Shown here piece by piece: positions 1 to 64,000 of a DNA stretch of 64,000 bases. The notes under the pieces were generated by a model. The model did no database searches. It saw only the letters and a program-made list of their open reading frames with translations, and had not been told where the DNA came from. The translations under genes were made by a program, and so were the position numbers. The stretch spans positions 6,062,001-6,126,000 of the forward strand of contig NZ_JAVDYB010000001.1 in NCBI RefSeq assembly GCF_031458235.1, in the 5' to 3' direction. The DNA comes from Catenuloplanes atrovinosus (lineage in GTDB: Bacteria > Actinomycetota > Actinomycetes > Mycobacteriales > Micromonosporaceae). Within the stretch, counting starts at the first letter, position 1; each line of letters starts with the position of its first letter.

Positions 1-1287
1 GCGGGCCGGCGCGGAGACGTTGCCGGCGAGGTCCACCGACCGGACGAAGAGCGACATCGAGCGGTACGAGTCCGGGTTGACCGCGACGGTGGCCGTGCCG
101 CCCGGCCTGTCGGCCCGCACCCGATCCGGCGCGTCCAGCGGGTCGGTGCACTCCCACTGGCCGTACCGACCCGGCTTGATCTCGCGCAGGCACGGCCAGG
201 TGGTGTCCCAGTCGTACCAGTCGTACTGGAAGCCCGCGATGTCCGGGTCACCGTGGCCGTCGAGCACGAAGACCGGCTTCACGCCGGCCGGGCCCGGCGC
301 GTCCCCCGCCGGGAAGTTGGTCGAGGTGACCACCGGCGCCGAGGGCTTGACGCCGTCCCAGGTGAAGTAGCACGTGTCCGACCAGGCCGAGGTCTCCGTC
401 CCGTCGAGCGCCCGCGCCTGCCAGCCGTACGCCTGGTTCTGCGCCAGGTCCGCAGCCGGCACGGTGACGGTGGCGACCCGGCCGGACTCCCGCTCGGTGG
501 AGTCCAGGTAGGTCCGGCGGGCGTCCGGGCTGCCGACCGGCCAGACCGCGAACTCGGCCGTCAATTCCTCCCCCTCGTCCGCGTCGGTCAGCCGGGCCTG
601 CAGGGCCGCGGTGCCCATCGCCGGGTACGGCGCGGCCTTGACGCACGACCGGCCGGTGGTGAAGAGGTTGTCGCTGTCGACCGCGGGGACGGTGTTGTAC
701 GACAGCCTCAGGGCGACGTCGTTGTACCAGTTGAGCCGCCGGCCGTACGCCGGGTCGGCCTCGTGTGCGGCGGACACCCGCAGCACGAACGTGATGAGCC
801 GCTGCCCGGCGGCGCTCGCCTCGGCGACCGCGGCGCCGACGTCGAAGCCGATCCGCGCGGTCGGGCAGTACTCCGGGGTCTGGATCTCGTCGAGCTGCGC
901 CAGCTCGGCCGGCGCCCGATCCCAGGCGGGCGGTTCCGGGACCGGCTCGGTGCGCCACAGTTCGATGGAGCGCTTGGTGCAGTCGGCCGCGGTCCGCTCG
1001 GTGACGTAGACCGTTCCGCCGGTGACCAGCGCGCCGTCGTAGCGGGAGAGATCGAACGTCGCGTAGACGCGGGAGGTGTGGGACACCCCGGCCTCGTCCT
1101 GCCAGGTGCCCAGCGGCAGATGGGTCCGGTTGTCGTTGGGGAACGCCACACCGGGCGCGGCCGAGTCGGTCCAGCCGGTCACCACCCGTGGCGCCGAGCC
1201 GGAGTGCCAGGCGGCCGCGGCGATGCCCGGTGATCCGAGCACGACGCCGAGGCCGGCGACGATCGCCGCGACCCATGTCCTCTTCAC
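1..1287 (-). CDS. Secreted DNRLRE-domain-like protein, C-terminus cut off by window edge
   Basis: The reading frame is open from a GTG at 1287 to base 1, so at least 429 residues are present and the C-terminus lies outside the window. An AGAGGA ribosome site sits 7 nt before the GTG. The N-terminus (VKRTWVAAIVAGLGVV...) is a signal peptide ending near an AAAA/W stretch. Residues about 35-230 read as a DNRLRE/CBM96-like beta-sandwich (fragments FPNDNRTHLPLGTW and RVYATFDLSRYDG); later parts resemble Ig/FN3-type repeats that often precede LamG domains in large secreted proteins of this family. The role is probably extracellular adhesion or carbohydrate contact, which is inference. No ATG start exists in this frame, so it is easily missed. 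Confidence 0.7.
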   Translation of the reverse strand, partial: MKRTWVAAIVAGLGVVLGSPGIAAAAWHSGSAPRVVTGWTDSAAPGVAFPNDNRTHLPLGTWQDEAGVSHTSRVYATFDLSRYDGALVTGGTVYVTERTAADCTKRSIELWRTEPVPEPPAWDRAPAELAQLDEIQTPEYCPTARIGFDVGAAVAEASAAGQRLITFVLRVSAAHEADPAYGRRLNWYNDVALRLSYNTVPAVDSDNLFTTGRSCVKAAPYPAMGTAALQARLTDADEGEELTAEFAVWPVGSPDARRTYLDSTERESGRVATVTVPAADLAQNQAYGWQARALDGTETSAWSDTCYFTWDGVKPSAPVVTSTNFPAGDAPGPAGVKPVFVLDGHGDPDIAGFQYDWYDWDTTWPCLREIKPGRYGQWECTDPLDAPDRVRADRPGGTATVAVNPDSYRSMSLFVRSVDLAGNVSAPAR

Positions 1288-1388
1288 GTGTGCTTCCTCT
1301 CCGACCGGCGGATCCGCGCCGGCCGACGAGAGTCAACTATCCGGTGTGGATCGAGAGCAAGGCCTTTGCCGGTACGCACACGGAACGT

Positions 1389-1919
1389 TCACGAACGGCG
1401 CAGCAGGTAGAGGTGCGAGTCGACGCCGGCGATCGGGCCGGACCAGGTGCGGGTGAAGCCGGCGCGTTCCAGCGTGCGCCAGGAGGCCACGTTCGCCGTG
1501 AACGGCGCCGCGACCACGGCCTCGAGGTGCGGGTGGCGGTCGAGTGTGGCCGGTGCGAGGTGGCGGATCGCGGCGGCGGCCAGGCCGCGGCCGGTCAGCG
1601 CGGGATCGCCGATCAGGTAGTCGATGCCGGCGGCGGGGACGGCGAACGCGCCGGTGGCGAGCAGCGCGTCGGCCCAGTCGGGGTGGTCCTCGATCAGGTA
1701 GCGCTGGATGAGGCCGACCGGGCGGCCGCCGGACTCGATGGCGAAGGCCTCGGTCGGCTCGCGGCCGGCGATCCGGTCGGCGTAACGACGGCGGACCGCG
1801 GCGGGCTCGGTCGACGCCTCCCACCAGCGGGCCACGTGCGGCTGGGCGAACCACGCGACGACCGTGTCCAGGTCGTCCACGGCCAGCGGGCGCACCGTGA
1901 CGCCGGGCACGGCGGTCAC
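1389..1919 (-). CDS. GNAT acetyltransferase, AAC(6')-like
   Basis: 176 residues from GTG. The opening block (RPLAVDDLDTVVAWF then PHVARWWE) matches the start of AAC(6')/siderophore-type GNAT enzymes, and the central acetyl-CoA site appears as DPALTGRGLAAAAIRHL, followed by the C-terminal NVASWRTLERAGF helix typical of the fold. It would transfer an acetyl group from acetyl-CoA to an amine; the substrate cannot be told from sequence, and aminoglycoside resistance should not be assumed. Its GTG overlaps the rsmE stop by 4 nt, so it is translationally coupled as the last gene of the hrcA-dnaJ-rsmE run. Confidence 0.8.
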   Translation of the reverse strand: MTAVPGVTVRPLAVDDLDTVVAWFAQPHVARWWEASTEPAAVRRRYADRIAGREPTEAFAIESGGRPVGLIQRYLIEDHPDWADALLATGAFAVPAAGIDYLIGDPALTGRGLAAAAIRHLAPATLDRHPHLEAVVAAPFTANVASWRTLERAGFTRTWSGPIAGVDSHLYLLRRS

Positions 1920-2647
1920 CAGCGGCCGAGGCGGGCGGAGAGGACGGAGAGCGCGGCCACCCCGGCGGTGGAGGTTCTCAGGACCAGATCACCGAGGCGT
2001 ACGGGACGCGCGCCGGCGTCGGCGAACGCGTCCAGCTCGGTGGGGGCGATGCCGCCCTCCGGGCCGACGACCAGGATGATCTCGCCGGCGGCCGGCAACG
2101 GGACGTGGCTGAGGCGGTCGGTGGCCTCCTCGTGCAGCACGAACGCGGCGGCCTCGCCGCGCAGCCGGTCCGCGACGCGCGCGGTGCTCAGCGCGCCGGG
2201 CGCGATCGTGGGCAGCCAGGGGCGGCGGGCCTGCTTGGCGGCCTCGCGCGCGGTGGCGGCCCACTTGTCGCGGGCCTTGGTGCCCCGGTCGCCCTTCCAG
2301 ACGGTGACGGAACGGCCGGCGGACCACGGGATGATCTCGTCCACGCCGGTCTCGGTCATCGCCTGGACGGCCAGCTCGCCACGGTCGCCCTTGGGCAGGC
2401 CCTGCACCACGACCAGGCGCGGGTCCGGACTCTCGGCGTACCCGCGCGACACGATCTTGATCTTGAGGCTGCCCTTGCCGGACGCGAGCACGAGCGCGAG
2501 CGCGGTGCCGCCGCGACCGTCGGCGAGGATCAGCTCCTCGCCGGCGGTCAGGCGCTGCACGTTCGCCGCGTGGTGTCCCTCGGGGCCGTCCAGGGTCCAC
2601 TCGTCGGCCGCGGGCAGCGACTCGACGAGGAAGAGTGGCGCCGACAC
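1916..2647 (-). CDS. rsmE: 16S rRNA (uracil(1498)-N(3))-methyltransferase
   Basis: 243 residues, the usual length. RsmE uses S-adenosylmethionine to methylate N3 of U1498 in helix 44 of 16S rRNA on the 30S subunit. The SPOUT knot is visible near the C-terminus: EIILVVGPEGGIAPTELD (SAM loop) and VRLGDLVLRTSTAGVAAL. The N-terminal PUA-like part carries the EGHHAANVQRL block. The start is a GTG, 3 nt after the dnaJ stop, so the two genes are tightly coupled. The order dnaJ-rsmE is conserved in many bacteria. Confidence 0.95.
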   Translation of the reverse strand: MSAPLFLVESLPAADEWTLDGPEGHHAANVQRLTAGEELILADGRGGTALALVLASGKGSLKIKIVSRGYAESPDPRLVVVQGLPKGDRGELAVQAMTETGVDEIIPWSAGRSVTVWKGDRGTKARDKWAATAREAAKQARRPWLPTIAPGALSTARVADRLRGEAAAFVLHEEATDRLSHVPLPAAGEIILVVGPEGGIAPTELDAFADAGARPVRLGDLVLRTSTAGVAALSVLSARLGRW

Positions 2648-2650
2648 CCG

Positions 2651-3805
2651 CTAGTGCCCGTTGAAGGCGTCGCGCATGCGGGAGAAGAAACCGCCCTGCT
2701 TGGACAGCTCGGCCACGTCCTCCCCGCGGGTCTTGGCGAAATCGCGGAGCATGCGCTCCTGGTCGGAGGTGAGCTTGGTGGGCGTTCGCACGTCGAGGTG
2801 CACGAACAGGTCGCCGCGGCCCTGGCCGCGCAGGCGCGGGACACCCTTGCCGCGGATTCGCATGGTGGCGCCCGGCTGGGTGCCGGCGCGGACGTCGATC
2901 TGCTCCTCGCTGTCCAGCGTCTTGATGGTCAGCCGGGTGCCGAGCGCGGCCGAGGTCATCGGCACGGTGACGCGGCAGTGCAGGTCGTCGCCGCGGCGCG
3001 AGTAGACGTCGTGCGGGCGCTCGTGGATCTCGACGTAGAGATCACCGGCGGTGCCGCCGCCCGGGCCGACCTCGCCCTGCTGGGCGAGGCGGATGCGCAT
3101 GCCGTCCTCGACGCCGGCCGGGATCTTCACGGTCAGCGACCGGCGGGTGCGCACCCGGCCCTCGCCCGCGCAGGTCGGGCACGGGCTCGGGATGACGGTG
3201 CCGTGGCCCTGGCAGACCGTGCACGGCCGGGACGAGACGACCTGGCCGAGGAACGTGCGCTGCACGGACTGCACCTCGCCGCGGCCCTGGCAGGTCTCGC
3301 AGGTGGCCAGGTGGGTGCCGGCCGCGGTGCCGGCGCCGGAGCAGGTGGTGCAGATGACCGCGGTGTCGACCGTGATCGGCGCCTCGACGCCGAACGCGGT
3401 CTCCTGCAGGTCGAGCTCCAGCCGGAGGATCGCGTCCGCACCCGGGCGGGTGCGCGGGCGCGGGCCCCGGGTCGCGCCGGCCGCGGAGCCGAAGAACGCG
3501 TCCATGATGTCCTGGAACCCGACGAACGGGCCCGCACCGCCGGGGCCGCCCGGGGCGCCACCGCCGCCGGGGGCCAGCGGGTCACCGCCGAGGTCGACCA
3601 TCTGACGCTTCTTGTCGTCCGAGAGCACCTCGTACGCCGCGTTGATGTCCTTGAACTTCTCGTGCGCCTCGGGATCCGGATTCACGTCCGGGTGGTATTG
3701 GCGGGCCAGCTTGCGATAGGCCCGCTTGATGTCGTCGTCGGTCGCGTCCCGGCTCACGCCGAGGATCCCGTAGTAGTCCCTGGCCACTGCGTTCGGTGTC
3801 CCCAT
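2651..3805 (-). CDS. dnaJ: Chaperone DnaJ (Hsp40), HrcA-linked copy
   Basis: 384 residues with the complete type I layout: J-domain at about 7-72 with the HPD motif ([13 protein letters not shown]), a Gly/Pro-rich linker at about 78-95 (short on Phe compared with the E. coli G/F region), a zinc-finger domain with four CxxCxGxG-type repeats ([32 protein letters not shown]), then two C-terminal beta-sandwich substrate domains. It stimulates DnaK ATPase and delivers unfolded clients. It lies 27 nt after hrcA and is therefore presumably under the same CIRCE control. Actinobacteria usually carry a second dnaJ beside dnaK-grpE; no grpE or dnaK is in this window. Confidence 0.96.
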
Positions 3806-3832
3806 GTCTGTCTGGATCAGGAATGCCGGCGG

Positions 3833-4855
3833 TTAGTTCTGCGCCAGCAGTTCACTCACGTAGCGTGCCACGGCTCGCACCGTCGCGATGTTGCCGGGGT
3901 AGTCCATCCGGGTCGGGCCGAGCACGCCCAACCCGCCCACGATCGTGCTGTGCGGCCCGTAGCCGGTGCTGACCACCGCCGCGGACCGCAGGTTGTCGAC
4001 CTGGGTCTCGTCGCCGATCATCACCCGCGTGGTGGTCGGCTCGACCTCCCCGAACAGCTTGAGCAGGATCAGATCCTCCTCCAGCGCCTCGAGGATGGGC
4101 CGCAGCGAACCGTGGAAGTCCAGGATGCCACCCCGGGTCAGGTTCGCGGTGCCCGCCAGGACAACCCGCTCCTCGCGCCGCTCGACCAGCGTCTCCAGCA
4201 GTACGGACGAGAGCACGGCCATGGTCGGCCGCTGCTCCGGCCGGATCTCGTCGAGCAGCGTCTCCACCAGCGCCGGCGTGTCCACCAGGCGACTGCCGCA
4301 GAGCTTCTCGTTGATCCGGGTGCGCAGGTCGAGCACCACGTCGGTGTCGGTCGGCTCGGGCAGCTCCACCAGGCGCTGCTCGACCCGGCCGGTGTCGGCG
4401 ATCATGACCAGCATGAGCCGGGTGGTGGAGACCTGGACCAGCTCCAGGTGACGCACCGACGACCGGGCCAGGCTGGGATATTGCACGACCGCGACCTGCC
4501 GCGTGAGCTGCGCCAGGAGCCGGACAGTGCGATGCACCACATCGTCGAGGTCGACGGCGCCGGCCAGGAACCGCTCGATGGCGCGGCGCTCGGCCGGGCT
4601 GAGCGGCTTGACCCGGGACAGCCGGTCCACGAACAGCCGGTAGCCGCGATCCGTGGGGACGCGGCCGGCGCTCGTGTGCGGCTGCCGGATGTAGCCCTCC
4701 TCCTCGAGCACCGCCATGTCGTTGCGCACGGTGGCCGGGGAGACGCCGAGATTGTGCCGCTCGACCAGGGCCTTGCTGCCGACCGGCTCCTGCGTCGCGA
4801 CGTAGTCCTCGACTATCGCGCGCAGAACGGCGAGCTTGCGATCGTCCAATGGCAT
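3833..4855 (-). CDS. hrcA: Heat-inducible transcription repressor HrcA
   Basis: 340 residues from the ATG at 4855, which follows a GGAAGG ribosome site; the frame extends upstream to 4951, but that segment overlaps the CIRCE operator and is not HrcA-like. The N-terminal winged helix is seen as [20 protein letters not shown] and [18 protein letters not shown], followed by the [14 protein letters not shown] block; the rest is the GAF-like and dimerisation region. HrcA binds CIRCE and represses heat-shock genes, with GroEL helping it fold. It heads hrcA-dnaJ-rsmE-GNAT, and a perfect CIRCE lies 57 nt before its start, so it is autoregulated. Confidence 0.96.
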
Positions 4856-4912
4856 CGCCAACCTACCTTCCCGCCGGTCCCCCAGGATCCTCTCGCCGAT
4901 GCTGCTGCACTG

Positions 4913-4939
4913 CTGGCACTCGACTGTAGCGAGTGCCAG
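4913..4939. promoter_or_regulatory. CIRCE operator (HrcA binding site)
   Basis: CTGGCACTC, nine bases, GAGTGCCAG: a perfect 9-9-9 inverted repeat differing from the classical TTAGCACTC-N9-GAGTGCTAA only at the outermost positions. It lies 57 nt upstream of the hrcA ATG, as expected for negative autoregulation of hrcA-dnaJ. Confidence 0.93.
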
Positions 4940-4971
4940 TCTACGTCGCACGTGCGCGAGAAGCGATGATC

Positions 4972-5010
4972 ACTTTGCTCTACATATGCGATATTTCTGA
5001 TATCTGGTAG
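4972..5010. promoter_or_regulatory. AT-rich promoter island between hrcA and the DUF4870 gene
   Basis: This short AT-rich stretch contrasts with the surrounding roughly 72 % GC. It holds the inverted repeat GATAT-TTCTG-ATATC (4990-5004). It is the most likely place for the hrcA promoter, upstream of CIRCE on the minus strand; I cannot assign -35 and -10 boxes with certainty. Confidence 0.4.
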
Positions 5011-5062
5011 GCGCGCCGGAGGCGGGCGGTACCGGGTACTGGCCTGAGTTGATCGACCCCTC

Positions 5063-5068
5063 TACCGT
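5063..5068 (+). promoter_or_regulatory. Candidate -10 box for a leaderless mRNA
   Basis: TACCGT, followed by 7 nt and the ATG at 5076. There is no convincing Shine-Dalgarno sequence, so transcription probably starts at or next to the A of the ATG. The same arrangement recurs before several other genes in the window. Confidence 0.5.
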
Positions 5069-5075
5069 GGCGGGC

Positions 5076-5861
5076 ATGACCGAACCGCCTCGTCCGCCTG
5101 GTGAGGGCTACCCGGGTCACAACGACCCGACCGCTCCTATGCCGCCGTCGTACAGCACGCCACCGCCCCCGGACGGCGGTGGGTACCCGCCCCCCACGCC
5201 GCCGACCAGCGGGGCCGGGGCCTACCCACCACCGACCAGCGGAGCCGGGGCATACCCACCGCCCACCAGCGGAGCCGGGGCATACCCGCCCCCCACCAGC
5301 GGAGCAGGGGCATACCCGCCACCCACCAGTGGGGGTGGCGCCTACCCGCCGCCCACCAGCGGAGCTGGGGCGTATCCGCCGCCCACCAGCGGTGGTGGTG
5401 CCTACCCGCCGCCGGCCGGCGGTTACGGTCCCCCGCCCGGTGGCGGCACCCCGCCCGGCGGCTACGGCGCGCCGCCCGGTGCCGGCTACGGTCCGCAGTT
5501 CGGCCAGCCCGGCTACTCCGGCGCCAAGGCCAACTACGCGAACGACGACAAGACCTGGGTGATCCTCGCCCACATCGGCGGCGTGCTGTTCGGCTTCCTG
5601 GCCCCGCTGATCGTCATGCTGGTCAAGGGCAACGAGTCGCAGGTCGTCCGCGCGCACGCGGTCGAGGCGCTCAACTTCCAGATCACCTGGGGCATCGCGG
5701 CGCTCGTCTCGCTGGTGCTCACGGCCTGCTCGTTCGGTCTGCTGTTCTTCCTGCCCGGCATCGTGTGGCTGGTCGTGGTGATCTTCGGCATCATGGCGAC
5801 CATCAAGGTCAACGACGGCGAGTGGTACACGTACCCGATGACCTGGCGTGTCGTGAAGTAG
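5076..5861 (+). CDS. DUF4870 membrane protein with tandem Tyr/Pro-rich N-terminus
   Basis: 261 residues. I chose the ATG at 5076 over the in-frame TTG at 5049 because a -10 box lies just before it. Residues 1-155 are low-complexity Pro/Gly/Tyr sequence, with seven exact-length copies of the decapeptide TSG(A/G)GAYPPP at residues 44-113. Residues from about 160 form a DUF4870 domain: KTWVILAHIGGVLFGF then membrane helices, the basic loop KGNESQVVRAHAVEALNFQ, two further helices and a short tail. The family is widespread in actinobacteria with unknown function; the Pro-rich arm is probably cytoplasmic and a docking surface (inference). It is divergent from hrcA and convergent with hemW. Confidence 0.85.
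   Translation: MTEPPRPPGEGYPGHNDPTAPMPPSYSTPPPPDGGGYPPPTPPTSGAGAYPPPTSGAGAYPPPTSGAGAYPPPTSGAGAYPPPTSGGGAYPPPTSGAGAYPPPTSGGGAYPPPAGGYGPPPGGGTPPGGYGAPPGAGYGPQFGQPGYSGAKANYANDDKTWVILAHIGGVLFGFLAPLIVMLVKGNESQVVRAHAVEALNFQITWGIAALVSLVLTACSFGLLFFLPGIVWLVVVIFGIMATIKVNDGEWYTYPMTWRVVK
5205..5414 (+). repeat. Seven 30-bp tandem repeats inside the DUF4870 gene
   Basis: Seven in-frame 30-bp units, each encoding TSGxGAYPPP. The units differ mainly at wobble positions and at an Ala/Gly alternation, which suggests expansion by slippage or unequal exchange followed by drift. Unit number may vary between strains. Confidence 0.9.
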
Positions 5862-5880
5862 ACAGGACGAGTTCCGTCCC

Positions 5881-5915
5881 GACCCCGTGCGCCGACCTCA
5901 CCCGGCCGCGGGGTC
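5881..5915 (+). terminator. Possible terminator between convergent genes
   Basis: GACCCCG (5881-5887) pairs with CGGGGTC (5909-5915), followed by TCTTC. It lies 20 nt after the DUF4870 stop and just before the hemW stop. The loop is long, so the call is tentative. Confidence 0.4.
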
Positions 5916-5918
5916 TCT

Positions 5919-7139
5919 TCATGTCAGCAGGTCGCGGATCACGCCGTCGGCGAGCAGGCGGCCGTCGCGGGTGAGCACGATCCGGCCCGCGTCGTAGGCG
6001 TCCGGCTCCAGCAGGCCCCGGACCAGCGCGCCCTTGGCCCCGGCGCGACCGGCCTCGTCCAGCGCGGCGAGCGGCAGGCCCTCGGCGAGCCGGACCCGGA
6101 GCATCACGTCCTCCAGGTGCCGGTCGGCGTCGGTGAGCAGTTCCCGGGCCAGCGCGGGCGTCTCGCCGGCGGCCAGGCGCTTCGCGTACGCCGCGGGGTG
6201 CTTGACGTTCCACCAGCGCACGCCGCCCACGTGGCTGTGCGCGCCGGGGCCCAGGCCCCACCAGTCGCCGCCGGTCCAGTAGAGCAGGTTGTGCCGGCAC
6301 CGGGCCTCGGGCGTGGCGGCCCAGTTGCTCACCTCGTACCAGTGCAGGCCCGCGGCGGTCAGCGCACGATCCGCGGCCAGGTAGCGGTCCGCGGCCACGT
6401 CGTCGTCCGGGTACGGCAGCTCGCCGCGGCGCATGCGGGCGGCCAGCCGGGTGCCGTCCTCGACGATCAGCGCGTACGCGCTCACGTGGTCCACCCCGGC
6501 GTCGATCACCGCGGCCAGCGAGCGGTCGAAGTCGTCCGCGGTCTCCCCCGGCGTGCCGTAGATCAGATCCAGGTTGACGTGCTCGAACCCGGCCTCCCGG
6601 GCCTCGATGGCGGCGGCCGGCGCACGGCCCGCGGAGTGCTGCCGTTCGAGGATTCGCAGCACGCCCGGCGCGGTCGACTGCATGCCCAGCGAGACGCGGG
6701 TGAAGCCGGCCGCGCGCAGGCGCCGAAGATACGACAGATCAACCGATTCCGGGTTGGCCTCCGTGGTCACCTCCGCGTCGGCCGCGAGCCCCCAGGTGTC
6801 GTCGATCGCCTCCAGGATGCGCGCGAGGTCGTCGGCCGGCAGCAGCGTCGGCGTCCCACCCCCCACGAACACCGTGTCCACCTTTTCCGGTTTTTTCGTC
6901 ATAACGTGGGAGGCGAGACGCAGCTCGGCCAGCACGGTTTCCGCGTATTCGTCCCGGCTCGCCCCACCGCCCAGCTCGGTCGCGGTGTACGTGTTGAAGT
7001 CGCAGTACCCGCACCGGCTCGCGCAGAACGGCACGTGCACGTAGACGCCGAAGCCACGCCGGCCGGAGGCCTCGAGCGCGGCCGGGGGCAGCGCGCCGTC
7101 ACGGGGTACGGCCTCGCCGTCGGGAAGTTCGCCTGGCAC
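5919..7139 (-). CDS. hemW: HemW, radical SAM haem chaperone
   Basis: 406 residues. The radical-SAM cluster motif is PFCASRCGYCDF (CxxxCxxC plus the HemW-type F), followed by VFVGGGTPTLL and the SAM-binding EANPES block; a C-terminal HemN-like domain follows. HemW inserts haem into respiratory enzymes. It was long annotated as an oxygen-independent coproporphyrinogen oxidase, but the extra N-terminal cysteine pattern of true HemN is not seen. The start used is GTG 7139; only 17 nt separate it from the divergent crotonase gene, and no clear ribosome site is visible, so a slightly internal start is possible. Confidence 0.92.
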   Translation of the reverse strand: MPGELPDGEAVPRDGALPPAALEASGRRGFGVYVHVPFCASRCGYCDFNTYTATELGGGASRDEYAETVLAELRLASHVMTKKPEKVDTVFVGGGTPTLLPADDLARILEAIDDTWGLAADAEVTTEANPESVDLSYLRRLRAAGFTRVSLGMQSTAPGVLRILERQHSAGRAPAAAIEAREAGFEHVNLDLIYGTPGETADDFDRSLAAVIDAGVDHVSAYALIVEDGTRLAARMRRGELPYPDDDVAADRYLAADRALTAAGLHWYEVSNWAATPEARCRHNLLYWTGGDWWGLGPGAHSHVGGVRWWNVKHPAAYAKRLAAGETPALARELLTDADRHLEDVMLRVRLAEGLPLAALDEAGRAGAKGALVRGLLEPDAYDAGRIVLTRDGRLLADGVIRDLLT

Positions 7140-7144
7140 TCCAC

Positions 7145-7150
7145 TAGTGT
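7145..7150 (+). promoter_or_regulatory. -10 box for leaderless crotonase mRNA
   Basis: TAGTGT followed by 6 nt and the ATG at 7157, with no ribosome site. It overlaps the 8-bp palindrome CACTAGTG (7142-7149) in the 17-nt divergent gap. Confidence 0.5.
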
Positions 7151-7156
7151 GCCCGC

Positions 7157-7921
7157 ATGACGTCCGCGCTCCTGCGGGTGGCGGCCGGCACCGGGGTGGC
7201 GACCCTCACGCTGGACAGCCCGCACAACCGCAACGCCCTGTCCACCCCCCTGATCGCGGCGCTGTCCGAGGCGCTCGCCGCGGCCGTGGCCGACCCGGCG
7301 GTCCGGGTGATCGTGCTGTCCCACACCGGCCCGGTCTTCTGCGCCGGCGCCGACCTGAAGGAGACCGCGGCCGCGTTCGACGGCGACGGCACGCTGCCGG
7401 TGGTGCCGCTGGCCGACCTGCTGGCCTCGCTCTGGGAGTCACCGAAGCCGATCGTGGCGCGGGTCGGTGGCCCGGCGCGCGCGGGCGGCATCGGCCTGAT
7501 CGCGGCCGCGGACATCGTGGTCTGCGCGGAGGAGGCGACGTTCGCGTTCAGCGAGGTCCGGCTGGGCGTGATCCCGGCGGTGATCTCCGTGCCGGTGCGC
7601 CGCCGGATCTCGGCCCGGGCCGCCGCCGAACTGTTCCTGACCGGTGACGTCTTCTCCGCGGCCCGCGCGGCGGAGATCGGGCTGGTCACCCGGGCGGTGC
7701 CGGCGGACGCGCTGGACGAGGCCGTGGAGGCGTACTGCGCGTCGCTGATCAAGGGCGCGCCGGCCGCGCTCGCCGGCGCCCGGCGACTGCTCCAGGACGT
7801 CACTGTGCGTGACGAACTGGCCCGGATGGCGGACGCCTCGGACCACTACTTCCGATCCGCGGAGGGCCGGGAGGGCATCCTGGCGTTTCGGGAGAAACGC
7901 GCGCCGACCTGGGTCCCCTGA
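7157..7921 (+). CDS. Enoyl-CoA hydratase/isomerase (crotonase) family protein
   Basis: 254 residues with the crotonase fold: HNRNALSTPLIAAL, the oxyanion-hole stretch VFCAGADLKE, the glycine-rich AGGIGLIAAADIV and the SEVRLGVIPAVISV block. The position of the first catalytic Glu in classical hydratases (GGGCEL) is here GGIGL, while the second-Glu region (SEVRLG) is kept; this pattern resembles methylglutaconyl-CoA hydratase (LiuC/AtuC-like) enzymes more than the fatty-acid hydratase. It probably acts in branched-chain acyl-CoA catabolism, but the substrate is unproven. It is divergent from hemW with a shared 17-nt gap. Confidence 0.85.
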   Translation: MTSALLRVAAGTGVATLTLDSPHNRNALSTPLIAALSEALAAAVADPAVRVIVLSHTGPVFCAGADLKETAAAFDGDGTLPVVPLADLLASLWESPKPIVARVGGPARAGGIGLIAAADIVVCAEEATFAFSEVRLGVIPAVISVPVRRRISARAAAELFLTGDVFSAARAAEIGLVTRAVPADALDEAVEAYCASLIKGAPAALAGARRLLQDVTVRDELARMADASDHYFRSAEGREGILAFREKRAPTWVP

Positions 7922-7985
7922 CCAACTCGTCCGGGCGGCGGCGGAGCGTCGGTAAGCTTGACGCCTCAGGACGTGGGGGTGACGA

Positions 7986-8843
7986 TTGCGGATACGGGGA
8001 GTTGTGACCGTCTGCGCGGTTCTGGCTCTGGTCGCGGCGCTCGGCGCCCTTGCCGCCCGGCACGATTGGCGCGACACCCTCCCCGCGGTTCCGCTCGTGC
8101 TGGCCCACGCGTGCGTCGTCACGGCGGACGGCCAGGTCAACCTGGACGCGCATCAGATGGCCAACGCGGCCACCATCGCCGCGGTCGGCATCCGGCAGGA
8201 GATGCCGGAGTACGCGGTGGTCGTGGCGCTCGCCACCGCACTCCAGGAGTCGAAGCTGGAGAACCTCTCCGGGGGCGACCGCGACTCGGTCGGCCTCTTC
8301 CAGCAGCGGCCCAGCCAGGGCTGGGGCACGCCCGACGAGATCCTTGATCCGCGGTACGCGGCGGCCCGGTTCTACGGCGCGCTGCGCAAGGTCGAGGGCT
8401 GGGAGGACATGCGTGTCACCGACGCGGCCCAGCGGGTGCAGCGCAGCGCGTTCCCCGAGGCGTACCAGAAGTGGGCCGAGGAGTCCGAGGTGCTGGCCAA
8501 GGCGCTGTTCGGCAAGGCCACCGGCGCGGTCTCCTGCACGATCAGCGGCGAGCCGGAGGTCCGCGGCGCCGCGGCCGCGGCCGCGCTCGCCGACGGCCTC
8601 AGCGCGGACTGGGGCAAGCTGCGCGCCGCCACGGCGGACCGGGCCGGCCTCACGGTCGAGGTGCGGGACGACCGCGACGGCTGGCGGTACGCGCACTGGC
8701 TCGTCTCGCACGCCACCGACCACGGCGTCGAGCGCGTGCTCTTCGGCGGCCTGGAGTGGGACGCGAAGGACGGCGACTGGTCGCCCATCGCGGGCGTTCC
8801 GGCCGCGGGCACCGGCCGGGTCGTGGCCGAGGTCTTCGACTGA
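7986..8843 (+). CDS. Secreted lysozyme/transglycosylase-like conserved actinobacterial protein
   Basis: 285 residues from a TTG at 7986, preceded by a GGGGGTG ribosome site. Residues 1-25 form a hydrophobic export or anchor segment (VVTVCAVLALVAALGALAA). The conserved core is MANAATIAAVG, then VVVALATALQESKLENL, a helix carrying the Gln-Glu-Ser of goose-type/SLT-like folds, then DRDSVGLFQQRPSQGWG. Such proteins are common in actinobacteria and probably act on peptidoglycan; the Glu in ALQESKL is the candidate catalytic residue (inference). The C-terminal region from about 200 is of unknown function. Confidence 0.7.
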   Translation: MRIRGVVTVCAVLALVAALGALAARHDWRDTLPAVPLVLAHACVVTADGQVNLDAHQMANAATIAAVGIRQEMPEYAVVVALATALQESKLENLSGGDRDSVGLFQQRPSQGWGTPDEILDPRYAAARFYGALRKVEGWEDMRVTDAAQRVQRSAFPEAYQKWAEESEVLAKALFGKATGAVSCTISGEPEVRGAAAAAALADGLSADWGKLRAATADRAGLTVEVRDDRDGWRYAHWLVSHATDHGVERVLFGGLEWDAKDGDWSPIAGVPAAGTGRVVAEVFD

Positions 8844-8952
8844 ACCGGCGCTCATTACCCAGCCGCGCGCGCGGACAATCACCATTCACGTGAATAGTCG
8901 AATTCAGTCATGCGCCCTTCACATCACCTACAGGTAGTGGGATATGCGCATG
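8844..8952. other. Intergenic AT-richer stretch with a palindrome
   Basis: No gene seen. It contains the perfect 12-bp palindrome ATTCACGTGAAT (8884-8895), which could be an operator, but it lies between two convergent genes where no promoter is needed. Confidence 0.4.
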
Positions 8953-8983
8953 AAAAAGCCCGGCCGCGTGACGCGGCCGGGCT
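8953..8983 (-). terminator. Rho-independent terminator of the GlsB-like gene
   Basis: A perfect 12-bp stem (8957-8968 with 8972-8983, loop TGA), followed on the minus strand by TTTTT. It lies 16 nt after the stop of the gene ending at 8999. Confidence 0.9.
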
Positions 8984-8998
8984 CGGGACCCGAAGAGG

Positions 8999-9277
8999 TC
9001 AGTAGCGGCTGACGCTGCGGCGGCCGGCGAAGCCGGTGACCAGCGCCACACCGATGGCGGCCAGCACGACCTGGGTGACCAGCTCGCGCCAGTCGAAGCC
9101 GGCGGTGTCCGCGTAACCCATGGTCCGGGCGATCACGGTGCCGAGCAGGGCGGCCGCGACGCCGATGACCAGGGTCAGCCACAGCGGGATGTTCTGACGG
9201 CCGGGTACGACCAGACGGCCGAGCGCGCCGATGACCAGACCGACGATGAGAGCGGTGATGATGCCCATGAGGGTCAT
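8999..9277 (-). CDS. GlsB/YeaQ/YmgE-family membrane protein
   Basis: 92 residues. Three membrane helices: GIITALIVGLVIGALGRLV, LWLTLVIGVAAALLGTVIA and VTQVVLAAIGVALVTG, with the family signature GRLVVPGRQNIP after helix 1. Members are small stress-induced membrane proteins (GlsB with Asp23 in Gram-positives); function is not settled. The ATG follows AGGAGG at about 9 nt. It is a single-gene unit ending in a strong terminator. Confidence 0.88.
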   Translation of the reverse strand: MTLMGIITALIVGLVIGALGRLVVPGRQNIPLWLTLVIGVAAALLGTVIARTMGYADTAGFDWRELVTQVVLAAIGVALVTGFAGRRSVSRY

Positions 9278-9363
9278 TTGAGTCGCCTCCTACTCCGGGG
9301 TTTTGCACGAATCCTCGTCGTGTGTGATCGATGGATTCCCGGAGTGCGCGGAAACCAAACCGC

Positions 9364-9860
9364 CTATCGCAATAACAATTTCCGGGCGTCCCCGAGAGCG
9401 CGGTCCATCGTCTCGAACGCCATCGCCGGCGGCGCGGCGATCGGGAACCAGGTCAGCTCCGACGCCTCGTCCCGGTCCAGCGTGATCGACGCGCCGGCCG
9501 GCAGCGTGGCCAGGTAGATGCAGTCGAGCACGGGCAGCGTCTCGTCCTGGTACTCGTACGAGCCCAGGTACATGCCGACCAGCTCGCCCAGCGTGATGTC
9601 CACGCCGAGTTCCTCGCGCGCCTCGCGCACGCCGGCCTCGGCCGGGTGCTCCCAGCCGTCGCAGAAGCCGCCGGGCAGCTCCCACCGGCCGGCCCGCGGC
9701 TCCCGGGCGCGCAGCAGCGCCATGAACTCGGTGCCGGACTCGGACAGGATGATCAGCCCGGAGGTGGGGCGCGCGTTCACGTACACGTGGTAGCCGCAGG
9801 ACGCGCAGACCGACGGCGGTGCGGTGGGCAGCGCCGCACCGCACCGCGAGCAGTGCACCG

Positions 9861-9864
<4 letters not shown>
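9364..9864 (-). CDS. NUDIX hydrolase with N-terminal zinc ribbon
   Basis: 166 residues. A zinc ribbon sits at 5-23 (CSRCGAAL and CASCGYH), then a NUDIX domain with an intact box, [13 protein letters not shown] then [10 protein letters not shown], which fits GX5EX7REUXEEXGU exactly. NUDIX enzymes hydrolyse nucleoside diphosphates linked to another group, using metal bound by the box glutamates; zinc-ribbon members include NADH pyrophosphatase-like proteins. The preceding LPGG loop is present. The start overlaps the lepA stop by 4 nt, so translation is coupled to lepA. Confidence 0.9.
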
Positions 9865-11729
<1,865 letters not shown>

Positions 11730-11961
11730 GTTCGTCCGTTCTTGTCGTCGAGGCCGCTGGGTTCACGCGTCGGATCGCACTCCATGGTCCCATGCCGCCG
11801 ACGCCGCCCGGCGACCCGCCGGTAGAAGAGCACAAGACCACGAGCATCAGAGGGTACGCCCGGGAACTCCCCCGCCTCGATCGCTTCGCGGCCCGGTGCC
11901 GTCACGCGCTCCGCGCGCTGCCGTAGTGCCCCCTGCGGTAACGATTTCCGGCACCGCCGGG

Positions 11962-11967
11962 CAGGAT
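11962..11967 (+). promoter_or_regulatory. -10-like box before the APH-family gene
   Basis: CAGGAT then 6 nt then the ATG at 11974, the same geometry as other leaderless candidates in this window. The first base deviates from the TANNNT pattern. Confidence 0.35.
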
Positions 11968-11973
11968 GGGGCG

Positions 11974-12969
11974 ATGGGTGTGGTCTCGCTGCCGGAGGTC
12001 CCGTACGGTGCGACCGCGCTGCGGCCGTCGTGGGCCGACCTCCCCGAGGGGTTGCGCGCCGCGATCGCGGCGCGCCTGGAGTCGCCGGTGGTCTGGGCCA
12101 CGACCGCCGGAGGCGGGTTCACCAGGGGATTCGCCGGCGTGCTGGACACCGGCTCCGGGCGGCGATACTTCGTGAAGGCCGCGTCGCTGTCGCACGAGCG
12201 GCACCTGGCGGACTGGCAGTACCGCGAGGTGGCGATCACCGGCGCGCTGCCGGAGGCGGTCCCGGCCGCGCGCCCGCTGTGGTCGCTGACCGCAGCCGGG
12301 TACTACGCGACCTGCCTGGAGGCGGTGGACGGGTCCGTACCGCGGCTGCCCTGGTCCCCGGCGGAGCTGAACGCCGCGCTGGACGCATGGGCCACCGCGG
12401 CGGACGCGCTCGCCTCCCCACCGGCGGAGCTGACCGCGATGGACCTGCCGCCGCTGCCCGGCCTGCTGCGGCACGAGCTGTCCTGGTGGACCGAGATCGT
12501 CGCCGGCCGGGAGCCGGCACCCCCGATGCCCGAGTACGCCGCCGGGCGCCGGGAGGAACTGGCCGCGCTGGAGCGGCTGGCCCCGGACCACGCGGGCGGC
12601 GACGGCGTCATCCACGGCGATCTGCGGCTGGACAACGTCATGATCGACGGCTCCGGCCGGGCCTGGATCTGCGACTGGACCTGGTGCTGCCGCGGCGCGC
12701 CGTTCTTCGACACCGCCACGCTGCTGGTCACCGCGCACGCGAGCGGCCTGGACGCGGACCGGCTGTTCGCCACCCACCCGACCGGCCGCGACGTGCCCGC
12801 CGAGGCGCTGGACGCGACGCTGGCCGCGCTCTCCGGTTACTGGCTGACCAGGGCCGAGTCCGGGCCGAGCAGCGCCTCACCGTATATTCGGGGGCACCAG
12901 CGGTGGAGCGGCGAGATGGCGCTGCACTGGCTGGCCACCCGCCGTGGGTGGCTTGCACCTGGTCACTAG
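11974..12969 (+). CDS. Aminoglycoside phosphotransferase (APH)-family kinase-like protein
   Basis: 331 residues from ATG 11974; the open frame runs back to 11431, but that part is the antisense of lepA. The kinase-like catalytic loop is VIHGDLRLDNVMIDG (Brenner motif HxDxxxxN), and the metal-binding Asp follows in ICDWTWCC. The nucleotide-binding beta-hairpin is TTAGGGFTRGFAG and the strand Lys is in RYFVKAASL. Substrates of this family range from antibiotics to amino alcohols and cannot be predicted here. It stands alone between lepA and rpsT. Confidence 0.82.
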   Translation: MGVVSLPEVPYGATALRPSWADLPEGLRAAIAARLESPVVWATTAGGGFTRGFAGVLDTGSGRRYFVKAASLSHERHLADWQYREVAITGALPEAVPAARPLWSLTAAGYYATCLEAVDGSVPRLPWSPAELNAALDAWATAADALASPPAELTAMDLPPLPGLLRHELSWWTEIVAGREPAPPMPEYAAGRREELAALERLAPDHAGGDGVIHGDLRLDNVMIDGSGRAWICDWTWCCRGAPFFDTATLLVTAHASGLDADRLFATHPTGRDVPAEALDATLAALSGYWLTRAESGPSSASPYIRGHQRWSGEMALHWLATRRGWLAPGH

Positions 12970-12974
12970 CCGTT

Positions 12975-13004
12975 TTGGCCGGTGGCCGACCGGGCTGGTA
13001 CTCT
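12975..13004 (+). promoter_or_regulatory. Candidate rpsT promoter
   Basis: TTGGCC (12975-12980), an 18-nt spacer and TACTCT (12999-13004) resemble a sigma-70-type promoter. This would give a leader of about 95 nt before rpsT, long enough for S20 feedback control of its own mRNA. Confidence 0.5.
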
Positions 13005-13105
13005 GGTCTTTCGCGTGCTGCGGCACCTCGATGTTGCCCGCGCGCACCAGCTTGAACCACCTTTTGTCGTCAGTAATCGCAATTTCGTAAGGACGTGGCT
13101 GTCGC

Positions 13106-13375
13106 GTGGCGAACATCAAGTCCCAGATCAAGCGCAACCGGCAGAACGAGAAGCGCCGGCTGCGGAACAAGTCGGTCAAGTCGTCGCTGAAGACGGCCAT
13201 CCGCAAGTTCCACACCGCCGCGGAGGCCGGTGACACCACCACCGCCACCACGCTCCTGCGGGATGCCAGCAAGCAGCTCGACGTGGCCGTGAGCAAGGGC
13301 GTGATCCACAAGAACCAGGCCGCGAACCGCAAGTCGGCCATCGCGAAGCGTCTGCACTCGCTGACCGCCGCCTGA
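13106..13375 (+). CDS. rpsT: 30S ribosomal protein S20
   Basis: 89 residues with the family's sequence: [18 protein letters not shown] at the start, a helical basic body and [16 protein letters not shown] at the end. S20 binds 16S rRNA helices 9 and 44 early in assembly. GTG start with AAGGA about 11 nt upstream. It points in the opposite direction to holA, its usual neighbour, here separated from it by about 3 kb of accessory sequence. Confidence 0.98.
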
Positions 13376-13392
13376 TCCTCCGCACGTCGCGC

Positions 13393-13436
13393 ACGGGCGC
13401 CGCACCGGCCTCCACCAGAGGCCCCGCGGTGCCCGT
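13393..13436 (+). terminator. Hairpin after rpsT
   Basis: ACGGGC (13393-13398) pairs with GCCCGT (13431-13436), with further inner pairing (ccgcaccggcct against aggccccgcggt, with bulges). It lies 18 nt after the rpsT stop; the T-run is weak. Confidence 0.6.
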
Positions 13437-13457
13437 CGTTGCGTTTCCCACACCCTC

Positions 13458-13982
13458 ATGATCATCGCCTCGCTGGACCTGGCCTCCGCCGTGGTCCCCG
13501 CCGCCGCCGTCATGGCCGCCGCGTTCGGCCTCACCCCCGCCGAGGAACTCCAGCGCCGCGACATCTTCGCCGAACACGCCAGCCACCCCGGCCTCATCGC
13601 CCGCGGCGCGTTCGACGGCCCCACGCTGACCGGCTTCTGCTACGGCTTCCCCGCCGGCGACCGCAGCTGGTGGGAACGCCAGGTCCACCCCCGCCTCGCC
13701 GCCGCCGGCGCCGCCTCCTGGCTCTCCCCCGACACCCTCGAACTCACCGAACTCCACGTCCACCCCGCCCACCAGGGCCACGGCCTCGGCCGCACCCTGA
13801 TCACCGCGGTCTGCGACGCCAGCCCCGCCTCCCGGGTCCTGCTCAGCGTCCGCGTCGAGAGCACGGCGGCCCGGCACCTCTACGCGACGCTGGGATTCAC
13901 GGAGCTGACGCCCGCGTTCCCGTTCAACGGCATACCACCGCACTACCTGCTCATGGGCGCCTCCCAGCCCCTGCTGCGCTGA
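13458..13982 (+). CDS. GNAT-family N-acetyltransferase
   Basis: 174 residues. The acetyl-CoA site is LHVHPAHQGHGLGRTL (R/QxxGxG/A type), preceded by the LELTELHVHP strand and followed by VRVESTAARHLYATLGF. Substrate unknown. The codon third positions are strongly C-biased compared with neighbours. It lies between rpsT and the repeat-rich gap, with no visible ribosome site before the ATG. Confidence 0.8.
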   Translation: MIIASLDLASAVVPAAAVMAAAFGLTPAEELQRRDIFAEHASHPGLIARGAFDGPTLTGFCYGFPAGDRSWWERQVHPRLAAAGAASWLSPDTLELTELHVHPAHQGHGLGRTLITAVCDASPASRVLLSVRVESTAARHLYATLGFTELTPAFPFNGIPPHYLLMGASQPLLR

Positions 13983-14149
13983 CCCGCCCGCGTCGGCGAC
14001 TCTCACCGGCGCCGCCCCCTTGCAGCCGCGCGGCCCTCATCGCAACCACCCCAGCCTTCGCGTCACCGACCGGCTGTCACCGCCAGCGTGGCGGAGCTGA
14101 TGCCGCTGACCGGGGCTGCGCCGGCGACCGGCCAACACAGACTCCGGCA

Positions 14150-14690
14150 CGGCTACCGGTTCCGGCCTCAGCTGCGGCTTCGGCTCCAGCCCCGGCTCCG
14201 GCCCTGGCTCCGGCCTCGGCTCCGGCTTTGGCCCGGCCCCGGCTGCGGCCCGAGCCCCGGCTCCAGCCCTGGCTCCGGCTCCAGCCCCAGCCCCGGCTCC
14301 GGCTTTGGCCCGGGCTTCGGCTCCAGCCCTGGCTCCGGCTCCAGCCCCAGCCCCGGCTCCAGCCCCAGCCCCGGCTCCGGCTTTGGCCCGGCCTTCGGCC
14401 CCAGCCCCAGCCCCGGCTCCAGCCCCAGCCCCGGCTCCGGCTTTGGCCCGGGCTTCGGCCCCAGCCCCAGCCCCGGCTCCGGCTTCGCTTTGGCCGCAGC
14501 CCTGGCTCGGCCGGAGCCGGGCCGGCTTTCGCCTCAGTCCCGGCTTCGGCCCAGCCCCAGCTTCGACTCCGCTCCCGGCTTCGGCCCAGCCCCAGCTTCG
14601 ACTCCGGTCCCGGCTGCGGCCCGGCCTCGGCTGCGGCCCGGCCCCGGCTGCGGCCCCAGCCCGGCTCCACTCCCGCGCTAACCGAAACCA
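14150..14690. repeat. Degenerate hexanucleotide minisatellite, open in several frames
   Basis: About 540 bp built from 6-bp blocks (CCGGCT, CCAGCC, CCGGCC, TTGGCC) arranged into imperfect higher-order units. The plus strand is C-rich and G/T-poor with almost no A. Because the unit length is a multiple of three and lacks TA-containing triplets, all three plus frames and at least one minus frame stay open (dipeptide repeats such as Ala-Pro, Gly-Ser/Ser-Pro, Leu-Arg/Gln-Pro, or Trp-Gly/Ser-Arg on the minus strand). I do not call a gene: starts lack ribosome sites and no domain is present. Confidence 0.85.
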
Positions 14691-14806
14691 AGCCGACCGC
14701 GTCAGTCAGCGGCTGTCACCGCGTCGGTGTGGGGGAATGCCGCCCCAACTGGATTGGGCCCGATGGGTCACACCACACCAACACGGCCACGTAAACGCGC
14801 GGACAG

Positions 14807-14867
14807 CGGCAGGCCGCCGCTAAACACGGCAGGCCGCCGCTAAAACACGGCAGGCCGCCATAAAACA
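14807..14867. repeat. Three tandem 20-21-bp repeats
   Basis: Three copies of CGGCAGGCCGCCGCTAAACA-like units at 14807, 14827 and 14848, the last slightly altered. Each holds the inverted core GGCAGGCCGCC. Non-coding as far as can be seen. Confidence 0.8.
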
Positions 14868-14875
14868 TGGCTGCG

Positions 14876-14959
14876 GCACCAGTCGGTACCGGCGCCGAAC
14901 CGATGCCGGTTGCCGGAGCACCAGCCGGTACCGGCGCCAAGGTGCTGCCGATTGCCGGA
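14876..14959. repeat. Two tandem 42-bp repeats
   Basis: Two adjacent 42-bp units, each starting GCACCAG(T/C)CGGTACCGGC and ending ATTGCCGGA or GTTGCCGGA, about 80 % alike. With the neighbouring arrays this makes nearly all of 14150-14960 repetitive. No gene seen between the GNAT stop at 13982 and the membrane-protein stop at 15025. Confidence 0.75.
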
Positions 14960-15024
14960 CCTCAGCCAACCGCCGTAGGCGGTGCGGGTGGCCGATTATC
15001 CCGGTCGGGGAGGGTTCTGCCGGG

Positions 15025-16521
15025 TCACTCGTAACGGCGGGTGGCGGACTGCCGGGCTCGCTGCTGCGGAGTATCGGAGTGGCGACCGGCGTCGGAACGC
15101 GGATCGATCCGCACATCGCCGTCGCGCCTGCCGGGGGCCTCGGCCGAACGGCGGCCGTGCCCGGCGCCGGGGACCTGTCGGCCGGCCTCCCCGGCCGGTC
15201 GCCGGTCGCCGCCGAACCCGCCGGACCGCGGCGCGGACTGGTCGGGGAAGCGGTGCAGGCCACCGTCGGCGGCGCGGCGCGCGGACGGCGCCCCGCCGCT
15301 CGTCGGCGCACGGCCACCGCCGGACGCGGACTGCCCGAGAGGCGGCAGGCGGTAGGACTCGTTCGACCGCCGGCCGCTCGGCACGCCGGGGCGACGACCC
15401 GGGTTCCCGGGGCCGTCGACGCCGCCCGGCCGGCCCGGCTCACCGGTCCGGCCCGCGCCTGCCTGCCGCAGCGGCTGCGTTCGCTCGCTCCACTCGGGCG
15501 TCCGGCTCGGCTCACCCGTCCCCGCCGCACCGGTGTTCCGAAGCGGTTGGGTCCGCTCACTCCACTCGGCCGTCCGGCTCGGCTCACCGGTGCTGGCGGC
15601 ATCAGCCCGCGGAAGCGGCTGCGTCCGCTCACTCCGCTCAGGCGCCGGAGTCCGATCCACCTGCCCGGGCCAAGTCGGCTCACCCGTCCCGGCCGAGCCG
15701 GTCTGCCGAAGGGGCAGCGTCCGCTCACTCCACGCGGGCGTCCGGCTCTGATCCGCCTGTCCGCCTCCGCCTGCGCACGAATCGTCCCGGTCCGGTCCTT
15801 CGGACCGCCAGCTGCCGCCGAGTCGCCAATCGTCCTGGACGGCGTGCTCGGGACGTGTTCCCGGGTCCGCGGGGAAAGCCGTCCCCCAGGGACGCACGCC
15901 GTCGCCGCCGTCCGTATCCGGGGCACTGGCCGTGCTCGCGGTGCCGTAGACCGTGCCGTGCCGGGGCGTCGCCGGAAGCTCCGTCGCGGGCTCGGGGTCG
16001 ACCTTCTGACCGGCGAACCGAGGCCCGGCCGGGCCGCGCCCGCCGACGGGACCGGCCGTCCTCGGAGCCGTGTCGGGCCGGATGTTCTCGCCGTGTGTTC
16101 CGTCCAGGCCGCGGCTGCCCGCGGCTGTCCGCACATCCGCGGCACCGCGTGCGTGCGCGGCGCCGTACACCTCGCTGTCCGTGGAAGCCGCGTGCACGCC
16201 GCCGTCCTCCCGGTCCACGGTGTCGCGGGACGGCTCCGCCTGCGCGGTCGCGGCGCGGGCGGCCAGGTCGCGGCGGACGGCGGCGCCCGCGGTGCCGCGC
16301 GACGGGTGGCGGGCTCCGACGCCCGCTATCACGTCGTTCAGCTTGACCATGACGGCGATGGACGCGGGCAGCACCAGGATGCCCCACCAGGTGACCAACT
16401 CCGCCAGCGCGAGCAGGATGCCGAGCCCGAACGCGCCCTCCAGGTACACGAAGCAGAGCAGGCCGCCGGGGGTGAGGTGCCGGAGGCGGAGCATCCGGGC
16501 GTAGAGCGGCCGGGCCGTCAT
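15025..16521 (-). CDS. Two-helix membrane protein with long disordered repeat-bearing tail
   Basis: 498 residues. The first 60 hold two hydrophobic segments (LTPGGLLCFVYLEGAFGLGI and WWGILVLPASIAVMVKL); everything after about 75 is polar, Gly/Ser/Arg/Thr-rich and predicted disordered by composition. Around residues 255-370 a 24-28-residue unit built on WSERTQPLR...GTGEPSRTP appears four times. I do not recognise the family. It overlaps the holA stop by 4 nt, so it is coupled to holA and is the last gene of the comEA-comEC-holA run. Possibly a cell-envelope scaffold protein (weak inference). Confidence 0.6.
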   Translation of the reverse strand: MTARPLYARMLRLRHLTPGGLLCFVYLEGAFGLGILLALAELVTWWGILVLPASIAVMVKLNDVIAGVGARHPSRGTAGAAVRRDLAARAATAQAEPSRDTVDREDGGVHAASTDSEVYGAAHARGAADVRTAAGSRGLDGTHGENIRPDTAPRTAGPVGGRGPAGPRFAGQKVDPEPATELPATPRHGTVYGTASTASAPDTDGGDGVRPWGTAFPADPGTRPEHAVQDDWRLGGSWRSEGPDRDDSCAGGGGQADQSRTPAWSERTLPLRQTGSAGTGEPTWPGQVDRTPAPERSERTQPLPRADAASTGEPSRTAEWSERTQPLRNTGAAGTGEPSRTPEWSERTQPLRQAGAGRTGEPGRPGGVDGPGNPGRRPGVPSGRRSNESYRLPPLGQSASGGGRAPTSGGAPSARRAADGGLHRFPDQSAPRSGGFGGDRRPAGEAGRQVPGAGHGRRSAEAPGRRDGDVRIDPRSDAGRHSDTPQQRARQSATRRYE

Positions 16522-17501
16522 CGGCCGCCACCTCCGCGTCGGGCGGTCGCGACGGCGACCACGGCGCGTTCGAGGGCGTAGCCGCGGTCCTCGGCGCCGC
16601 CCTTGACGGCCGCGTTGCAGTCGGCGGCGGCGCGCATGGCGTCGACCAGGGCCTCGGGGCTCCAGCCACGGGACTGCTTCTGCGCGCGCTCGATCTTCCA
16701 GGCGGGCATGCCGAGGGTGCCGGCCAGCTGGTACGCGCTGCCGCGCCCGGCGGAGGCCACGCGCGCCACCGTGCGCACGCCGTCCGCCAGCGCGTCCGCT
16801 ATCGGCACCGGGTCGACGCCGACGTGCAGCGCCCAGCGCAGCGCCTCGAGCGCGCCGGGCACGTCGCCGACGATCGCGGCGTCCGCGACCGTGAAGCCGC
16901 TGACCTCGGCCCGTCCCCGGTAGTAGCGGGCGACCGTCTCCGCGGTGATCCGGCCGTCCGTGTCGGCCATCAGCTGCGAACAGGCGGCGGCAAGCTCGCG
17001 CAGGTCATTGCCGACCGCGTCGAGCAGCCCGGTGGCCGCGTCCTCGGTGCACGAGCCGCCGAGCCGGCGGATCTCGTCGCGGACGAACGCGACGCGCTCC
17101 CGCGCGCCCTTCAGCTTGGGCACGGCGACGACCGCGGCACCGGCCGACTTCAGCCCGTCCGCGAGCGCCTTGCCCTTGGCGCCGCCGAGGTGGCCGACGA
17201 TCAGGTTGACCTCGGGGTCCGGGTCCTTCGCGTACGCCAGCAGCGTGGCGATCAGGTCCTTGCGCGCGTCCTGCCCGGACCGCAGCACGAGCACGCGCCG
17301 GCCGCCGAACAGGGACGGGCTCAGCATCTCCGCGACCTCGCCCGGCATCAGCGTGCCGCCCTCGTACTCCCGCACGTCGGCGCCCGGGTCCACCGCCCGC
17401 GCGGCCTGGACGGCCTGTGCGACGGCGCGGGCCGACAGCAGCTCCTCGTCACCCAGGACGAGCGTCAACGCAGGAGGATTCGCGGCAGTCACGCGGGACA
17501 T
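16518..17501 (-). CDS. holA: DNA polymerase III subunit delta
   Basis: 327 residues from the ATG at 17501 (reads MSRVTAANPPALTLVLGDEE); the frame continues upstream in antisense of comEC but without homology. N-terminal AAA+-like fold: LVLGDEELLSARAV, then LFGGRRVLVLRSGQDARKDL, and the C-terminal collar domain around GALEALRWALHVGVDPVPI. Delta opens the beta clamp in the clamp loader. It follows comEC by 56 nt, the usual actinobacterial order comEA-comEC-holA. Confidence 0.93.
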   Translation of the reverse strand: MSRVTAANPPALTLVLGDEELLSARAVAQAVQAARAVDPGADVREYEGGTLMPGEVAEMLSPSLFGGRRVLVLRSGQDARKDLIATLLAYAKDPDPEVNLIVGHLGGAKGKALADGLKSAGAAVVAVPKLKGARERVAFVRDEIRRLGGSCTEDAATGLLDAVGNDLRELAAACSQLMADTDGRITAETVARYYRGRAEVSGFTVADAAIVGDVPGALEALRWALHVGVDPVPIADALADGVRTVARVASAGRGSAYQLAGTLGMPAWKIERAQKQSRGWSPEALVDAMRAAADCNAAVKGGAEDRGYALERAVVAVATARRGGGGR

Positions 17502-17557
17502 CGTCGCACGCGGCACCGGGGCACCGCCCTCGGTCACTCTAACGGGGTCCGGGCCGC

Positions 17558-19885
17558 TCACGGCGTCCCCCGGACGACGACCGCGAGCCCGTCGCGGGTC
17601 CGGATCGCGGCGAGATCGCCCTGCTCGTCGGTACGCAACACGCGCGCGCCGTCCCTGCTCAGCCTGGCCAGCAGCGCCAGGTTGGGATGCCCGTAGTCGT
17701 TGTCCTCGCCGACCGAGACGAGCACCACGGCCGGGTCGGCCGCCGCCAGGAAGTCCAGGCTCTGATAGGCCGAGCCGTGGTGCGCCAGTTTGAGCACGTC
17801 CGCCCGCAGCGCTCCCCCGGCCCGCACCAGCGCGTCCTGCTCCTCGTTCTCCGCGTCGCCCATCAGGAGGATCCGCACGCCGGCCACGGTGGCGCGCAGC
17901 ACCAGCGAGTTGTTGTTCGGATCGGAGCGGGTGCCGCGCAGCTCCTCCGGCGGCCCGATCACCTCCACGGACAGCTCGCGCGCGGCCCAGCGCCATCCGG
18001 CGGTCGCGGCGAGGACCGGCGTGCCGTGCCGGGCCGCCTCCGCGTGCACCAGCTCGTGGCCGGCGGCCGGCTCCGGCCAGGCCGTGGTGACGACCGCGTC
18101 GACCCGCCGACCGCGGAACACGCCGGCGACGCCGCCGATGTGGTCCTGGTGGAAGTGGCTGACCGCGAGCAGCGGCACGTGGTGGATGCCGAGGTCGCGC
18201 AGGCATCGGTCGACCGGCGCGGGCTCGGGTCCGGCGTCGACGACCACGGCCTGGCCGCCGCCGAGCGGGAGCACGGTCGCGTCGCCCTGCCCGACCGCGC
18301 AGCCGGCCACCACCCAGCCGGCCGGTGGCCACCCGGACGCGACCAGCCGCACCGGCAGCGCGCCGACGACCGCGGCGGCGGTGAGCACGGCGACCGCCCG
18401 CCGCACCAGCGGGCGGCGGAACGCGAGCAGCAGCGCGACCGTGAGCGCGGCCAGCAGCAGCCCGCCGCCGACGCCGCCGGGCCAGGGCACGGTGCCGGAC
18501 GGCACGCGTGCGCCGAACCGGGCGACCAGCACCAGCCAGCGCGCCGGCCAGCCGCCGAGCCACGCGGTGAGCTCGGCCGCGTCCGGCCAGACCGGGGAGA
18601 CCACCGCGGTGATCACGCCGAGCACGGTGGCCGGCGCGACCGCGGGCGCGGCGAGCAGGTTCGCCGGCACGGCGACCAGGCTGATCGCACCGGACAGCCC
18701 CGCGATCACCGGCCCGCAGGCGATCTGGGCGGCGGCCGGCACGGCCAGCGCCTCCGCCAGCCCGCCCGGCACGCCGGCGCGCCGCAGCCCGTCCCGCCAC
18801 CGGCTCGCGAACGCCAGCAGCCCGCCGGTGGCCAGCACGGACAGCGCGAATCCGGCGTCGCCGGCCAGCTCCGGGTCCGCCACCACCAGCACCACCACGG
18901 TGGTGGCCAGCGCCGGGACCGCGCTGCGCGGCCGCGACGTGGCCAGCGCGATCAGCGCGATCGCGCCCATCACGCCGGCCCGGACCACGCTCGGCGACGG
19001 CCGGGCCAGGATCACGAACCCGACCAGCGCGCACGCGGCCAGCGCGACGGAGAGCGCCGGCCCGGCCCGGAGCCGGCGCAGGGCGAACAGCACGCACCCG
19101 ATGACGATCGCGATGTTCGCCCCGCTGACCGCGCACAGGTGCGTCATTCCCGTGGTGCGAAAATCCTCCTCCACGGCCGGGTCGAGTCGGCTGGTGTCGC
19201 CGACGACCAGGCCCGGCAGCAGTCCGCCGGGCTCGGCCGGCAGGACGGCGCAGGCGCGTTGCAGCCCGGCCCGGAGCGTGCCGGCCGCGCGCTGCGCCCA
19301 GGAGGCCTCGCCGTGCGGGGCCGGCTCGGCGTCGACCGCGAGGACGGCCGCGGTGAGGTCGCCGCCGCGCGCGGGCATCAGCCGGCCCTCGGCCTGGACC
19401 CGCTGGCCGGGCAGCAGTCCGCGCCAGCGGTCGCCGCTGCCGAGCACCAGCACGCGCACGTCCACGCGGTGCCCGGCCGCCGCGCCCTCCGGCGCCACCC
19501 AGGTGAGGCGCGCCGGGACCAGCCAGGTCGGGGCGCGCCCGGTCGCGGCCGACAGCGGCCGGGGATCGTCCCGCACGGTCAGCCGGGCCGTCACCGGCGC
19601 ACGCTCCCGGGCCAGGCCGGCGAGCGGCTCCGCGTCCCGGATCGCGACGCGCGCGGCCGTGACCGCCGCGCCGCAGGCGACGCCCAGCAGCAGGCCGGCG
19701 ACGATCCAGCGCGCCCCGCCGAGCCGCCGCCCGGCGAACCGGACGACCGCGGCCAGCAGCGCCGCCAGGCCGGCGACCGCGATCGACGGCCACACCGGCA
19801 GGTGCAGCGCGGCGAGCCCGGCCAGCCACGTCCCCACGGCCACGCCGCCGAGCCGCAGGTCGAGCGGGGCCTCCGGGGAGCTCAC
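17558..19885 (-). CDS. comEC: ComEC/Rec2-family DNA-uptake channel protein
   Basis: 775 residues, full length. N-terminal membrane helices and the DUF4131-like OB region precede the Competence domain (GLVVGDTSRLDPAVEEDF, then CAVSGANIAIVIGCVLF). The C-terminal metallo-beta-lactamase-like domain starts about residue 510 and retains AVSHFHQDHIGG (HxHxDH) and the later KLAHHGSAYQS. In competent bacteria it carries single-stranded DNA across the membrane; actinomycetes keep the gene although natural transformation is rarely shown. Coupled to comEA by a 4-nt overlap. Confidence 0.93.
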   Translation of the reverse strand: MSSPEAPLDLRLGGVAVGTWLAGLAALHLPVWPSIAVAGLAALLAAVVRFAGRRLGGARWIVAGLLLGVACGAAVTAARVAIRDAEPLAGLARERAPVTARLTVRDDPRPLSAATGRAPTWLVPARLTWVAPEGAAAGHRVDVRVLVLGSGDRWRGLLPGQRVQAEGRLMPARGGDLTAAVLAVDAEPAPHGEASWAQRAAGTLRAGLQRACAVLPAEPGGLLPGLVVGDTSRLDPAVEEDFRTTGMTHLCAVSGANIAIVIGCVLFALRRLRAGPALSVALAACALVGFVILARPSPSVVRAGVMGAIALIALATSRPRSAVPALATTVVVLVVADPELAGDAGFALSVLATGGLLAFASRWRDGLRRAGVPGGLAEALAVPAAAQIACGPVIAGLSGAISLVAVPANLLAAPAVAPATVLGVITAVVSPVWPDAAELTAWLGGWPARWLVLVARFGARVPSGTVPWPGGVGGGLLLAALTVALLLAFRRPLVRRAVAVLTAAAVVGALPVRLVASGWPPAGWVVAGCAVGQGDATVLPLGGGQAVVVDAGPEPAPVDRCLRDLGIHHVPLLAVSHFHQDHIGGVAGVFRGRRVDAVVTTAWPEPAAGHELVHAEAARHGTPVLAATAGWRWAARELSVEVIGPPEELRGTRSDPNNNSLVLRATVAGVRILLMGDAENEEQDALVRAGGALRADVLKLAHHGSAYQSLDFLAAADPAVVLVSVGEDNDYGHPNLALLARLSRDGARVLRTDEQGDLAAIRTRDGLAVVVRGTP

Positions 19886-20544
19886 ACCGTCACCAGGTCT
19901 TTCAGCTGCTCGTAGCGGCTGTCACCGATGCCCTCGACCTCGCGCAGGTCGCTCACCGCGCGGAAGCCGCCCAGTTTGTCCCGGTGGTCGAGGATTCGCT
20001 GCGCCAGCACCGGCCCCACGCCCGGCAGCCCGTCCAGGTCGGCCAGCGTCGCGGTGTTCAGATTCAGCGGTGCACCGGGCGCATCGGCCGCGGCCGGCGG
20101 CGGAGCGGCACCCGGGACGCCCGGCGGCGCGCTCACCCCGACCAGGATCAGCTCACCGTCCGTCACCTTCCGTGCAAGGTTGAGCAGCGCCGGATCGACG
20201 CCCGGCAGCACGCCGCCGGCGGCCTCGATCGCGTCCGCCACCCGGGCGCCCGGCGGCAGCCGCACCATGCCGGGCCGCCGCACCTTGCCCGCCACCGCCA
20301 CCACCACCTCGGCGGCGGTGGCGGCGCCCTCGGCGGACGGGTCGGCGGTGACCGGGACCGGCGGTGCGACCACCGCCTCCGCCCGTGGCCGGGCCTGCCA
20401 GGCCACCACGGCCGCGCCCAGCGCCACGACCAGCACCACCGCCGCGATCACCCGCACGCCGCGGGCGCCCGGGTCCCACCGCCCGAACCGGCCGCCCGGC
20501 CCGAACGGATCACTGCGTCGCTGCTGCCGTTCCTCGTCGTCCAC
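19882..20544 (-). CDS. comEA: ComEA-family helix-hairpin-helix DNA-binding protein
   Basis: 220 residues from GTG 20544, chosen because a TACGGT box sits exactly 6 nt upstream (leaderless). One membrane anchor at about 32-55 (VRVIAAVVLVVALGAAVVAW). A SLBB-like soluble-ligand domain follows (VAVAGKVRRPGMVRLPPGAR), then two C-terminal helix-hairpin-helix motifs (LDGLPGVGPVLAQRIL and LREVEGIGDSRYEQL) for non-specific DNA binding. It probably captures DNA outside the membrane for ComEC. First gene of comEA-comEC-holA. Confidence 0.92.
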   Translation of the reverse strand: MDDEERQQRRSDPFGPGGRFGRWDPGARGVRVIAAVVLVVALGAAVVAWQARPRAEAVVAPPVPVTADPSAEGAATAAEVVVAVAGKVRRPGMVRLPPGARVADAIEAAGGVLPGVDPALLNLARKVTDGELILVGVSAPPGVPGAAPPPAAADAPGAPLNLNTATLADLDGLPGVGPVLAQRILDHRDKLGGFRAVSDLREVEGIGDSRYEQLKDLVTV

Positions 20545-20550
20545 GCGGGC

Positions 20551-20556
20551 ACCGTA
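20551..20556 (-). promoter_or_regulatory. -10 box for leaderless comEA mRNA
   Basis: On the minus strand TACGGT, 6 nt, GTG (20544). It supports the GTG over upstream in-frame ATGs such as 20589. Confidence 0.5.
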
Positions 20557-20719
20557 CGGCCGGAATGGTCCATGAAAATCGATGGCCATCGACTCTGTGG
20601 ACACCGAACCCGCCTGTGGACGGCCCCCTGATGGTGGACGGTTGCTGCTACCATCCCGGCCCGGCTGGTGATCACGAGACGTGACCGCCGAAGGCATGAC
20701 GAGACCGAGGTGAACCCAG

Positions 20720-21889
20720 GTGTTCTTCTGGCGCCGCACCACCGGCAAAGCGCCGCTGACCAGGGAAGACCTGGCCGAGCGGGTGGTACGCCGGCTCCGC
20801 CGGCACGGCATCCGGGACGCCCGATTCGACCCCGGCTCGTTCGCCGTCCAGTACGAGGGCGCGGTCCTGTACCTGGAGAACCTCTACGTGGAGATCTGCG
20901 CCGCACCCGTGCCGCAGCAGCGCGCCCGGGTGAAGGCGTTCGTGGACGCGCTGATCCGGCTGCCCGCGACGCCCGACGACTGGGACCGGGCGCGGACGAT
21001 GCTGCGCCCGGTGCTGCGCGGCGCGGCGCCGATGGCCGTCGACCACAGCGCGCCGATCACCCGCCCCGCGCTGCCGTTCCTGGCCGAACTGCTGGTCATC
21101 GACCTGCCCGCGTCGATGGCCTACGTGACCGCGGACCACCTGCGCACCTGGGGCGTCTCCGCGGACGAGGCCTACGCCGCCGCCCGGTCGAACCTGCGGG
21201 CCGGCGCCGTGGCGCCACCGAAGCCGGGCGAGAGCCTGCCGACGATACTGCACTTCGTGGACGAGGGCGACTCGTACTGCGCCTCGTTCCCGCTGGTCGA
21301 CGGCTGGCTGGCCGGCCTCGCCGCGCGGCTCGGCGGCAAGCGCCCGGTGGCGTTCCTGCCGGACCGGACGACCGTGGTGGTGACCACCGACGACCCGGAC
21401 ACGCTGCTGGCCACGTTCCCGCTGGTGGAGGCCGAGTTCCTGGAGTCCGCGCGGTCCACGTCGCCGATGGCCTACGTGAGCGACGACCTCGGCCGCACCG
21501 TGCCCTACGAGGCGCCGCCCGGCCACCCGTTGCACCACGCGGTCCGGCGCGCCGAGCGACTGCTGGCGCTGCGCGAATACGACCGGCAGCACCGCACCGC
21601 CGACGGCCTGCCCGGCACCCCGCTGCCGCTGCGGATGGCACAGCGCCCGGACGGCTCCACGTTCACCTACGCGCTCTGGTCCGGCGAGTCACCCGCGCTG
21701 ATGCCGGTCGCCGACCTGGTCGCGATCGCGGACGGCGACGGCGGCACATTCTTCGTCCCGTGGGCCGAACTGGCCCTCCGCGACCTGTTCACACCGCTGG
21801 ACGGCCTGACACCACCCCGCCACCTCGCCAGCGCCTTCCCGGACGAGGCCACCCGCACGGAACTCAAGGGCTGCGAAATACAGCCATAA
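20720..21889 (+). CDS. DUF1444 (YtpQ)-like conserved protein
   Basis: 389 residues from GTG, with AGGTGAACCCAG just upstream. The N-terminal half resembles the DUF1444/YtpQ family: VKAFVDALIRLPAT, VIDLPASMAYVTADHL, AYAAARSNLRA and FVDEGDSYCASFPLVDGWLA. The C-terminal about 130 residues are specific to actinobacterial versions. Soluble, no signal peptide. Function unknown. It is divergent from comEA and its stop is followed after 10 nt by the dispersed repeat described at 21900. Confidence 0.65.
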   Translation: MFFWRRTTGKAPLTREDLAERVVRRLRRHGIRDARFDPGSFAVQYEGAVLYLENLYVEICAAPVPQQRARVKAFVDALIRLPATPDDWDRARTMLRPVLRGAAPMAVDHSAPITRPALPFLAELLVIDLPASMAYVTADHLRTWGVSADEAYAAARSNLRAGAVAPPKPGESLPTILHFVDEGDSYCASFPLVDGWLAGLAARLGGKRPVAFLPDRTTVVVTTDDPDTLLATFPLVEAEFLESARSTSPMAYVSDDLGRTVPYEAPPGHPLHHAVRRAERLLALREYDRQHRTADGLPGTPLPLRMAQRPDGSTFTYALWSGESPALMPVADLVAIADGDGGTFFVPWAELALRDLFTPLDGLTPPRHLASAFPDEATRTELKGCEIQP

Positions 21890-21899
21890 GATCTTGTTT

Positions 21900-21967
21900 C
21901 CCGCTTCCGGCGTGGTGGCGATCCGCATGCTCCCGCGGGCACCGGTCGTCGCTGGCGCTCCTCCCTG
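21900..21967 (+). repeat. Dispersed 3'-end repeat, copy A
   Basis: Begins CCCGCTTCCGGCGTG 10 nt after the stop of the upstream plus-strand gene. The last 45 nt (21923-21967) are identical to copy D at 62827-62871. It contains three short palindromes in a row: GCATGC, CCCGCGGG and ACCGGT. Confidence 0.85.
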
Positions 21968-22049
21968 CCGGTCCCGCGGGCGGCCGGTGCACCACCCACG
22001 CCGCGGCCTCCGTTCCGGCGGGAACACCACCTGGTGGCGAGCGTTCCGC

Positions 22050-22079
22050 CCACCGCCGCCGGACCGGCTTGCCGGCGGT
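22050..22079. repeat. Hairpin between repeat copies A and A-prime
   Basis: CACCGCCG and CGGCGGTG at its two ends can pair. It lies in the 204-bp interior separating two inverted copies of the dispersed repeat. No gene is visible in 21890-22302. Confidence 0.55.
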
Positions 22080-22171
22080 GTGATTCCGCGCGCCACGCAA
22101 GCCGACCCGCCACGATCGCCGCGTGATCTCCCCGGCCACGCCGGAACCGGCTCCGACGCCGCGAGCGGAGC

Positions 22172-22248
22172 GGAGCGCCAGCGGAGTCGTAGCCCGCGGC
22201 GAGGTTTGCCCGCGGGAGCATGCGGAACCGGGTCACGCCGGAAGCGGG
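22172..22248 (-). repeat. Dispersed repeat, inverted copy A-prime
   Basis: Read on the minus strand it runs CCCGCTTCCGGCGTG, a variable 12 nt, then CGCATGCTCCCGCGGGC, and ends near CGCTGGCGCTCC. It is the inverted partner of copy A and lies 54 nt after the stop of the minus-strand gene ending at 22303. Confidence 0.8.
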
Positions 22249-22302
22249 AAAATCGGGGTCCGGGGGTGGCACAGCGCCCGCGGAAGCGGGAGGGAAGGGC
22301 CG

Positions 22303-22554
22303 CTAGTTGTGGTTCGGTGGGACGTCGGGGATGAGGACCTCGCCGTAGGAGGGGTTGTTGGAGGCCGCGAGCGCCAGCAGGGCGTGCACGTGGGCGGCCG
22401 CGATGTGGTTGGCGTTGGCCTGGAGGTGGGCGGGGTTGCCCTCGTCGCCGGGCTTGGCCTGGGTCACCCACGCGGTTCGGTCGGCCTCGTAGCCGGCGCG
22501 GCCCAGCAGCTTCTCGGCCACGCGGTAGTGTTCGTCGCCCGTCATGGGAACCAT
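22303..22554 (-). CDS. Small conserved hypothetical protein
   Basis: 83 residues from the ATG at 22554 (GGGGAC-type ribosome site); an ATG three codons later is possible, while the longer frame to 22599 overlaps the degV stop. Sequence features: DEHYRVAEKLLGRAGYEADR, then a helix rich in Ala/His (ANANHIAAAHVHALLALA). Soluble and acidic. I do not recognise a characterised family. Downstream of degV by 41 nt, probably the last gene of that unit. Confidence 0.6.
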   Translation of the reverse strand: MVPMTGDEHYRVAEKLLGRAGYEADRTAWVTQAKPGDEGNPAHLQANANHIAAAHVHALLALAASNNPSYGEVLIPDVPPNHN

Positions 22555-22595
22555 GCTCACGTCCCCGGGTTGCAGATGGCGGCGAATTCCGCAAA

Positions 22596-23417
22596 TCACC
22601 GCCGGTGCATCACGGTGCAGATGGCGCCGGGGCCGAGGTGGGCGCCGACCACCGCGCCGATCTCGGTGACGTGTCTCTCGCGCAGGCGGGGGCCGAGCCG
22701 GGCGGCGATGCGGGACAGCAGTTCGGCGGCCCGGTCGGGCGCGGCCAGGTGGTGCACGGCCAGGTCCGCGTCGCCGTCGCCGGCGGCGTCCACGGTCAGG
22801 TCGGCGAGCCGGGCCAGCGCGCGCCCGGCCGTGCGCACCTTGTCCCGCACCACGATGGCGCCGTCCGAGACGCGCAGGATGGGCTTGACCGACAGCGCGG
22901 TGCCGACCAGCGCGGACGCTGCCCCGATCCGCCCGCCGCGGCGCAAAAAGTCGAGCGTGTCCACGTAGAACAGCGAGGTGGTGCGCTCGACCGACGTCTG
23001 CGCGGCCTTGGCGGCCTCGTCGAGGTCCGCGCAGCCGGCGGCGGCGAGCGCGGCGAAGCCGGTGGCCATGCCGGCCGACCGGGAGTCGATCACGCGGACC
23101 GCGTCGCCGAACGGCGCGGCGGCCAACTGGGCGGCCTCGACCGTGCCGGAGAGCCGGGCGGAGAGGTGCACGGAGACGACGCCGGTGGCGCCGCCGTCCA
23201 GCAGCCGGCGGTACGCCTCCGCGAAGCGCTCCGGCGCCGGCCGGGAGGTGGTGACCGGGACTCGCCGGTCGCGCAGCATCCGGGCCAGCTCGTCCGGCGG
23301 CAAACCGGGCACTTCGGGCAGCTCACGGTCGCCGACCACGACGTGCAACGGCACGACCGTGAGCCCGTCCGTGTCCGGCAGGTACGCCGTGGAGTCCGTG
23401 ACGACCGCGACTGACAT
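22596..23417 (-). CDS. DegV-family fatty-acid-binding protein
   Basis: 273 residues from ATG 23417, which lies 7 nt after a TACCGT -10 box; the GTG three codons upstream falls inside that box and is rejected. Signature blocks: VAVVTDSTAYLP, TSRPAPERFAEAYRRLLD (TSQPS-type), SVHLSARLSGT and VIDSRSAGMATGF. DegV/FakB proteins bind fatty acids and in Firmicutes present them to FakA; no FakA is in the window. In actinobacteria the gene commonly sits near comEA and rsfS, as here. Confidence 0.93.
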   Translation of the reverse strand: MSVAVVTDSTAYLPDTDGLTVVPLHVVVGDRELPEVPGLPPDELARMLRDRRVPVTTSRPAPERFAEAYRRLLDGGATGVVSVHLSARLSGTVEAAQLAAAPFGDAVRVIDSRSAGMATGFAALAAAGCADLDEAAKAAQTSVERTTSLFYVDTLDFLRRGGRIGAASALVGTALSVKPILRVSDGAIVVRDKVRTAGRALARLADLTVDAAGDGDADLAVHHLAAPDRAAELLSRIAARLGPRLRERHVTEIGAVVGAHLGPGAICTVMHRR

Positions 23418-23424
23418 GCCGGGC

Positions 23425-23430
23425 ACGGTA
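23425..23430 (-). promoter_or_regulatory. -10 box for leaderless degV mRNA
   Basis: TACCGT on the minus strand with 7 nt to the ATG at 23417, identical in box and spacing to the one before the DUF4870 gene (5063). Confidence 0.5.
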
Positions 23431-23445
23431 ACGCATGCGGGCCGA

Positions 23446-23928
23446 TCAGGCCGGTTTCACGGACTCCACCTGGAGCGGCGTGCCCTGCTGGCAGGTGCTC
23501 ATCAGGTCCTGGGCGAGCGTGCCGGTGACGGTCACCCGGGCCCCGACCCGGGCCATCGTCTGGTCGCCGCCGATCAGCAGGTACGACGCGCGGCCGTCCG
23601 AGATCAGCCGGCAGCCGGGCTCGACGCCGGCGGTCACCTCGCCGGTCACGGTGATCTCCAGCGGCTTGCCCGACTTGCCGGTCATATCCGGCGGCGTCTC
23701 GATCGGCAGCCCCGGCTCGGCCGGCCCACCGGGCACCGCCGAGGGTCCGGAGTCCGCGGCGCTGGGCGAGACCGAGGCCGCGGGTGAGACCGAGACCGCG
23801 GGTGAGACCGAGACCGCGGGCGAGGCCGACGGCGCCCCGGACTCGGTCGACGACGGGGAGGACGCGCATGCCGCCACCGAGAGCAGGGCGGCGGCCGCGA
23901 CGAGAAGGGAGAACCGGCGCATGGTCAT
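23446..23928 (-). CDS. Lipoprotein with Ser/Pro/Val repeat linker
   Basis: 160 residues. A signal sequence ends in the lipobox LSVAAC (Cys about 21), so the mature protein is lipid-anchored outside the membrane. The linker repeats VSVSPA/ASVSPS several times, then a compact domain from about 88 (LEITVTGEVTAGVEPGC ... YLLIGGDQTMARVGARVTVT) looks like a small beta-barrel of OB type. Two Cys in the mature domain may form a disulphide. Function unknown. Lies between the phosphatase and degV genes. Confidence 0.7.
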   Translation of the reverse strand: MTMRRFSLLVAAAALLSVAACASSPSSTESGAPSASPAVSVSPAVSVSPAASVSPSAADSGPSAVPGGPAEPGLPIETPPDMTGKSGKPLEITVTGEVTAGVEPGCRLISDGRASYLLIGGDQTMARVGARVTVTGTLAQDLMSTCQQGTPLQVESVKPA

Positions 23929-23965
23929 GATGAGTGGGACGTTACCGGCCCGCGCCGGGTTCCGC

Positions 23966-24595
23966 TCAGACCGGCGCGGGGATCGCCTTCTCCGGCCACG
24001 GCCCCACGTTGTGCGCGCGCAACTGCCAGCCCCGGTTCGGCGTGTCGACCAGCTCGGTCCAGTGACAGTTCTGCAGCGGGCGGATCGCCGACATCACGTC
24101 CGACGGCCAGCCCAGCACGTCACCGAAGCCCTGCCGCGCGGCGCCGCCGTGCGTGGCGACCACGACGACCTCACCGGGGTGCCGCTCGGCGATCTCGCGT
24201 AGCGACTCGCCGACCCGCTTGCCGACGTCGTCGTTGCGCTCGACCTCGGCGCCGACGTCCGGATCGCCGCCGCGCCACCGCGCGAACGCCTCCGGGTGGG
24301 CCTCGGCGATCTCCGGGTCGGTCAGGCCCTGGAACAGCCCGTAGTGCCGCTCCCGCAGTCGCGGGTCCTCGGTCACGGGCAGTTTCACCAGCGTGGCCAG
24401 CGCGTCCGCGGTGTGCCGGGCGCGCAGCAGATCGCTGGAGTAGATCGCGGACGGCTCCAGACCGGCGATGAGTCGCGCGGCGGTGGCGGCCTGCGAACGG
24501 CCGAGATCGTTCAGCGGCACGTCGGTCTGCCCCTGGACGCGGCCCGCCGCGTTCCAGTCGGTGTTGCCGTGCCGCCAGATGATCAGTCTGGTCAC
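23966..24595 (-). CDS. Histidine phosphatase (phosphoglycerate mutase-like) family protein
   Basis: 209 residues from GTG 24595, which overlaps the rsfS stop by 4 nt. Catalytic motif IIWRHGNTDWN (RHG, phospho-His) near the N-terminus, IYSSDLLRARHTADAL, the acid Glu in RERHYGLFQG and the second His in VVATHGGAARQGF. Broad-specificity phosphatase type; the actinobacterial gene next to rsfS is often annotated as a glucosyl-3-phosphoglycerate phosphatase, which I cannot confirm. Confidence 0.88.
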   Translation of the reverse strand: MTRLIIWRHGNTDWNAAGRVQGQTDVPLNDLGRSQAATAARLIAGLEPSAIYSSDLLRARHTADALATLVKLPVTEDPRLRERHYGLFQGLTDPEIAEAHPEAFARWRGGDPDVGAEVERNDDVGKRVGESLREIAERHPGEVVVVATHGGAARQGFGDVLGWPSDVMSAIRPLQNCHWTELVDTPNRGWQLRAHNVGPWPEKAIPAPV

Positions 24596-25011
24596 GCCGC
24601 GGAACCCGCGCCCGCCTCGGCGTCGACCAGGTCGCGGTCGACGAACGGGACGATCGGGCAGTCCTTCCACAGGCGGTCGAGCGCGTAGAACTCGCGCTCC
24701 TCGGAGTGCTGGACGTGCACGATGATGTCGTTGAAGTCCAGCAGGACCCAACGACCGGATCGTTCACCCTCCTTGCGGACCGGCTTCGCCTTCTCCGGCA
24801 GCTTGAGCAGCTCCTCCTCGATCGCGTCCACGATCGCGAGCACCTGCCGCTCGTTCGGCGCGGAGGCGATCACGAAGGCGTCGGTGATGACGAGCTGGTC
24901 GCCGACGTCGATGACGACGACGTCCTCGGCCTTCTTGTCGGCGGCGGCTTGAGCGGCGGTCAGGGCCAGCTCGAGGGCGCGCTCGGGTACCGTCACCCGG
25001 GCTCCTTCCAT
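24592..25011 (-). CDS. rsfS: Ribosomal silencing factor RsfS
   Basis: 139 residues. The Iojap/RsfS fold shows KAEDVVVIDVGDQLVITDAF, SAPNERQVLAIVDAIEE, GRWVLLDFNDIIVHVQ and EEREFYALDRLWKD. RsfS binds L14 on the 50S subunit and blocks subunit joining during starvation. The N-terminal few residues before VTVPERALEL may not be translated (an alternative GTG lies there). It follows nadD by about 87 nt, the usual neighbour. Confidence 0.95.
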   Translation of the reverse strand: MEGARVTVPERALELALTAAQAAADKKAEDVVVIDVGDQLVITDAFVIASAPNERQVLAIVDAIEEELLKLPEKAKPVRKEGERSGRWVLLDFNDIIVHVQHSEEREFYALDRLWKDCPIVPFVDRDLVDAEAGAGSAA

Positions 25012-25098
25012 GGGTACAGCAACAACCGTTCCAGGGTCTCACAACCGAGGGTCGATCGTCTCCTCACTTCATCCCCAGATCGGACAGAGGGGGACAAA

Positions 25099-25695
25099 CT
25101 ACCCAGCGTACAGGCCTCGTTTGGCGATGTACTGCACCACACCGTCCGGGACCAGGTACCAGACCGGCTTGCCGGCCACCACGCGCGCGCGGCAGGCGGT
25201 CGACGAGATCGCCATCGCCGGCACCTCGACCAGGCTGACCGCGTCCTCCGGCAGGTGCTCGTTCGACAGCTCGAACCCCGGTCGGGTGACGCCGACGAAC
25301 CGGGCCAGCGCGAACATCCGCTCCGCGTCCTTCCAGGAGAGCATCTTCGCCACCGCGTCCGCGCCGGTGATGAAGAACAGCTCCGCCTCCGGCCCGTAGA
25401 TCGCACGCAGGTCACGCAGCGTGTCGACGGTGTAGGTCGGACCGGGCCGGTCGATGTCGACGCGGCTGACCGTGAAGCGCGGGTTGGACGCGGTCGCGAT
25501 CACGGTCATCAGGTAGCGGTCCTCGGCCGGGGTGACCGCCTGCCGCCCCTTCTGCCAGGGCTGCCCGGTCGGGACGAAGACCACCTCGTCCAGCCCGTAC
25601 CGGTCCGCGACCTCGCTGGCCGCGACCAGGTGACCGTTGTGGATCGGGTCGAACGTGCCGCCCATGATGCCGATCCGCCGCCCAGGTTCCGCCAC
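25099..25695 (-). CDS. nadD: Nicotinate-nucleotide adenylyltransferase
   Basis: 198 residues. Nucleotidyltransferase motif [15 protein letters not shown] and the C-terminal ISSTACR (ISSTxxR) are both intact. NadD joins ATP and nicotinate mononucleotide into deamido-NAD in NAD synthesis. First gene of a nadD-rsfS-phosphatase run in the order typical of actinobacteria. Confidence 0.96.
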
Positions 25696-25760
25696 TGAAT
25701 GATCTTCCCTCGCGACACGCCGTCCGGCAAACCGTCCAGGACCTTCGAGATCAAAGGCAG

Positions 25761-25789
25761 CGAGGGTACGGACGGCGTCCGCACCCTCG
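25761..25789 (-). terminator. Hairpin after pepN
   Basis: CGAGGGT pairs with ACCCTCG and CGGAC with GTCCG around a GGC loop, with one mismatch. It lies 18 nt after the pepN stop; a short CTTTG follows on the minus strand. Confidence 0.65.
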
Positions 25790-25806
25790 TCGCCGGAAAT
25801 CCTTCG

Positions 25807-28320
<2,514 letters not shown>

Positions 28321-28455
28321 CGGACCATCCTCCCCGCTCCGGCCCCGGCGGCAACTCCGGGTAACCTGTATCCCGCGATGTGACGTGGCGCACGCGGGCC
28401 CGGTCACATCCGTCGAGCACCGATCCCCCGCAATCCCAGAACCCAGGGAGACCTC

Positions 28456-28683
28456 ATGACCACGCCTCACCCCAAGGGCGACTTCGACCTCTCCCGCGCG
28501 GTGTGGCAGTCGGCCGGGCCGGGCGAGGGCGGCGACGGAAGCTCCGTCGAGGTCGCCTTCGTCGACGACCTGATCGGCATGCGCAACGGCGCCGACCCGG
28601 ACGGTCCCGTCCTGGTGTTCACCCAGGCCGAGTGGGACGCGTTCGTCGAGGGCGCCAAGGACGGCGAGTTCGACCTGGAGTGA
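28456..28683 (+). CDS. DUF397 protein
   Basis: 75 residues with the DUF397 pattern: SSVEVAFVDDLIGMRNGADP then GPVLVFTQAEWDAFVEGAKD. GGGAG ribosome site 5 nt before the ATG. Such small proteins usually pair with an XRE-type helix-turn-helix regulator gene (BldB-like or Wsp systems in Streptomyces development); no such partner is adjacent, so this is an orphan copy. Confidence 0.88.
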   Translation: MTTPHPKGDFDLSRAVWQSAGPGEGGDGSSVEVAFVDDLIGMRNGADPDGPVLVFTQAEWDAFVEGAKDGEFDLE

Positions 28684-28698
28684 CCCGGCCCGGGCCGC

Positions 28699-29358
28699 TC
28701 AGGCGATCCCGCAGGTCGCGCCGTTGACGGTGCACAGCCGGGGCGGCGCGTCCTCACCCGTGCGGTTGAACTGCAGCCGCAGCGAGACGGACGCGCCCGC
28801 GCTCAGCGGCACGGTGCTGATGAACGTGTAGAGCGCGCCGTCCCGGCTCATCGTCGCCTGCGGCGCGGACTCCACCCAGAACGTGTGCAGCTCGCCCACG
28901 TTGTCCTCGAACTCGATCTGCAGCGACCAGTGCCGTACCCCCGTGGTGGGGTTGGTTATCAGCACCTCGGCGATGAACGAGTCGCCGTAGGAGTTCAGCA
29001 CGCGATAGGTGCCGGAGGCGTCGGTCAGTTGCCGGCCGGGCGCCTCCGTGCCCGCGATCAGTGAGGTCTCGCCCACGCCGCTCGGCGTCGGGACGCCGAG
29101 ACCCGGCACCCGGGACAGCTCCGGCGAGCCCGGGCCCGGGTCGGACGGCGTGACCGGCTCATCGGCGCCGGACGGCGTGGCGGCCTGCTGCGCGGCGTCG
29201 AACGGCACCAGCGTCAGCGCGGCCACCAGCAGCCCGGTCACCACCACGACCACGCCCAGGACCGGCACCCACGGCACCGACCGGACCCGACCGACCAGCG
29301 CCGTCCGCCGCCCACCGTGCCTCGCCGGCATGCGCTCCCCATCCACGTGTTCCGTCAC
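28699..29358 (-). CDS. Membrane-anchored CBM2-like protein
   Basis: 219 residues. A cytoplasmic basic stretch, one membrane helix (VPWVPVLGVVVVVTGLLVAAL), a Pro/Ser/Gly linker at about 60-115 and a C-terminal beta domain resembling a bacterial CBM2: YRVLNSYGDSFIAEVLITN, VRHWSLQIEF, and SVSLRLQFNRTG, closing with two Cys (LCTVNGATCGIA) that could form a disulphide. CBM2 aromatic binding residues are only partly kept, so cellulose binding is uncertain. GTG start with a TACCCT box 9 nt upstream. Convergent with the DUF397 gene, 15 nt apart. Confidence 0.65.
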   Translation of the reverse strand: MTEHVDGERMPARHGGRRTALVGRVRSVPWVPVLGVVVVVTGLLVAALTLVPFDAAQQAATPSGADEPVTPSDPGPGSPELSRVPGLGVPTPSGVGETSLIAGTEAPGRQLTDASGTYRVLNSYGDSFIAEVLITNPTTGVRHWSLQIEFEDNVGELHTFWVESAPQATMSRDGALYTFISTVPLSAGASVSLRLQFNRTGEDAPPRLCTVNGATCGIA

Positions 29359-29409
29359 GACCGAGTGAGGGTAGCCGGACGGGAGCCCGGATGAACATGG
29401 CGCGTCCCG

Positions 29410-29424
29410 GATCGAGCCTCGATC
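29410..29424. repeat. 15-bp perfect palindrome in a gene gap
   Basis: GATCGAG-C-CTCGATC. It lies between the stop of the gene at 29447 and the start at 29358, where it could act as an operator for the downstream gene or as a short hairpin. Confidence 0.5.
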
Positions 29425-29446
29425 GTGGACGGTCGCCGGCGCGTGC

Positions 29447-29980
29447 CTATGGCCGCGCCTCGATCAGGTCGAGCAGCTCGGGCAGCCCGTCCACGCCCCG
29501 CCCGCAGCGGCGCAGCCGGAGCACCAGCGTGGCCGCGGTCAGCACCGGAGGACCGTCCGGCAGGTCCGGGTCGAGCCGCTCGCGTGCCCACGCCTCGACG
29601 TCGTCCCAGCTGAAGAACCGTTCCCGGCCCGCGGGCCGCATCGGCATCGGGGACGGCGCGCCCGGCTCCCCCAGCGTGCCGGTCAGCCAGGTGCGGAACC
29701 ACTCGGCGGGCCGCCCCAGCCGGGCCGCCGCCTCCGGGACCGTGACCTGGTCGCGCGGCTCCACCCGGATCGGCCGCAGCCCGACCCGCTCCAGGTCGTG
29801 CGCGGCCGAGACGATCGCGGTGGCGAGCCGCGGCGCCGACCGGTCGAACCACACCACGCCCACCTGCTCCTCCGGCGCGACCTCGACCGCGGGCGCGTCC
29901 GGCAGGCCGACCAGCGCGACCGCCTGCGCCTCGGTGGGCGGCGTGTCCACCACCATGCGGAACTGGAACACCGGCATCAT
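29447..29980 (-). CDS. Hypothetical protein with helix-turn-helix-like segment
   Basis: 177 residues from ATG 29980, whose ATGATGA overlaps the upstream stop by 4 nt. The first 90 residues look like a small alpha/beta domain (MMPVFQFRMVVDTPPTEAQA, VVWFDRSAPRLATAI). Residues about 100-150 contain DQVTVPEAAARLGRPAEWF and RERFFSWDDVEAWARE, resembling excisionase/MerR-like winged helix elements that choose DNA or partner sites. No characterised homologue recognised. Forms an operon with the gene at 29977. Confidence 0.6.
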   Translation of the reverse strand: MMPVFQFRMVVDTPPTEAQAVALVGLPDAPAVEVAPEEQVGVVWFDRSAPRLATAIVSAAHDLERVGLRPIRVEPRDQVTVPEAAARLGRPAEWFRTWLTGTLGEPGAPSPMPMRPAGRERFFSWDDVEAWARERLDPDLPDGPPVLTAATLVLRLRRCGRGVDGLPELLDLIEARP

Positions 29981-30237
29981 CGGCCGCTCCCGCCCCGCCG
30001 GCCCGCACGCGCCCGGTGCGTGACGTGGTTGTCCAGGAAGATCATGAGCCGGGTGCCGTGCCGCGCCGGATCGTCCGCCCGGACCGGGACCGAGATCCGC
30101 CGGGCACCGGTCGCACACTCGACCCACCCCCAGAGCGGTCCCTGCCCGGCCCGGATCGTGACCAGCCCGGCCCGCCGGCACGCGGCCAGCGCGGCCTCGA
30201 TGTCGGGGATGGGATGAACAACCGTGACGTTCACCAT
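29977..30237 (-). CDS. Small hypothetical protein
   Basis: 86 residues from ATG 30237, with a strong GGAGGG ribosome site 6 nt before it. Sequence: MVNVTVVHPIPDIEAALAAC, then GLVTIRAGQGPLWGWVEC, and a basic tail (RARAGRRGGSGR). No family recognised. Translationally coupled to the gene at 29447, so the two products probably work together. Confidence 0.6.
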   Translation of the reverse strand: MVNVTVVHPIPDIEAALAACRRAGLVTIRAGQGPLWGWVECATGARRISVPVRADDPARHGTRLMIFLDNHVTHRARAGRRGGSGR

Positions 30238-30532
30238 GTGTCTCCCTCCGGCGGGCGACGCGCCCGCCCGGTAGCCGATGAGCCCGACCGCACCGCGCGG
30301 GTCCGGCCGTACCGGACGCGACCCTCGCCCCCGGCACGCACCACCTTCCACCCGCCACCGCCCCTCCCGGAGGAGCCACCGACAGGGGCCGGCACACCAC
30401 ACCACCGCTGGCCCCCCTTTTCTGGCCCCTCCCCGCCGGCGGCCGGCACGGACGGCACCGGCGGGCGGCACCCGCGACGGCCGGCACCGCGGGGCCGGCC
30501 CGAGCGGGCCGGACCGGTCGGCGCGGAGCGGG
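30238..30532. other. C-rich intergenic stretch
   Basis: Almost 300 bp with a marked C excess on the plus strand and several GC-rich inverted segments. I see no gene or promoter in it; it must hold the promoter for the 30237 gene on the minus strand. Confidence 0.4.
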
Positions 30533-30934
30533 TCAGAGCGCGTCGTCGAGCAGGATCTCGCGCAGGTCGGCGGGGGTCACCAGGTAGACGCCGAGCACGC
30601 GCACGCGCGCCGCCCGGCACACCTCGTAGGTGGCGTGGAACCAGGCCCGGTCGGAGGCGCTCACCGCGCCGGAACCGGGCCGGGTCAGCACCATCAGCAC
30701 GCCCCCGCCGGGCGGCTCGCCGGCGAGCGTGGCCGCGAACGCGGCGACCGTCCCACGCGGGCCGTCACCGTCCGCGAACGGCGGTGGCGCGTCGACCGGG
30801 CAGTGCACGCGCACGCGGTTGTCGCGGTCGCAGAGCACGAAACGCACTCCGTATCGCGCCCGGTCGGCACGGGTGAGCACCCGGGTGAGGTGCTCGTCGA
30901 TCGCCGCCGGGGTGTCCAGGCGCGTCTCGTCCAT
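30533..30934 (-). CDS. Hypothetical protein
   Basis: 133 residues from ATG 30934; the open frame runs further back but crosses the neighbouring GNAT gene in antisense. Features: AIDEHLTRVLTRADRARYG, RFVLCDRDNRVRVHCPVD, and a C-terminal strand-helix part (VLMVLTRPGSGAVSASDRAW, GVYLVTPADLREIL). The layout resembles small actinobacterial proteins of unknown role with an alpha/beta fold. No signal peptide. Confidence 0.6.
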   Translation of the reverse strand: MDETRLDTPAAIDEHLTRVLTRADRARYGVRFVLCDRDNRVRVHCPVDAPPPFADGDGPRGTVAAFAATLAGEPPGGGVLMVLTRPGSGAVSASDRAWFHATYEVCRAARVRVLGVYLVTPADLREILLDDAL

Positions 30935-31013
30935 AGTCGACCATCGTTTCACCGCCGGACGGTCGTCGCCATCCCCCGATAGCGCGCGCTTCGGGCCGTC
31001 ATTCCCCGATAAA

Positions 31014-31460
31014 TCAGGCCAGAACAGGCAGGCGCTTCTCGAAGCAGACGCTGCGCGGGTTGCCGAGGTATTCGCCGTACGCCCCGATCGGGCGGTAGCC
31101 CGCGCTGCGGTAGAGCGACATGGCCACCGGCAGGTAACCGCCGGTCTCCAGGCGCACCACGCTGTACCCGGCGCGGGCCGCCAGCTCCTCCAGCTCGGCC
31201 AGGATGGCCCGGGAGTAGCCGCGGCCGCGGAACTCCGGCCGCACGTACATCCGCTTGATCTCGGCGGTGTCCGGGTCGCGCGTGACCACCGCGCCGCACG
31301 CCACCGCGTGCCCGTTGACGATCCCCACCAGGTACGTCGCGCCCGCGCGCGCCGGATAGCCGACCTCGTCGGCACCGCTCACCGAGGCCAGCTCCCGCTG
31401 CTGCTCGCGGATGAGCGCGTGGAGCTCGGGGTCGGTGCCGGTACGGGGCTCGATCAACAT
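31014..31460 (-). CDS. GNAT-family N-acetyltransferase
   Basis: 148 residues. Acetyl-CoA motif RMYVRPEFRGRGYSRAIL, followed by VRLETGGYLPVAMSLYRSAGY, typical of the compact GNATs of unknown substrate. Preceded by the conserved strand VACGAVVTRDPDTAEIKRM. Monocistronic; opposite end of the gap from obg. Confidence 0.85.
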   Translation of the reverse strand: MLIEPRTGTDPELHALIREQQRELASVSGADEVGYPARAGATYLVGIVNGHAVACGAVVTRDPDTAEIKRMYVRPEFRGRGYSRAILAELEELAARAGYSVVRLETGGYLPVAMSLYRSAGYRPIGAYGEYLGNPRSVCFEKRLPVLA

Positions 31461-31527
31461 GGTCCGAGGTTAGTCACGCCCGTTTTCTACTAGGTTTCGC
31501 GAACATGGCCCGGTGTTGTGGTGATCA

Positions 31528-33018
31528 CTACCACTCACCCTCGGCATCCGCCGCCTTCTCCGACTCCAGGGTCGCGATCCAGGCGGACTCCTCCGGGACC
31601 ACCGTGTGTACCCGGCGGGCCTTGCGCGCCGCGAGCCGGTCGGCCGCGGTGGGCCGGTGGTTCTTCTCCTCCAGGCGCAGGTCGGTGCCGCGCGGGCCGG
31701 CCAGGTACTCGCCGACGTCCGGCTGCCACTCGAACTCCCAGGTGGCGATGCGCACCACGTCGCCCGGGGCGGCACCGGCCTTGGCCAGCGCCTCCTCGAC
31801 GCCGAGCCGGTTGAGCCGGTCCGCCAGGTAGCCGACCGCCTCGTCGTTGTCGAAGTTCGTCTGGCGCACCCAGCGCTCCGGGCGCGGGCCGCGGACGATC
31901 CAGACCGTCTCCTCGGCCTCGGGGTCCGGCTCACCCTCGCGGGTGACCGTGAAGCCGCTGTCGTCCACCGCGACCGGCCTGATCACGATCCGTGACGGCT
32001 CGGCCGGCGCGACCGCCACCCGGTTCTCCTCGACCAGCTTCGCCAGCGCGAACGTCAGCTCGCGCAGTCCCTCGCGGGTCACGGTGCTGACCTCGAACAC
32101 GGTCAGCCCGCGCGCCTCCAGCTCCGGCCGGACGATCTCGGCGAGGTCGCGCGCGTCCGGCACGTCGATCTTGTTGAGCACCACCACGCGCGGCCGGTCC
32201 GCCAAGCCGCCGTACTGGGTCAGCTCCGCCTCCAGCGCGTCGATGTCGCTCAGCGGGTCGCGCTCGGTCTCCAGCGCCGCGCAGTCGATCACGTGGGCCA
32301 GCACCGCGCACCGCTCGATGTGCCGGAGGAACTCCAGGCCCAGGCCCTTGCCGGTGGCCGCGCCGGGGATCAGGCCGGGCACGTCCGCCATGGTGAACAC
32401 GCGCTCGCCGGCCTGGACCACGCCCAGGTTCGGCACCAGCGTGGTGAACGGGTAGTCCGCGATCTTCGGCTTGGCCGCGGAGACCACCGAGATCAGCGAC
32501 GACTTACCGGCCGAGGGGAATCCCACCAGGCCCACGTCGGCGACGCTCTTGAGCTCCAGCACCACGTCCAGCGTGTCGCCGGGCTCGCCCAGCTCCGCGA
32601 AGCCGGGCACCTTGCGCCGCGAGTTCGCCAGCGCCGCGTTGCCCCGGCCGCCGCGCCCGCCGCGCGCCGCCTCGAACGTGGCCTCCGCGCCGATCAGGTC
32701 GGCCAGCACCTCACCGTCCGGGGAGAGCACCACCGTGCCGTCCGGCACCTTCAGCACCAGGTCGCCGCCGTTCGCGCCGTCCCGGTTGCCGCCCGCGCCG
32801 CCGCCGCCGTTCTTCGCCTTGATGTGCGGCCGGAAGTGGAAGTCCAGCAGCGTGTGCACCTGCGGGTCGACGACCAGGCGGACGCTGCCGCCGTGCCCGC
32901 CGTTGCCGCCGTCCGGGCCGCCGAGCGGCTTGAACTTCTCCCGGTGCACCGAGACGCAGCCGTGGCCGCCGTTCCCCGCCTGCAGGTGCAGTACCACGCG
33001 GTCGACAAACGTCGCCAC
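31528..33018 (-). CDS. obg: GTPase Obg (CgtA)
   Basis: 496 residues from GTG 33018 (AAGGGG 6 nt before); the open frame starts nine codons earlier without a ribosome site. Obg fold with its glycine-rich loops ([32 protein letters not shown]), then a GTPase domain ([23 protein letters not shown]) and an OCT domain. It joins late 50S assembly and the stringent and developmental response in actinomycetes. After rpmA on the same strand, the conserved rplU-rpmA-obg order. Confidence 0.97.
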
Positions 33019-33133
33019 TTCCAGCCCCTTAAAGATCAAAAACATCCGGGGGTACGCCGAGAGGCGCGCCCGGGTAACTCAAGGATGCACCGTGCCGGTT
33101 CTATTCCGGTTCGTGCGCATACAACCCAGAAAG

Positions 33134-33168
33134 AAAGCGGGCCGGGGCACGCAGCCCCGGCCCGCTTT
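33134..33168 (-). terminator. Terminator after rpmA
   Basis: A perfect 15-bp stem (33134-33148 with 33154-33168, loop ACGCA), followed on the minus strand by TCTTTC. It lies 14 nt after the rpmA stop. It implies that obg is mainly transcribed from its own promoter in 33019-33133 or by read-through. Confidence 0.88.
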
Positions 33169-33182
33169 CGGAAAAGTCGAGA

Positions 33183-33440
33183 TCAGGCCTCGACCGGCAC
33201 GATGCTGACCGTCTTGCGGCCACGCGTGGTGCCGAACTGGACCGACCCGTGGGCCAGCGCGAACAGCGTGTCGTCGCCGCCGCGGCCGACCAGCTCGCCC
33301 GGGTGGAACTTGGTGCCGCGCTGACGGACCAGGATCTCGCCCGCCTTCACGACCTGACCACCGAAGCGCTTCACGCCCAGCCGCTGCGCCGCGGAGTCGC
33401 GACCGTTACGCGAGCTGGAAGCACCCTTTTTGTGAGCCAT
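33183..33440 (-). CDS. rpmA: 50S ribosomal protein L27
   Basis: 85 residues, standard L27: [60 protein letters not shown]. The N-terminus reaches the peptidyl-transferase centre. 12 nt after rplU. Confidence 0.98.
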
Positions 33441-33452
33441 GAGCTGCCGCCC

Positions 33453-33767
33453 CTACTTCCCGCTGGAGATTCCGGTCACCTTGACGCGGGTCAGCGGCTG
33501 ACGGTGCCCCTGGCGCTTGTGGTAGCCGGTCTTGTTCTTGAACTTGTGGATCCGGATCTTCGGGCCCTTGGTGTGCTCGGCGATCTCGCCGGACACCGCA
33601 ACCTTGGCAAGCTGCGCCGCGTCGGTCACCAGGTCATCGCCGTCAACGAGGAGCAGCGCCGCGAGCTTCACCGCGTCGCCGGGCTCACCCACGAGCTTCT
33701 CGACCTCGATCACGTCGCCCTCGGCGACCTTGTACTGCTTGCCGCCGGTCTTGACGATCGCGTACAT
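33453..33767 (-). CDS. rplU: 50S ribosomal protein L21
   Basis: 104 residues from ATG 33767 ([18 protein letters not shown]), with CAGGGAG 10 nt upstream; the frame is open 17 codons further but without a start signal. Ends with [19 protein letters not shown], as in other L21. Binds 23S rRNA next to L20. First gene of rplU-rpmA. Confidence 0.98.
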
Positions 33768-33970
33768 GAGACGCGGACTCCCTGTCGTTGACAAGCGGCG
33801 CGCAGAATGACGACGCAACCGCTGGCGGATGGTTCAGTGCTCGCGCCGTGCCAGTGAACGGGAGATGACCTCCGAATGGCGCACGCGAACGCGGCGCACG
33901 AAGGTGCGCCAACGGCAAGGGTACGCCATCAGCCCCCGGCCTCCCAACTCGGGTGCCGGGACCGGCCTGG

Positions 33971-34525
33971 TCAGCCGCCGCAGAGCTCGTCCAGCATCGC
34001 CTGGAGCTGCTCCACCTGGCCGCCGCCGATCGCGTTCAGGTCCGCGGTCATGGTGCCCACCTGGGACGCCATGTTGGTCAGCACCGCCTTCAGCCGGGCG
34101 TCCGTGGCCGAGCCCGCCTGCGCGCGCAGCGACGCCTCCCAGTCGTCCAGCGCCTTCTCCGCCGCGGCCTGGGCCGTCCGCCCCTCCGGGGTGTCCGGGC
34201 CGGCCTGGGCGAGCTTGGACAGTTGACCGACGTACTCCGTCACCGCGGTGGAGCTGTCCTTCGTCACGGTGTCGCAGACCGCCTGCGCGTTGCCGCCGGC
34301 CGGGCCGCTGCCCGCCGGGATCGGCACCGAGCCGGCCGGCGCACCGGTCGCGGGCGCGGCGGTGCCGGTGGCGCCCGGCGCGGGCGTGGACGCGCTCGTC
34401 GGCGCGGACACGGCGGCGGACGGCGCGCCGGTCGCCGGCTCCTCCTCGCCGGACGAGCACGCGGCGGAGAACAGCAGCACGGACGCGAGCGCGAGCGCCG
34501 CGGCGGCGGAACGGGGGCGGGTCAT
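33971..34525 (-). CDS. Lipoprotein with helical C-terminal domain
   Basis: 184 residues from ATG 34525 (CAGGAG 8 nt upstream), not the in-frame start at 34597. The signal peptide ends in the lipobox LLFSAAC. An Ala/Thr/Pro/Gly linker (about 25-75) precedes a mostly helical domain with NAQAVCDTVTKDSSTAVTEY, LKAVLTNMASQVGTMTADLN and LQAMLDELCGG; two Cys could pair. No family recognised. Sits between rne and rplU on the same strand. Confidence 0.7.
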   Translation of the reverse strand: MTRPRSAAAALALASVLLFSAACSSGEEEPATGAPSAAVSAPTSASTPAPGATGTAAPATGAPAGSVPIPAGSGPAGGNAQAVCDTVTKDSSTAVTEYVGQLSKLAQAGPDTPEGRTAQAAAEKALDDWEASLRAQAGSATDARLKAVLTNMASQVGTMTADLNAIGGGQVEQLQAMLDELCGG

Positions 34526-34602
34526 GGGGGTGCTCCTGGGTTGGGGCCGTCGACCGCCGTCGACCCTAGCGCGTGCGGGCCGCCCTCGCGCGGGCACACC
34601 GG

Positions 34603-34632
34603 CAGGCCCGGACCGCGCACGGTCCGGGCCTG
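34603..34632 (-). terminator. Hairpin after rne
   Basis: A perfect 12-bp inverted repeat (CAGGCCCGGACC / GGTCCGGGCCTG) with a GCGCAC loop, 13 nt after the rne stop and without a T-run, the form common in actinobacteria. Confidence 0.7.
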
Positions 34633-34645
34633 CGACGGTATGCCG

Positions 34646-37600
34646 TCAGGGGCGGGTACGGCGGCGGGTGCCGCGGCGCGTCCGGCGTCGCCCGCCGGCA
34701 CCGCCCTCGGCGTCGTCGTCCTCGCCGAGCGCGTCCGGGTCCTCGGCACCGGCCAGCCGCGCCGGCTCGCCGTCGTCCTCGTCGCCGTCGTCCTCGTCGT
34801 AGGCCGAGTTCTCGTACCGGGAGAGGTCGTAGCCCATGGTGTCGTCGTAGCTCGCGGCCTCGTACGCCGACAGTGACGGCGCCGGGGCGGCCTGCTGCAC
34901 GATCCCGGACACCCCGCTGGGCGCGGGCGAGATCGGCTCGATCTCGTCCTCCGGCGCGGTCTCCGGCTCGGCCAGCACCGCCTGCGCGGTCGCGGACTCG
35001 GCCACCACCAGCTCGGCCGCCGCCTTCCGCCCGCGCCGACGGCCCTCGGACCGGCTCTCCGCGCGCCCGGACTCCTGGCGCGGCGGTGCGGCCGAGGCCA
35101 CGGCCTTGACCCGGTCGTTCGCGCCGTGGCTGTGACCGTTGCCGTTGCCGTTCCTCGGCTTCTCGCCCACCGGCTCGGTGTGGACGATCAGGCCGCGGCC
35201 CTTGCAGTGATCGCAGGTCTCGCTGAACGCCTCCAGCAGGCCCGCGCCGATCCGCTTCCGGGTCATCTGCACCAGCCCGAGCGAGGTGATCTCGGTGACC
35301 TGGTGCTTGGTCCGGTCCCGGCCCAGGCACTCGGTCAGCCGGCGCAGCACCAGCTCGCGGTTGCTCTCCAGCACCATGTCGATGAAGTCGATGACCACGA
35401 TGCCGCCGAGGTCACGCAGCCGCAGCTGACGCACGATCTCCTCGGCCGCCTCCAGGTTGTTGCGGGTGACCGTCTCCTCCAGGTTGCCGCCCGCGCCCGT
35501 GTACTTACCGGTGTTGACGTCGACCACGGTCATCGCCTCGGTGCGGTCGATCACCAGGTGGCCGCCGGACGGGAGGAAGACCTTGCGGTCCAGGCCCTTG
35601 AGGATCTGCTCGTCGATCCGCTTGTCCGCGAAGATGTCGCCGGTGCCGGTGTAGCGGTGCAGGCGGTCGACCAGGTCCGGGGAGACGTGGGTGAGGTAGT
35701 CCTCCACCATGTGGTAGGCGTCCTCGCCCTGCACGGTGACCTCGCGGAAGTCCTCGTTGAAGAGGTCGCGGACCACCCGTACCAGCAGGTCGGGCTCCTC
35801 GTAGAGCGCGACCGGCGCGCCGCCCTCCGCGGCCCGGGCCTGGATGTCCTCCCACTGCGCCTGGAGCCGCTTGACGTCGCGGGCCAGTTCGTCCTCGCTG
35901 GCGCCCTCGGCCGCGGTGCGCACGATCACGCCGGCACCGTCCGGGACCAGCTTCTTCAGCACGTCGCGGAGCCGCTTGCGCTCGTTGTCCGGCAGCTTGC
36001 GGCTGATGCCCGACGCGTTGCCGTGCGGCACGTAGACCAGGTGCCGGCCGGAGAGCGCGATGTGGCTGGTCAGCCGCGCGCCCTTGTGCCCGATCGGGTC
36101 CTTGGTCACCTGCACCAGCACGGAGTCGCCGGAGCGCAGCGCCTGCTCGATCGAGCGGGCGCGGCCCTCCAGGCCGGTCGCGTCCCAGTTGACCTCGCCG
36201 GCGTAGAGCACGGCGTTGCGGCCGCGCCCGATGTCCACGAACGCCGCCTCCATGCTGGGCAGCACGTTCTGCACCTTGCCGAGGTACACGTTGCCGGCCA
36301 TGGTCCCGGCGGAACCGCGGCTGACGTAGTGCTCGACCAGGATGCCGTCCTCCAGCACCGCGATCTGCGTACGGTCGCCCTTCTGCCGGACCACCATGGC
36401 CCGGTCGACGGCCTCGCGGCGGGCCAGGAACTCGGCCTCGGACAGGATCGGCGGCCGGGTCCGGCGCTGCTCACGGCCGTCCCGGCGGCGCTGGCGCTTC
36501 GCCTCCAGCCGGGTCGAGCCGGAGACGCCCTGCACCTCGTCGGCGACGGCGCGCGGCTCACGGATGCGCACGACCGTGTGGACGCCCGCCTCGTCGGCCT
36601 CGTCCGCGTCGCCCGAGCCCTTGCGGCGCCGGCGGCGGCGACGGCGGGTCATCGGCTCGCCGCCGTCCTCGTCCTCGTCGTCCTCCGGCTCGGCCACCGG
36701 CGCGTCGGCCTCGACCGGCTCGTCGCCGTTGAGCTCGTCGTCGGCGGTGCCCCGGCCACGGCCACGGCCACGGCGGCCACGGCGGCGACGGCGGCGGCCC
36801 GCGTCGTCGTCGTCCGACTCGCCGTCCAGCTCGTCCTCGACGTCGTCCGCGGTCTCGTCCGTCTCGTCCAGGTCCGCGTCGGCGGCCCGGCCGCGGACCT
36901 CGGTGACCTCGTCCTCCTCCGGCTCCGCGACCTCGGCGCTCGCGCCCCGGCGGCGACGGCGGCGGCGCGTGGTCTCGACCGGCTCCGCCTCCTCGTCCTC
37001 CGCGACCGGCGCGGCGACCGGCTCGGCCGGGGGGACCAGCACGGCGGCCGGCGGCTCGGCGCGCCGGGTGACCGGCACCACCGGCTCCGGCTCGGGCGCC
37101 ATGAACAGCACCGGCGGCGGCACCGCGGCGCGCCGGCGGCGGGTGCGCGGCTCGGCCTCGGCCGGCTCCCCGGCCTCGGCCGGCTCCCCGGTCGCGGCGG
37201 CGACCGGCGTGACGGTGCCGGACTCGTCCTCCGGCTCGTCGTCCAGCGGGACCACCACGATCGGCAGCTGCTCGTCGGGCGCGGGGGCGGCGGTCTTGCG
37301 GGTACGCGTACGCGTGCGGGTCGCCTTGACCGGCGCGACGGGCGGCTCGTCGCCCTCCAGCGCGATCGGCACCGGGCTGATCTCCGGGTTCACGCCCGCC
37401 TGCGTCTCCGGGTGCGACTCGGCGCCCACGTGCTCCTCCGCGGCCGGCTCGGCGGCGGCGAGCGCCGGGGCCGCGGTCTTGCGGGTGCGGGTGCGGCGCG
37501 CGGGGGCGGCGGGCGCGTCCTCGCCCTCGCCCTCGGCGGCGGGGACGGCGGCCTTGCGGGTCCGGGTCCGGGTGCGGGTCGCCTTGACCGGCGCGGCCGA

Positions 37601-38368
37601 GGTCTCGGCGGCGGCGACGATCGCGACGGCCTCGGGGGAGATCGGGCCGTCGGTCCCGGCGTCCTGCACGGCGCCGGGTCCGGCCTCGAACGCGCCGGCG
37701 GCGGCCGCGGACTCGACGGTCTCGGCGCTCACGCCGGCCTCGGCGGTCCCATCCGGGACGCCGGGCGCGATCACGGCAGCGGGTGCCTCGGACCCGGCGA
37801 TGTCCGCATCCGCGGAGACGCCGGCATCCGCCGGAACGTCGGGCTCGGCCGGCGGCTCACTCACCACCACCGGCGAGATGACCTCCGTCACCCCCAGCGG
37901 CGCGCTCGCGCCGCCGATCGGGTCGGCCGGCCCGGCCTCGCCGGAGGACGCGGCGCTGGTCACCGCCGCGTCCGCCGCGGCGGGCTCCACCCGCACCGGA
38001 CCCGGGTCGGCGTCCTCCATCGGCGCCGGTCCCGCGTCCAGCGGCATCGGCCCGGACGCGTCCACGCCGATCAGCGACTCGATCGGCACGGACTCACCGA
38101 CCGCCGGGGCGATTTCGTCGTCCGCCGGGACGGTCTCGTCCTCGGCCGTGTCCTCGATCACCGGCACGGCCTGCACCGGGGTGGTCTCGCCGAGCACCTC
38201 GGCGGCGGTGCCGGCCGGCGCGGGGGAATCCACCGGTGCCGGGCGGTCCGGCTCCTGCGTGTCTGGGATGTCCGGATCTGCCGGAGCATCGGGGTTGGTG
38301 CTGTCGACGGTGTTCTCGGCCGGCGTGGAACCGGTCCGCTCACCGCCCTCTGGCTCTTGGTCGAGCAT
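34646..38368 (-). CDS. rne: Ribonuclease E/G family protein
   Basis: 1240 residues from ATG 38368 (GGAG 8 nt upstream). Residues 1-600 are an acidic, Ala/Pro/Glu-rich arm with repeated basic patches ([11 protein letters not shown] four times, RRRRRRRG tracts). The catalytic half starts with an S1-like domain near 680 (GNVYLGKVQNVLPSMEAAF), contains the metal Asp pair in VVDVNTGKYTG (about 949) and VIDFIDM (about 993), and the zinc link CDHCKGRG (about 1056). It ends in an acidic tail. It cuts single-stranded 5'-monophosphate RNA and scaffolds the degradosome; the long N-terminal arm, unlike the C-terminal one of E. coli, is the actinobacterial layout. Confidence 0.96.
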   Translation of the reverse strand: MLDQEPEGGERTGSTPAENTVDSTNPDAPADPDIPDTQEPDRPAPVDSPAPAGTAAEVLGETTPVQAVPVIEDTAEDETVPADDEIAPAVGESVPIESLIGVDASGPMPLDAGPAPMEDADPGPVRVEPAAADAAVTSAASSGEAGPADPIGGASAPLGVTEVISPVVVSEPPAEPDVPADAGVSADADIAGSEAPAAVIAPGVPDGTAEAGVSAETVESAAAAGAFEAGPGAVQDAGTDGPISPEAVAIVAAAETSAAPVKATRTRTRTRKAAVPAAEGEGEDAPAAPARRTRTRKTAAPALAAAEPAAEEHVGAESHPETQAGVNPEISPVPIALEGDEPPVAPVKATRTRTRTRKTAAPAPDEQLPIVVVPLDDEPEDESGTVTPVAAATGEPAEAGEPAEAEPRTRRRRAAVPPPVLFMAPEPEPVVPVTRRAEPPAAVLVPPAEPVAAPVAEDEEAEPVETTRRRRRRRGASAEVAEPEEDEVTEVRGRAADADLDETDETADDVEDELDGESDDDDAGRRRRRRGRRGRGRGRGTADDELNGDEPVEADAPVAEPEDDEDEDGGEPMTRRRRRRRRKGSGDADEADEAGVHTVVRIREPRAVADEVQGVSGSTRLEAKRQRRRDGREQRRTRPPILSEAEFLARREAVDRAMVVRQKGDRTQIAVLEDGILVEHYVSRGSAGTMAGNVYLGKVQNVLPSMEAAFVDIGRGRNAVLYAGEVNWDATGLEGRARSIEQALRSGDSVLVQVTKDPIGHKGARLTSHIALSGRHLVYVPHGNASGISRKLPDNERKRLRDVLKKLVPDGAGVIVRTAAEGASEDELARDVKRLQAQWEDIQARAAEGGAPVALYEEPDLLVRVVRDLFNEDFREVTVQGEDAYHMVEDYLTHVSPDLVDRLHRYTGTGDIFADKRIDEQILKGLDRKVFLPSGGHLVIDRTEAMTVVDVNTGKYTGAGGNLEETVTRNNLEAAEEIVRQLRLRDLGGIVVIDFIDMVLESNRELVLRRLTECLGRDRTKHQVTEITSLGLVQMTRKRIGAGLLEAFSETCDHCKGRGLIVHTEPVGEKPRNGNGNGHSHGANDRVKAVASAAPPRQESGRAESRSEGRRRGRKAAAELVVAESATAQAVLAEPETAPEDEIEPISPAPSGVSGIVQQAAPAPSLSAYEAASYDDTMGYDLSRYENSAYDEDDGDEDDGEPARLAGAEDPDALGEDDDAEGGAGGRRRTRRGTRRRTRP

Positions 38369-38542
38369 GGGCGTTCTCCAGTTCTGGCGGCCCCGGGCGC
38401 GGGTGAGCGCTGCCACGCAGGGTCGCCGCAAAAGTGTTCCGGTGTCGCGCCGCGCGACCCTCCCGCCGCCGTCCGATGGCCGGGAGAACCGTAAGGCGCG
38501 AACTACCGAAGTCTGCCGACGAGTGCTGACCGGAAAACCCGG

Positions 38543-39319
38543 CTAGCTCCCACCGATGGTTGCCCCGTCGCGGTCCGCTGCCAGCGGGTCGACGATCTCC
38601 CCCTGCGCGGTCAGCATGCCCTGCGCCAGCCGGGTCGCCCTCGGCGGCACCGGCGGCTCCAGGTCGGCCACCACGCGGAGGCCGGACAGGACGTCATCGG
38701 GTCGCACGGACGGGGTGACCTGCCGCACGACAAGGTCCAGTATCGCACACGGTGCGGCCCCGACCCCGGAAGGTGCGCCCTCCTCCGATTTCACCTCGAT
38801 GCGGGTGACCGGCGTACGGGCGTCGAGCTGCCGACGGCCCTGCTTGGTGAGGCGTTCGACACTCACCTCCGGCGCGTCGCGGAACGCGGTGACGGCCCGG
38901 TCGAGCGTCTCCGGCGTGATCCCGGGCAGCTCGATCCGCCAGTGCGAGGCGTCGATCCGGTCGGCGAGGCTGCCGGGGCCGGCCTCGACCGCGTCGAGCA
39001 CGTCCAGGCCGGGCGAGAGCGCGGCGTCCAGCGCGGCGCGTACCGTCTCCGGATCGGTGCGCGCCTGGAGGCCGATCTCCAGGTACTCCGCCTCGCTGGC
39101 CACGCCGGTCGGCGCCGCGGAGGCGTACGAGATCTTGGGGTGGGGCGTGAAGCCCTGGGAGAAGGCGATGGGGATGCCCGCGCGGCGCAGGGCCCGCTCG
39201 AACGCGCGCGCGAAGTCCCGGTGCGAGGTGAACCGGAGCGGGCCGCGCTTGGCATAACGGATCCGGATCCGCTGCACAACGGGTGCCTGGCCCCCCTCTG
39301 GCTGTGGCTTCGGAGGAAT
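38543..39319 (-). CDS. TIGR03936-type radical SAM-associated protein (DUF2344)
   Basis: About 258 residues. Core sequence VQRIRIRYAKRGPLRFTSHR, ERALRRAGIPIAFSQGFTPH and ISYASAAPTGVASEAEYLEI marks DUF2344. The partner radical SAM protein TIGR03960 (49001-50971) is normally adjacent. The start is unusual: the best ribosome site (AAAGGAG) lies 7 nt before an ATT at 39319, giving (M)PPKPQPEGG; no ATG, GTG or TTG has such support. A GTG at 39277 without a ribosome site is the alternative. Function unknown; suspected tRNA or RNA modification (inference). Confidence 0.85.
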   Translation of the reverse strand: MPPKPQPEGGQAPVVQRIRIRYAKRGPLRFTSHRDFARAFERALRRAGIPIAFSQGFTPHPKISYASAAPTGVASEAEYLEIGLQARTDPETVRAALDAALSPGLDVLDAVEAGPGSLADRIDASHWRIELPGITPETLDRAVTAFRDAPEVSVERLTKQGRRQLDARTPVTRIEVKSEEGAPSGVGAAPCAILDLVVRQVTPSVRPDDVLSGLRVVADLEPPVPPRATRLAQGMLTAQGEIVDPLAADRDGATIGGS

Positions 39320-39424
39320 CGTGGTGCTCCTTTGTCCTCTGGTGGGTCCCGCCCATCTTCCCGTAACCGCCGACGCGACGCGACTCGCCGTCGCCATCCG
39401 CCTACGCAGCCCGTTGAACCGGGC

Positions 39425-40492
39425 ATGAAGGCTCTGATGCTGGCCGGCGGGCGGGGCACCCGGCTGCGGCCGCTCACGCACACGTCCGCGAAGCAGTTGT
39501 TCCCGGTCGCGAACAAGCCGGTGATCTTCTACGGGCTGGAGGCGGTGCGCGAGGCGGGCATCACCGAGGTCGGCGTGATCACCGGCGAGACCGGCGCGGA
39601 GGTGCGGGCCGCGCTGGGCGACGGGTCCCGGTTCGGCCTGCGGATCACGTACATCCCGCAGGACGCGCCGCGCGGGCTCGCCCACTGCGTGCTGATCGCC
39701 CGGGAGTTCCTCGGCGACGACGACTTCGTCATGTACCTCGGCGACAACTTCCTGCTCGGCGGCGTGCAGGAGTTGGTCTCCGCGTTCCGGGCCGGCGACT
39801 ACGAGGCGCAGATCCTGCTCGCGGCCGTGGACGACCCGCGCTCGTACGGCGTGGCCACGCTGGGCCGCAGCGGCGAGATCGTGGGCCTGACCGAGAAGCC
39901 AGCCGAGCCGGAGAGCGACCTGGCGATCGTCGGCGTCTACCTGTTCAGCCCCGCGATCCACGAGGCGGTGCGCGCGATCGGCCCGTCCGCGCGCGGCGAG
40001 CTGGAGATCACGGACGCGGTGCAGTGGCTGATCGCGCACGGCCACCGCGTGCACTCCCACCTGGTCAGCGGCTACTGGAAGGACACCGGCCGGGCGCGGG
40101 ACATCCTGGAGTGCAACCGGATGGTGCTGGAGTCGGTCGAGCCGCGGCTGGACGGCACGGTGGCCGGCCGTACCGAGATCATCGGCCGGGTGGTGCTGGA
40201 GGCCGGCGCCGTGGTGGAGGACTCGGTGCTGCGCGGCCCCATCGTGATCGGCACCGGCACCAAGATCCTCCGGTCGTACGTGGGCCCGTTCACCTCGATC
40301 GCGGACAACTGCATGCTGGAGGACGCGGAGATCGAGTACTCGATCGTCTTCGACAACGCCTCGGTCCGCGGCGTCTCCCGGATCGGCGAGTCGATCATCG
40401 GGCGGGACGCGCGGGTGCTGCCCGCACCGCGTACCCCCGCGGCCCATCAACTGATCGTGGGCGACCACAGCACCGTCCGGCTGCGCGCCTGA
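39425..40492 (+). CDS. rmlA: Glucose-1-phosphate thymidylyltransferase, long form
   Basis: 355 residues from ATG 39425; the upstream open frame is antisense of the DUF2344 gene. Nucleotidyltransferase signature MKALMLAGGRGTRLRPLTH, then SAKQLFPVANKPVIFYGLEA, the metal Asp in MYLGDNFLLGG, and a C-terminal left-handed beta-helix from about 245 (IVIGTGTKILRSYVGPFTSI). The long form with beta-helix is the type found in antibiotic and surface deoxysugar clusters. It makes dTDP-glucose. First gene of a two-gene operon with the methyltransferase; opens the accessory island. Confidence 0.92.
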   Translation: MKALMLAGGRGTRLRPLTHTSAKQLFPVANKPVIFYGLEAVREAGITEVGVITGETGAEVRAALGDGSRFGLRITYIPQDAPRGLAHCVLIAREFLGDDDFVMYLGDNFLLGGVQELVSAFRAGDYEAQILLAAVDDPRSYGVATLGRSGEIVGLTEKPAEPESDLAIVGVYLFSPAIHEAVRAIGPSARGELEITDAVQWLIAHGHRVHSHLVSGYWKDTGRARDILECNRMVLESVEPRLDGTVAGRTEIIGRVVLEAGAVVEDSVLRGPIVIGTGTKILRSYVGPFTSIADNCMLEDAEIEYSIVFDNASVRGVSRIGESIIGRDARVLPAPRTPAAHQLIVGDHSTVRLRA

Positions 40493-41220
40493 TGCGCGGC
40501 GCCGACATCCGCTCGTCCGCCGCGGTCGAGGAGCGGCACTGGTGGTACCGCGAGCGCCGCGCGCTGCTCGCCCGCGAGCTTCGACGGCTGCGCAACGATC
40601 CACCCCAGCGCCAGGCCATCGAGATCGGCGCCGCCGGTGGCGGAAACTGCCTGGTCATGCGCGATTTCGGCTACCGGGTGCTGGCCACCGAGCAGCTGCC
40701 GGAGGGCGTGGAGATCGCGCGCGCCCGCGGCCTGGACGCGATCCGGGCGGACGCGCGCGATCTGCCGGTCGAGTCCGGCGGTCACGATCTGCTGGTCGCG
40801 TTCGACGTGCTGGAGCACATCGCGGAGGACGACCTCGCCGCCGCCGAGATCCACCGGGTGCTCCGTCCCGGCGGGACCGCGCTCATCGCCGTACCCGCGG
40901 ACATGCGGCTGTGGTCGTCCTTCGACGACCTCAGCGGCCACGTCCGCCGCTACGACCGCGCCGGCCTGCGCGCACTGATCGAGGGAGCCGGCCTGCGCGT
41001 CGACGCGCTGTGGAGCTGGAACGTGCTGCTCCGCCCCGCCGTCGCGCTGCGCCGCACCGCCACCGCCCGCCCGAGCGAGACCGCGCTCCGGCACGACGTG
41101 ACCGCCGTTCCGCCCCTGCTCAACACGCTGCTCGGCGCCGTCGTCCGCCTCGAACGCCACCTTCCCACCGGTGGGCTTCCCGGGGTCTCGCTGTTCCTAC
41201 GGGCCCATAAACCCTTCTGA
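40492..41220 (+). CDS. Class I SAM-dependent methyltransferase
   Basis: 242 residues; the ATG overlaps the rmlA stop by one base (TGATG). N-terminal AAVEERHWWYRERRALL is typical of sugar-cluster methyltransferases. Motif I AIEIGAAGGGNCL, then DARDLPVESGGHDLLVAFDV and LEHIAEDDLAAAEIHRVL are intact; a C-terminal hydrophobic part (LLRPAVALRR, LLNTLLGAVVRLER) may bind the membrane. It probably methylates a sugar or glycolipid made by this island, which is inference. The dispersed repeat begins 10 nt after its stop. Confidence 0.8.
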   Translation: MRGADIRSSAAVEERHWWYRERRALLARELRRLRNDPPQRQAIEIGAAGGGNCLVMRDFGYRVLATEQLPEGVEIARARGLDAIRADARDLPVESGGHDLLVAFDVLEHIAEDDLAAAEIHRVLRPGGTALIAVPADMRLWSSFDDLSGHVRRYDRAGLRALIEGAGLRVDALWSWNVLLRPAVALRRTATARPSETALRHDVTAVPPLLNTLLGAVVRLERHLPTGGLPGVSLFLRAHKPF

Positions 41221-41230
41221 AGGCGGATCT

Positions 41231-41297
41231 CCCGCTTCCGGCGTGCCCACTCCCGTCCGCTCCCGCGGGCACCGGTCGTCGCCGGCGCTCCTCCCTG
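41231..41297 (+). repeat. Dispersed repeat, copy B
   Basis: Starts CCCGCTTCCGGCGTG 10 nt after the methyltransferase stop and ends GCGCTCCTCCCTG. It differs from copy A mainly in the middle (the GCATGC palindrome is lost) and continues into CAGATCCG, as copy D does. Confidence 0.82.
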
Positions 41298-41537
41298 CCA
41301 GATCCGTGCACTCACCAAACCCCACAGCGCCCACCCGCCGCCCGACGCCGGCTCGATCGGCCCGCGGCACGCGGGCGCGTCCATCGCACGTCCCCACGGC
41401 CCCTCGATCGGGTGGCCGGCAGCACGTGCGCGCCCAGCGTCCGAAATATGCCCTATAGGAGCCACCGTCCAGTGGCCATGGATACATGGTCGCTGTTCAG
41501 GGGGCTCGGAACGGCGACCACGTATCCGTCGCGGACG
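41298..41537. other. Non-genic gap after copy B
   Basis: Beyond the repeat I see no gene, only an AT-richer patch near 41440-41520 with GTATCC/GGATAC-type inverted pieces (ATGGATACAT at 41478 and CGTATCC near 41521). Confidence 0.35.
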
Positions 41538-41966
41538 TCACGCCGGGGCGTTCATGCCGGTGAGCGGGGGCAGCGCGCCGACCTGCTGGAAGACCTCCAT
41601 CAGGTTCAGCTCGTCCCAGTGCTCGGCGAACATGCCGTCCCGGACGCGCCAGATGTCGATGCTGCGCATCTCGACCGTCGCGCCGCTGGCCGGGATGCCG
41701 AGCAGGTCCCCGGTGTGGGTGCCTCGATAGGTGAAGCGGCCCACGACGCGATCGCCGGAGACGACCAGATCCTCCATCGTGACGCGCGCGTCCGGCAGCC
41801 CGGTGAGGAAGGCCGTCCAGAACGAGCGGTTCGCCTCCCGCCCGTCCGGGACGACGGCGTTGTGGTTGATGTAGTCCTCGGCGACGAAGCGGTCCACCAG
41901 GTCCGGATCGTGCGAATTGATCATCTCGACGAACAGGTCGGCGAGCCGGTGCGCGGACGTGGTCAT
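41538..41966 (-). CDS. SnoaL-like ester cyclase/NTF2-fold protein
   Basis: 142 residues. NTF2-like cone fold: HRLADLFVEMINSHDPDLVD, EDYINHNAVVPDGREANRSF, VVGRFTYRGTHTGDLLGIPA, MRSIDIWRVRDGMFAEHWDE. The family includes polyketide aldol cyclases and many stand-alone stress proteins; no polyketide genes are nearby, so a detoxification or small-molecule role is more likely. Strong GAGGAG site before the ATG. Divergent from the TetR gene across a shared operator array. Confidence 0.85.
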   Translation of the reverse strand: MTTSAHRLADLFVEMINSHDPDLVDRFVAEDYINHNAVVPDGREANRSFWTAFLTGLPDARVTMEDLVVSGDRVVGRFTYRGTHTGDLLGIPASGATVEMRSIDIWRVRDGMFAEHWDELNLMEVFQQVGALPPLTGMNAPA

Positions 41967-41995
41967 GTCGGTGTCTCCTCAGGTGAAGCGGTGGT

Positions 41996-42073
41996 TAGCG
42001 CCGCTAGCGCTAGCAACGCTAACCCTTCGGCATCGACGCGTCAATAGCACCGCTAAATTCGCTAGCAGTGCTA
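41996..42073. promoter_or_regulatory. Operator array, four TAGCNNNGCTA sites
   Basis: Four 11-bp inverted repeats TAGCNNNGCTA at 41996-42006, 42011-42021, 42045-42055 and 42063-42073, with perfect TAGC/GCTA arms. The last overlaps the first two bases of the tetR -10 box. The arrangement implies that the TetR protein represses both itself and the SnoaL gene. Confidence 0.8.
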
Positions 42074-42077
42074 GAGT
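42072..42077 (+). promoter_or_regulatory. -10 box of the tetR-type gene
   Basis: TAGAGT with 5 nt to the ATG at 42083, no ribosome site; overlaps the fourth operator. Confidence 0.5.
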
Positions 42078-42082
42078 GGGGC

Positions 42083-42664
42083 ATGACCATCGAGGAGCGC
42101 CGGCAGCGCGAGCGCATCGCCCGGCAACGGCTCATCACCGCGACGGCACGCGCGCTGGCCGAGCGCGAGGGCTGGGACGCGGTCACCACGCGCCGGCTAT
42201 CCGCCGAGATCGAGTACAGCCAGCCGGTGCTGTACAAGCACTTCCGGTCGATGGAGGAGATCGTCGAGGCGGTCGCGCTGGAGGGCTTCGGCGAGCTGGC
42301 CGCGTCGCTGCGTGAGGCCCGCCGCGACACCACCTCGCCCGACGACGAGCTCGGCCGCGCCGCCGCCGCGTTCAGCGGCTTCGCCGCGAAGAACCCCGCG
42401 CTGTACGACGCGATGTTCGTCCGCTCCACCCGCCTCCGCTTCGCGGCCGGGGACGCCCCCACCCCGCTGACCGAAGCCTTCACCGCACTGCGCGACGCCG
42501 TCGCCACCGTCACCGCCCCCCGCGACGCCGACACGCTCACCGAGGTCCTCTGGGCTGCCCTGCACGGCCTGGTCATGCTGGACCGCCACGGCCGCCTCCG
42601 TCCGGACCACCGCACCGCACGCCTCGACGCCCTGGTCGCACGCTTCCGCCCCGCCACCTCCTGA
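42083..42664 (+). CDS. TetR/AcrR-family transcriptional regulator
   Basis: 193 residues from ATG 42083 (chosen by the -10 box). DNA-binding domain: LITATARALAEREGWDAVTT, RRLSAEIEYSQPVLYKHFRS. C-terminal domain resembles TetR_C-type (WHG-like) with LWAALHGLVMLDRHGRL. The four inverted repeats in its divergent promoter are the likely sites. Induction by a small ligand would turn on the SnoaL gene. Confidence 0.9.
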   Translation: MTIEERRQRERIARQRLITATARALAEREGWDAVTTRRLSAEIEYSQPVLYKHFRSMEEIVEAVALEGFGELAASLREARRDTTSPDDELGRAAAAFSGFAAKNPALYDAMFVRSTRLRFAAGDAPTPLTEAFTALRDAVATVTAPRDADTLTEVLWAALHGLVMLDRHGRLRPDHRTARLDALVARFRPATS

Positions 42665-42922
42665 GCCCGGCGCGGGAGCCGGTTCCGGCCGGCGGGACGT
42701 GGCACCGGGCCGGGTTCCGAGGTGCGGCCAACACCGGCATCACCGGTACGCAGGTCCGAAGGGCTCGCACCCGGTGAACCGGCACAGACGGTCGGCGTTA
42801 TCCCGACCGCGACGGCCCGTGCTCCGAAGACGTCCGCTCGCACCGGGCGAACACCGGCACAGACCGCCGGGCGGAGGCCGGGAGCGGTGCCAGGCCGGCA
42901 CCCGGGCCGGTGAGGGGCGGAG
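42665..42922. other. Convergent gap with degenerate repeats
   Basis: Pieces of the type CGCACC(C/G)GG(T/C)GAAC-CGGCACAGAC occur twice (about 42766-42791 and 42840-42866), suggesting a decayed tandem duplication. No gene seen. Confidence 0.4.
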
Positions 42923-45517
42923 CTAGTCGGCGGAGGTGACCCGGTAGGAGGCGGCGGACGGCGGGAGTTCGTAGACGTCGCAGAGGCCGGAGGTGAAGCG
43001 GGGGATGGCGTAGCGGGAGAGTTCGGGTGGGGGTGTGCTGGTGCGGCGGTCGACGAGGAGCCAGCGGACGCCGTGGTCGGCGGCGAGGCGGCCGACGCTG
43101 ACGGCGGAGGGCATCTGGAACGCGGCGTCGTTGAGGTTGATCAGGGAGCGGTCCCAGAAGTCGACGCGGTTGACCACCGTGCCGGTGCGGGCGGCCTCGG
43201 TGTGCGCGGTCACGGTGTAGCCCCAGCCGTTGAGCAGCACGCGGCGCTCCGTGTAGGCGGACACCCAGAAGGTGCGGTTGTCGCACACCCACTCGCGCAG
43301 CGCGCGGCAGTGCGCGTTCGTGGCCACCAGGTCGCCGGGGGCGGAATGGTCGCGCAACCAGCGGCCGGCCTCGATGGCACCCGCCGGCAGCGCGGGGCGC
43401 ACCTCGGCCGGCTCCGCCTCCATCGGCACGTCGCGCCAGCCGTCGCGGACGGCGGCGACGATGGGCGAGGCGTAGCCGGCGACCGCGCCGGGGGCCACCA
43501 TGCCCAGCATGGTCAGCCAGACCGCGAACCAGGCGCGGCGGGCCGGCCGCACCCGCTGCCGGAGCCGGGCGAGGCCCCAGACCAGCAGCCAGACCGCGAC
43601 GCCGGCGACGGCCAGCACGCCGAGCGGCGCCAGCACCGCGCCGAAGCCCTGGTTGTCGCGGGGTGCCCCGATCAGGTCGTGGCCGGCCCAGATCGCGCCG
43701 GCGCCCGCCGCGAAGGAGAAGAACCCCAGGACCCGGCCACCGGCGGTACGTCGCCGCGCGGTGGCCACGACCAGCCCGGCGACCGCGAGGCAGCCCAGGT
43801 ACGGCCGCGCCGAGTTGACGAAGTAGAGCTGGCTGGCGCCCGGATGCTCGAACGTGAGCGCGGCACCGAACCCGGCCGCCACGACGCCCAGGCAGATCAG
43901 CACGCCCGGGTCGACCAGCCGGCGCGGGCGCAGCAGCATCGCCCAGGCGCCGCCGACCATGCTCATCCAGAGCAGCAGCACCAGCGTGGCCAGGGTGAAC
44001 GCGGGCCACCAGCCGACTTCGGCGACGCGGGTCAGGCCGAGGTGGATCAGGCCCTCCCCCAGCACGCCGGGCGCGGGCGCGGCCGCGCCCTCGACCGCGG
44101 TGCCGCCGGTCGCGGCCGTGACGCCGATCGGCGCGAGTGTGGCCGGGTCCACGTCCTGGCCGCCGAACGGCACGCCGTCCATCGCGGAGTACCGGGTCGG
44201 CACGGGCGGCCCGCCCTCGGTGCCGGGCGGCAGCGTGGCGGTGCCGGCGATGTGCCCGAGCTCGGAGTTGAGCGCGGTGGAGAGCGGGCGGACGCTGAGC
44301 CCGCCGGCCGAGTCGGAGAAGAGCACGAGCTGCGCGAACACCAGCGTGACCGTGGTCAGGCCGGTGGCGGCGAGCGCGGCCCGGGGCGGGCGCAGCTCGC
44401 CGATCCAGCGCACGGTCACGGCCAGCACCAGACCGGCCAGCAGCAGCGGCTGGTAGGTCGCCTTGGCGCCGGTGATCACCGCGAGCAGCAGGATCAGCAT
44501 CGCCCACCGGCCGGCGCCGACGGCGTCGCGGAGCAGCTCGATCAGCAGCAGCACGGCCGCGATCGCGAGCATCGCACCGAACGTCTGGGTGGGGCTGAGC
44601 CAGAGCGCGTCCAGGATCGAGCCCTGCGGCACGGACGCGGGCACGTCCCGGTACGGGTTGAACGGCGCCCCGACCAGCGGCAGCAGCGCCGCGAGCGGGC
44701 CGGTCCACCACGGCACCCGGGCGCGGAACTCGCCGACCAGGGTGGTGGCGAGCACGGCGGTGCCGACCACGAAGACCAGCGCCATCGGCAGCAGGCTCAG
44801 CCGCAGCAGCAGCACCTGGAGCTCGATGCCGGTCCCCCAGCTGGTCGCGGCCAGGTCCGCGTAGACGAACCAGTGGTAGTGCAGCGGCTCGCCGACCAGG
44901 TACGGGATCCGCGGCGGCGCGTGGTTCTTCAGCTCACCGGCGAGCGCCAGGTGGAACGGCATGTCCACATAGGGCGAGCCGGCCGACGGCCAGTCCAGCC
45001 CGTGCGCGCGGAAGAACGTGGCCGCGGTCCAGCCGAGCACCAGCAGGCAGACCACCGCCACCCCCCACGCCCAGCGGCGCGGCACCGGCGCGCCCGCCCC
45101 CCGCCAGAACCGGCGCAGCGGCCGGACCAGGACGAACGCGAGCAGGATCGCGACCGGCAGCGCCGGCGCGAGCCGCGGCTGGCCGGCCCAGCGCGCGGCC
45201 ACGTACCCGATGATCTCCAGTGAGTAGCCGATCGCGGCGCCGCCGGCCACGTCCGCGGGCAGCGCGCCGGCGCCGCCGCGCAGCGCCCGCCACACCAGCG
45301 TGCCGGGGAGCAGCACGGCCAGGCCCAGGTACGCCGAGAACGCCGCGATGTCGCGCGCGCTCACCCCGTACCAGCGAAGGATCGTGATCGTGATGGCGGC
45401 CGTGACCGCCGCGGGCAGGAAGCGGACGACGAGACCGGCTCCGCGGGCGAACCGGCCCCGGCGCGGCAGCGCGGCGGCCGGCTCCGCGGAGTCCGCGCGG
45501 GTGAGCGTGGCGGTCAC
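42923..45517 (-). CDS. Large multi-spanning GT-C-like membrane glycosyltransferase
   Basis: 864 residues from GTG 45517, overlapping the gtrA stop by 4 nt. About a dozen membrane helices alternate with loops, followed by a soluble C-terminal domain from about 700. The first outer loop has DWPSAGSPYVDMPFHLALAG and GEPLHYHWFVYADL; acidic D/H motifs in the first outer loop are where GT-C enzymes such as ArnT and PMT hold their catalytic residues. The C-terminal domain ends with LSRYAIPRFTSGLCDVYEL. It would take a lipid-linked sugar at the outer membrane face and attach it to an acceptor. Acceptor and sugar unknown. Confidence 0.7.
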   Translation of the reverse strand: MTATLTRADSAEPAAALPRRGRFARGAGLVVRFLPAAVTAAITITILRWYGVSARDIAAFSAYLGLAVLLPGTLVWRALRGGAGALPADVAGGAAIGYSLEIIGYVAARWAGQPRLAPALPVAILLAFVLVRPLRRFWRGAGAPVPRRWAWGVAVVCLLVLGWTAATFFRAHGLDWPSAGSPYVDMPFHLALAGELKNHAPPRIPYLVGEPLHYHWFVYADLAATSWGTGIELQVLLLRLSLLPMALVFVVGTAVLATTLVGEFRARVPWWTGPLAALLPLVGAPFNPYRDVPASVPQGSILDALWLSPTQTFGAMLAIAAVLLLIELLRDAVGAGRWAMLILLLAVITGAKATYQPLLLAGLVLAVTVRWIGELRPPRAALAATGLTTVTLVFAQLVLFSDSAGGLSVRPLSTALNSELGHIAGTATLPPGTEGGPPVPTRYSAMDGVPFGGQDVDPATLAPIGVTAATGGTAVEGAAAPAPGVLGEGLIHLGLTRVAEVGWWPAFTLATLVLLLWMSMVGGAWAMLLRPRRLVDPGVLICLGVVAAGFGAALTFEHPGASQLYFVNSARPYLGCLAVAGLVVATARRRTAGGRVLGFFSFAAGAGAIWAGHDLIGAPRDNQGFGAVLAPLGVLAVAGVAVWLLVWGLARLRQRVRPARRAWFAVWLTMLGMVAPGAVAGYASPIVAAVRDGWRDVPMEAEPAEVRPALPAGAIEAGRWLRDHSAPGDLVATNAHCRALREWVCDNRTFWVSAYTERRVLLNGWGYTVTAHTEAARTGTVVNRVDFWDRSLINLNDAAFQMPSAVSVGRLAADHGVRWLLVDRRTSTPPPELSRYAIPRFTSGLCDVYELPPSAASYRVTSAD

Positions 45518-45924
45518 CGGAACGACCAGCCGCGGTGCAGCTGATAGGTGATCACCGGTGCGGCCACGATGACCAGCGCCTGCGCGGGCAGCACCGGCAG
45601 GCCCGCGCGCTCCACCAGCAGCGGCAGCCCGACCAGCGTGCAGGCCAGGCTGCCGAGCGAGACCAGGTAGAACCGGAGCAGTCCGGCGGCCCGGGAGCCG
45701 GTCGCGCCGAAGATCCGCCGGTAGACCGGGTAGGTGAGCACGGCGGTCGCCGCGTTCGCGAGCACGGCCAGCAGCAGGTACGGCGCCCGCCCGCCGGACA
45801 GCAGCCAGCCCGCGGAGAAGAGGCCGTAGTAGACGACCGCGCCGAGTCCCCCGGCGAGAACGTAGTGAGCGCGTCGGTCGTTGAGCACGGGGCGGAGCAG
45901 TCGCCTCTGCGCGGTGCAAGTCAC
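45514..45924 (-). CDS. GtrA-family membrane protein
   Basis: 136 residues with four helices (YVLAGGLGAVVYYGLFSAGW, YLLLAVLANAATAVLTYPVY, RFYLVSLGSLACTLVGLPLL, ALVIVAAPVITYQLHRGW) and the closing HRGWSFR that marks GtrA. GtrA is thought to flip polyprenyl-phosphate-linked sugars outward. It forms an operon with the GT-C gene, as in O-antigen glucosylation (gtrABC) systems, and is divergent from the GT2 gene. Confidence 0.85.
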   Translation of the reverse strand: MTCTAQRRLLRPVLNDRRAHYVLAGGLGAVVYYGLFSAGWLLSGGRAPYLLLAVLANAATAVLTYPVYRRIFGATGSRAAGLLRFYLVSLGSLACTLVGLPLLVERAGLPVLPAQALVIVAAPVITYQLHRGWSFR

Positions 45925-45976
45925 GCGTGTTCAACGATCCACCGAGGAAGACGGTGGCCCAGGTGGAGGGGTGTGG

Positions 45977-46909
45977 ATGCGGATCTCGGTCGTCGTGCCC
46001 TGCTACCGCTCGGCCGGGACGCTGCCGGCGCTGGTGTCGCAGCTCGGCGAGGTGCTGACCGGGCACGAGGTGGTGCTGGTGGTGGACGACGACGGCGGCA
46101 CCGAGACCTGGGAGACCGCCTCCGCGCTGGCCCGGCACCGCCCGGAGGTGCGCGCGATCCGGCTGGCCCGCAACGTCGGCCAGCACGGCGCGCTGCTGGC
46201 CGGCCTGCGCGCGGCCCGGCACGAGGTGATCGTGACGATGGACGACGACCTCCAGCATCCGCCCGCGGAGATCCCGCGCCTGGTGGCCGCGCTGACCGAT
46301 GACGTGGACCTGGTCTACGGGCTGCCCGTCACCGAGGAGCACGGCCTGCTCCGCGACGCCGCGTCCCGGCTGGTCAAGGCGGGGCTGGCCGGGGCCATGG
46401 GGGTGCGTAACGCCCGGCTGGTCGGTGCGTTCCGGGCGTTCCGGGCGTTCCTGGTGCGCGGGCTGGACGGCGTGCGCGGGCCCGGGACCGCGATCGACGT
46501 GGGACTGTCCTGGGGCACCACCCGGGTGGCCGGCGTCCGGGTGCGGATCGCGCCGCGCGCGGCCGGGCGGTCCGGGTACACGCCGGGCCGGCTGCTGCGG
46601 CACGCCGCGGACATGACGTTCGGCTACTCGACCGCGCCGCTGCGCCTGGTGACGTACGCCGGGTTCCTGGTCGGGCTCGGCGGGCTGGGCCTGCTCGCGC
46701 GGCTGATCTGGGCGTACGCGACCGGCGAGACGCGGATCGCCGGGTTCACCACGATCGCGTCGATGGTCGCGTTCTCCTCGTCCGCCGTGATGATCGCGGT
46801 CGGCGTGCTCGGCGAGTACATCGCGCGTATCCACACCACGGGCAGCGGCCGGCCCGGCTACGTGATCCGCGAACAGGTGGAGGGCCCGGTCCATGCTCCG
46901 TCCCGCTGA
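45977..46909 (+). CDS. GT2 glycosyltransferase, polyprenyl-phosphate type (ArnC/GtrB/DPM-like)
   Basis: 310 residues from ATG 45977 (GGAGGG 6 nt upstream; GTG 45971 is possible). Cytoplasmic GT-A domain with VVVPCYRSAGTLPAL, VGQHGALLAGLRAARH and the DxD-type MDDDLQHPPAEIPRL, typical of dolichol/undecaprenyl-phosphate transferases. Two C-terminal membrane helices (LVTYAGFLVGLGGLGLLARL and MVAFSSSAVMIAVGVLGEY) complete the GtrB/ArnC form. It loads a sugar nucleotide onto undecaprenyl phosphate. Overlaps the acyltransferase gene by 17 nt. Confidence 0.88.
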   Translation: MRISVVVPCYRSAGTLPALVSQLGEVLTGHEVVLVVDDDGGTETWETASALARHRPEVRAIRLARNVGQHGALLAGLRAARHEVIVTMDDDLQHPPAEIPRLVAALTDDVDLVYGLPVTEEHGLLRDAASRLVKAGLAGAMGVRNARLVGAFRAFRAFLVRGLDGVRGPGTAIDVGLSWGTTRVAGVRVRIAPRAAGRSGYTPGRLLRHAADMTFGYSTAPLRLVTYAGFLVGLGGLGLLARLIWAYATGETRIAGFTTIASMVAFSSSAVMIAVGVLGEYIARIHTTGSGRPGYVIREQVEGPVHAPSR

Positions 46910-47387
46910 GCCGCGCGACCTCGAGGACGTGCGCCGCTGGCGCAACCACCCCGAGGTGCGCGCGCAGTTCCTCTACCGCGACGTGATCACGCCGGAGGTG
47001 CATCGCGCCTGGTGGTCACGGGTCTCATCGGACCCCGGGCGGCGAGTGCTGATCTACGAGCACGACGGCGGGCCGGCCGGCGCGGTCACGTTCCAGGATC
47101 ACGACCCGGTCGGCCGGACCGCCGAATGGGGTTTCTTCCTGGACCTCGACGGGCTGCGCCCGCGCGGCGCGCTGTTCGGCGCCTGGGTCGGCCTGGAGCA
47201 GGCCGCGATCCGCTACGCGCGGGACGAGCTGCGGCTGGCCGTGCTCGGCGCCCGCACGCTCGCCGCCAACCGCCCGGTGCTGGCACTGCACCGCCGCAAC
47301 GGCTTCGTCGAGGTGCCGGAACGGCACTACCGCACCGACATCGACGGCACCCCGACGGACGTACTCTGGCTGGAGCTGCGCTCCTAG
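46893..47387 (+). CDS. GNAT sugar N-acyltransferase (PseH/WecD-like role)
   Basis: 164 residues. N-terminus MLRPAEPRDLEDVRRWRNHP is typical of PseH-type acetyltransferases acting on 4-amino sugars; further blocks WGFFLDLDGLRPRGALFGAW, GARTLAANRPVLALHRRNGF. With the WecE-like aminotransferase on the opposite strand it would acetylate a dTDP-4-amino-6-deoxysugar. Start ATG 46893 lies 17 nt inside the GT2 gene, so the two are coupled. Confidence 0.8.
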   Translation: MLRPAEPRDLEDVRRWRNHPEVRAQFLYRDVITPEVHRAWWSRVSSDPGRRVLIYEHDGGPAGAVTFQDHDPVGRTAEWGFFLDLDGLRPRGALFGAWVGLEQAAIRYARDELRLAVLGARTLAANRPVLALHRRNGFVEVPERHYRTDIDGTPTDVLWLELRS

Positions 47388-47400
47388 GGAGGCCGAGCCG

Positions 47401-47802
47401 ATGACCGAGACCCGGGCAGGTCGCTGGATCGTCCTGGTCACCGCGCTGGCGCAGGCCGCTTCCCCGGCCGTCGCCGGCTTCGACCAGGGCAGACCTCACG
47501 ATCCCCGCGTGCTGGACCGGCCCTCGGCACCGCTGCTGGGCGCGCTGCTCTGCGGCGCGGTGCTCAGCGTGATCGCCCTGGTGGCGGCGGCGTGCCGCAC
47601 GCTCCCGGCGCGGCTGGCCGCGGGCCTGACCGGCGTCTGGGCACTGCTGGGCGTGACGCTGTCCACCGTGGCGGCCGGCGCCACCGCGCTGGCCGCGCTG
47701 GCGGTGCTCGGCGGCGTCGCGGTGGCGGTCACCACGCTGGTCGCGGCCCTGCCCGCCCACGGCGGTCGAGGGCCGGGGCTCAGGCCGGCCGGTACGACGT
47801 GA
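47401..47802 (+). CDS. Small membrane protein of unknown function
   Basis: 133 residues, GGAGG-type site before the ATG. A first short hydrophobic segment (VLVTALAQAASPAVAGF) is followed by helices around LLGALLCGAVLSVIALVAAA and LTGVWALLGVTLSTVAAGAT, with another at the end. No motif recognised. It follows the acyltransferase by 13 nt and overlaps the 3' end of the convergent aminotransferase by 23 nt. Confidence 0.6.
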   Translation: MTETRAGRWIVLVTALAQAASPAVAGFDQGRPHDPRVLDRPSAPLLGALLCGAVLSVIALVAAACRTLPARLAAGLTGVWALLGVTLSTVAAGATALAALAVLGGVAVAVTTLVAALPAHGGRGPGLRPAGTT

Positions 47803-48940
47803 CCGCGTCGACGACCTGGTCGAGTTCGGCCGCGGTCATGCCGGCGAAGAGCGGGAGGCGGACCAGGCGGTCGGCGATGTCCTCGGTGACCGGGCAGCCG
47901 CCGGGGGCGACGCGGCCGTAGCGGCGGCCGGCCGGGGCGGCGTGCAGCGGCTGGTAGTGGAACGTGGCCTGGATGCCACGGTGGCCGAGGTGGCGGATGA
48001 ACTCCTGCCGGTCGATCAGGTCGCGCATCAGCAGCGCGTAGAGGTGCGCGGGGTGCTCGCGGCCGACCGGCACCACCGGGCGCTCGACGCCGTGCTCGGC
48101 GGCCCAGGCGGCCAGGCGGGTGTCGTAGGCGGACCAGACCGCGTGCCGGCGGCGCTGGATGTCGTCGAACGCCTCCAGTTGCGCGGTGAGGAACGCGGCC
48201 AGCAGGTCCGCGGGAAGGTAGGACGAGCCGACGTCGACCCAGCGGTACTTGTCCACCATGCCGCGGAAGAACTGGCTGCGGTTCGTGCCCTTCTCCCGGA
48301 CGATCTCCGCGCGGGTGAAGTAGCTGAGGTCGTTGAAGACCAGCGCGCCGCCCTCCCCGCACTGCACGTTCTTGGTGACGTGGAAGCTCTGCGTGGCCAG
48401 CGCGCCGAACGAGCCGAGCGGCCGGCCGTAGTAGGTCCCGCCCAGCCCGTGCGCGTTGTCCTCGATCACGGTCAGTCCGTGCCGGGCCGCGATCGCCGCG
48501 ATCGACGACATCTCGCAGCCCACGCCGCCGTAGTGGACGACCACGATCGCGCGGGTGCGCGACGTGATCGCCTCCTCGACGCACCGCTCGTCCAGGTTGA
48601 GCGTGTCCGGCCGGCAGTCCACGAAGACCGGGACCGCGCCGCGCAGTGCGAACGCGTTCGCGGTGGAGACGAACGTGAACGACGGCACGATGACCTCGTC
48701 GCCGGGCCGCAGGTCCAGCAGGATCGCGGCCATCTCCAGCGCGTGTGTGCAGGAGGTGGCGAGCAGCGCCTCCGGGGCGTCGACGAGGCGGGTCAGCAGG
48801 CCGGTGGCGCGCGCGGTGAACGGTCCGTCACCGGAGAGCGCACCGAGCCCGATCGCCTCGCCGACGTACTCCCGTTCCAGGCCGCACAGGTACGGCCGGT
48901 TGAACGGGATTCCGGTCAGGGTGGTGGTGGTCGCGGTCAC
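47780..48940 (-). CDS. rffA: dTDP-4-amino-4,6-dideoxygalactose transaminase (WecE/RffA-like)
   Basis: 386 residues from GTG 48940; a TATTAA box lies 10 nt upstream. DegT/DnrJ/EryC1/StrS fold: IPFNRPYLCGLEREYVGEA, CTHALEMAAILLDLRPGDEV, VIEDNAHGLGGTYYGRPLGS, and the PLP-lysine in SFHVTKNVQCGEGGALV, the WecE-type HxTKN context. It transfers an amino group from glutamate to C4 of dTDP-4-keto-6-deoxyglucose. RmlA is 8 kb away in the same island; no RmlB (4,6-dehydratase) is in the window. Called as WecE-like by sequence; the exact sugar product is not proven. Confidence 0.85.
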   Translation of the reverse strand: MTATTTTLTGIPFNRPYLCGLEREYVGEAIGLGALSGDGPFTARATGLLTRLVDAPEALLATSCTHALEMAAILLDLRPGDEVIVPSFTFVSTANAFALRGAVPVFVDCRPDTLNLDERCVEEAITSRTRAIVVVHYGGVGCEMSSIAAIAARHGLTVIEDNAHGLGGTYYGRPLGSFGALATQSFHVTKNVQCGEGGALVFNDLSYFTRAEIVREKGTNRSQFFRGMVDKYRWVDVGSSYLPADLLAAFLTAQLEAFDDIQRRRHAVWSAYDTRLAAWAAEHGVERPVVPVGREHPAHLYALLMRDLIDRQEFIRHLGHRGIQATFHYQPLHAAPAGRRYGRVAPGGCPVTEDIADRLVRLPLFAGMTAAELDQVVDAVTSYRPA

Positions 48941-48950
48941 CCGAACGACA

Positions 48951-48956
48951 TTAATA
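48951..48956 (-). promoter_or_regulatory. -10 box of the aminotransferase gene
   Basis: TATTAA on the minus strand with 10 nt to the GTG at 48940, inside a short AT-rich patch (48945-48975). Confidence 0.45.
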
Positions 48957-49000
48957 CCCCTATTTCGGCAAAATGCCACCCGAAACGGTCTTGTCCTCCC

Positions 49001-50971
<1,971 letters not shown>

Positions 50972-51139
50972 GAAACCTCCCGGGATCAACCAACCAGGGT
51001 ACGCGGCCACGGTGAGCACTCCGCGACCCGGACCGCCGCACCGAAACCGTCACGGAGCGTGCTGGACCGGCGGGGATAACCTCGCTTGTGAGGGCACGCG
51101 CACGGCCCACGACCCTGAAACGGCGAGGAGACAGCGACG

Positions 51140-52576
51140 ATGGCGGAAGACCGGCCGGACCGCCACCCGGAGCCCGAGCCGCCGGCCGCCGCCGGCTCCG
51201 AGGCCGCACCATCACACCCGTCCGGGGGTACGGACGGAAGCGCCGCCACCGGACCGGACGGCACCGCGACGATGCCGGCGCCGGACCGGCCGGCCACGGA
51301 CGACGACACCGCGAGCCAGGACACCGCGCGCACGCCGGCCGCCGCCGCCGGCGAGGGTGAGGCGGCCGCGGACGGGACCGAGACGCTCCCGGCCGAGCAG
51401 CCGCGGCCGGCGCCGTGGCGGGGTGCGGCCGTCGTGCCGCCGCCCGGGCCGAAGAAGCGCCGCCGGTTCGGGTTCGGGCGCGACCGGGCCGAGGAGCAGC
51501 CGGACCGGCCGCTCGACCCGACGCTGGACCTGCCCGCGCCAGTGGACCCGTGGGAGGGCACGGCCGACTGGGACGAGCACGTGCCGGACCAGCACTACGA
51601 GTACCCGCCGCCGCCCCCGACCCGGATCGACCGGGCGGACCTGCCGCGCACCACGGTCGAGCCGCCGGCCCGGCAGCCCGGTCCTCCCCCGCAGCCGCCG
51701 CGGTCCCACCAGCCACAGCCGCCACCGTCCCAGCCGCCACCGTCCCAGCCGCCACGGTCCCAGCCGCCGCGGGCGCCGCAGCCGCCGCCGCAGTACGCGC
51801 CGCCGTCGTACACCCGGCCGCAGCAACCGCCGCCACCGCCACCGCCCGCGCAGAGCCGGCCGGTGCCGCCCCCCGCGCCCGCGAAGAAGCGGAAGAAGGA
51901 CCGCAAGCAGGCCGCGCGCCCGCAGCTGCCGGCCCGCCCGCCGGGTTACCCGCCGCCCGGCTATCCGCCGCCGGGGGGCTACCCGCCGCCGCAGATGCGC
52001 CGGCGTCGGCGCCGCCGCTGGCCGATGGTGCTGCTCACCATGCTGTTACTCACCGTGGCCTGCTGCTGCGGCGTGCCCGCCTACTTCGGCACGCCGCTGT
52101 GGCAGCAGTACCCGGCGAAGGCGTCGCTGCCGGAGGCGATAGCGGACCTGTCGCTGCGCAGCGGCGCGGAGGCGGACGAGACGTCGCAGTCGCTGGAGGC
52201 GGAGATGCGCGGCGCGCACCTGCTGGCCGAGAGCACGTTCGCGGGCGTCTACGGCGATGCCGGCGGCAAGCAGGTGACCGTCTTCGGCGTGACCGGGTTC
52301 CGCTGGTCGCCGGAGACCGACCTGGAGGCCGAGATGACGCGGCTGACCGAGGTGTACGGGCTGTCCGGCGTCGAGCCGGTGGACGCCGGCGACAGCGGTG
52401 GCTTCCAGCGCTGCGGCACCGGAGAGGCGGACGGCGCCACCGTGGTGGTGTGCGGCTGGGCCGACCACGGCAGCCTCGGCACCGCGGTCTTCACCCGCCG
52501 CTCGGTCGCGGACAGCGCGGCGCTGCTGGACCGCATCCGGGGCGCCGTGATCACCCGGGAGCAGATCACGGTCTGA
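51140..52576 (+). CDS. Proline-rich single-span membrane protein
   Basis: 478 residues from ATG with GAGGAG upstream. Residues 1-290 are cytoplasmic, acidic then Pro/Gln-rich (PPSQPPPSQPPRSQPPR, PPGYPPPGGYPPP), ending in RRRRRRRW. One helix (PMVLLTMLLLTVACCCGVPA) at about 296-315 is followed by an extracellular domain of about 160 residues (QQYPAKASLPEAIADLSLRS, KQVTVFGVTGFRW, DSGGFQRCGTGEADGATVVV). A TTA leucine codon lies at 52046-52048 in the helix. Similar proteins are common in this family; function unknown, envelope-linked. Confidence 0.7.
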   Translation: MAEDRPDRHPEPEPPAAAGSEAAPSHPSGGTDGSAATGPDGTATMPAPDRPATDDDTASQDTARTPAAAAGEGEAAADGTETLPAEQPRPAPWRGAAVVPPPGPKKRRRFGFGRDRAEEQPDRPLDPTLDLPAPVDPWEGTADWDEHVPDQHYEYPPPPPTRIDRADLPRTTVEPPARQPGPPPQPPRSHQPQPPPSQPPPSQPPRSQPPRAPQPPPQYAPPSYTRPQQPPPPPPPAQSRPVPPPAPAKKRKKDRKQAARPQLPARPPGYPPPGYPPPGGYPPPQMRRRRRRRWPMVLLTMLLLTVACCCGVPAYFGTPLWQQYPAKASLPEAIADLSLRSGAEADETSQSLEAEMRGAHLLAESTFAGVYGDAGGKQVTVFGVTGFRWSPETDLEAEMTRLTEVYGLSGVEPVDAGDSGGFQRCGTGEADGATVVVCGWADHGSLGTAVFTRRSVADSAALLDRIRGAVITREQITV

Positions 52577-52596
52577 CGCGTGGAAGCGGCCGCACG

Positions 52597-52607
52597 TGCA
52601 AGTTGCA
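52597..52607. promoter_or_regulatory. Palindrome upstream of the photolyase gene
   Basis: TGCAA-G-TTGCA, in an AT-richer 60-bp patch (52590-52640) before the photolyase start; a candidate regulator site. Confidence 0.35.
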
Positions 52608-52680
52608 TGTGAGCTGAACCACAAACATAAACGGTGCGTCACCGGGGGGCCGGGCGGGCGGCGGGGAAAGAATTCGTCGC

Positions 52681-54153
52681 ATGCGGCGCTGGCTGTTCGG
52701 AGACCACCTGGGGCCGCACTTTCTGGACCATCCGGACCAGCCGGTGCTGATGGTGGAGTCCCGGGCGGTCTTCGAGCGCCGCGCGTTCCACCGGCAGAAG
52801 GCGCACCTGATGCTCTCCGCGATGCGACACCGGGCCGCCGAGCTGGGCGATCGCGTGCTCTACCGGAAGACTCGGACGTATCGGGAGGCGCTGCGCCTGG
52901 CCGGCGAGCCGGTCGACGTGTGCGCGCCGACCACGCTGCGCGCCCGCCGGCTCGTCGGCGGGCTGGACGGCGTCACGGTGCTGCCGCCGCGCGGATACGT
53001 GACGGGCCACGACGAGTTCGTCGGGTGGGCGGACGCGCGCCGCGGCACGCTGCGTATGGAGGAGTTCTACCGGTACGCGCGGCACCGGCACGACGTGCTG
53101 ATGGAGCCGGACGGGACTCCCGCCGGCGGGAAGTGGAACCTGGACGCGGACAACCGCAACCCGCCGCCGCGCGGCGTGACCCGGCTCGACGTGCCGCCCC
53201 CGCCGGAGATCGTCGAGGACGAGATCGACGCCGAGGTCCGCGCGGACCTGGACCGGTGGGCGGCCGAGGGCGTCGAGTTCACCGGCCGGGACGGGCCGCG
53301 GATCTTCCCGGCCACCCGCGGGGAGGCGCTGGACCGGCTGCGGCACTTCGTCACGTACCGGCTGCCGCGCTTCGGCCCGCACGAGGACGCGATGCTCTCC
53401 GGCGACCCGTTCATGGCGCACAGCCTGCTCTCGTCCAGCTTCAACCTGGGGCTGCTCGACCCGATGGAGGCGGTGCGCCGCGCGGAGGCGGCGTACCGGG
53501 CGGGCTCGGTGCCGCTGGCCAGCGCGGAGGGCTTCATCCGGCAGCTGATCGGCTGGCGCGACTACGTCTGGCACCTCTACTGGTACTTCGACGCCGGATA
53601 CCGCTCGGTCAACGAGCTCTCCGCGCGCAACCGGCTACCCGCCTGGTTCGCGAACCTGGACGCGGACGCCGTGGAGGCGGCCTGCCTGTCGGACGTGCTG
53701 GCCGGGGTACGCGATCGCGGCTACGCGCATCACATCCCGCGCCTGATGGTGCTGGGCAACTACGCGCTGCAACGCGGCTGGCGACCGGCCGACATGGCCG
53801 ACTGGTTCCACCGCAACTTCATCGACGGCTTCGAGTGGGTGATGGTGGCGAACGTGGTCGGCATGAGCCAGTACGCCGACCTCGGCCGGATAACCACCAA
53901 GCCGTACGCCGCGGGCGGCAACTACATCAACCGGATGAGCGACTACTGCGGCGGCTGCCGCTACGACCCCCGAGTCCGCCTCGGCGACAACGCCTGCCCG
54001 TTCACCGCCGGCTACTGGTCCTTCCTGCACCGCACGCGCGAACGCCTCTCCGGCAACGTCCGGATGATGCGCTCACTCCAGCAACTCGACCGGATCGACG
54101 ACATCGACGCCGTCGTCGCCCAGGAGCAGGCCCGCGGCTCCGACGCCCCCTGA
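52681..54153 (+). CDS. Iron-sulfur bacterial cryptochrome / (6-4) photolyase (FeS-BCP, PhrB-like)
   Basis: 490 residues. N-terminal Rossmann domain (MRRWLFGDHLGPHFLDHPDQ, then VDVCAPTT), then a helical FAD domain. The four cluster cysteines are Cys335, Cys423, Cys426 and Cys439; their spacings (88, 3, 13) are identical to Cys350/438/441/454 of Agrobacterium PhrB. Motifs IGWRDYVWHLYWYFDA, NVVGMSQYADLG and YINRMSDYCGGCRYDP are typical. It repairs UV (6-4) pyrimidine dimers using light and FAD, with a [4Fe-4S] cluster of structural or electron-transfer role. Monocistronic. Confidence 0.92.
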   Translation: MRRWLFGDHLGPHFLDHPDQPVLMVESRAVFERRAFHRQKAHLMLSAMRHRAAELGDRVLYRKTRTYREALRLAGEPVDVCAPTTLRARRLVGGLDGVTVLPPRGYVTGHDEFVGWADARRGTLRMEEFYRYARHRHDVLMEPDGTPAGGKWNLDADNRNPPPRGVTRLDVPPPPEIVEDEIDAEVRADLDRWAAEGVEFTGRDGPRIFPATRGEALDRLRHFVTYRLPRFGPHEDAMLSGDPFMAHSLLSSSFNLGLLDPMEAVRRAEAAYRAGSVPLASAEGFIRQLIGWRDYVWHLYWYFDAGYRSVNELSARNRLPAWFANLDADAVEAACLSDVLAGVRDRGYAHHIPRLMVLGNYALQRGWRPADMADWFHRNFIDGFEWVMVANVVGMSQYADLGRITTKPYAAGGNYINRMSDYCGGCRYDPRVRLGDNACPFTAGYWSFLHRTRERLSGNVRMMRSLQQLDRIDDIDAVVAQEQARGSDAP

Positions 54154-54242
54154 CCGGCCACCACGCGACCGGCAGGCAGCCCGGCTGCCGCCCCGACCAC
54201 CCACCCCTGACCGGAGTAAACGCTCCGCCTCCTCGGCCGGCC

Positions 54243-54287
54243 GGTGCCCGCTGCGAGCATGCGGACCGCAACCCCGCCGGAAGCGGG
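54243..54287 (-). repeat. Dispersed repeat, copy C
   Basis: Read on the minus strand: CCCGCTTCCGGCG, then GGGTTGCGGTCCGCATGC, TCGCAGCGGGCACC. It begins 11 nt after the stop of the PlsC gene (54299) and lies between two convergent genes. Confidence 0.8.
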
Positions 54288-54298
54288 AACATGATTTC

Positions 54299-54967
54299 CT
54301 AAGAGGTCTTCGGCGGTGCGTAGTTCGGGACGTACTCCTGGCCGGTCAGCTTCTGGATCTCGGCCATGACCTCGTCCGTTATCGCGCGCAGGCCGAGCGT
54401 GTCGGTGGCGCGGCCGGTGAAGTCCATCGGCTTGCCGAAGCGGATCACCGCGCCGCTCGGCCGGAACTTCGGCAGTCGCTGGCCGATCGGCTGCATCCGG
54501 TCGGTGCCGAGCACGCCCACCGGGATGACCGGCACGCCGGCCATGGTGGCGAGGCGGGCGACGCCGGTGCGCCCCTTGTAGAGGCGGCCGTCCGGGGAGC
54601 GGGTGCCCTCCGGGTAGACGACCACCTGGCCGCCGCTCTGGAGCACCGGGATGGCCGCGTCGAACGCGGCGAGCGCGGCGCGTCCGCCGGCCCGCTCGAC
54701 CGGGATCGCGCCGAGCGCCTGGAGCAGGTGCTTGACGAAGAGGCCGCGCGGGCCGGTGCCCTTGAAGTACTCCGACTTGGCCCAGAACGCGAGGTGGCGC
54801 GGGACGACGACCGCGGAGAGCACCTCGTCCGCGACGGAGAGGTGGTTGCTGGCGAAGATGAGGCCGCCGGAGTCCGGGATGTTCTCGCGGCCCTCGACCT
54901 CCGGCTGCCAGATCAGGTTCAGGAGCGGACCGACCGTGACCTTCCCGAACGAATAGAGCGGTGGCAA
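54299..54967 (-). CDS. 1-acyl-sn-glycerol-3-phosphate acyltransferase-like (PlsC family)
   Basis: 222 residues from TTG 54967, chosen because AGGAGG lies 8 nt upstream. Acyltransferase motif NHLSVADEVLSA (HX4D), then VERAGGRAALAAFD, the phosphate-binding YPEGTRSPDGRLYKG and the PVIPVGVLGTD block. It transfers an acyl chain to lysophosphatidic acid in phospholipid synthesis, or to a related glycolipid. The in-frame start at 55087 lacks a ribosome site. Downstream of ileS by about 125 nt. Confidence 0.85.
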   Translation of the reverse strand: MPPLYSFGKVTVGPLLNLIWQPEVEGRENIPDSGGLIFASNHLSVADEVLSAVVVPRHLAFWAKSEYFKGTGPRGLFVKHLLQALGAIPVERAGGRAALAAFDAAIPVLQSGGQVVVYPEGTRSPDGRLYKGRTGVARLATMAGVPVIPVGVLGTDRMQPIGQRLPKFRPSGAVIRFGKPMDFTGRATDTLGLRAITDEVMAEIQKLTGQEYVPNYAPPKTS

Positions 54968-55033
54968 CCCTCGACCCTCCTGCGACGTGAGCCCCGGAGC
55001 CGGGGCGATCACACGGTAGCCGACGGATGCCGA

Positions 55034-55079
55034 AAAGAAAGCACCCCGTACCGCCTGGTGAGGGCGGCACGGGGTGCTA
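55034..55079 (-). terminator. Rho-independent terminator of ileS
   Basis: AGCACCCCGT and CCGCC pair with GGCGG and ACGGGGTGCT (15 pairs, one A.C mismatch, 7-nt loop), followed on the minus strand by TTTCTTTT. It ends the ileS unit 13 nt after its stop. Confidence 0.9.
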
Positions 55080-55091
55080 AGGAACACACGG

Positions 55092-58000
55092 TCAGCGGAC
55101 GACCTGGACGACGACCTCCTCGCCGTCGCCGACCTCGCCGGTGAACCCGGTGACGCCGGCCGCGAAGGCCACGTCGTCGGCCAGCACCTCGCCGGCCACG
55201 AAGTCGCGGTACGCCCGGACCGCGGCGACCACCTCGTCGGACGCGGAGAGGGTGACCGTGATCCGGTCGGAGACGTTCAGGTCCGCGTCGCGGCGGGCCT
55301 GCTGGACCACCCGCACCACGTCCCGGGCCAGGCCCTCCGCGGCCAGCTCCGGCGTGACCGCGGTGTCGAGCACGACCACGCCGCCGTTCGGCAGCGTCGC
55401 CGAGTTCTCCACGTCCACCGCGACCAGTTTCAGCTCGTACTCGCCGTCCTGGAGGGTGACGCCGGCCGCGACCGGCGCGCCGTCCACCAACTGCCAGTCG
55501 CCGCTCTTGACCGCCTTGATGACCTGCTGGACCGCGCCGCCGACGCGCGGGCCGAGCGCGCGCGGCACGACCGTGAGCACCTGCCGGCAGTAGTCCTCCA
55601 CCTGCGTGGTGAACACGACCTCCTTCACGTTGACCTCGTCCGCGATGAGCGCGGTGAAGTCGCCGAGCGAGTCCGCGTCCGGCGTGGCCACGGTCAGCTT
55701 CGGCAGCGGCAGCCGGACGCGCAGCGCGCGGGCCTTGCGCAGCGACAGCGCGCCGGAGCAGACGTCCCGGACCGAGTCCATGGCCGCGACCAGCGCGTGG
55801 TCGGCTGGGAACTCCTCCGCGGACGGCCAGTCGGTCAGGTGCACCGAGCGCCCGCCGGTCAGGCCGCGCCAGATCTCCTCGCTGGTCAGCGGCGCGAGCG
55901 GCGCCACCACCCGGGCGAGCGTCTCCAGCACGGTGTAGAGCGTGTCGAACGCGTCGCGGTCGCCCTCCCAGAACCGGTCGCGGGACCGGCGCACGTACCA
56001 GTTGGTCAGCGCGTCCAGGTAGTTGCGGACGGTCGCGCAGGCGCCGGAGATGTCGTAGTCGTCCAGCTGCCGCTGCACGGCCGTGACCAGCTCACCGGTC
56101 TTGGCCAGGACGTAGCGGTCGAGGACGTTCGCCGAGTCGGTCCTCCGCCTCGCCTCGTAGCCCTCCGCGTTCGCGTAGAGCGAGAAGAAGTACCAGACGT
56201 TCCACAGCGGCAGCAGCACCTGGCGGACCGCGTCGCGGATCGCGACCTCGGTGACCGCCATGTCGCCGCCGCGCAGCACCGGCGAGGACATCAGCATCCA
56301 CCGCATCGCGTCCGACCCGTGCGAGTCGAACACCTTGTAGACGTCCGGGTAGTTCCGCAGGCTCTTGGACATCTTGCGCCCGTCCTCGCCGAGCAGGATG
56401 CCGTGGCTGAGGCAGTTGCGGAACGCCGGCCGGTCGAACAGCGCGGTGGCCAGCACGTGCATGGTGTAGAACCAGCCGCGGGTCTGGCCGATGTACTCCA
56501 CGATGAAGTCGCCCGGGTAGTGGTGGTCGAACCACTCCGCGTTCTCGAACGGGTAGTGCACCTGCGCGAACGGCATCGAGCCGGACTCGAACCAGCAGTC
56601 CAGCACCTCCGGCACCCGGCGCATGGTGGACTTCCCGGTCGGGTCGTCCGGGTTGGGCCGGGTCAGCTCGTCCACGAACGGCCGGTGCAGGTCGGTGACG
56701 CGCACGCCGAAGTCGCGCTCCAGCTCCTCGTAGGAGCCGTAGACGTCGACCCGCGGGTACTGCGGGTCGTCCGACTTCCAGACCGGGATCGGCGAGCCCC
56801 AGAACCGGTTGCGGCTGATCGACCAGTCGCGCGCGTTCGCCAGCCACTTGCCGAACGAGCCGTCCTTGATGTGCGACGGCGTCCAGTTGATCTGCTGGTT
56901 CAGCTCGACCATCCGGTCCCGGAACGTGGAGACCGCCACGAACCAGGACGAGACCGCCTTGTAGACCAGCGGGGTCTCGCACCGCCAGCAGTGCGGGTAC
57001 GAGTGCGTGTACGTGTCCTGCCGCAGCAGCACGCCCCGGTCCTTGAGCAGCCGGATGACCGGCTTGTTCACGTCGAAGACCTGCTCGCCCCGGAAGTCCG
57101 GGACCAGCGCGGTGAACCGGGTGTGGTCGTCCACGGTCACGATGGTCGGGATGCCGGCCGCGTTGCAGGCGTTCTGGTCGTCCTCGCCGAACGCGGGCGC
57201 CATGTGCACCACGCCGGTGCCGTCCTCGGTGGTGACGAAGTCCGCGCCGAGCACCTGGAACGCGTTCGGCCCGGCCTGCTCGACCAGATAGTCGAACAGC
57301 GGCGTGTACCGCTTCCCGACCAGCTCGGCGCCCCGCACGGTGCCGACCTGCTCGAAGCCCTCCAGTTCCCTGGCGTACGCCGCGACCCGCGACTCGCCGA
57401 GCAGATAGCGCGACCCGTCCTTCTCCAGCACCGCGTACGTGATGTCCGGGCCGACCGCGAGCGCCAGGTTCGACGGCAGCGTCCACGGCGTGGTGGTCCA
57501 GACGCCGATCTTCTCGCCGGAGTCGAGCTGGAACCAGACCGTGACGGACGGGTCCTGCCGGTCCCGGTAGACGTCGTCCATCCGGGTCTCGGTGTTCGAC
57601 AGCGGCGTCTCACAGCGCCAGCAGTACGCCAGCACCCGGAAGCCCTCGTAGACCAGGCCCTTGTCGTGCAGCGTCTTGAAGGCCCACATCACGGACTCCA
57701 TGTAGTCCGGGTCGAGGGTCTTGTAGTCGTTCTCGAAATCCACCCAGCGGGCCTGGCGCGTGACGTACCGCTCCCACTCGTTGGTGTACTTCAGCACCGA
57801 CGTGCGGCAGGCGTCGTTGAACGTCTGCACGCCCAGGTCCAGGATCTCGGCCTTGGTGGAGATGCCGAGCTGCTTCTCCGCCTCGACCTCCGCGGGCAGG
57901 CCGTGGGTGTCCCAGCCGAACCGCCGCTCCACCCGCCGGCCACGCATCGTCTGGTAGCGCGGGACCAGGTCCTTGACGTAGCCGGTGAAGAGGTGGCCGT

Positions 58001-58199
58001 AGTGCGGGAGGCCGTTGGCGAACGGTGGGCCGTCGTAGAAGACGTATTCGTTCTTGCCGTCATCCCCGGCCGGCCTGGCCTCGACGGAGGCCTCGAAGGT
58101 CTTGTCGGACGCCCAGTAGTCCAGGACGCCGCGCTCGACCGCCGGCAGGTCCGGGCTGGCCGGCACGCCGGGCGTCGCAGCGTTCTTGGGGTACGCCAT
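55092..58199 (-). CDS. ileS: Isoleucyl-tRNA synthetase
   Basis: 1035 residues from ATG 58199. HIGH-type motif [16 protein letters not shown] motif [15 protein letters not shown], the CP1 editing domain and two CWRCETPL zinc-like motifs are present, and a long C-terminal region ends with the [15 protein letters not shown] tail. This is the eukaryote-like IleS2 layout, associated in other bacteria with mupirocin insensitivity (not proven here). It charges tRNA-Ile. Preceded by a T-box leader and followed by a strong terminator. Confidence 0.97.
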
Positions 58200-58202
58200 C
58201 GG

Positions 58203-58420
58203 TGGTCACTTCCTACTCGCAGCCTGCTCACTCAAGGTCTGCGAGGACGAGCCAAGGCCCGCGGTACCACCCCGCTTGACGACCGAGGATCCGGTCGCCC
58301 GCTCATTGCCGGCTGTGACGGGCCGTCCCGTCCGGTTCTACTCGGCCCCCAGAGGGGGCTTTTCTTCCGGAGGCTCCCCGGTGATGGCCGGATCGACGCC
58401 TTGCTGCCCTCCAGAGTACC
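58203..58420 (-). ncRNA. T-box riboswitch leader of ileS
   Basis: The T-box core GGGGTGGTACCGCGG is at 58259-58273 on the minus strand, which pairs with the tRNA acceptor end. An ATC specifier triplet is at 58383-58385 (GGCCATCACCGGGGAGCC), reading tRNA-Ile. No T-run is visible; instead CTCGCAG (58239-58245 on the minus strand) can pair with CTGCGAG (58216-58222) just before the AGGAAG ribosome site, so control is probably at translation initiation, as in actinobacterial ileS leaders. Uncharged tRNA-Ile would raise ileS expression. Boundaries approximate. Confidence 0.85.
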
Positions 58421-58501
58421 CACCCTCCCCCGCCGGCCTCATCCGAGTTACCGGTGGTTCGGCCGGACCCGAATTCGTTTCTCGCCGTGCCCCGCACGCT
58501 C

Positions 58502-58507
58502 TAGGTT
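58502..58507 (+). promoter_or_regulatory. -10 box for leaderless ABC ATPase mRNA
   Basis: TAGGTT with 7 nt to the ATG at 58515; no ribosome site upstream. Confidence 0.5.
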
Positions 58508-58514
58508 CGGGCGC

Positions 58515-59510
58515 ATGGAGAACGCGATCGAGGCTGAGGGGCTGCGGCGTACCTACCGCAGCCGCACGGGGTGGCTGAGACCGAGGACCACCGAGGTGCA
58601 CGCGGTGCGCGGCGTGGACCTGACGGTGGGCCGGGGCGAGCTGTTCGGCCTGCTCGGGCCGAACGGGGCCGGCAAGACCACCACCATCAAGATGCTGAAC
58701 ACGCTGCTCATCCCGTCCTCCGGTACCGCCCGGATCTGCGGTTTCGACGTCGAGCGGCAGACCCGTGAGGTGCGCAGGCGGATCGGGTACGTGTTCGGCG
58801 GCGACCGGGGCCTCTACGAGCGCCTCTCCGCGCTGGACAACCTGCGGTACTTCGCGGAGCTGTACGGCGTGCCCGCGCGCGAGCAAAAGCGCCGGATCGC
58901 CGAGCTGCTGGAGCTGGTCAAGCTGACCGGCCGGGAGCGGGAGCGGGTGGAGGGGTATTCGCGCGGCATGCGCCAGCGGCTGCACATCGCGCGCGGTCTG
59001 CTCCACTCCCCCGAGGTGATCTTTCTGGACGAGCCGTCGATCGGCGTGGACCCGGTGGCCGCCCGCGAGCTGCGCGCCACCGTGGCGAACCTGGCCGCGA
59101 CCGGCACCACCGTGCTGCTGACCACGCACTACATGGCCGAGGCGGACGAGCTCTGCGACCGGATCGCGGTGATCTCGGACGGGGAGATCCAGGCGCTGGG
59201 CACGCCCGCGGAGCTGCGCCACCGGGCGGACGGGCGGCGCGTGCTGGAGATCGAGGCCTACGGCGTACCCGCGGACGCTCTTGAAGATCTTCAAAACCTC
59301 CCGGGGGTACGCGAGGCGGCGGTCGAGGAGCGCGGCCAGGTGCAGGTGCTGACCGTGCAGTCGGACGCGGACGTGGACGTGCAGCAGGACGTGCTGCGCC
59401 GGCTGGACGGGGTGCGCCTGGGCCGGGTCACGTCCCGCGAGCCCACGCTGGAGGACGCGTACGTGGCGATCATCGCGGCGGCCGGCAAGCGGGAGCCGGT
59501 GATCGTGTGA
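58515..59510 (+). CDS. ABC-2 exporter ATP-binding protein
   Basis: 331 residues from ATG 58515; the enormous upstream frame is antisense of ileS. Walker A GPNGAGKTTT, signature YSRGMRQRLHIARG (a variant of LSGGQ), Walker B VIFLDEPSIGVD, H-loop LTTHYMAEADEL. C-terminal extension (VLEIEAYGVPADALEDLQNL, then SREPTLEDAYVAI) is typical of the DrrA/NatA-type exporters. Powers export together with the two permeases that follow; the substrate is unknown. Coupled to the next gene by a 4-nt overlap. Confidence 0.93.
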   Translation: MENAIEAEGLRRTYRSRTGWLRPRTTEVHAVRGVDLTVGRGELFGLLGPNGAGKTTTIKMLNTLLIPSSGTARICGFDVERQTREVRRRIGYVFGGDRGLYERLSALDNLRYFAELYGVPAREQKRRIAELLELVKLTGRERERVEGYSRGMRQRLHIARGLLHSPEVIFLDEPSIGVDPVAARELRATVANLAATGTTVLLTTHYMAEADELCDRIAVISDGEIQALGTPAELRHRADGRRVLEIEAYGVPADALEDLQNLPGVREAAVEERGQVQVLTVQSDADVDVQQDVLRRLDGVRLGRVTSREPTLEDAYVAIIAAAGKREPVIV

Positions 59511-60277
59511 GAAGCCTGCGCATGCTGGTGCTCGGGATGCTGTTCCACATGAAGCACGTGTCCCGGTCGCCGTTCGACCTCGCGGTGTTCGTGGTGGTGC
59601 CGGTGGTGCAGGCCACGCTCGCGGTGTACCTGTTCCGCGCGTCCGCGGAGCCGCAGAAGCTGCTTCAGGCCGCGGTCGGCGCCGGGATGATGGGCGTCTG
59701 GTCGTCCGTGCTGTTCGGCGCCGGCGGCGCGATCCAGTCCCAGCGCTGGCAGGGCACGCTGGAGATGCTGATGCTGGCGCCCCGGCGGCCCGTCATGATC
59801 TTCCTGCCGATCACGCTGGCCCAGGGCGCGATCGGCAGCTACGCGCTGCTGGCCACGCTCGTCTGGGCCCGCGTGCTCTACGGCATCCGGCTGGACTTCG
59901 CGCGCCCGTGGGCGTTCCTGGTCACCGCGCCGGTCACGGTGCTGTCGCTGGGCGCGTTCGGCATCCTGCTGGCGTCGCTGTTCGTGCTGCTGCGCCACGC
60001 GAACGCACTGCAGAACGCGCTGGAGTACCCGGTCTGGCTGCTCTCCGGCATGCTGCTGCCGATCTCGTCGCTGCCCGCGTGGACCGGCCCGCTCGCGGCC
60101 GTGCTCCCGACCACCTGGGGTGCGCGGGCGATGCGCGAGGCGACCGCGGGCGGCGCGGTCTGGCCGTCGCTCGCCTGGTGCGCCGGGATCAGCGCGATCT
60201 GCCTCGCGCTCGGCGCACTGTCCCTGGTCCACGTGGAGCGGCGGGCCCGCGCGGCGGCCACGCTGGCGCTGGCATGA
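59507..60277 (+). CDS. ABC-2 type permease 1
   Basis: 256 residues; the GTG overlaps the ATPase stop by 4 nt. Six helices by hydrophobicity, opening with SPFDLAVFVVVPVVQATLAV, and the ABC-2 signature around LEYPVWLLSGMLLPISSLPA. It pairs with the second permease as a heterodimeric exporter channel. Confidence 0.88.
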   Translation: MRSLRMLVLGMLFHMKHVSRSPFDLAVFVVVPVVQATLAVYLFRASAEPQKLLQAAVGAGMMGVWSSVLFGAGGAIQSQRWQGTLEMLMLAPRRPVMIFLPITLAQGAIGSYALLATLVWARVLYGIRLDFARPWAFLVTAPVTVLSLGAFGILLASLFVLLRHANALQNALEYPVWLLSGMLLPISSLPAWTGPLAAVLPTTWGARAMREATAGGAVWPSLAWCAGISAICLALGALSLVHVERRARAAATLALA

Positions 60278-60339
60278 GCGAGCGAATCATCGGCTCAGCA
60301 CCGACCACAACGAAACCGCGGCGCGAAGGAGAGTCCGGC

Positions 60340-61128
60340 ATGAGGGGCACGCTCCGGCTGCTCGGGATGGGCAGCGTGATCGCGTACCGGGCGCTGTTCA
60401 ACTGGACGACGCCGCCGGTCTTCATCGGGTCGCTGCTGGTCGGGCCGCTCTTCCAGCTGATCTTCTTCGCCTACGTGGGCCGGCAGCTGTCGGTCGGCGA
60501 CGACCGGTTCTACATCGTCGGCAACGCGGTGCTGGCCGCCGCGTGGACGTGCGTGTTCGGCGGCACGATGGCGATCGGCAACGAGCGCCGCTTCGGCACG
60601 CTCGGCCACGTGCTGCTGTCCCCGCGCAGCCGCACGCTGATCTTCCTGGGCCGGGCCACGCCGTACGCGCTGAACGGCCTGTTCGTGGCCGCGGTGATCC
60701 TGGCCCTCGGCGCGGGCCTGCTCGGGCTGCACATCCCGGCGTCCGCGATCCCGCTGCTGGCGCTCTGCCTGGCCGCGGGCGCGGTGGCGTCCGCGTTCTT
60801 CGGGCTGACGCTGGGCGCGCTCGGGCTGCGGTTCCGCGACATCTGGGTGATCTCGAACGTGACGTCCGCGCTGATGGTGCTGCTCACCGGCGTGAACGTG
60901 CCGCTCGACCAGCTGCCGCCGGTCCTGCGCGCGATCGGGACGGTGCTGCCGATCACGCACTCGGCCGCGGCGGCCCGGGACGCGGCGGGCGGTGCGCCGA
61001 TCGCCGCGGTGGCGCCGGACCTGCTGATCGAGGCCGGCATCGCGCTCGCGTACGCCGCGCTCGCCGCCGTGCTGCTGCGGATCTTCGAGGCGGAGTCGCG
61101 GCGGCGCGCCTCACTGGACACGCTGTGA
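60340..61128 (+). CDS. ABC-2 type permease 2
   Basis: 262 residues from ATG 60340 (AAGGAG 8 nt upstream); ATG 60274, which overlaps the previous stop, would add 22 polar residues (MSERIIGSAPTTTKPRREGE...) and is the alternative. Helices include VFIGSLLVGPLFQLIFFAYV, LFVAAVILALGAGLLGLHIP and VTSALMVLLTGVNVPLDQLP. Ends directly at a 30-bp palindrome. Second half of the exporter channel. Confidence 0.85.
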   Translation: MRGTLRLLGMGSVIAYRALFNWTTPPVFIGSLLVGPLFQLIFFAYVGRQLSVGDDRFYIVGNAVLAAAWTCVFGGTMAIGNERRFGTLGHVLLSPRSRTLIFLGRATPYALNGLFVAAVILALGAGLLGLHIPASAIPLLALCLAAGAVASAFFGLTLGALGLRFRDIWVISNVTSALMVLLTGVNVPLDQLPPVLRAIGTVLPITHSAAAARDAAGGAPIAAVAPDLLIEAGIALAYAALAAVLLRIFEAESRRRASLDTL

Positions 61129-61158
61129 GAGCCGGGGCGCCGCGCGGCGCCCCGGCTC
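61129..61158. terminator. Perfect 30-bp palindrome between convergent genes
   Basis: GAGCCGGGGCGCCGC and its exact complement GCGGCGCCCCGGCTC with no spacer, starting at the base after the permease stop and ending 7 nt before the phoD stop. A bidirectional terminator without T-runs. Confidence 0.85.
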
Positions 61159-61165
61159 ACCTCGG

Positions 61166-62698
61166 TCACGGCTTCGGCAGCGTCCTGCGGAACAGCGACT
61201 TCCCGTCGATGTCGCGCAGGTCCACCGTGAACGCGCCGGTCCGCGCGTCGATGTTGACCTCGCCGAAGTGCTGGAACCCGGCGTACGGCGACGTGTTCGC
61301 GGCCGGCGGCGCGTTCACGAAGACCGCCTCCGGGCCGAACGTGCCGTCCAGCGCGTTCGGCCCGAACGCGCCCGCGTGCGCCGGGCCGGAGACGAACTCC
61401 CAGAACGGCGTGAAGTCCTGCACCGCGGCCCGCGCCGGGTCGTAGTGGTGCGCGGCCGTGTAGTGCACGTCCGCGGTCAGGAACACGATGCCGCTGACCT
61501 TCGCCCGGTGCGCCTCGCGGAGCACGGTGGCGAACTCCAGCTCGCGGCCGAGCGGCGCGCCCGGGTCGCCCTGGGCCACGCCCTCCTGAGCCGCCGCGCC
61601 GTCCGGCACGACCAGGCCGATCGGCAGGTCGTTGGCGATCACCTTCCAGGTGGCCCGGGACCGCTTGAGGCCGTCGATCAGCCACCGCCGCTGCGCCGCG
61701 CCGAGCAGGCCGCGGTTCGGGTCGGCGTAGGTGTTGCCGTCGTTGGGGTCCTTGAGCGTGCGCATGTCCAGCACGAACACGTCCAGCATCGGGCCGTACG
61801 ACAGCTTGCGGTAGATCGGGCCGGACAGGTCGGGCAGCGGCAGGTACTCGAAGTACGCCTGCCGGGAGCGGCGGGCCAGCACGTCCACCCGCTTCTCCGT
61901 GTACCGGGCGTCGTCCAGGATCTCGCCCGGGTACCAGTTGTTGGTGACCTCGTGGTCGTCCCACTGGTTGATCTGCGGCACCTCTGCCACGAACCGCCGG
62001 TACGGGTCGTCCAGCAGGTTGTAGGCGAACTGGCCGCGGTACTCGTCCAGCGTCTCGGCCACCTTGGACTTCGCCTCGGTCACCACGTTCGTCCACACGG
62101 TCCCGTCCGGCAGCGTCACGCTGGCGCTGATCGGGTTGTCCGCGTACACGGTGTCGCCGCTGTGCAGGAAGAAGTCGGGCCGGCGGTCGCGCATCGCGGA
62201 GAAGATCTTCATGCCGCCGAACGCCGGGTTGATGCCCCAGCCCTGACCGGCCACGTCACCGGTCCACACGAACCGGATGTCGTCGCGCCCGGTCGGCGCC
62301 GTGGTCAGCGAGCCGGTCAGCGGCGCGCTCGCCTGCCGGTCGCCCTCCACCCGCACCCGGTAGTAGACCTTGGAGCCGGACGGCAGGTCACGCAGCCGCA
62401 CCTTGCCGGTGAAGTCCGAGCCCGCGGTCAGCACCGGCCCGCGCAGCACCCGCGCGCCCCGGAAGTCCGGCCGCCGGCTGACCTCCACCAGCATCCGCCC
62501 GGCCCGGTCCGAGCGGGTCCAGACGATCGCGGAGTTCGCGGTCGCGTCGCCGCTCTGCACGCCGTGCGTCAGCACCGGCCGTCCGCCCGGGTGGAACGCG
62601 GGGGCCGCGCTCGCGCCGCCCGCCAGCAGTTGCCCGCCGATAAGTCCCGCACCCGCGCCGAACCCGGCCCGGATGAGTCCACGCCTGTCGATAGTCAT
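61166..62698 (-). CDS. phoD: Alkaline phosphatase D (PhoD family)
   Basis: 510 residues. The N-terminus is a Tat signal (MTIDRRGLIRAGFGAG then hydrophobic to SAAP). PhoD N domain at about 40-140, then the metallophosphatase domain with FLHSGDTVYAD, NQWDDHEVTNNWYPG and VFLTADVHYTAAHH that bind Fe/Ca. Secreted through Tat and acting on phosphodiesters and wall phosphates during phosphate limitation. I see no clear PHO box. Convergent with the ABC operon. Confidence 0.93.
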   Translation of the reverse strand: MTIDRRGLIRAGFGAGAGLIGGQLLAGGASAAPAFHPGGRPVLTHGVQSGDATANSAIVWTRSDRAGRMLVEVSRRPDFRGARVLRGPVLTAGSDFTGKVRLRDLPSGSKVYYRVRVEGDRQASAPLTGSLTTAPTGRDDIRFVWTGDVAGQGWGINPAFGGMKIFSAMRDRRPDFFLHSGDTVYADNPISASVTLPDGTVWTNVVTEAKSKVAETLDEYRGQFAYNLLDDPYRRFVAEVPQINQWDDHEVTNNWYPGEILDDARYTEKRVDVLARRSRQAYFEYLPLPDLSGPIYRKLSYGPMLDVFVLDMRTLKDPNDGNTYADPNRGLLGAAQRRWLIDGLKRSRATWKVIANDLPIGLVVPDGAAAQEGVAQGDPGAPLGRELEFATVLREAHRAKVSGIVFLTADVHYTAAHHYDPARAAVQDFTPFWEFVSGPAHAGAFGPNALDGTFGPEAVFVNAPPAANTSPYAGFQHFGEVNIDARTGAFTVDLRDIDGKSLFRRTLPKP

Positions 62699-62803
62699 GC
62701 ACGTGGTCTATCCGCCGAACCTTGCGCATCGTTGACCAACCGCGAAATCCCGCGCGAAACCCGCCGCAACCCGGGCAAGACCCGCTTCGCGGATATCGAT
62801 ATT

Positions 62804-62871
62804 CCCACTCCCGGCCTGCCCGGGTCCCGCATGCTCCCGCGGGCACCGGTCGTCGCTGGCGCTCCTCCCTG
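62804..62871 (+). repeat. Dispersed repeat, copy D
   Basis: CCCACTCCCGGCCTG, then CCGCATGCTCCCGCGGG and CGCTCCTCCCTG; 45 nt (62827-62871) identical to copy A. Unlike A-C it does not follow a gene's stop codon. Confidence 0.85.
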
Positions 62872-62946
62872 TCAGATCCGTGGCCGGTCGCGAGAAAACC
62901 CCGCCCGGGTTCTCGCCGAGGGGTTGCCGGACCCCGCGGATCTGAC
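62871..62946. repeat. Nested inverted repeats beside copy D
   Basis: GTCAGATCCG (62871-62880) and CGGATCTGAC (62937-62946) form a perfect 10-bp pair enclosing GCGAGAA / TTCTCGC (7 bp). This gives a two-tier hairpin. Confidence 0.6.
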
Positions 62947-63204
62947 GGGAAGCCCGGCCGCCGCAATGCCACTCAGCTTAAGTCGATCATGGCTTTGACT
63001 CGCGTCCTCGGCCGATGCCCGCCCGGCACCCGGGCCTCACGGCCAGGAGGCCGCATCACTCACCAGTGGACCACCCGGCGGTTCCGCGAGAACGGCACAC
63101 CGCCGCGCCGCGCATCCCCCGGCCGCGACAGCCACCGTCGATCTTGAGTACAGCCCGGCCCGGCCCGGGTGTCTCGCGGTGGGCGTCGGCGACTAAAGAT
63201 ACGT

Positions 63205-63237
63205 AGAGCACGTTATCGGCGGCTCTTGACGTGCTCT
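63205..63237. repeat. 9-bp inverted repeat in AT-rich patch
   Basis: AGAGCACGT and ACGTGCTCT separated by 15 nt. It lies about 125 nt downstream of ndk; could be a terminator without T-run or an operator. Confidence 0.45.
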
Positions 63238-63361
63238 GTGTATCAGTAACCAGTCGATCATGCGGTGGATCACGGGCCGCGAGCCACCAGAGCGTGCCGA
63301 GAGCCGCGCGGGCCGGAAGTGGCCCACGCGGCTTTCGCGCGGCGGGAAATGCGGCGGGAAA

Positions 63362-63787
63362 TCAGGCCTGGCCCGGGAACCAGAGGTCGATCTCGCGCTT
63401 GGCGCTCTCCGGGGAGTCGGAGGCGTGGACCAGGTTCTCGCGGTTGGAGAGCGAGAAGTCACCGCGGATGGTGCCGGCGGCGGCCTTGCGGCCGTCGGTG
63501 GAGCCGATCAGCGCGCGGGTGACCGTGATCGCCTCGTCGCCGGAGAGGACCAGCGCGACCAGCGGGCCGGACGTGACGAACGCGCGCAGCGGCGGGTACC
63601 ACGGCTGCTCGGTGTGCTCGGCGTAGTGCGCGTCCGCGGCGGCGCCGTCGATCGTGCGCAGCTCCATCGCGTCGATCGTGAGGCCCTTGCGCTCGAACCG
63701 TCCGAGCAGCTCACCGACGAGACCGCGGCGGACCGCGTCGGGCTTGAGGAGAACGAGCGTGCGCTCGGCCGGGGTGGTGGTGGACAC
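63362..63787 (-). CDS. ndk: Nucleoside-diphosphate kinase
   Basis: 141 residues. TLVLLKPDAVRRGLVGELLG at the start and the phospho-His in ENLVHASDSPESAKREI; the SLSNRENLVH block is complete. It balances nucleoside triphosphates by phosphate transfer. Monocistronic here and divergent from the gene starting at 63962. Confidence 0.97.
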   Translation of the reverse strand: MSTTTPAERTLVLLKPDAVRRGLVGELLGRFERKGLTIDAMELRTIDGAAADAHYAEHTEQPWYPPLRAFVTSGPLVALVLSGDEAITVTRALIGSTDGRKAAAGTIRGDFSLSNRENLVHASDSPESAKREIDLWFPGQA

Positions 63788-63961
63788 CGAACTGCCTCCT
63801 GGGATGGATCACCGCGTTCCCGATGGAACCGGCGTGACGTTGGGTACTCAGACTAATAGCCGCAGGTTGCGGGGCAGCCGTCACCCAGCGGATGACCTGG
63901 CCCTTCCCATCCCCCTCCGAACCGGCCTAGCCTGGTTTTCAACACTCCCAGGAGGTCCACT

Positions 63962-64000
63962 GTGGCGAACGGTACCCGACCGATCGCGCCGATCCGCAAG
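63962..64000 (+). CDS. Start of an unidentified gene (cut by window edge)
   Basis: GTG 63962 preceded by AGGAGG with 6 nt spacing, opening MANGTRPIAPIRK. Only 13 codons are visible; function not inferable. Confidence 0.65.
   Translation, partial: MANGTRPIAPIRK

What the first reader, a model, noticed from the sequence alone, without database searches (positions are those of the whole stretch)
21890..62950. A dispersed 45-80 bp repeat that begins 10-11 nt after stop codons
Five copies (21900-21967 +, 22172-22248 -, 41231-41297 +, 54243-54287 -, 62804-62871 +) share CCCGCTTCCGGCGTG, a variable middle, CGCATGCTCCCGCGGGCACC and GCTGGCGCTCCTCCCTG. Copies A and D are identical over 45 nt although 41 kb apart. 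Copies A, B and C start 10, 10 and 11 nt after a stop codon, and always with the CCCGCTTCC end facing the gene; copy A-prime has the same orientation at 54 nt. Such fixed placement suggests a 3'-end function (terminator, mRNA-stability or end-processing signal) or a mobile repeat that inserts at gene ends. The three internal palindromes GCATGC, CCCGCGGG and ACCGGT are kept in A and D.
Basis: partly seen in the sequence, partly recalled or inferred. Interest (0 to 1): 0.72.

Follow-up and report, generated by a model that had tools for sequence, protein, structure and literature searches.

The report
Gene-end repeat family in Catenuloplanes bacteria
A short, structured piece of DNA, estimated at several hundred copies in this soil bacterium, sits in one fixed orientation just after the ends of genes, has relatives in other genera of its family, and behaves like an undescribed cousin of the REP elements of other bacteria.

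Summary
The genome is a Catenuloplanes (Micromonosporaceae). In 1.20 Mb of it 129 copies were scored: 109 have the CCCGCTTCC end facing a stop codon, 71 start 4-30 nt after it, against 5.0 for random intergenic placement. When a copy lies 45-120 nt away, a hairpin often lies between (12 of 23). The same architecture and placement occur in other genera of the family (model hits in 15 of 44 genera, this one included). Hairpin stems covary. Gene ends are shared between own and C. japonicus, yet the sequences there are no more alike than random copies. No Y1/RAYT transposase in this genome, no Rfam match in the window; an IS4-family element entered two copies at the same position. Best reading: a REP-like element at the ends of transcription units, acting as a 3' boundary in the sense RNA and spread by copying. 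Function is inferred, not shown: window copies fold no better than shuffles and no T-run follows.

The parts
21890..21986 (+). Copy A, subfamily 1: T-rich leader 21890-21899, head from 21900, core GCTCCCGCGGGCACCGGTCG, apical hairpin region, tail CTCCCTGCCGGTCCCGCGG. No such insert in the orthologous spacer of four other Catenuloplanes genomes.
22118..22252 (-). Copy A-prime, subfamily 2: same head, then AAACCTCG-[long covarying stem]-ACTCCGCTGGCGCTCCG-[stem]-TCGGAGCCGG. Faces the minus-strand gene stop at 22303 (54 nt).
41221..41313 (+). Copy B, subfamily 1, 10 nt after the stop of 40492-41220 (methyltransferase domain); the orthologous gene end carries an element in all five Catenuloplanes genomes (C. 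japonicus by eye only).
54158..54298 (-). Copy C, subfamily 1 with a longer apical module, 11 nt after the stop of the minus-strand acyltransferase gene at 54299; an element lies at the same place in G003 and G004, while G001 and G002 have a spacer of 11-18 nt.
62802..62890 (+). Copy D, subfamily 1, between phoD-like (61166-62698 -) and ndk (63362-63787 -) genes; orientation opposite to that in the four relatives, probably flipped in this lineage.
   Evidence: the flip is an inference
62965..62990 (+). Sequence resembling the terminal repeat of the IS4-family element that is inserted in two other copies; possible remnant beside copy D.

Best explanation
A family-specific, REP-like end-of-transcription-unit element. 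Shown: about 90-140 bp, T-rich leader, conserved core, at least one covarying hairpin, in sense orientation directly after a stop codon or after a hairpin that follows the stop, most often between convergent genes. Inferred: it is read as RNA at the end of the transcript, where hairpin and conserved unpaired core act as a 3' boundary (halting run-on, or stopping exonuclease trimming at a fixed point), which insulates convergent neighbours; useful sites are kept for long times while copies are overwritten or re-seeded by other copies of the same genome. The copying machinery is unknown.
For: Placement: 109 of 129 face a stop, 71 of 129 at 4-30 nt, random maximum 15 in 2000 trials; 1 of 129 overlaps a called gene. 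81 of 129 are in convergent spacers, which are 201 of 966 spacers in the held sequence; 12 of 69 convergent spacers with such copies hold two, on opposite strands. Other genera: 20 of 46 copies start 0-29 nt after a stop, random mean 2.6, maximum 9 of 2000 (assumes a 33-nt head). Covariation: subfamily-2 stem in 40 distinct arm pairs; covariation score above all 500 shuffles in two alignments. In the other-genus copies G.U outnumbers A.C 11 to 3 cells on the sense strand. 17 gene ends shared by own and C. japonicus, about 1 expected by my own estimate (71 x 109 / 8000 genes). After near copies 22 of 71 have a hairpin within 90 nt, against 114 of 240 after element-less stops (Fisher p 0.015).
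Against: The five window copies fold no better than shuffles (z -1.44 to 0.19), and no T-run follows. In 12 of 23 copies at 45-120 nt a hairpin of 10 or more pairs lies before the element, 10 with a T-rich tail, so those may be little transcribed. On 187 Catenuloplanes copies the consensus fold was better for the antisense (-6.2) than the sense strand (-3.9 kcal/mol). Subfamily 2 shows no wobble asymmetry (G.T 14, A.C 12). The head helix rests mostly on unchanged or one-sided pairs and was not predicted by RNAalifold. 19 of 129 copies have the 5' end facing a start codon. No expression data were available.
Confidence: 0.45

Rival explanations
1. A non-autonomous mobile element with no host function that is steered to T-rich stretches at the ends of transcription units (after stop codons or at the U-tract of terminators) by an enzyme not yet identified; the hairpins are what the enzyme recognises.
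For: Site A is filled in own and empty in four relatives. Species-specific amplification: head variant CAGCG[TC]TGCTCCCG in 36 of 95 C. japonicus and 0 of 129 own copies; subfamily differs at 8 of 17 shared gene ends. A 68-nt copy is identical 807 kb away. T fraction 0.46-0.47 in the 10 nt before the element against 0.15 after element-less stops. T-tailed hairpins precede 10 of 23 distant copies against 21 of 240 element-less ends (Fisher p 5e-5). Wobble symmetry in subfamily 2.
Against: No Y1 (HUH) transposase match in this genome. The T-rich leader seems to come with the element (the empty site A has none, by eye), so it can hardly be the sole target. The sites of copies B and D are occupied in all five species, and the core is kept in genomes where only one to three copies were found.
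Confidence: 0.35
2. A double-stranded DNA site (BIME-like) for gyrase or another DNA-binding protein, placed where transcription-driven supercoils meet between convergent genes.
For: Enrichment in convergent spacers; palindromic GCATGC, CCCGCGGG, ACCGGT in the Catenuloplanes consensus.
Against: Two of the three palindromes are not kept across genera; covarying hairpins with free sequence argue for a single-stranded form; the median stop distance is about the same in co-directional (16.5) and convergent spacers (18).
Confidence: 0.12
3. An ordinary intrinsic terminator that happens to be repeated.
For: GC-rich, hairpin-forming, directly after the stop codon; near-class ends have fewer other hairpins downstream.
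Against: A TTTT run follows in 1 of 101 subfamily-1 copies; window copies fold no better than shuffles; T-tailed hairpins already precede it in 10 of 23 distant copies.
Confidence: 0.06

Closest known systems
REP / BIME elements of E. coli
   Same: Dispersed, hairpin-forming intergenic repeats at gene 3' ends, many 1-20 nt from the stop codon (passages of PMC12306157); REP-targeting insertion sequences are known (recalled: IS1397, IS621).
   Different: Longer (90-140 bp), different sequence, conserved unpaired core, T-rich leader, free apical hairpin, no Y1/RAYT match in this genome, other phylum.
GTAG- and CGTC-tagged REPs (PMC3733652, passages including parts of the abstract)
   Same: High-copy hairpin-forming repeats; the CGTC class also lacks a dedicated transposase.
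   Different: Those are 20-40 bp palindromes with a tetranucleotide tag; here no GTAG end was seen, and CGTC stands before the hairpin only in one apical type.
MITE-like repeats such as RU/ERIC (PMC2759123 and PMC2229807, seen in a listing only)
   Same: Miniature, non-coding, mostly intergenic repeats.
   Different: No terminal inverted repeats noticed in solo copies; the inverted pair at 21.9-22.25 kb is two elements of different subfamilies facing their own genes.
Intrinsic terminators
   Same: Position at the end of the transcription unit.
   Different: No T-run after the element; some copies lie behind a T-tailed hairpin.

Membership tests
REP (GTAG/CGTC superfamilies) | 20-40 bp palindrome with GTAG or CGTC tag at one end | tested here: not met
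   By inspection: consensus is about 90 bp with a T-rich leader and no GTAG end; CGTC stands before the hairpin only in apical type TCGTCGC, not in TCGGCCG types or most other-genus copies
REP (GTAG/CGTC superfamilies) | RAYT/Y1 tyrosine transposase in the genome (GTAG class) | tested here: not met
   PF01797: 0 matches in own genome, rings in 5 of 14 control genomes; other genomes not searched
REP (general sense) | High-copy intergenic hairpin repeat near gene 3' ends | tested here: met
MITE | Terminal inverted repeats and target-site duplication of its own | tested here: inconclusive
   No dedicated test; none noticed in the aligned copies, and at the one filled/empty comparison (site A) no clear duplication
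Intrinsic terminator | Stable GC hairpin followed by a U-tract | tested here: not met
   TTTT after 1 of 101 and 0 of 28 copies; window copies fold no better than shuffles
Known Rfam family | Match above the gathering score | tested here: not met
   0 matches in the window; six further loci at E up to 1 give two miRNA-family matches, both far below their gathering scores

The most novel reading that the evidence does not exclude
A structured non-coding element of Micromonosporaceae that is delivered, or retained, only at the ends of transcription units in sense orientation by a transcript-coupled copying process that needs no known transposase, so that the same gene ends stay occupied across species while the letters are replaced genome-wide by lineage-specific versions.
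Probability: 0.2. Interest if true: 0.85.

Novelty: new variant of a known kind. Interest (0 to 1): 0.6.

Why it matters
To my knowledge little is known of how transcripts end, and how convergent genes are kept apart, in this antibiotic-producing family. A tagged set of about a hundred to several hundred gene ends per Catenuloplanes genome makes 3'-end function directly testable, gives a marker for transcription-unit ends, and offers a natural case of place-conserved, sequence-turned-over repeats whose copying enzyme is unknown.

Tried and rejected
Chance or compositional repeat: rejected. RAYT/HUH mobilisation in the present genome: no PF01797 match. MITE with terminal inverted repeats: suggested by the 357-bp pair at 21.9-22.25 kb and its 70-72% relatives, rejected when the two ends proved to be separate elements of two subfamilies, each facing its own gene. 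Pairing of the head CCCGC with GCGGG, and a basal GGCA/TGCC stem: no supporting covariation among the top column pairs. Antisense-strand RNA: the Catenuloplanes consensus fold favours it (-6.2 against -3.9), the other-genus wobbles point to the sense strand (11 G.U, 3 A.C cells), subfamily 2 is neutral; not settled, sense preferred because of placement. Single-sequence folding gave no signal in the window copies; one of its ten inputs (the L108 stretch) did not hold the intended element in sense orientation and is not used. Chromosome position: 4.0-5.15 Mb has few copies but is not at the antipode of dnaA (7.67 Mb), so a replication explanation was not pursued. Literature: the listings (most of them capped at 12-15 rows) and the empty results showed no description of such an element in Catenuloplanes or Micromonosporaceae; the library lacks most subscription papers. 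I saw passages of PMC12306157 and PMC3733652, all other papers as listings only.
Full report
What was claimed and what is there. All five are there, and a profile search of the window at E up to 0.01 returns exactly these five. With genes called from codon usage by my own script, the copies at 21900, 41231 and 54287 follow their genes by 10, 10 and 11 nt, the copy at 22248 by 54 nt, and the copy at 62804 faces a start codon. The copies at 21900 and 62804 share 45 identical nt.

Genome scale. The window is bases 6062001-6126000 of an 8.9-Mb single-contig genome. The genus is taken from a relative: G002 is of the same genus and its contig of 246133 bases matches in length a named Catenuloplanes japonicus contig. 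All five genomes held for the genus carry 93 to 195 exact copies of a 20-mer of the core, the reversed control 0. A 17-mer with up to two mismatches gives 196 places in own, reversed control 27. An exact 23-mer is in 116 stretches of the named collection, of which the 80 listed are all C. japonicus. I held 105 merged stretches of own (1.20 Mb), many chosen because they hold copies. A profile at E up to 0.01 gave 132 hits, of which 129 include the 5' end; three without it were dropped. In seven 20-kb probes outside a copy-poor region, some already known to hold a copy, there were 6 copies; in ten probes at 4.1-5.02 Mb there was 1 (two more probes laid over known copies, with 3 hits, are left out). 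This suggests several hundred copies in the genome, a rough estimate.

Placement. 19 face a start codon and 1 overlaps a called gene; 1 of the 19 lies between two divergent starts. 81 lie in convergent spacers, which are 201 of 966 spacers in the held sequence. Of 69 convergent spacers with such copies, 12 hold two, on opposite strands; the pair at 21.9-22.25 kb is one of these. In C. japonicus, using 80 of the 116 loci, 71 of 95 copies face a stop; the distances are broader, with 24 of 95 at 30 nt or less, and no random control was run.

A second class of distance. Of 23 own copies at 45-120 nt, 12 have a hairpin of 10 or more pairs between stop and element, 10 with a T-rich tail; element-less gene ends have such T-tailed hairpins in 21 of 240 (Fisher p 5e-5). 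In several of the printed examples the element begins within about 20 nt of the T-tract. None of the 71 near copies has a hairpin in between. After a near copy, 22 of 71 have a hairpin in the next 90 nt; after element-less stops, 114 of 240 (p 0.015). Hairpins as such are no more frequent before distant copies (12 of 23) than after element-less stops; it is the T-tailed kind that is enriched. So the element marks the end of the transcription unit: after the stop, or after a terminator if one is there. The 10 nt before CCCGC are T-rich (0.46-0.47 against 0.15).

Anatomy. Leader (T-rich, about 10 nt), head TCCCGCTTCCGGCGTGG..CCGCATGCTCCCGCGGGC, then one of at least three tails. Subfamily 1: ACCGGTCG-[short hairpin]-CTCCCTGCCGGTCCCGCGG. 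Subfamily 2: AAACCTCG-[stem]-ACTCCGCTGGCGCTCCG-[stem]-TCGGAGCCGG. A third, rarer tail is seen in L077 and L098. Longer apical modules replace the short hairpin in some copies, as in the window copy at 54158-54298. A TTTT run follows in 1 of 101 subfamily-1-like own copies and 0 of 28 others.

Structure. In subfamily 2, 40 distinct pairs of stem arms give 331 Watson-Crick, 14 G.T, 12 A.C and 98 other cells, including fully paired 13-bp arms with entirely different letters. In subfamily 1 plus other genera (33 sequences) the five apical pairs give a covariation score of 0.465 against 0.126 in shuffles, 0 of 500 as high, and lower scores in every slid version. Within Catenuloplanes this is largely one switch between two versions (170 against 49 copies). 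In 46 copies from other genera, head and apical helices give 91.0% paired cells and a score of 0.313 against 0.101, 0 of 500. In both calls two measures do not exceed shuffles: pairs with a change on both sides (3 against 3.0; 5 against 4.3) and further pair types (4 against 4.4; 10 against 9.6). The covariation lies mainly in the apical helix; the head helix has one pair with changes on both sides. RNAalifold on the same 46 finds three of the apical pairs and three invariant pairs, not the head helix. The structures were named after seeing the alignments. Single copies do not fold clearly better than shuffles: z -1.44 to 0.19 for the five window copies, -1.67 to -0.97 for three copies from other genera. 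As to the strand, G.U outnumbers A.C 11 to 3 cells on the sense strand in the other genera but not in subfamily 2, and the consensus fold of 187 Catenuloplanes copies is better for the antisense strand (-6.2 against -3.9).

Other genera. An exact 19-mer of the core is in 8 of 250 family genomes: the five Catenuloplanes and one copy in each of three others. By number alone those three single hits equal the reversed control, which has one hit in each of three genomes; what sets them apart is the full architecture around the core. A pattern with a free hairpin finds 10 of 200 genomes, the reversed control none. The covariance model R1 (33 sequences, 7 of them from three other genera) finds 41 of 200 genomes and 15 of 44 genera at E up to 0.01, at most 28 candidates scored per genome; hits near 0.01 may be chance, and ten genera, this one included, have a hit at 5e-6 or better. 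One other genus has up to 15 copies per genome. Of 55 loci from genomes outside Catenuloplanes (origins checked), read with a motif that includes the core, 2 did not fit and 48 distinct copies were read; their stems and heads differ. The 46 not overlapping a called gene and with an upstream gene were used: 35 face a stop (random mean 25.8) and 20 start 0-29 nt after it if the head is 33 nt long (random mean 2.6, maximum 9 of 2000). The gene caller was trained on Catenuloplanes. An order-level search with model R2 over 397 genomes in 85 genera found the element only in four Catenuloplanes and two other genomes of the family at E up to 0.001, with only 11 candidates scored per genome, so its absence elsewhere is weak evidence.

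Evolution of sites. In a syntenic block of five species (38 common genes, 15484 aa columns) the site of copy B is occupied in all five, four by the profile and C. japonicus by eye. The spacer of copy D is occupied in all five, but own has it in the other orientation. The site of copy C is occupied in three, site A only in own, and another site in two. At site A the relatives have convergent genes between overlapping and 42 nt apart, own has 413 bp. So sites are gained or lost, yet many persist. Between own and C. japonicus, 17 pairs of elements share the upstream gene (16 of them above 75% protein identity, one at 57%), among 71 and 109 stop-facing copies; about 1 would be expected by my own estimate with 8000 genes. 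At these 17 the sequences are no more alike than random own-japonicus pairs (0.829 against 0.816; 386 of 2000 permutations as high), the subfamily differs at 8, and a japonicus head variant is in 36 of 95 there and 0 of 129 here. By eye the leaders are lineage-specific too, although they score higher than random at shared sites (7.82 against 5.97, 0 of 500), which fits shared terminators. Between close species, site-specific letters are kept (by eye). So place is inherited while sequence is turned over within lineages, by conversion or by re-insertion; I cannot tell which.

Mobility machinery. PF01797 (Y1/RAYT) has no match in own genome, while it rings in 5 of 14 controls. A 1550-bp IS4-family element (Nterm_IS4, DDE_Tnp_1, NF033592) sits in two own copies at the identical position with the 10-bp repeat GGCACCGGTC on both sides, the two IS copies being identical. 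The element is thus a target for an IS, as REPs are (recalled). Because the sequence I hold is rich in element neighbourhoods, I cannot say that this IS goes nowhere else.

What it is and how it may work. The facts that must be explained together are: sense orientation; adjacency to the end of the transcription unit even in long spacers; convergent enrichment; a conserved core beside a free hairpin; persistence of sites; lineage-wide turnover of sequence. A 3'-boundary RNA element that spreads by copying explains most of them (0.45). A targeted mobile element without host function explains turnover and site A better, but orientation and persistence less well (0.35). A DNA-protein site is possible (0.12). 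A plain intrinsic terminator is unlikely (0.06).

Novelty. Rfam has no matching family in the window and only two matches far below their gathering scores in six further loci. Literature searches showed no description of it in the rows listed; the library is incomplete. It works like a REP in the general sense but fails the tag and RAYT tests, so I call it a new variant of a known kind.

Noticed in passing
L262 and L265 (own genome near 3,336,700-3,338,300 and 3,746,500-3,748,100): Two identical 1550-bp IS4-family insertion sequences sit at the same position inside two different element copies, flanked by the 10-bp repeat GGCACCGGTC; the element may be a preferred target of this IS.
   Followed up: partly
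window 62965-62990: Sequence like the end of that IS4-type element lies beside copy D, in a spacer longer than in the relatives (671 against 212-544 bp); copy D points opposite to theirs, suggesting a local rearrangement.
   Followed up: partly
own genome 4.0-5.15 Mb: Region almost free of the element: no exact 17-mer core listed between 4.00 and 5.15 Mb and 1 copy in ten 20-kb probes. dnaA is at 7.67 Mb, so this is not simply opposite the origin.
   Followed up: partly
own convergent spacers, e.g. window 21889-22303: In 8 of the 12 convergent spacers with two elements, one profile hit is full-length (subfamily-1-like) and the other covers only the head, as in subfamily 2; the pairing of subfamilies may not be random.
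   Followed up: no
window 54158-54230; G003 and C. japonicus copies: A second module (GAGCGTTYACTCCGGTCAGGGGTGGGTGG...) of about 40-60 nt replaces the apical hairpin in some copies in several species; it may be another small repeat nested in the loop.
   Followed up: no
window 14113-14645 and 5167-5452: Dense short direct-repeat arrays (spacings of 12-24 nt and 30 nt), probably low-complexity coding sequence.
   Followed up: no

What the first reader, a model, noticed from the sequence alone, without database searches (positions are those of the whole stretch)
21890..62950. A dispersed 45-80 bp repeat that begins 10-11 nt after stop codons
Five copies (21900-21967 +, 22172-22248 -, 41231-41297 +, 54243-54287 -, 62804-62871 +) share CCCGCTTCCGGCGTG, a variable middle, CGCATGCTCCCGCGGGCACC and GCTGGCGCTCCTCCCTG. 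Copies A and D are identical over 45 nt although 41 kb apart. Copies A, B and C start 10, 10 and 11 nt after a stop codon, and always with the CCCGCTTCC end facing the gene; copy A-prime has the same orientation at 54 nt. Such fixed placement suggests a 3'-end function (terminator, mRNA-stability or end-processing signal) or a mobile repeat that inserts at gene ends. The three internal palindromes GCATGC, CCCGCGGG and ACCGGT are kept in A and D.
Basis: partly seen in the sequence, partly recalled or inferred. Interest (0 to 1): 0.72.

Follow-up and report, generated by a model that had tools for sequence, protein, structure and literature searches.

The report
Dispersed repeat hugging gene ends
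A short non-coding repeat found about two hundred times in a soil bacterium sits mostly just after the ends of genes and mostly points the same way, and it is one branch of a wider family of such elements in related bacteria for which no description was found.

Summary
The core 20-mer occurs 203 times (<=2 mismatches; reversed-pattern control 0) in this 8.9 Mb Catenuloplanes genome. Among 251 distinct copies, the CCCGCTTCC end faces a gene's 3' end in 191 and a 5' end in 39 (15 in called genes, 6 at edges; background about 1:1); stop-to-repeat distance peaks at 5-19 nt. In convergent regions the head is the closer end in 37 of 40. Near-identical copies share an ~80 bp block with unrelated flanks, and sister species show empty sites, so the unit has dispersed. 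A covariance model finds relatives in 32 of 111 Micromonosporaceae genomes, 14 of 44 genera; in a 296-genome phylum sample only this genome matches. In another genus the element forms two stem-loops with compensatory changes. No RAYT, Rfam match or integron integrase was found; reverse transcriptase is missing from three of five genomes. Best reading: a new REP/ERIC-like non-autonomous repeat family, inserted or kept sense-oriented right after stop codons. A 3'-end function is plausible but not shown: four of five window copies fold no better than shuffles.

The parts
21897..21979 (+). copy A, type A unit (TTT|CCCGCTTCCGGCGTGG...GGTCCCGCGG), 10 nt after the stop of the ORF at 20720-21889; AT-rich leader at 21890-21899
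22129..22253 (-). copy A-prime, type B unit (AAACC and a GTCGGAG stem module), head facing the stop (22303) of the convergent ORF 22303-22599
21890..22302 (.). 413 bp between the two convergent stops; from overlapping stops to 42 nt in four sister species
   Evidence: the orthologous gene of G002 maps to the same end
   Evidence: G003 and G004 carry a copy at the same stop
62933..62965 (-). probable tail fragment of an inverted sixth copy, cut by a nested insert that begins at about 62966 (TGCCACTCAG)
   Evidence: by inspection only

Best explanation
The repeat is a non-coding, non-autonomous dispersed element of the REP/ERIC/BOX kind. Its unit in this genus is about 80 bp, with a sharp left end TT|CCCGC, an end near GGTCCCGCGG, and exchangeable inner modules (types A and B). 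It occupies about 200 (strict matches) to an extrapolated 440 places in the genome, mostly in sense orientation with its head just after a stop codon. The Catenuloplanes version is one branch of a family of elements across Micromonosporaceae. Shown: copy number, placement, orientation, dispersal, relatives in 14 genera, compensatory changes in one genus. Inferred: that it is moved in trans by an enzyme not identified here; that insertion or survival is confined to transcript 3' ends (target preference or selection, which I cannot separate); and that in the mRNA it forms a 3'-end structure that may affect termination, decay or ribosome release.
For: 203 core matches, control 0; 23 copies in 464 kb with profile models, about 440 per genome if that density holds. 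191 of 230 classifiable copies face a gene 3' end against 993:961 for gene ends in general; tandem regions 26 sense to 5 antisense; convergent regions head closer in 37 of 40. In 262 alignments of copies at least 95% identical over at least 60 nt, 131 begin at -2 or -3 and 150 end at +76 to +79, and the flanks shown are unrelated. Empty sites in sister species at the window's A/A-prime locus. CM hits in 32 of 111 family genomes and 14 of 44 genera against 1 of 296, our own, in the phylum sample. In g45, 19 cells changed on both sides of a pair, 0 of 500 shuffles.
Against: No mobilising enzyme and no target-site duplication found. Most positions are shared: 7 of 11 loci whose own flanks were found have a copy in every relative compared, so movement is slow or old. 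The bias is weaker outside the own species' close kin: C. japonicus 48:20, Phytohabitans 11:4 and 21:5, other genera 26:9 with 14 matches inside called genes. Four of five window copies do not fold better than shuffles (z -0.40, -0.61, 0.15, -0.55; type B -1.78). In one search the number of pairs with a change on both sides (5) is reached by 131 of 500 shuffles; only the cell count, covariation score and percentage paired stand out. Copies at orthologous loci are not independent, so p-values are optimistic.
Confidence: 0.72

Rival explanations
1. It is primarily a functional 3'-end RNA element (terminator, decay barrier or ribosome-stalling hairpin) held in place by selection; dispersal is secondary, by duplication and gene conversion.
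For: Orientation and distance to the stop; six convergent regions hold copies for both genes, heads out; compensatory changes in g45; shared positions between species. E. coli REPs within 15 nt of a stop are reported to stall ribosomes (PMC12306157, passages seen).
Against: At two loci sister species lack it and have overlapping stops, which leaves no room for a replacement between the genes; 41 of 323 eligible gene ends carry it within 60 nt; gene ends without it lie as far below shuffles (-4.1 kcal/mol, 120 sampled) as those with it (-3.2, 36); no T-tract terminator in the one region scanned.
Confidence: 0.2
2. Classical REP element mobilised by a RAYT (Y1 tyrosine transposase).
For: High-copy, extragenic, biased to positions after stops, some inverted pairs.
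Against: PF01797 found in 0 of 5 Catenuloplanes genomes while the control rings in 5 of 14; no GTAG or CGTC tag at the unit ends by inspection.
Confidence: 0.05
3. SINE-like retro-element: a structured RNA copied into gene ends by a reverse transcriptase.
For: RNA-like compensated structure in g45, sharp left end, sense orientation at 3' ends.
Against: RVT_1 has no match in G000, G002 and G004, which hold 160 or more 17-mer copies each; it is found only in G001 and G003.
Confidence: 0.03

Closest known systems
REP elements / BIMEs of enterobacteria and Pseudomonas with RAYT transposases
   Same: hundreds of extragenic copies, many close after stop codons, some inverted pairs, target of another mobile-looking element
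   Different: unit about 80 bp here rather than 20-40; no GTAG/CGTC tag seen; no PF01797 in the genus; clear sense orientation to the upstream gene; actinobacterial
ERIC, BOX, bcr and similar 100-200 bp structured interspersed repeats (recalled, not compared by any search)
   Same: comparable length, modular inner blocks, structure, no own protein
   Different: other phyla and sequences; anchoring to the stop codon
REP-targeting insertion sequences (PMC1525189, abstract read)
   Same: an insert with TGCCACTCAG ends sits in the repeat's ACCGGT palindrome at several G003 copies
   Different: whether the insert encodes a transposase was not searched

Membership tests
REP element with RAYT | RAYT (Y1_Tnp, PF01797) in the genome | tested here: not met
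   0 of 5 genus genomes; control 5 of 14
REP element with RAYT | GTAG or CGTC tag at one end | tested here: not met
   by inspection of copies and block ends
REP element with RAYT | high copy number and extragenic position | tested here: met
   203 matches; 15 of 251 copies in called genes
REP element with RAYT | the unit is a palindromic hairpin | tested here: inconclusive
   short internal palindromes only; folding not above shuffles in 4 of 5 window copies
MITE | terminal inverted repeats and target-site duplication | tested here: inconclusive
   none clear by inspection; no systematic test
MITE | an autonomous parent in the genome | not tested
   transposase families other than PF01797 were not searched
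Intrinsic terminator | GC hairpin followed by a T tract | tested here: not met
   0 sites at 21500-22700, 0.4 expected in shuffles; one region only
Known structured RNA (Rfam 15) | match to a covariance model | tested here: not met
   window: 0 at gathering; six loci at E<=1: one hit (E 0.71, below gathering) away from the repeat
Integron attC | integron integrase in the genome | tested here: not met
   TIGR02249 over cut-off in 0 of 5; weaker tyrosine-recombinase matches in 5 of 5; none of the 14 controls passes the cut-off either

The most novel reading that the evidence does not exclude
A family-wide class of mobile 3'-UTR modules: structured elements that enter or survive in transcripts at their ends, in sense, and equip genes with a portable mRNA 3' end, moved by a mechanism that is neither RAYT nor reverse transcriptase.
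Probability: 0.2. Interest if true: 0.78.

Novelty: new variant of a known kind. Interest (0 to 1): 0.52.

Why it matters
To my recollection few interspersed repeats are described in high-GC actinomycetes, and their transcript ends are poorly understood (recalled, not searched). A repeat that marks stop codons in sense orientation at 41 of 323 eligible gene ends in the sampled regions of four species offers many natural test sites for how 3' ends are made, and a REP-like family without a RAYT reopens the question of how such repeats move.

Tried and rejected
RNAalifold on the mixed 40-sequence alignment gave three pairs and no covariation. The mutual-information scan of 251 heads was dominated by subfamily and alignment noise. 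A hairpin between the variable block and the core showed a small excess (mean stem 4.18 against 4.06, 0 of 500 shuffles reach it); I put it down to subfamilies and did not use it. A pairing of head with tail was only weakly suggested, not tested formally, and dropped. The head helix over genera is modest: 3 of 6 pairs with both-side changes (103 of 500 shuffles reach that), 9 such cells (4 of 500), score 15 of 500, percentage paired 26 of 500. The group called 'ph' was mis-sorted (it mixed genera) and is not used. The idea that inverted pairs flank a cargo gene was not followed. The G145 copy of L301 was looked for at the same gene in relatives: of 11 loci printed, 5 show a comparable stop with no element in the next 190 nt by eye; the others were on the wrong strand or unclear and say nothing. 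Counts stop at 49 per genome, and searches used stricter filters, so they are lower bounds. Papers: searches (19 papers, 15 listed; 0; 0; 0; 2; 70, 15 listed; 0) showed no title or abstract that describes this repeat; three papers were opened in part. The library is open-access only.

Full report
What was checked. The five copies are real and above chance. Only A (21900) and D (62804) carry all three blocks; A-prime is a different type and C is altered. The stop distances of 10, 10 and 11 nt are correct.

Copy number and host. CGCATGCTCCCGCGGGCACC occurs 96 times forward and 107 reverse at up to 2 mismatches in the 8.9 Mb chromosome, 0 for the reversed control. Five of five genomes of the genus carry 160 to 243 matches of a 17-mer at up to 1 mismatch; of the other 36 relatives one has a single match. 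G001, of the same genus, has the contig length of Catenuloplanes japonicus NRRL B-16061. Of 300 family genomes, 11 in 3 of 44 genera match the 19-mer at up to 1 mismatch.

Placement. The genes come from a home-made gene finder trained on these genomes. 82 profile hits in 1.66 Mb of four species give 40 convergent, 26 tandem-sense, 5 tandem-antisense and 4 divergent positions, and 7 overlap a called gene. For 251 distinct copies in the loci then held, 191 face a 3' end, 39 a 5' end, 15 lie in a called gene, 6 at a locus edge. By set: 64:10 in the syntenic stretches, 68:5 in other Catenuloplanes loci, 48:20 in C. japonicus contigs, 11:4 in Phytohabitans. Gene ends facing intergenic regions of at least 100 nt are 993:961; binomial p about 3e-24, optimistic because orthologous loci recur. 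80 of the 191 lie less than 25 nt after the stop, 66 of them at 5-19 nt. The gene finder misses some genes: the ORF before the copy at 41231 was not called. A later set with looser matching (L299-L380 without L319-L330) gives 26:9 in other genera, with 14 inside called genes and 2 at edges, 21:5 in Phytohabitans (8 inside, 1 edge) and 5:1 in Catenuloplanes (2 inside) (sum).

Orientation is a property of the head. In 40 convergent cases the head-to-stop median is 16 nt and the tail-to-other-stop median 251.5 nt; the head is closer in 37; 25 heads but 3 tails are within 25 nt. Of 8 regions with several copies 7 are heads-out; the eighth looks like one copy split by an insert.

Dispersal. Of 262 alignments between copies at least 95% identical over at least 60 nt, 131 begin at -2 or -3 (TT before CCCGC) and 150 end at +76 to +79; they include pairs from different species. 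In G145 (genus g45; Actinoplanes is my guess, no call names it) two loci share 120 identical bases. At the A/A-prime locus four sister species have from overlapping stops to 42 nt where this genome has 413 bp; in G003 both genes end in one CTAG. Of 11 loci of this genome whose own flanks were found in relatives, 7 have a copy in every relative compared, 3 in some, 1 in none. At the locus of copy D the relatives' copy points the other way, so it answers to the inverted fragment beside D, not to D. A decayed copy missed by the profiles is seen, so loss is part of the picture. Types A and B can occur at one locus in different species (G000:434770).

Family-wide relatives. G145 and other g45 genomes carry diverged versions with the same order of parts: AT-rich leader with GATCAAG motifs, head hairpin, core near GCTCCCGCG, a long second stem-loop, and a tail like TCCGCGGGTGGTCACC. 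A 60-position covariance model finds 32 of 111 family genomes in 14 of 44 genera and, of 296 genomes over the phylum, only this one. In 13 g45 sequences, one cut short at its 5' end, a four-helix structure has 92.8% of cells paired (shuffles 88.8%, 0 of 500) and 19 cells changed on both sides (0 of 500), all in the long helix; the number of such pairs, 5, is reached by 131 of 500. The structure was derived from 12 of these sequences, which favours it; slid controls reach at most 5 such cells.

Against an RNA role in this genus. The five window copies fold at z -0.40, -1.78, -0.61, 0.15 and -0.55. Gene ends with a copy lie 3.2 kcal/mol below mononucleotide shuffles, ends without one 4.1 (36 and 120 used). 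The first 12 nt after the stop are more AT-rich with a copy (46% against 31%); part of this is the unit's own T run.

Who moves it. No Y1 transposase, no integron integrase over cut-off, reverse transcriptase in two of five genomes only. Other transposases were not searched.

Verdict. A new REP/ERIC-like family with unusually strict placement; known in kind, not described in the papers searched. Of papers I saw passages of PMC12306157 and PMC3733652 and the abstract of PMC1525189.

Noticed in passing
window 62966; G003 stretches L284, L295, L297, L298: A second mobile-looking element with ends AATGCCACTCAG / GTGGCATT is nested in the repeat at its ACCGGT palindrome in G003 and lies beside a repeat fragment in the window; its coding capacity was not searched.
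   Followed up: partly
window 21886-22305 with its orthologue in G003; G000:364188 with its orthologue in G002: The state without the repeat at these two loci is a pair of convergent genes ending in one overlapping CTAG stop.
   Followed up: no
G003 and G004 intergenic regions shown (three loci): Other hairpins of about 50-60 nt or more occupy gene ends where this repeat stands in sister species.
   Followed up: no
G000 about 6205520-6205630: A 22-bp tandem repeat (CACGCTGCCGGCGTGCCGTGGC, about five units) in the same long intergenic region as a copy.
   Followed up: no
G003 genome: Nine reverse-transcriptase domain matches, three with the same score, against none in G000, G002 and G004.
   Followed up: no
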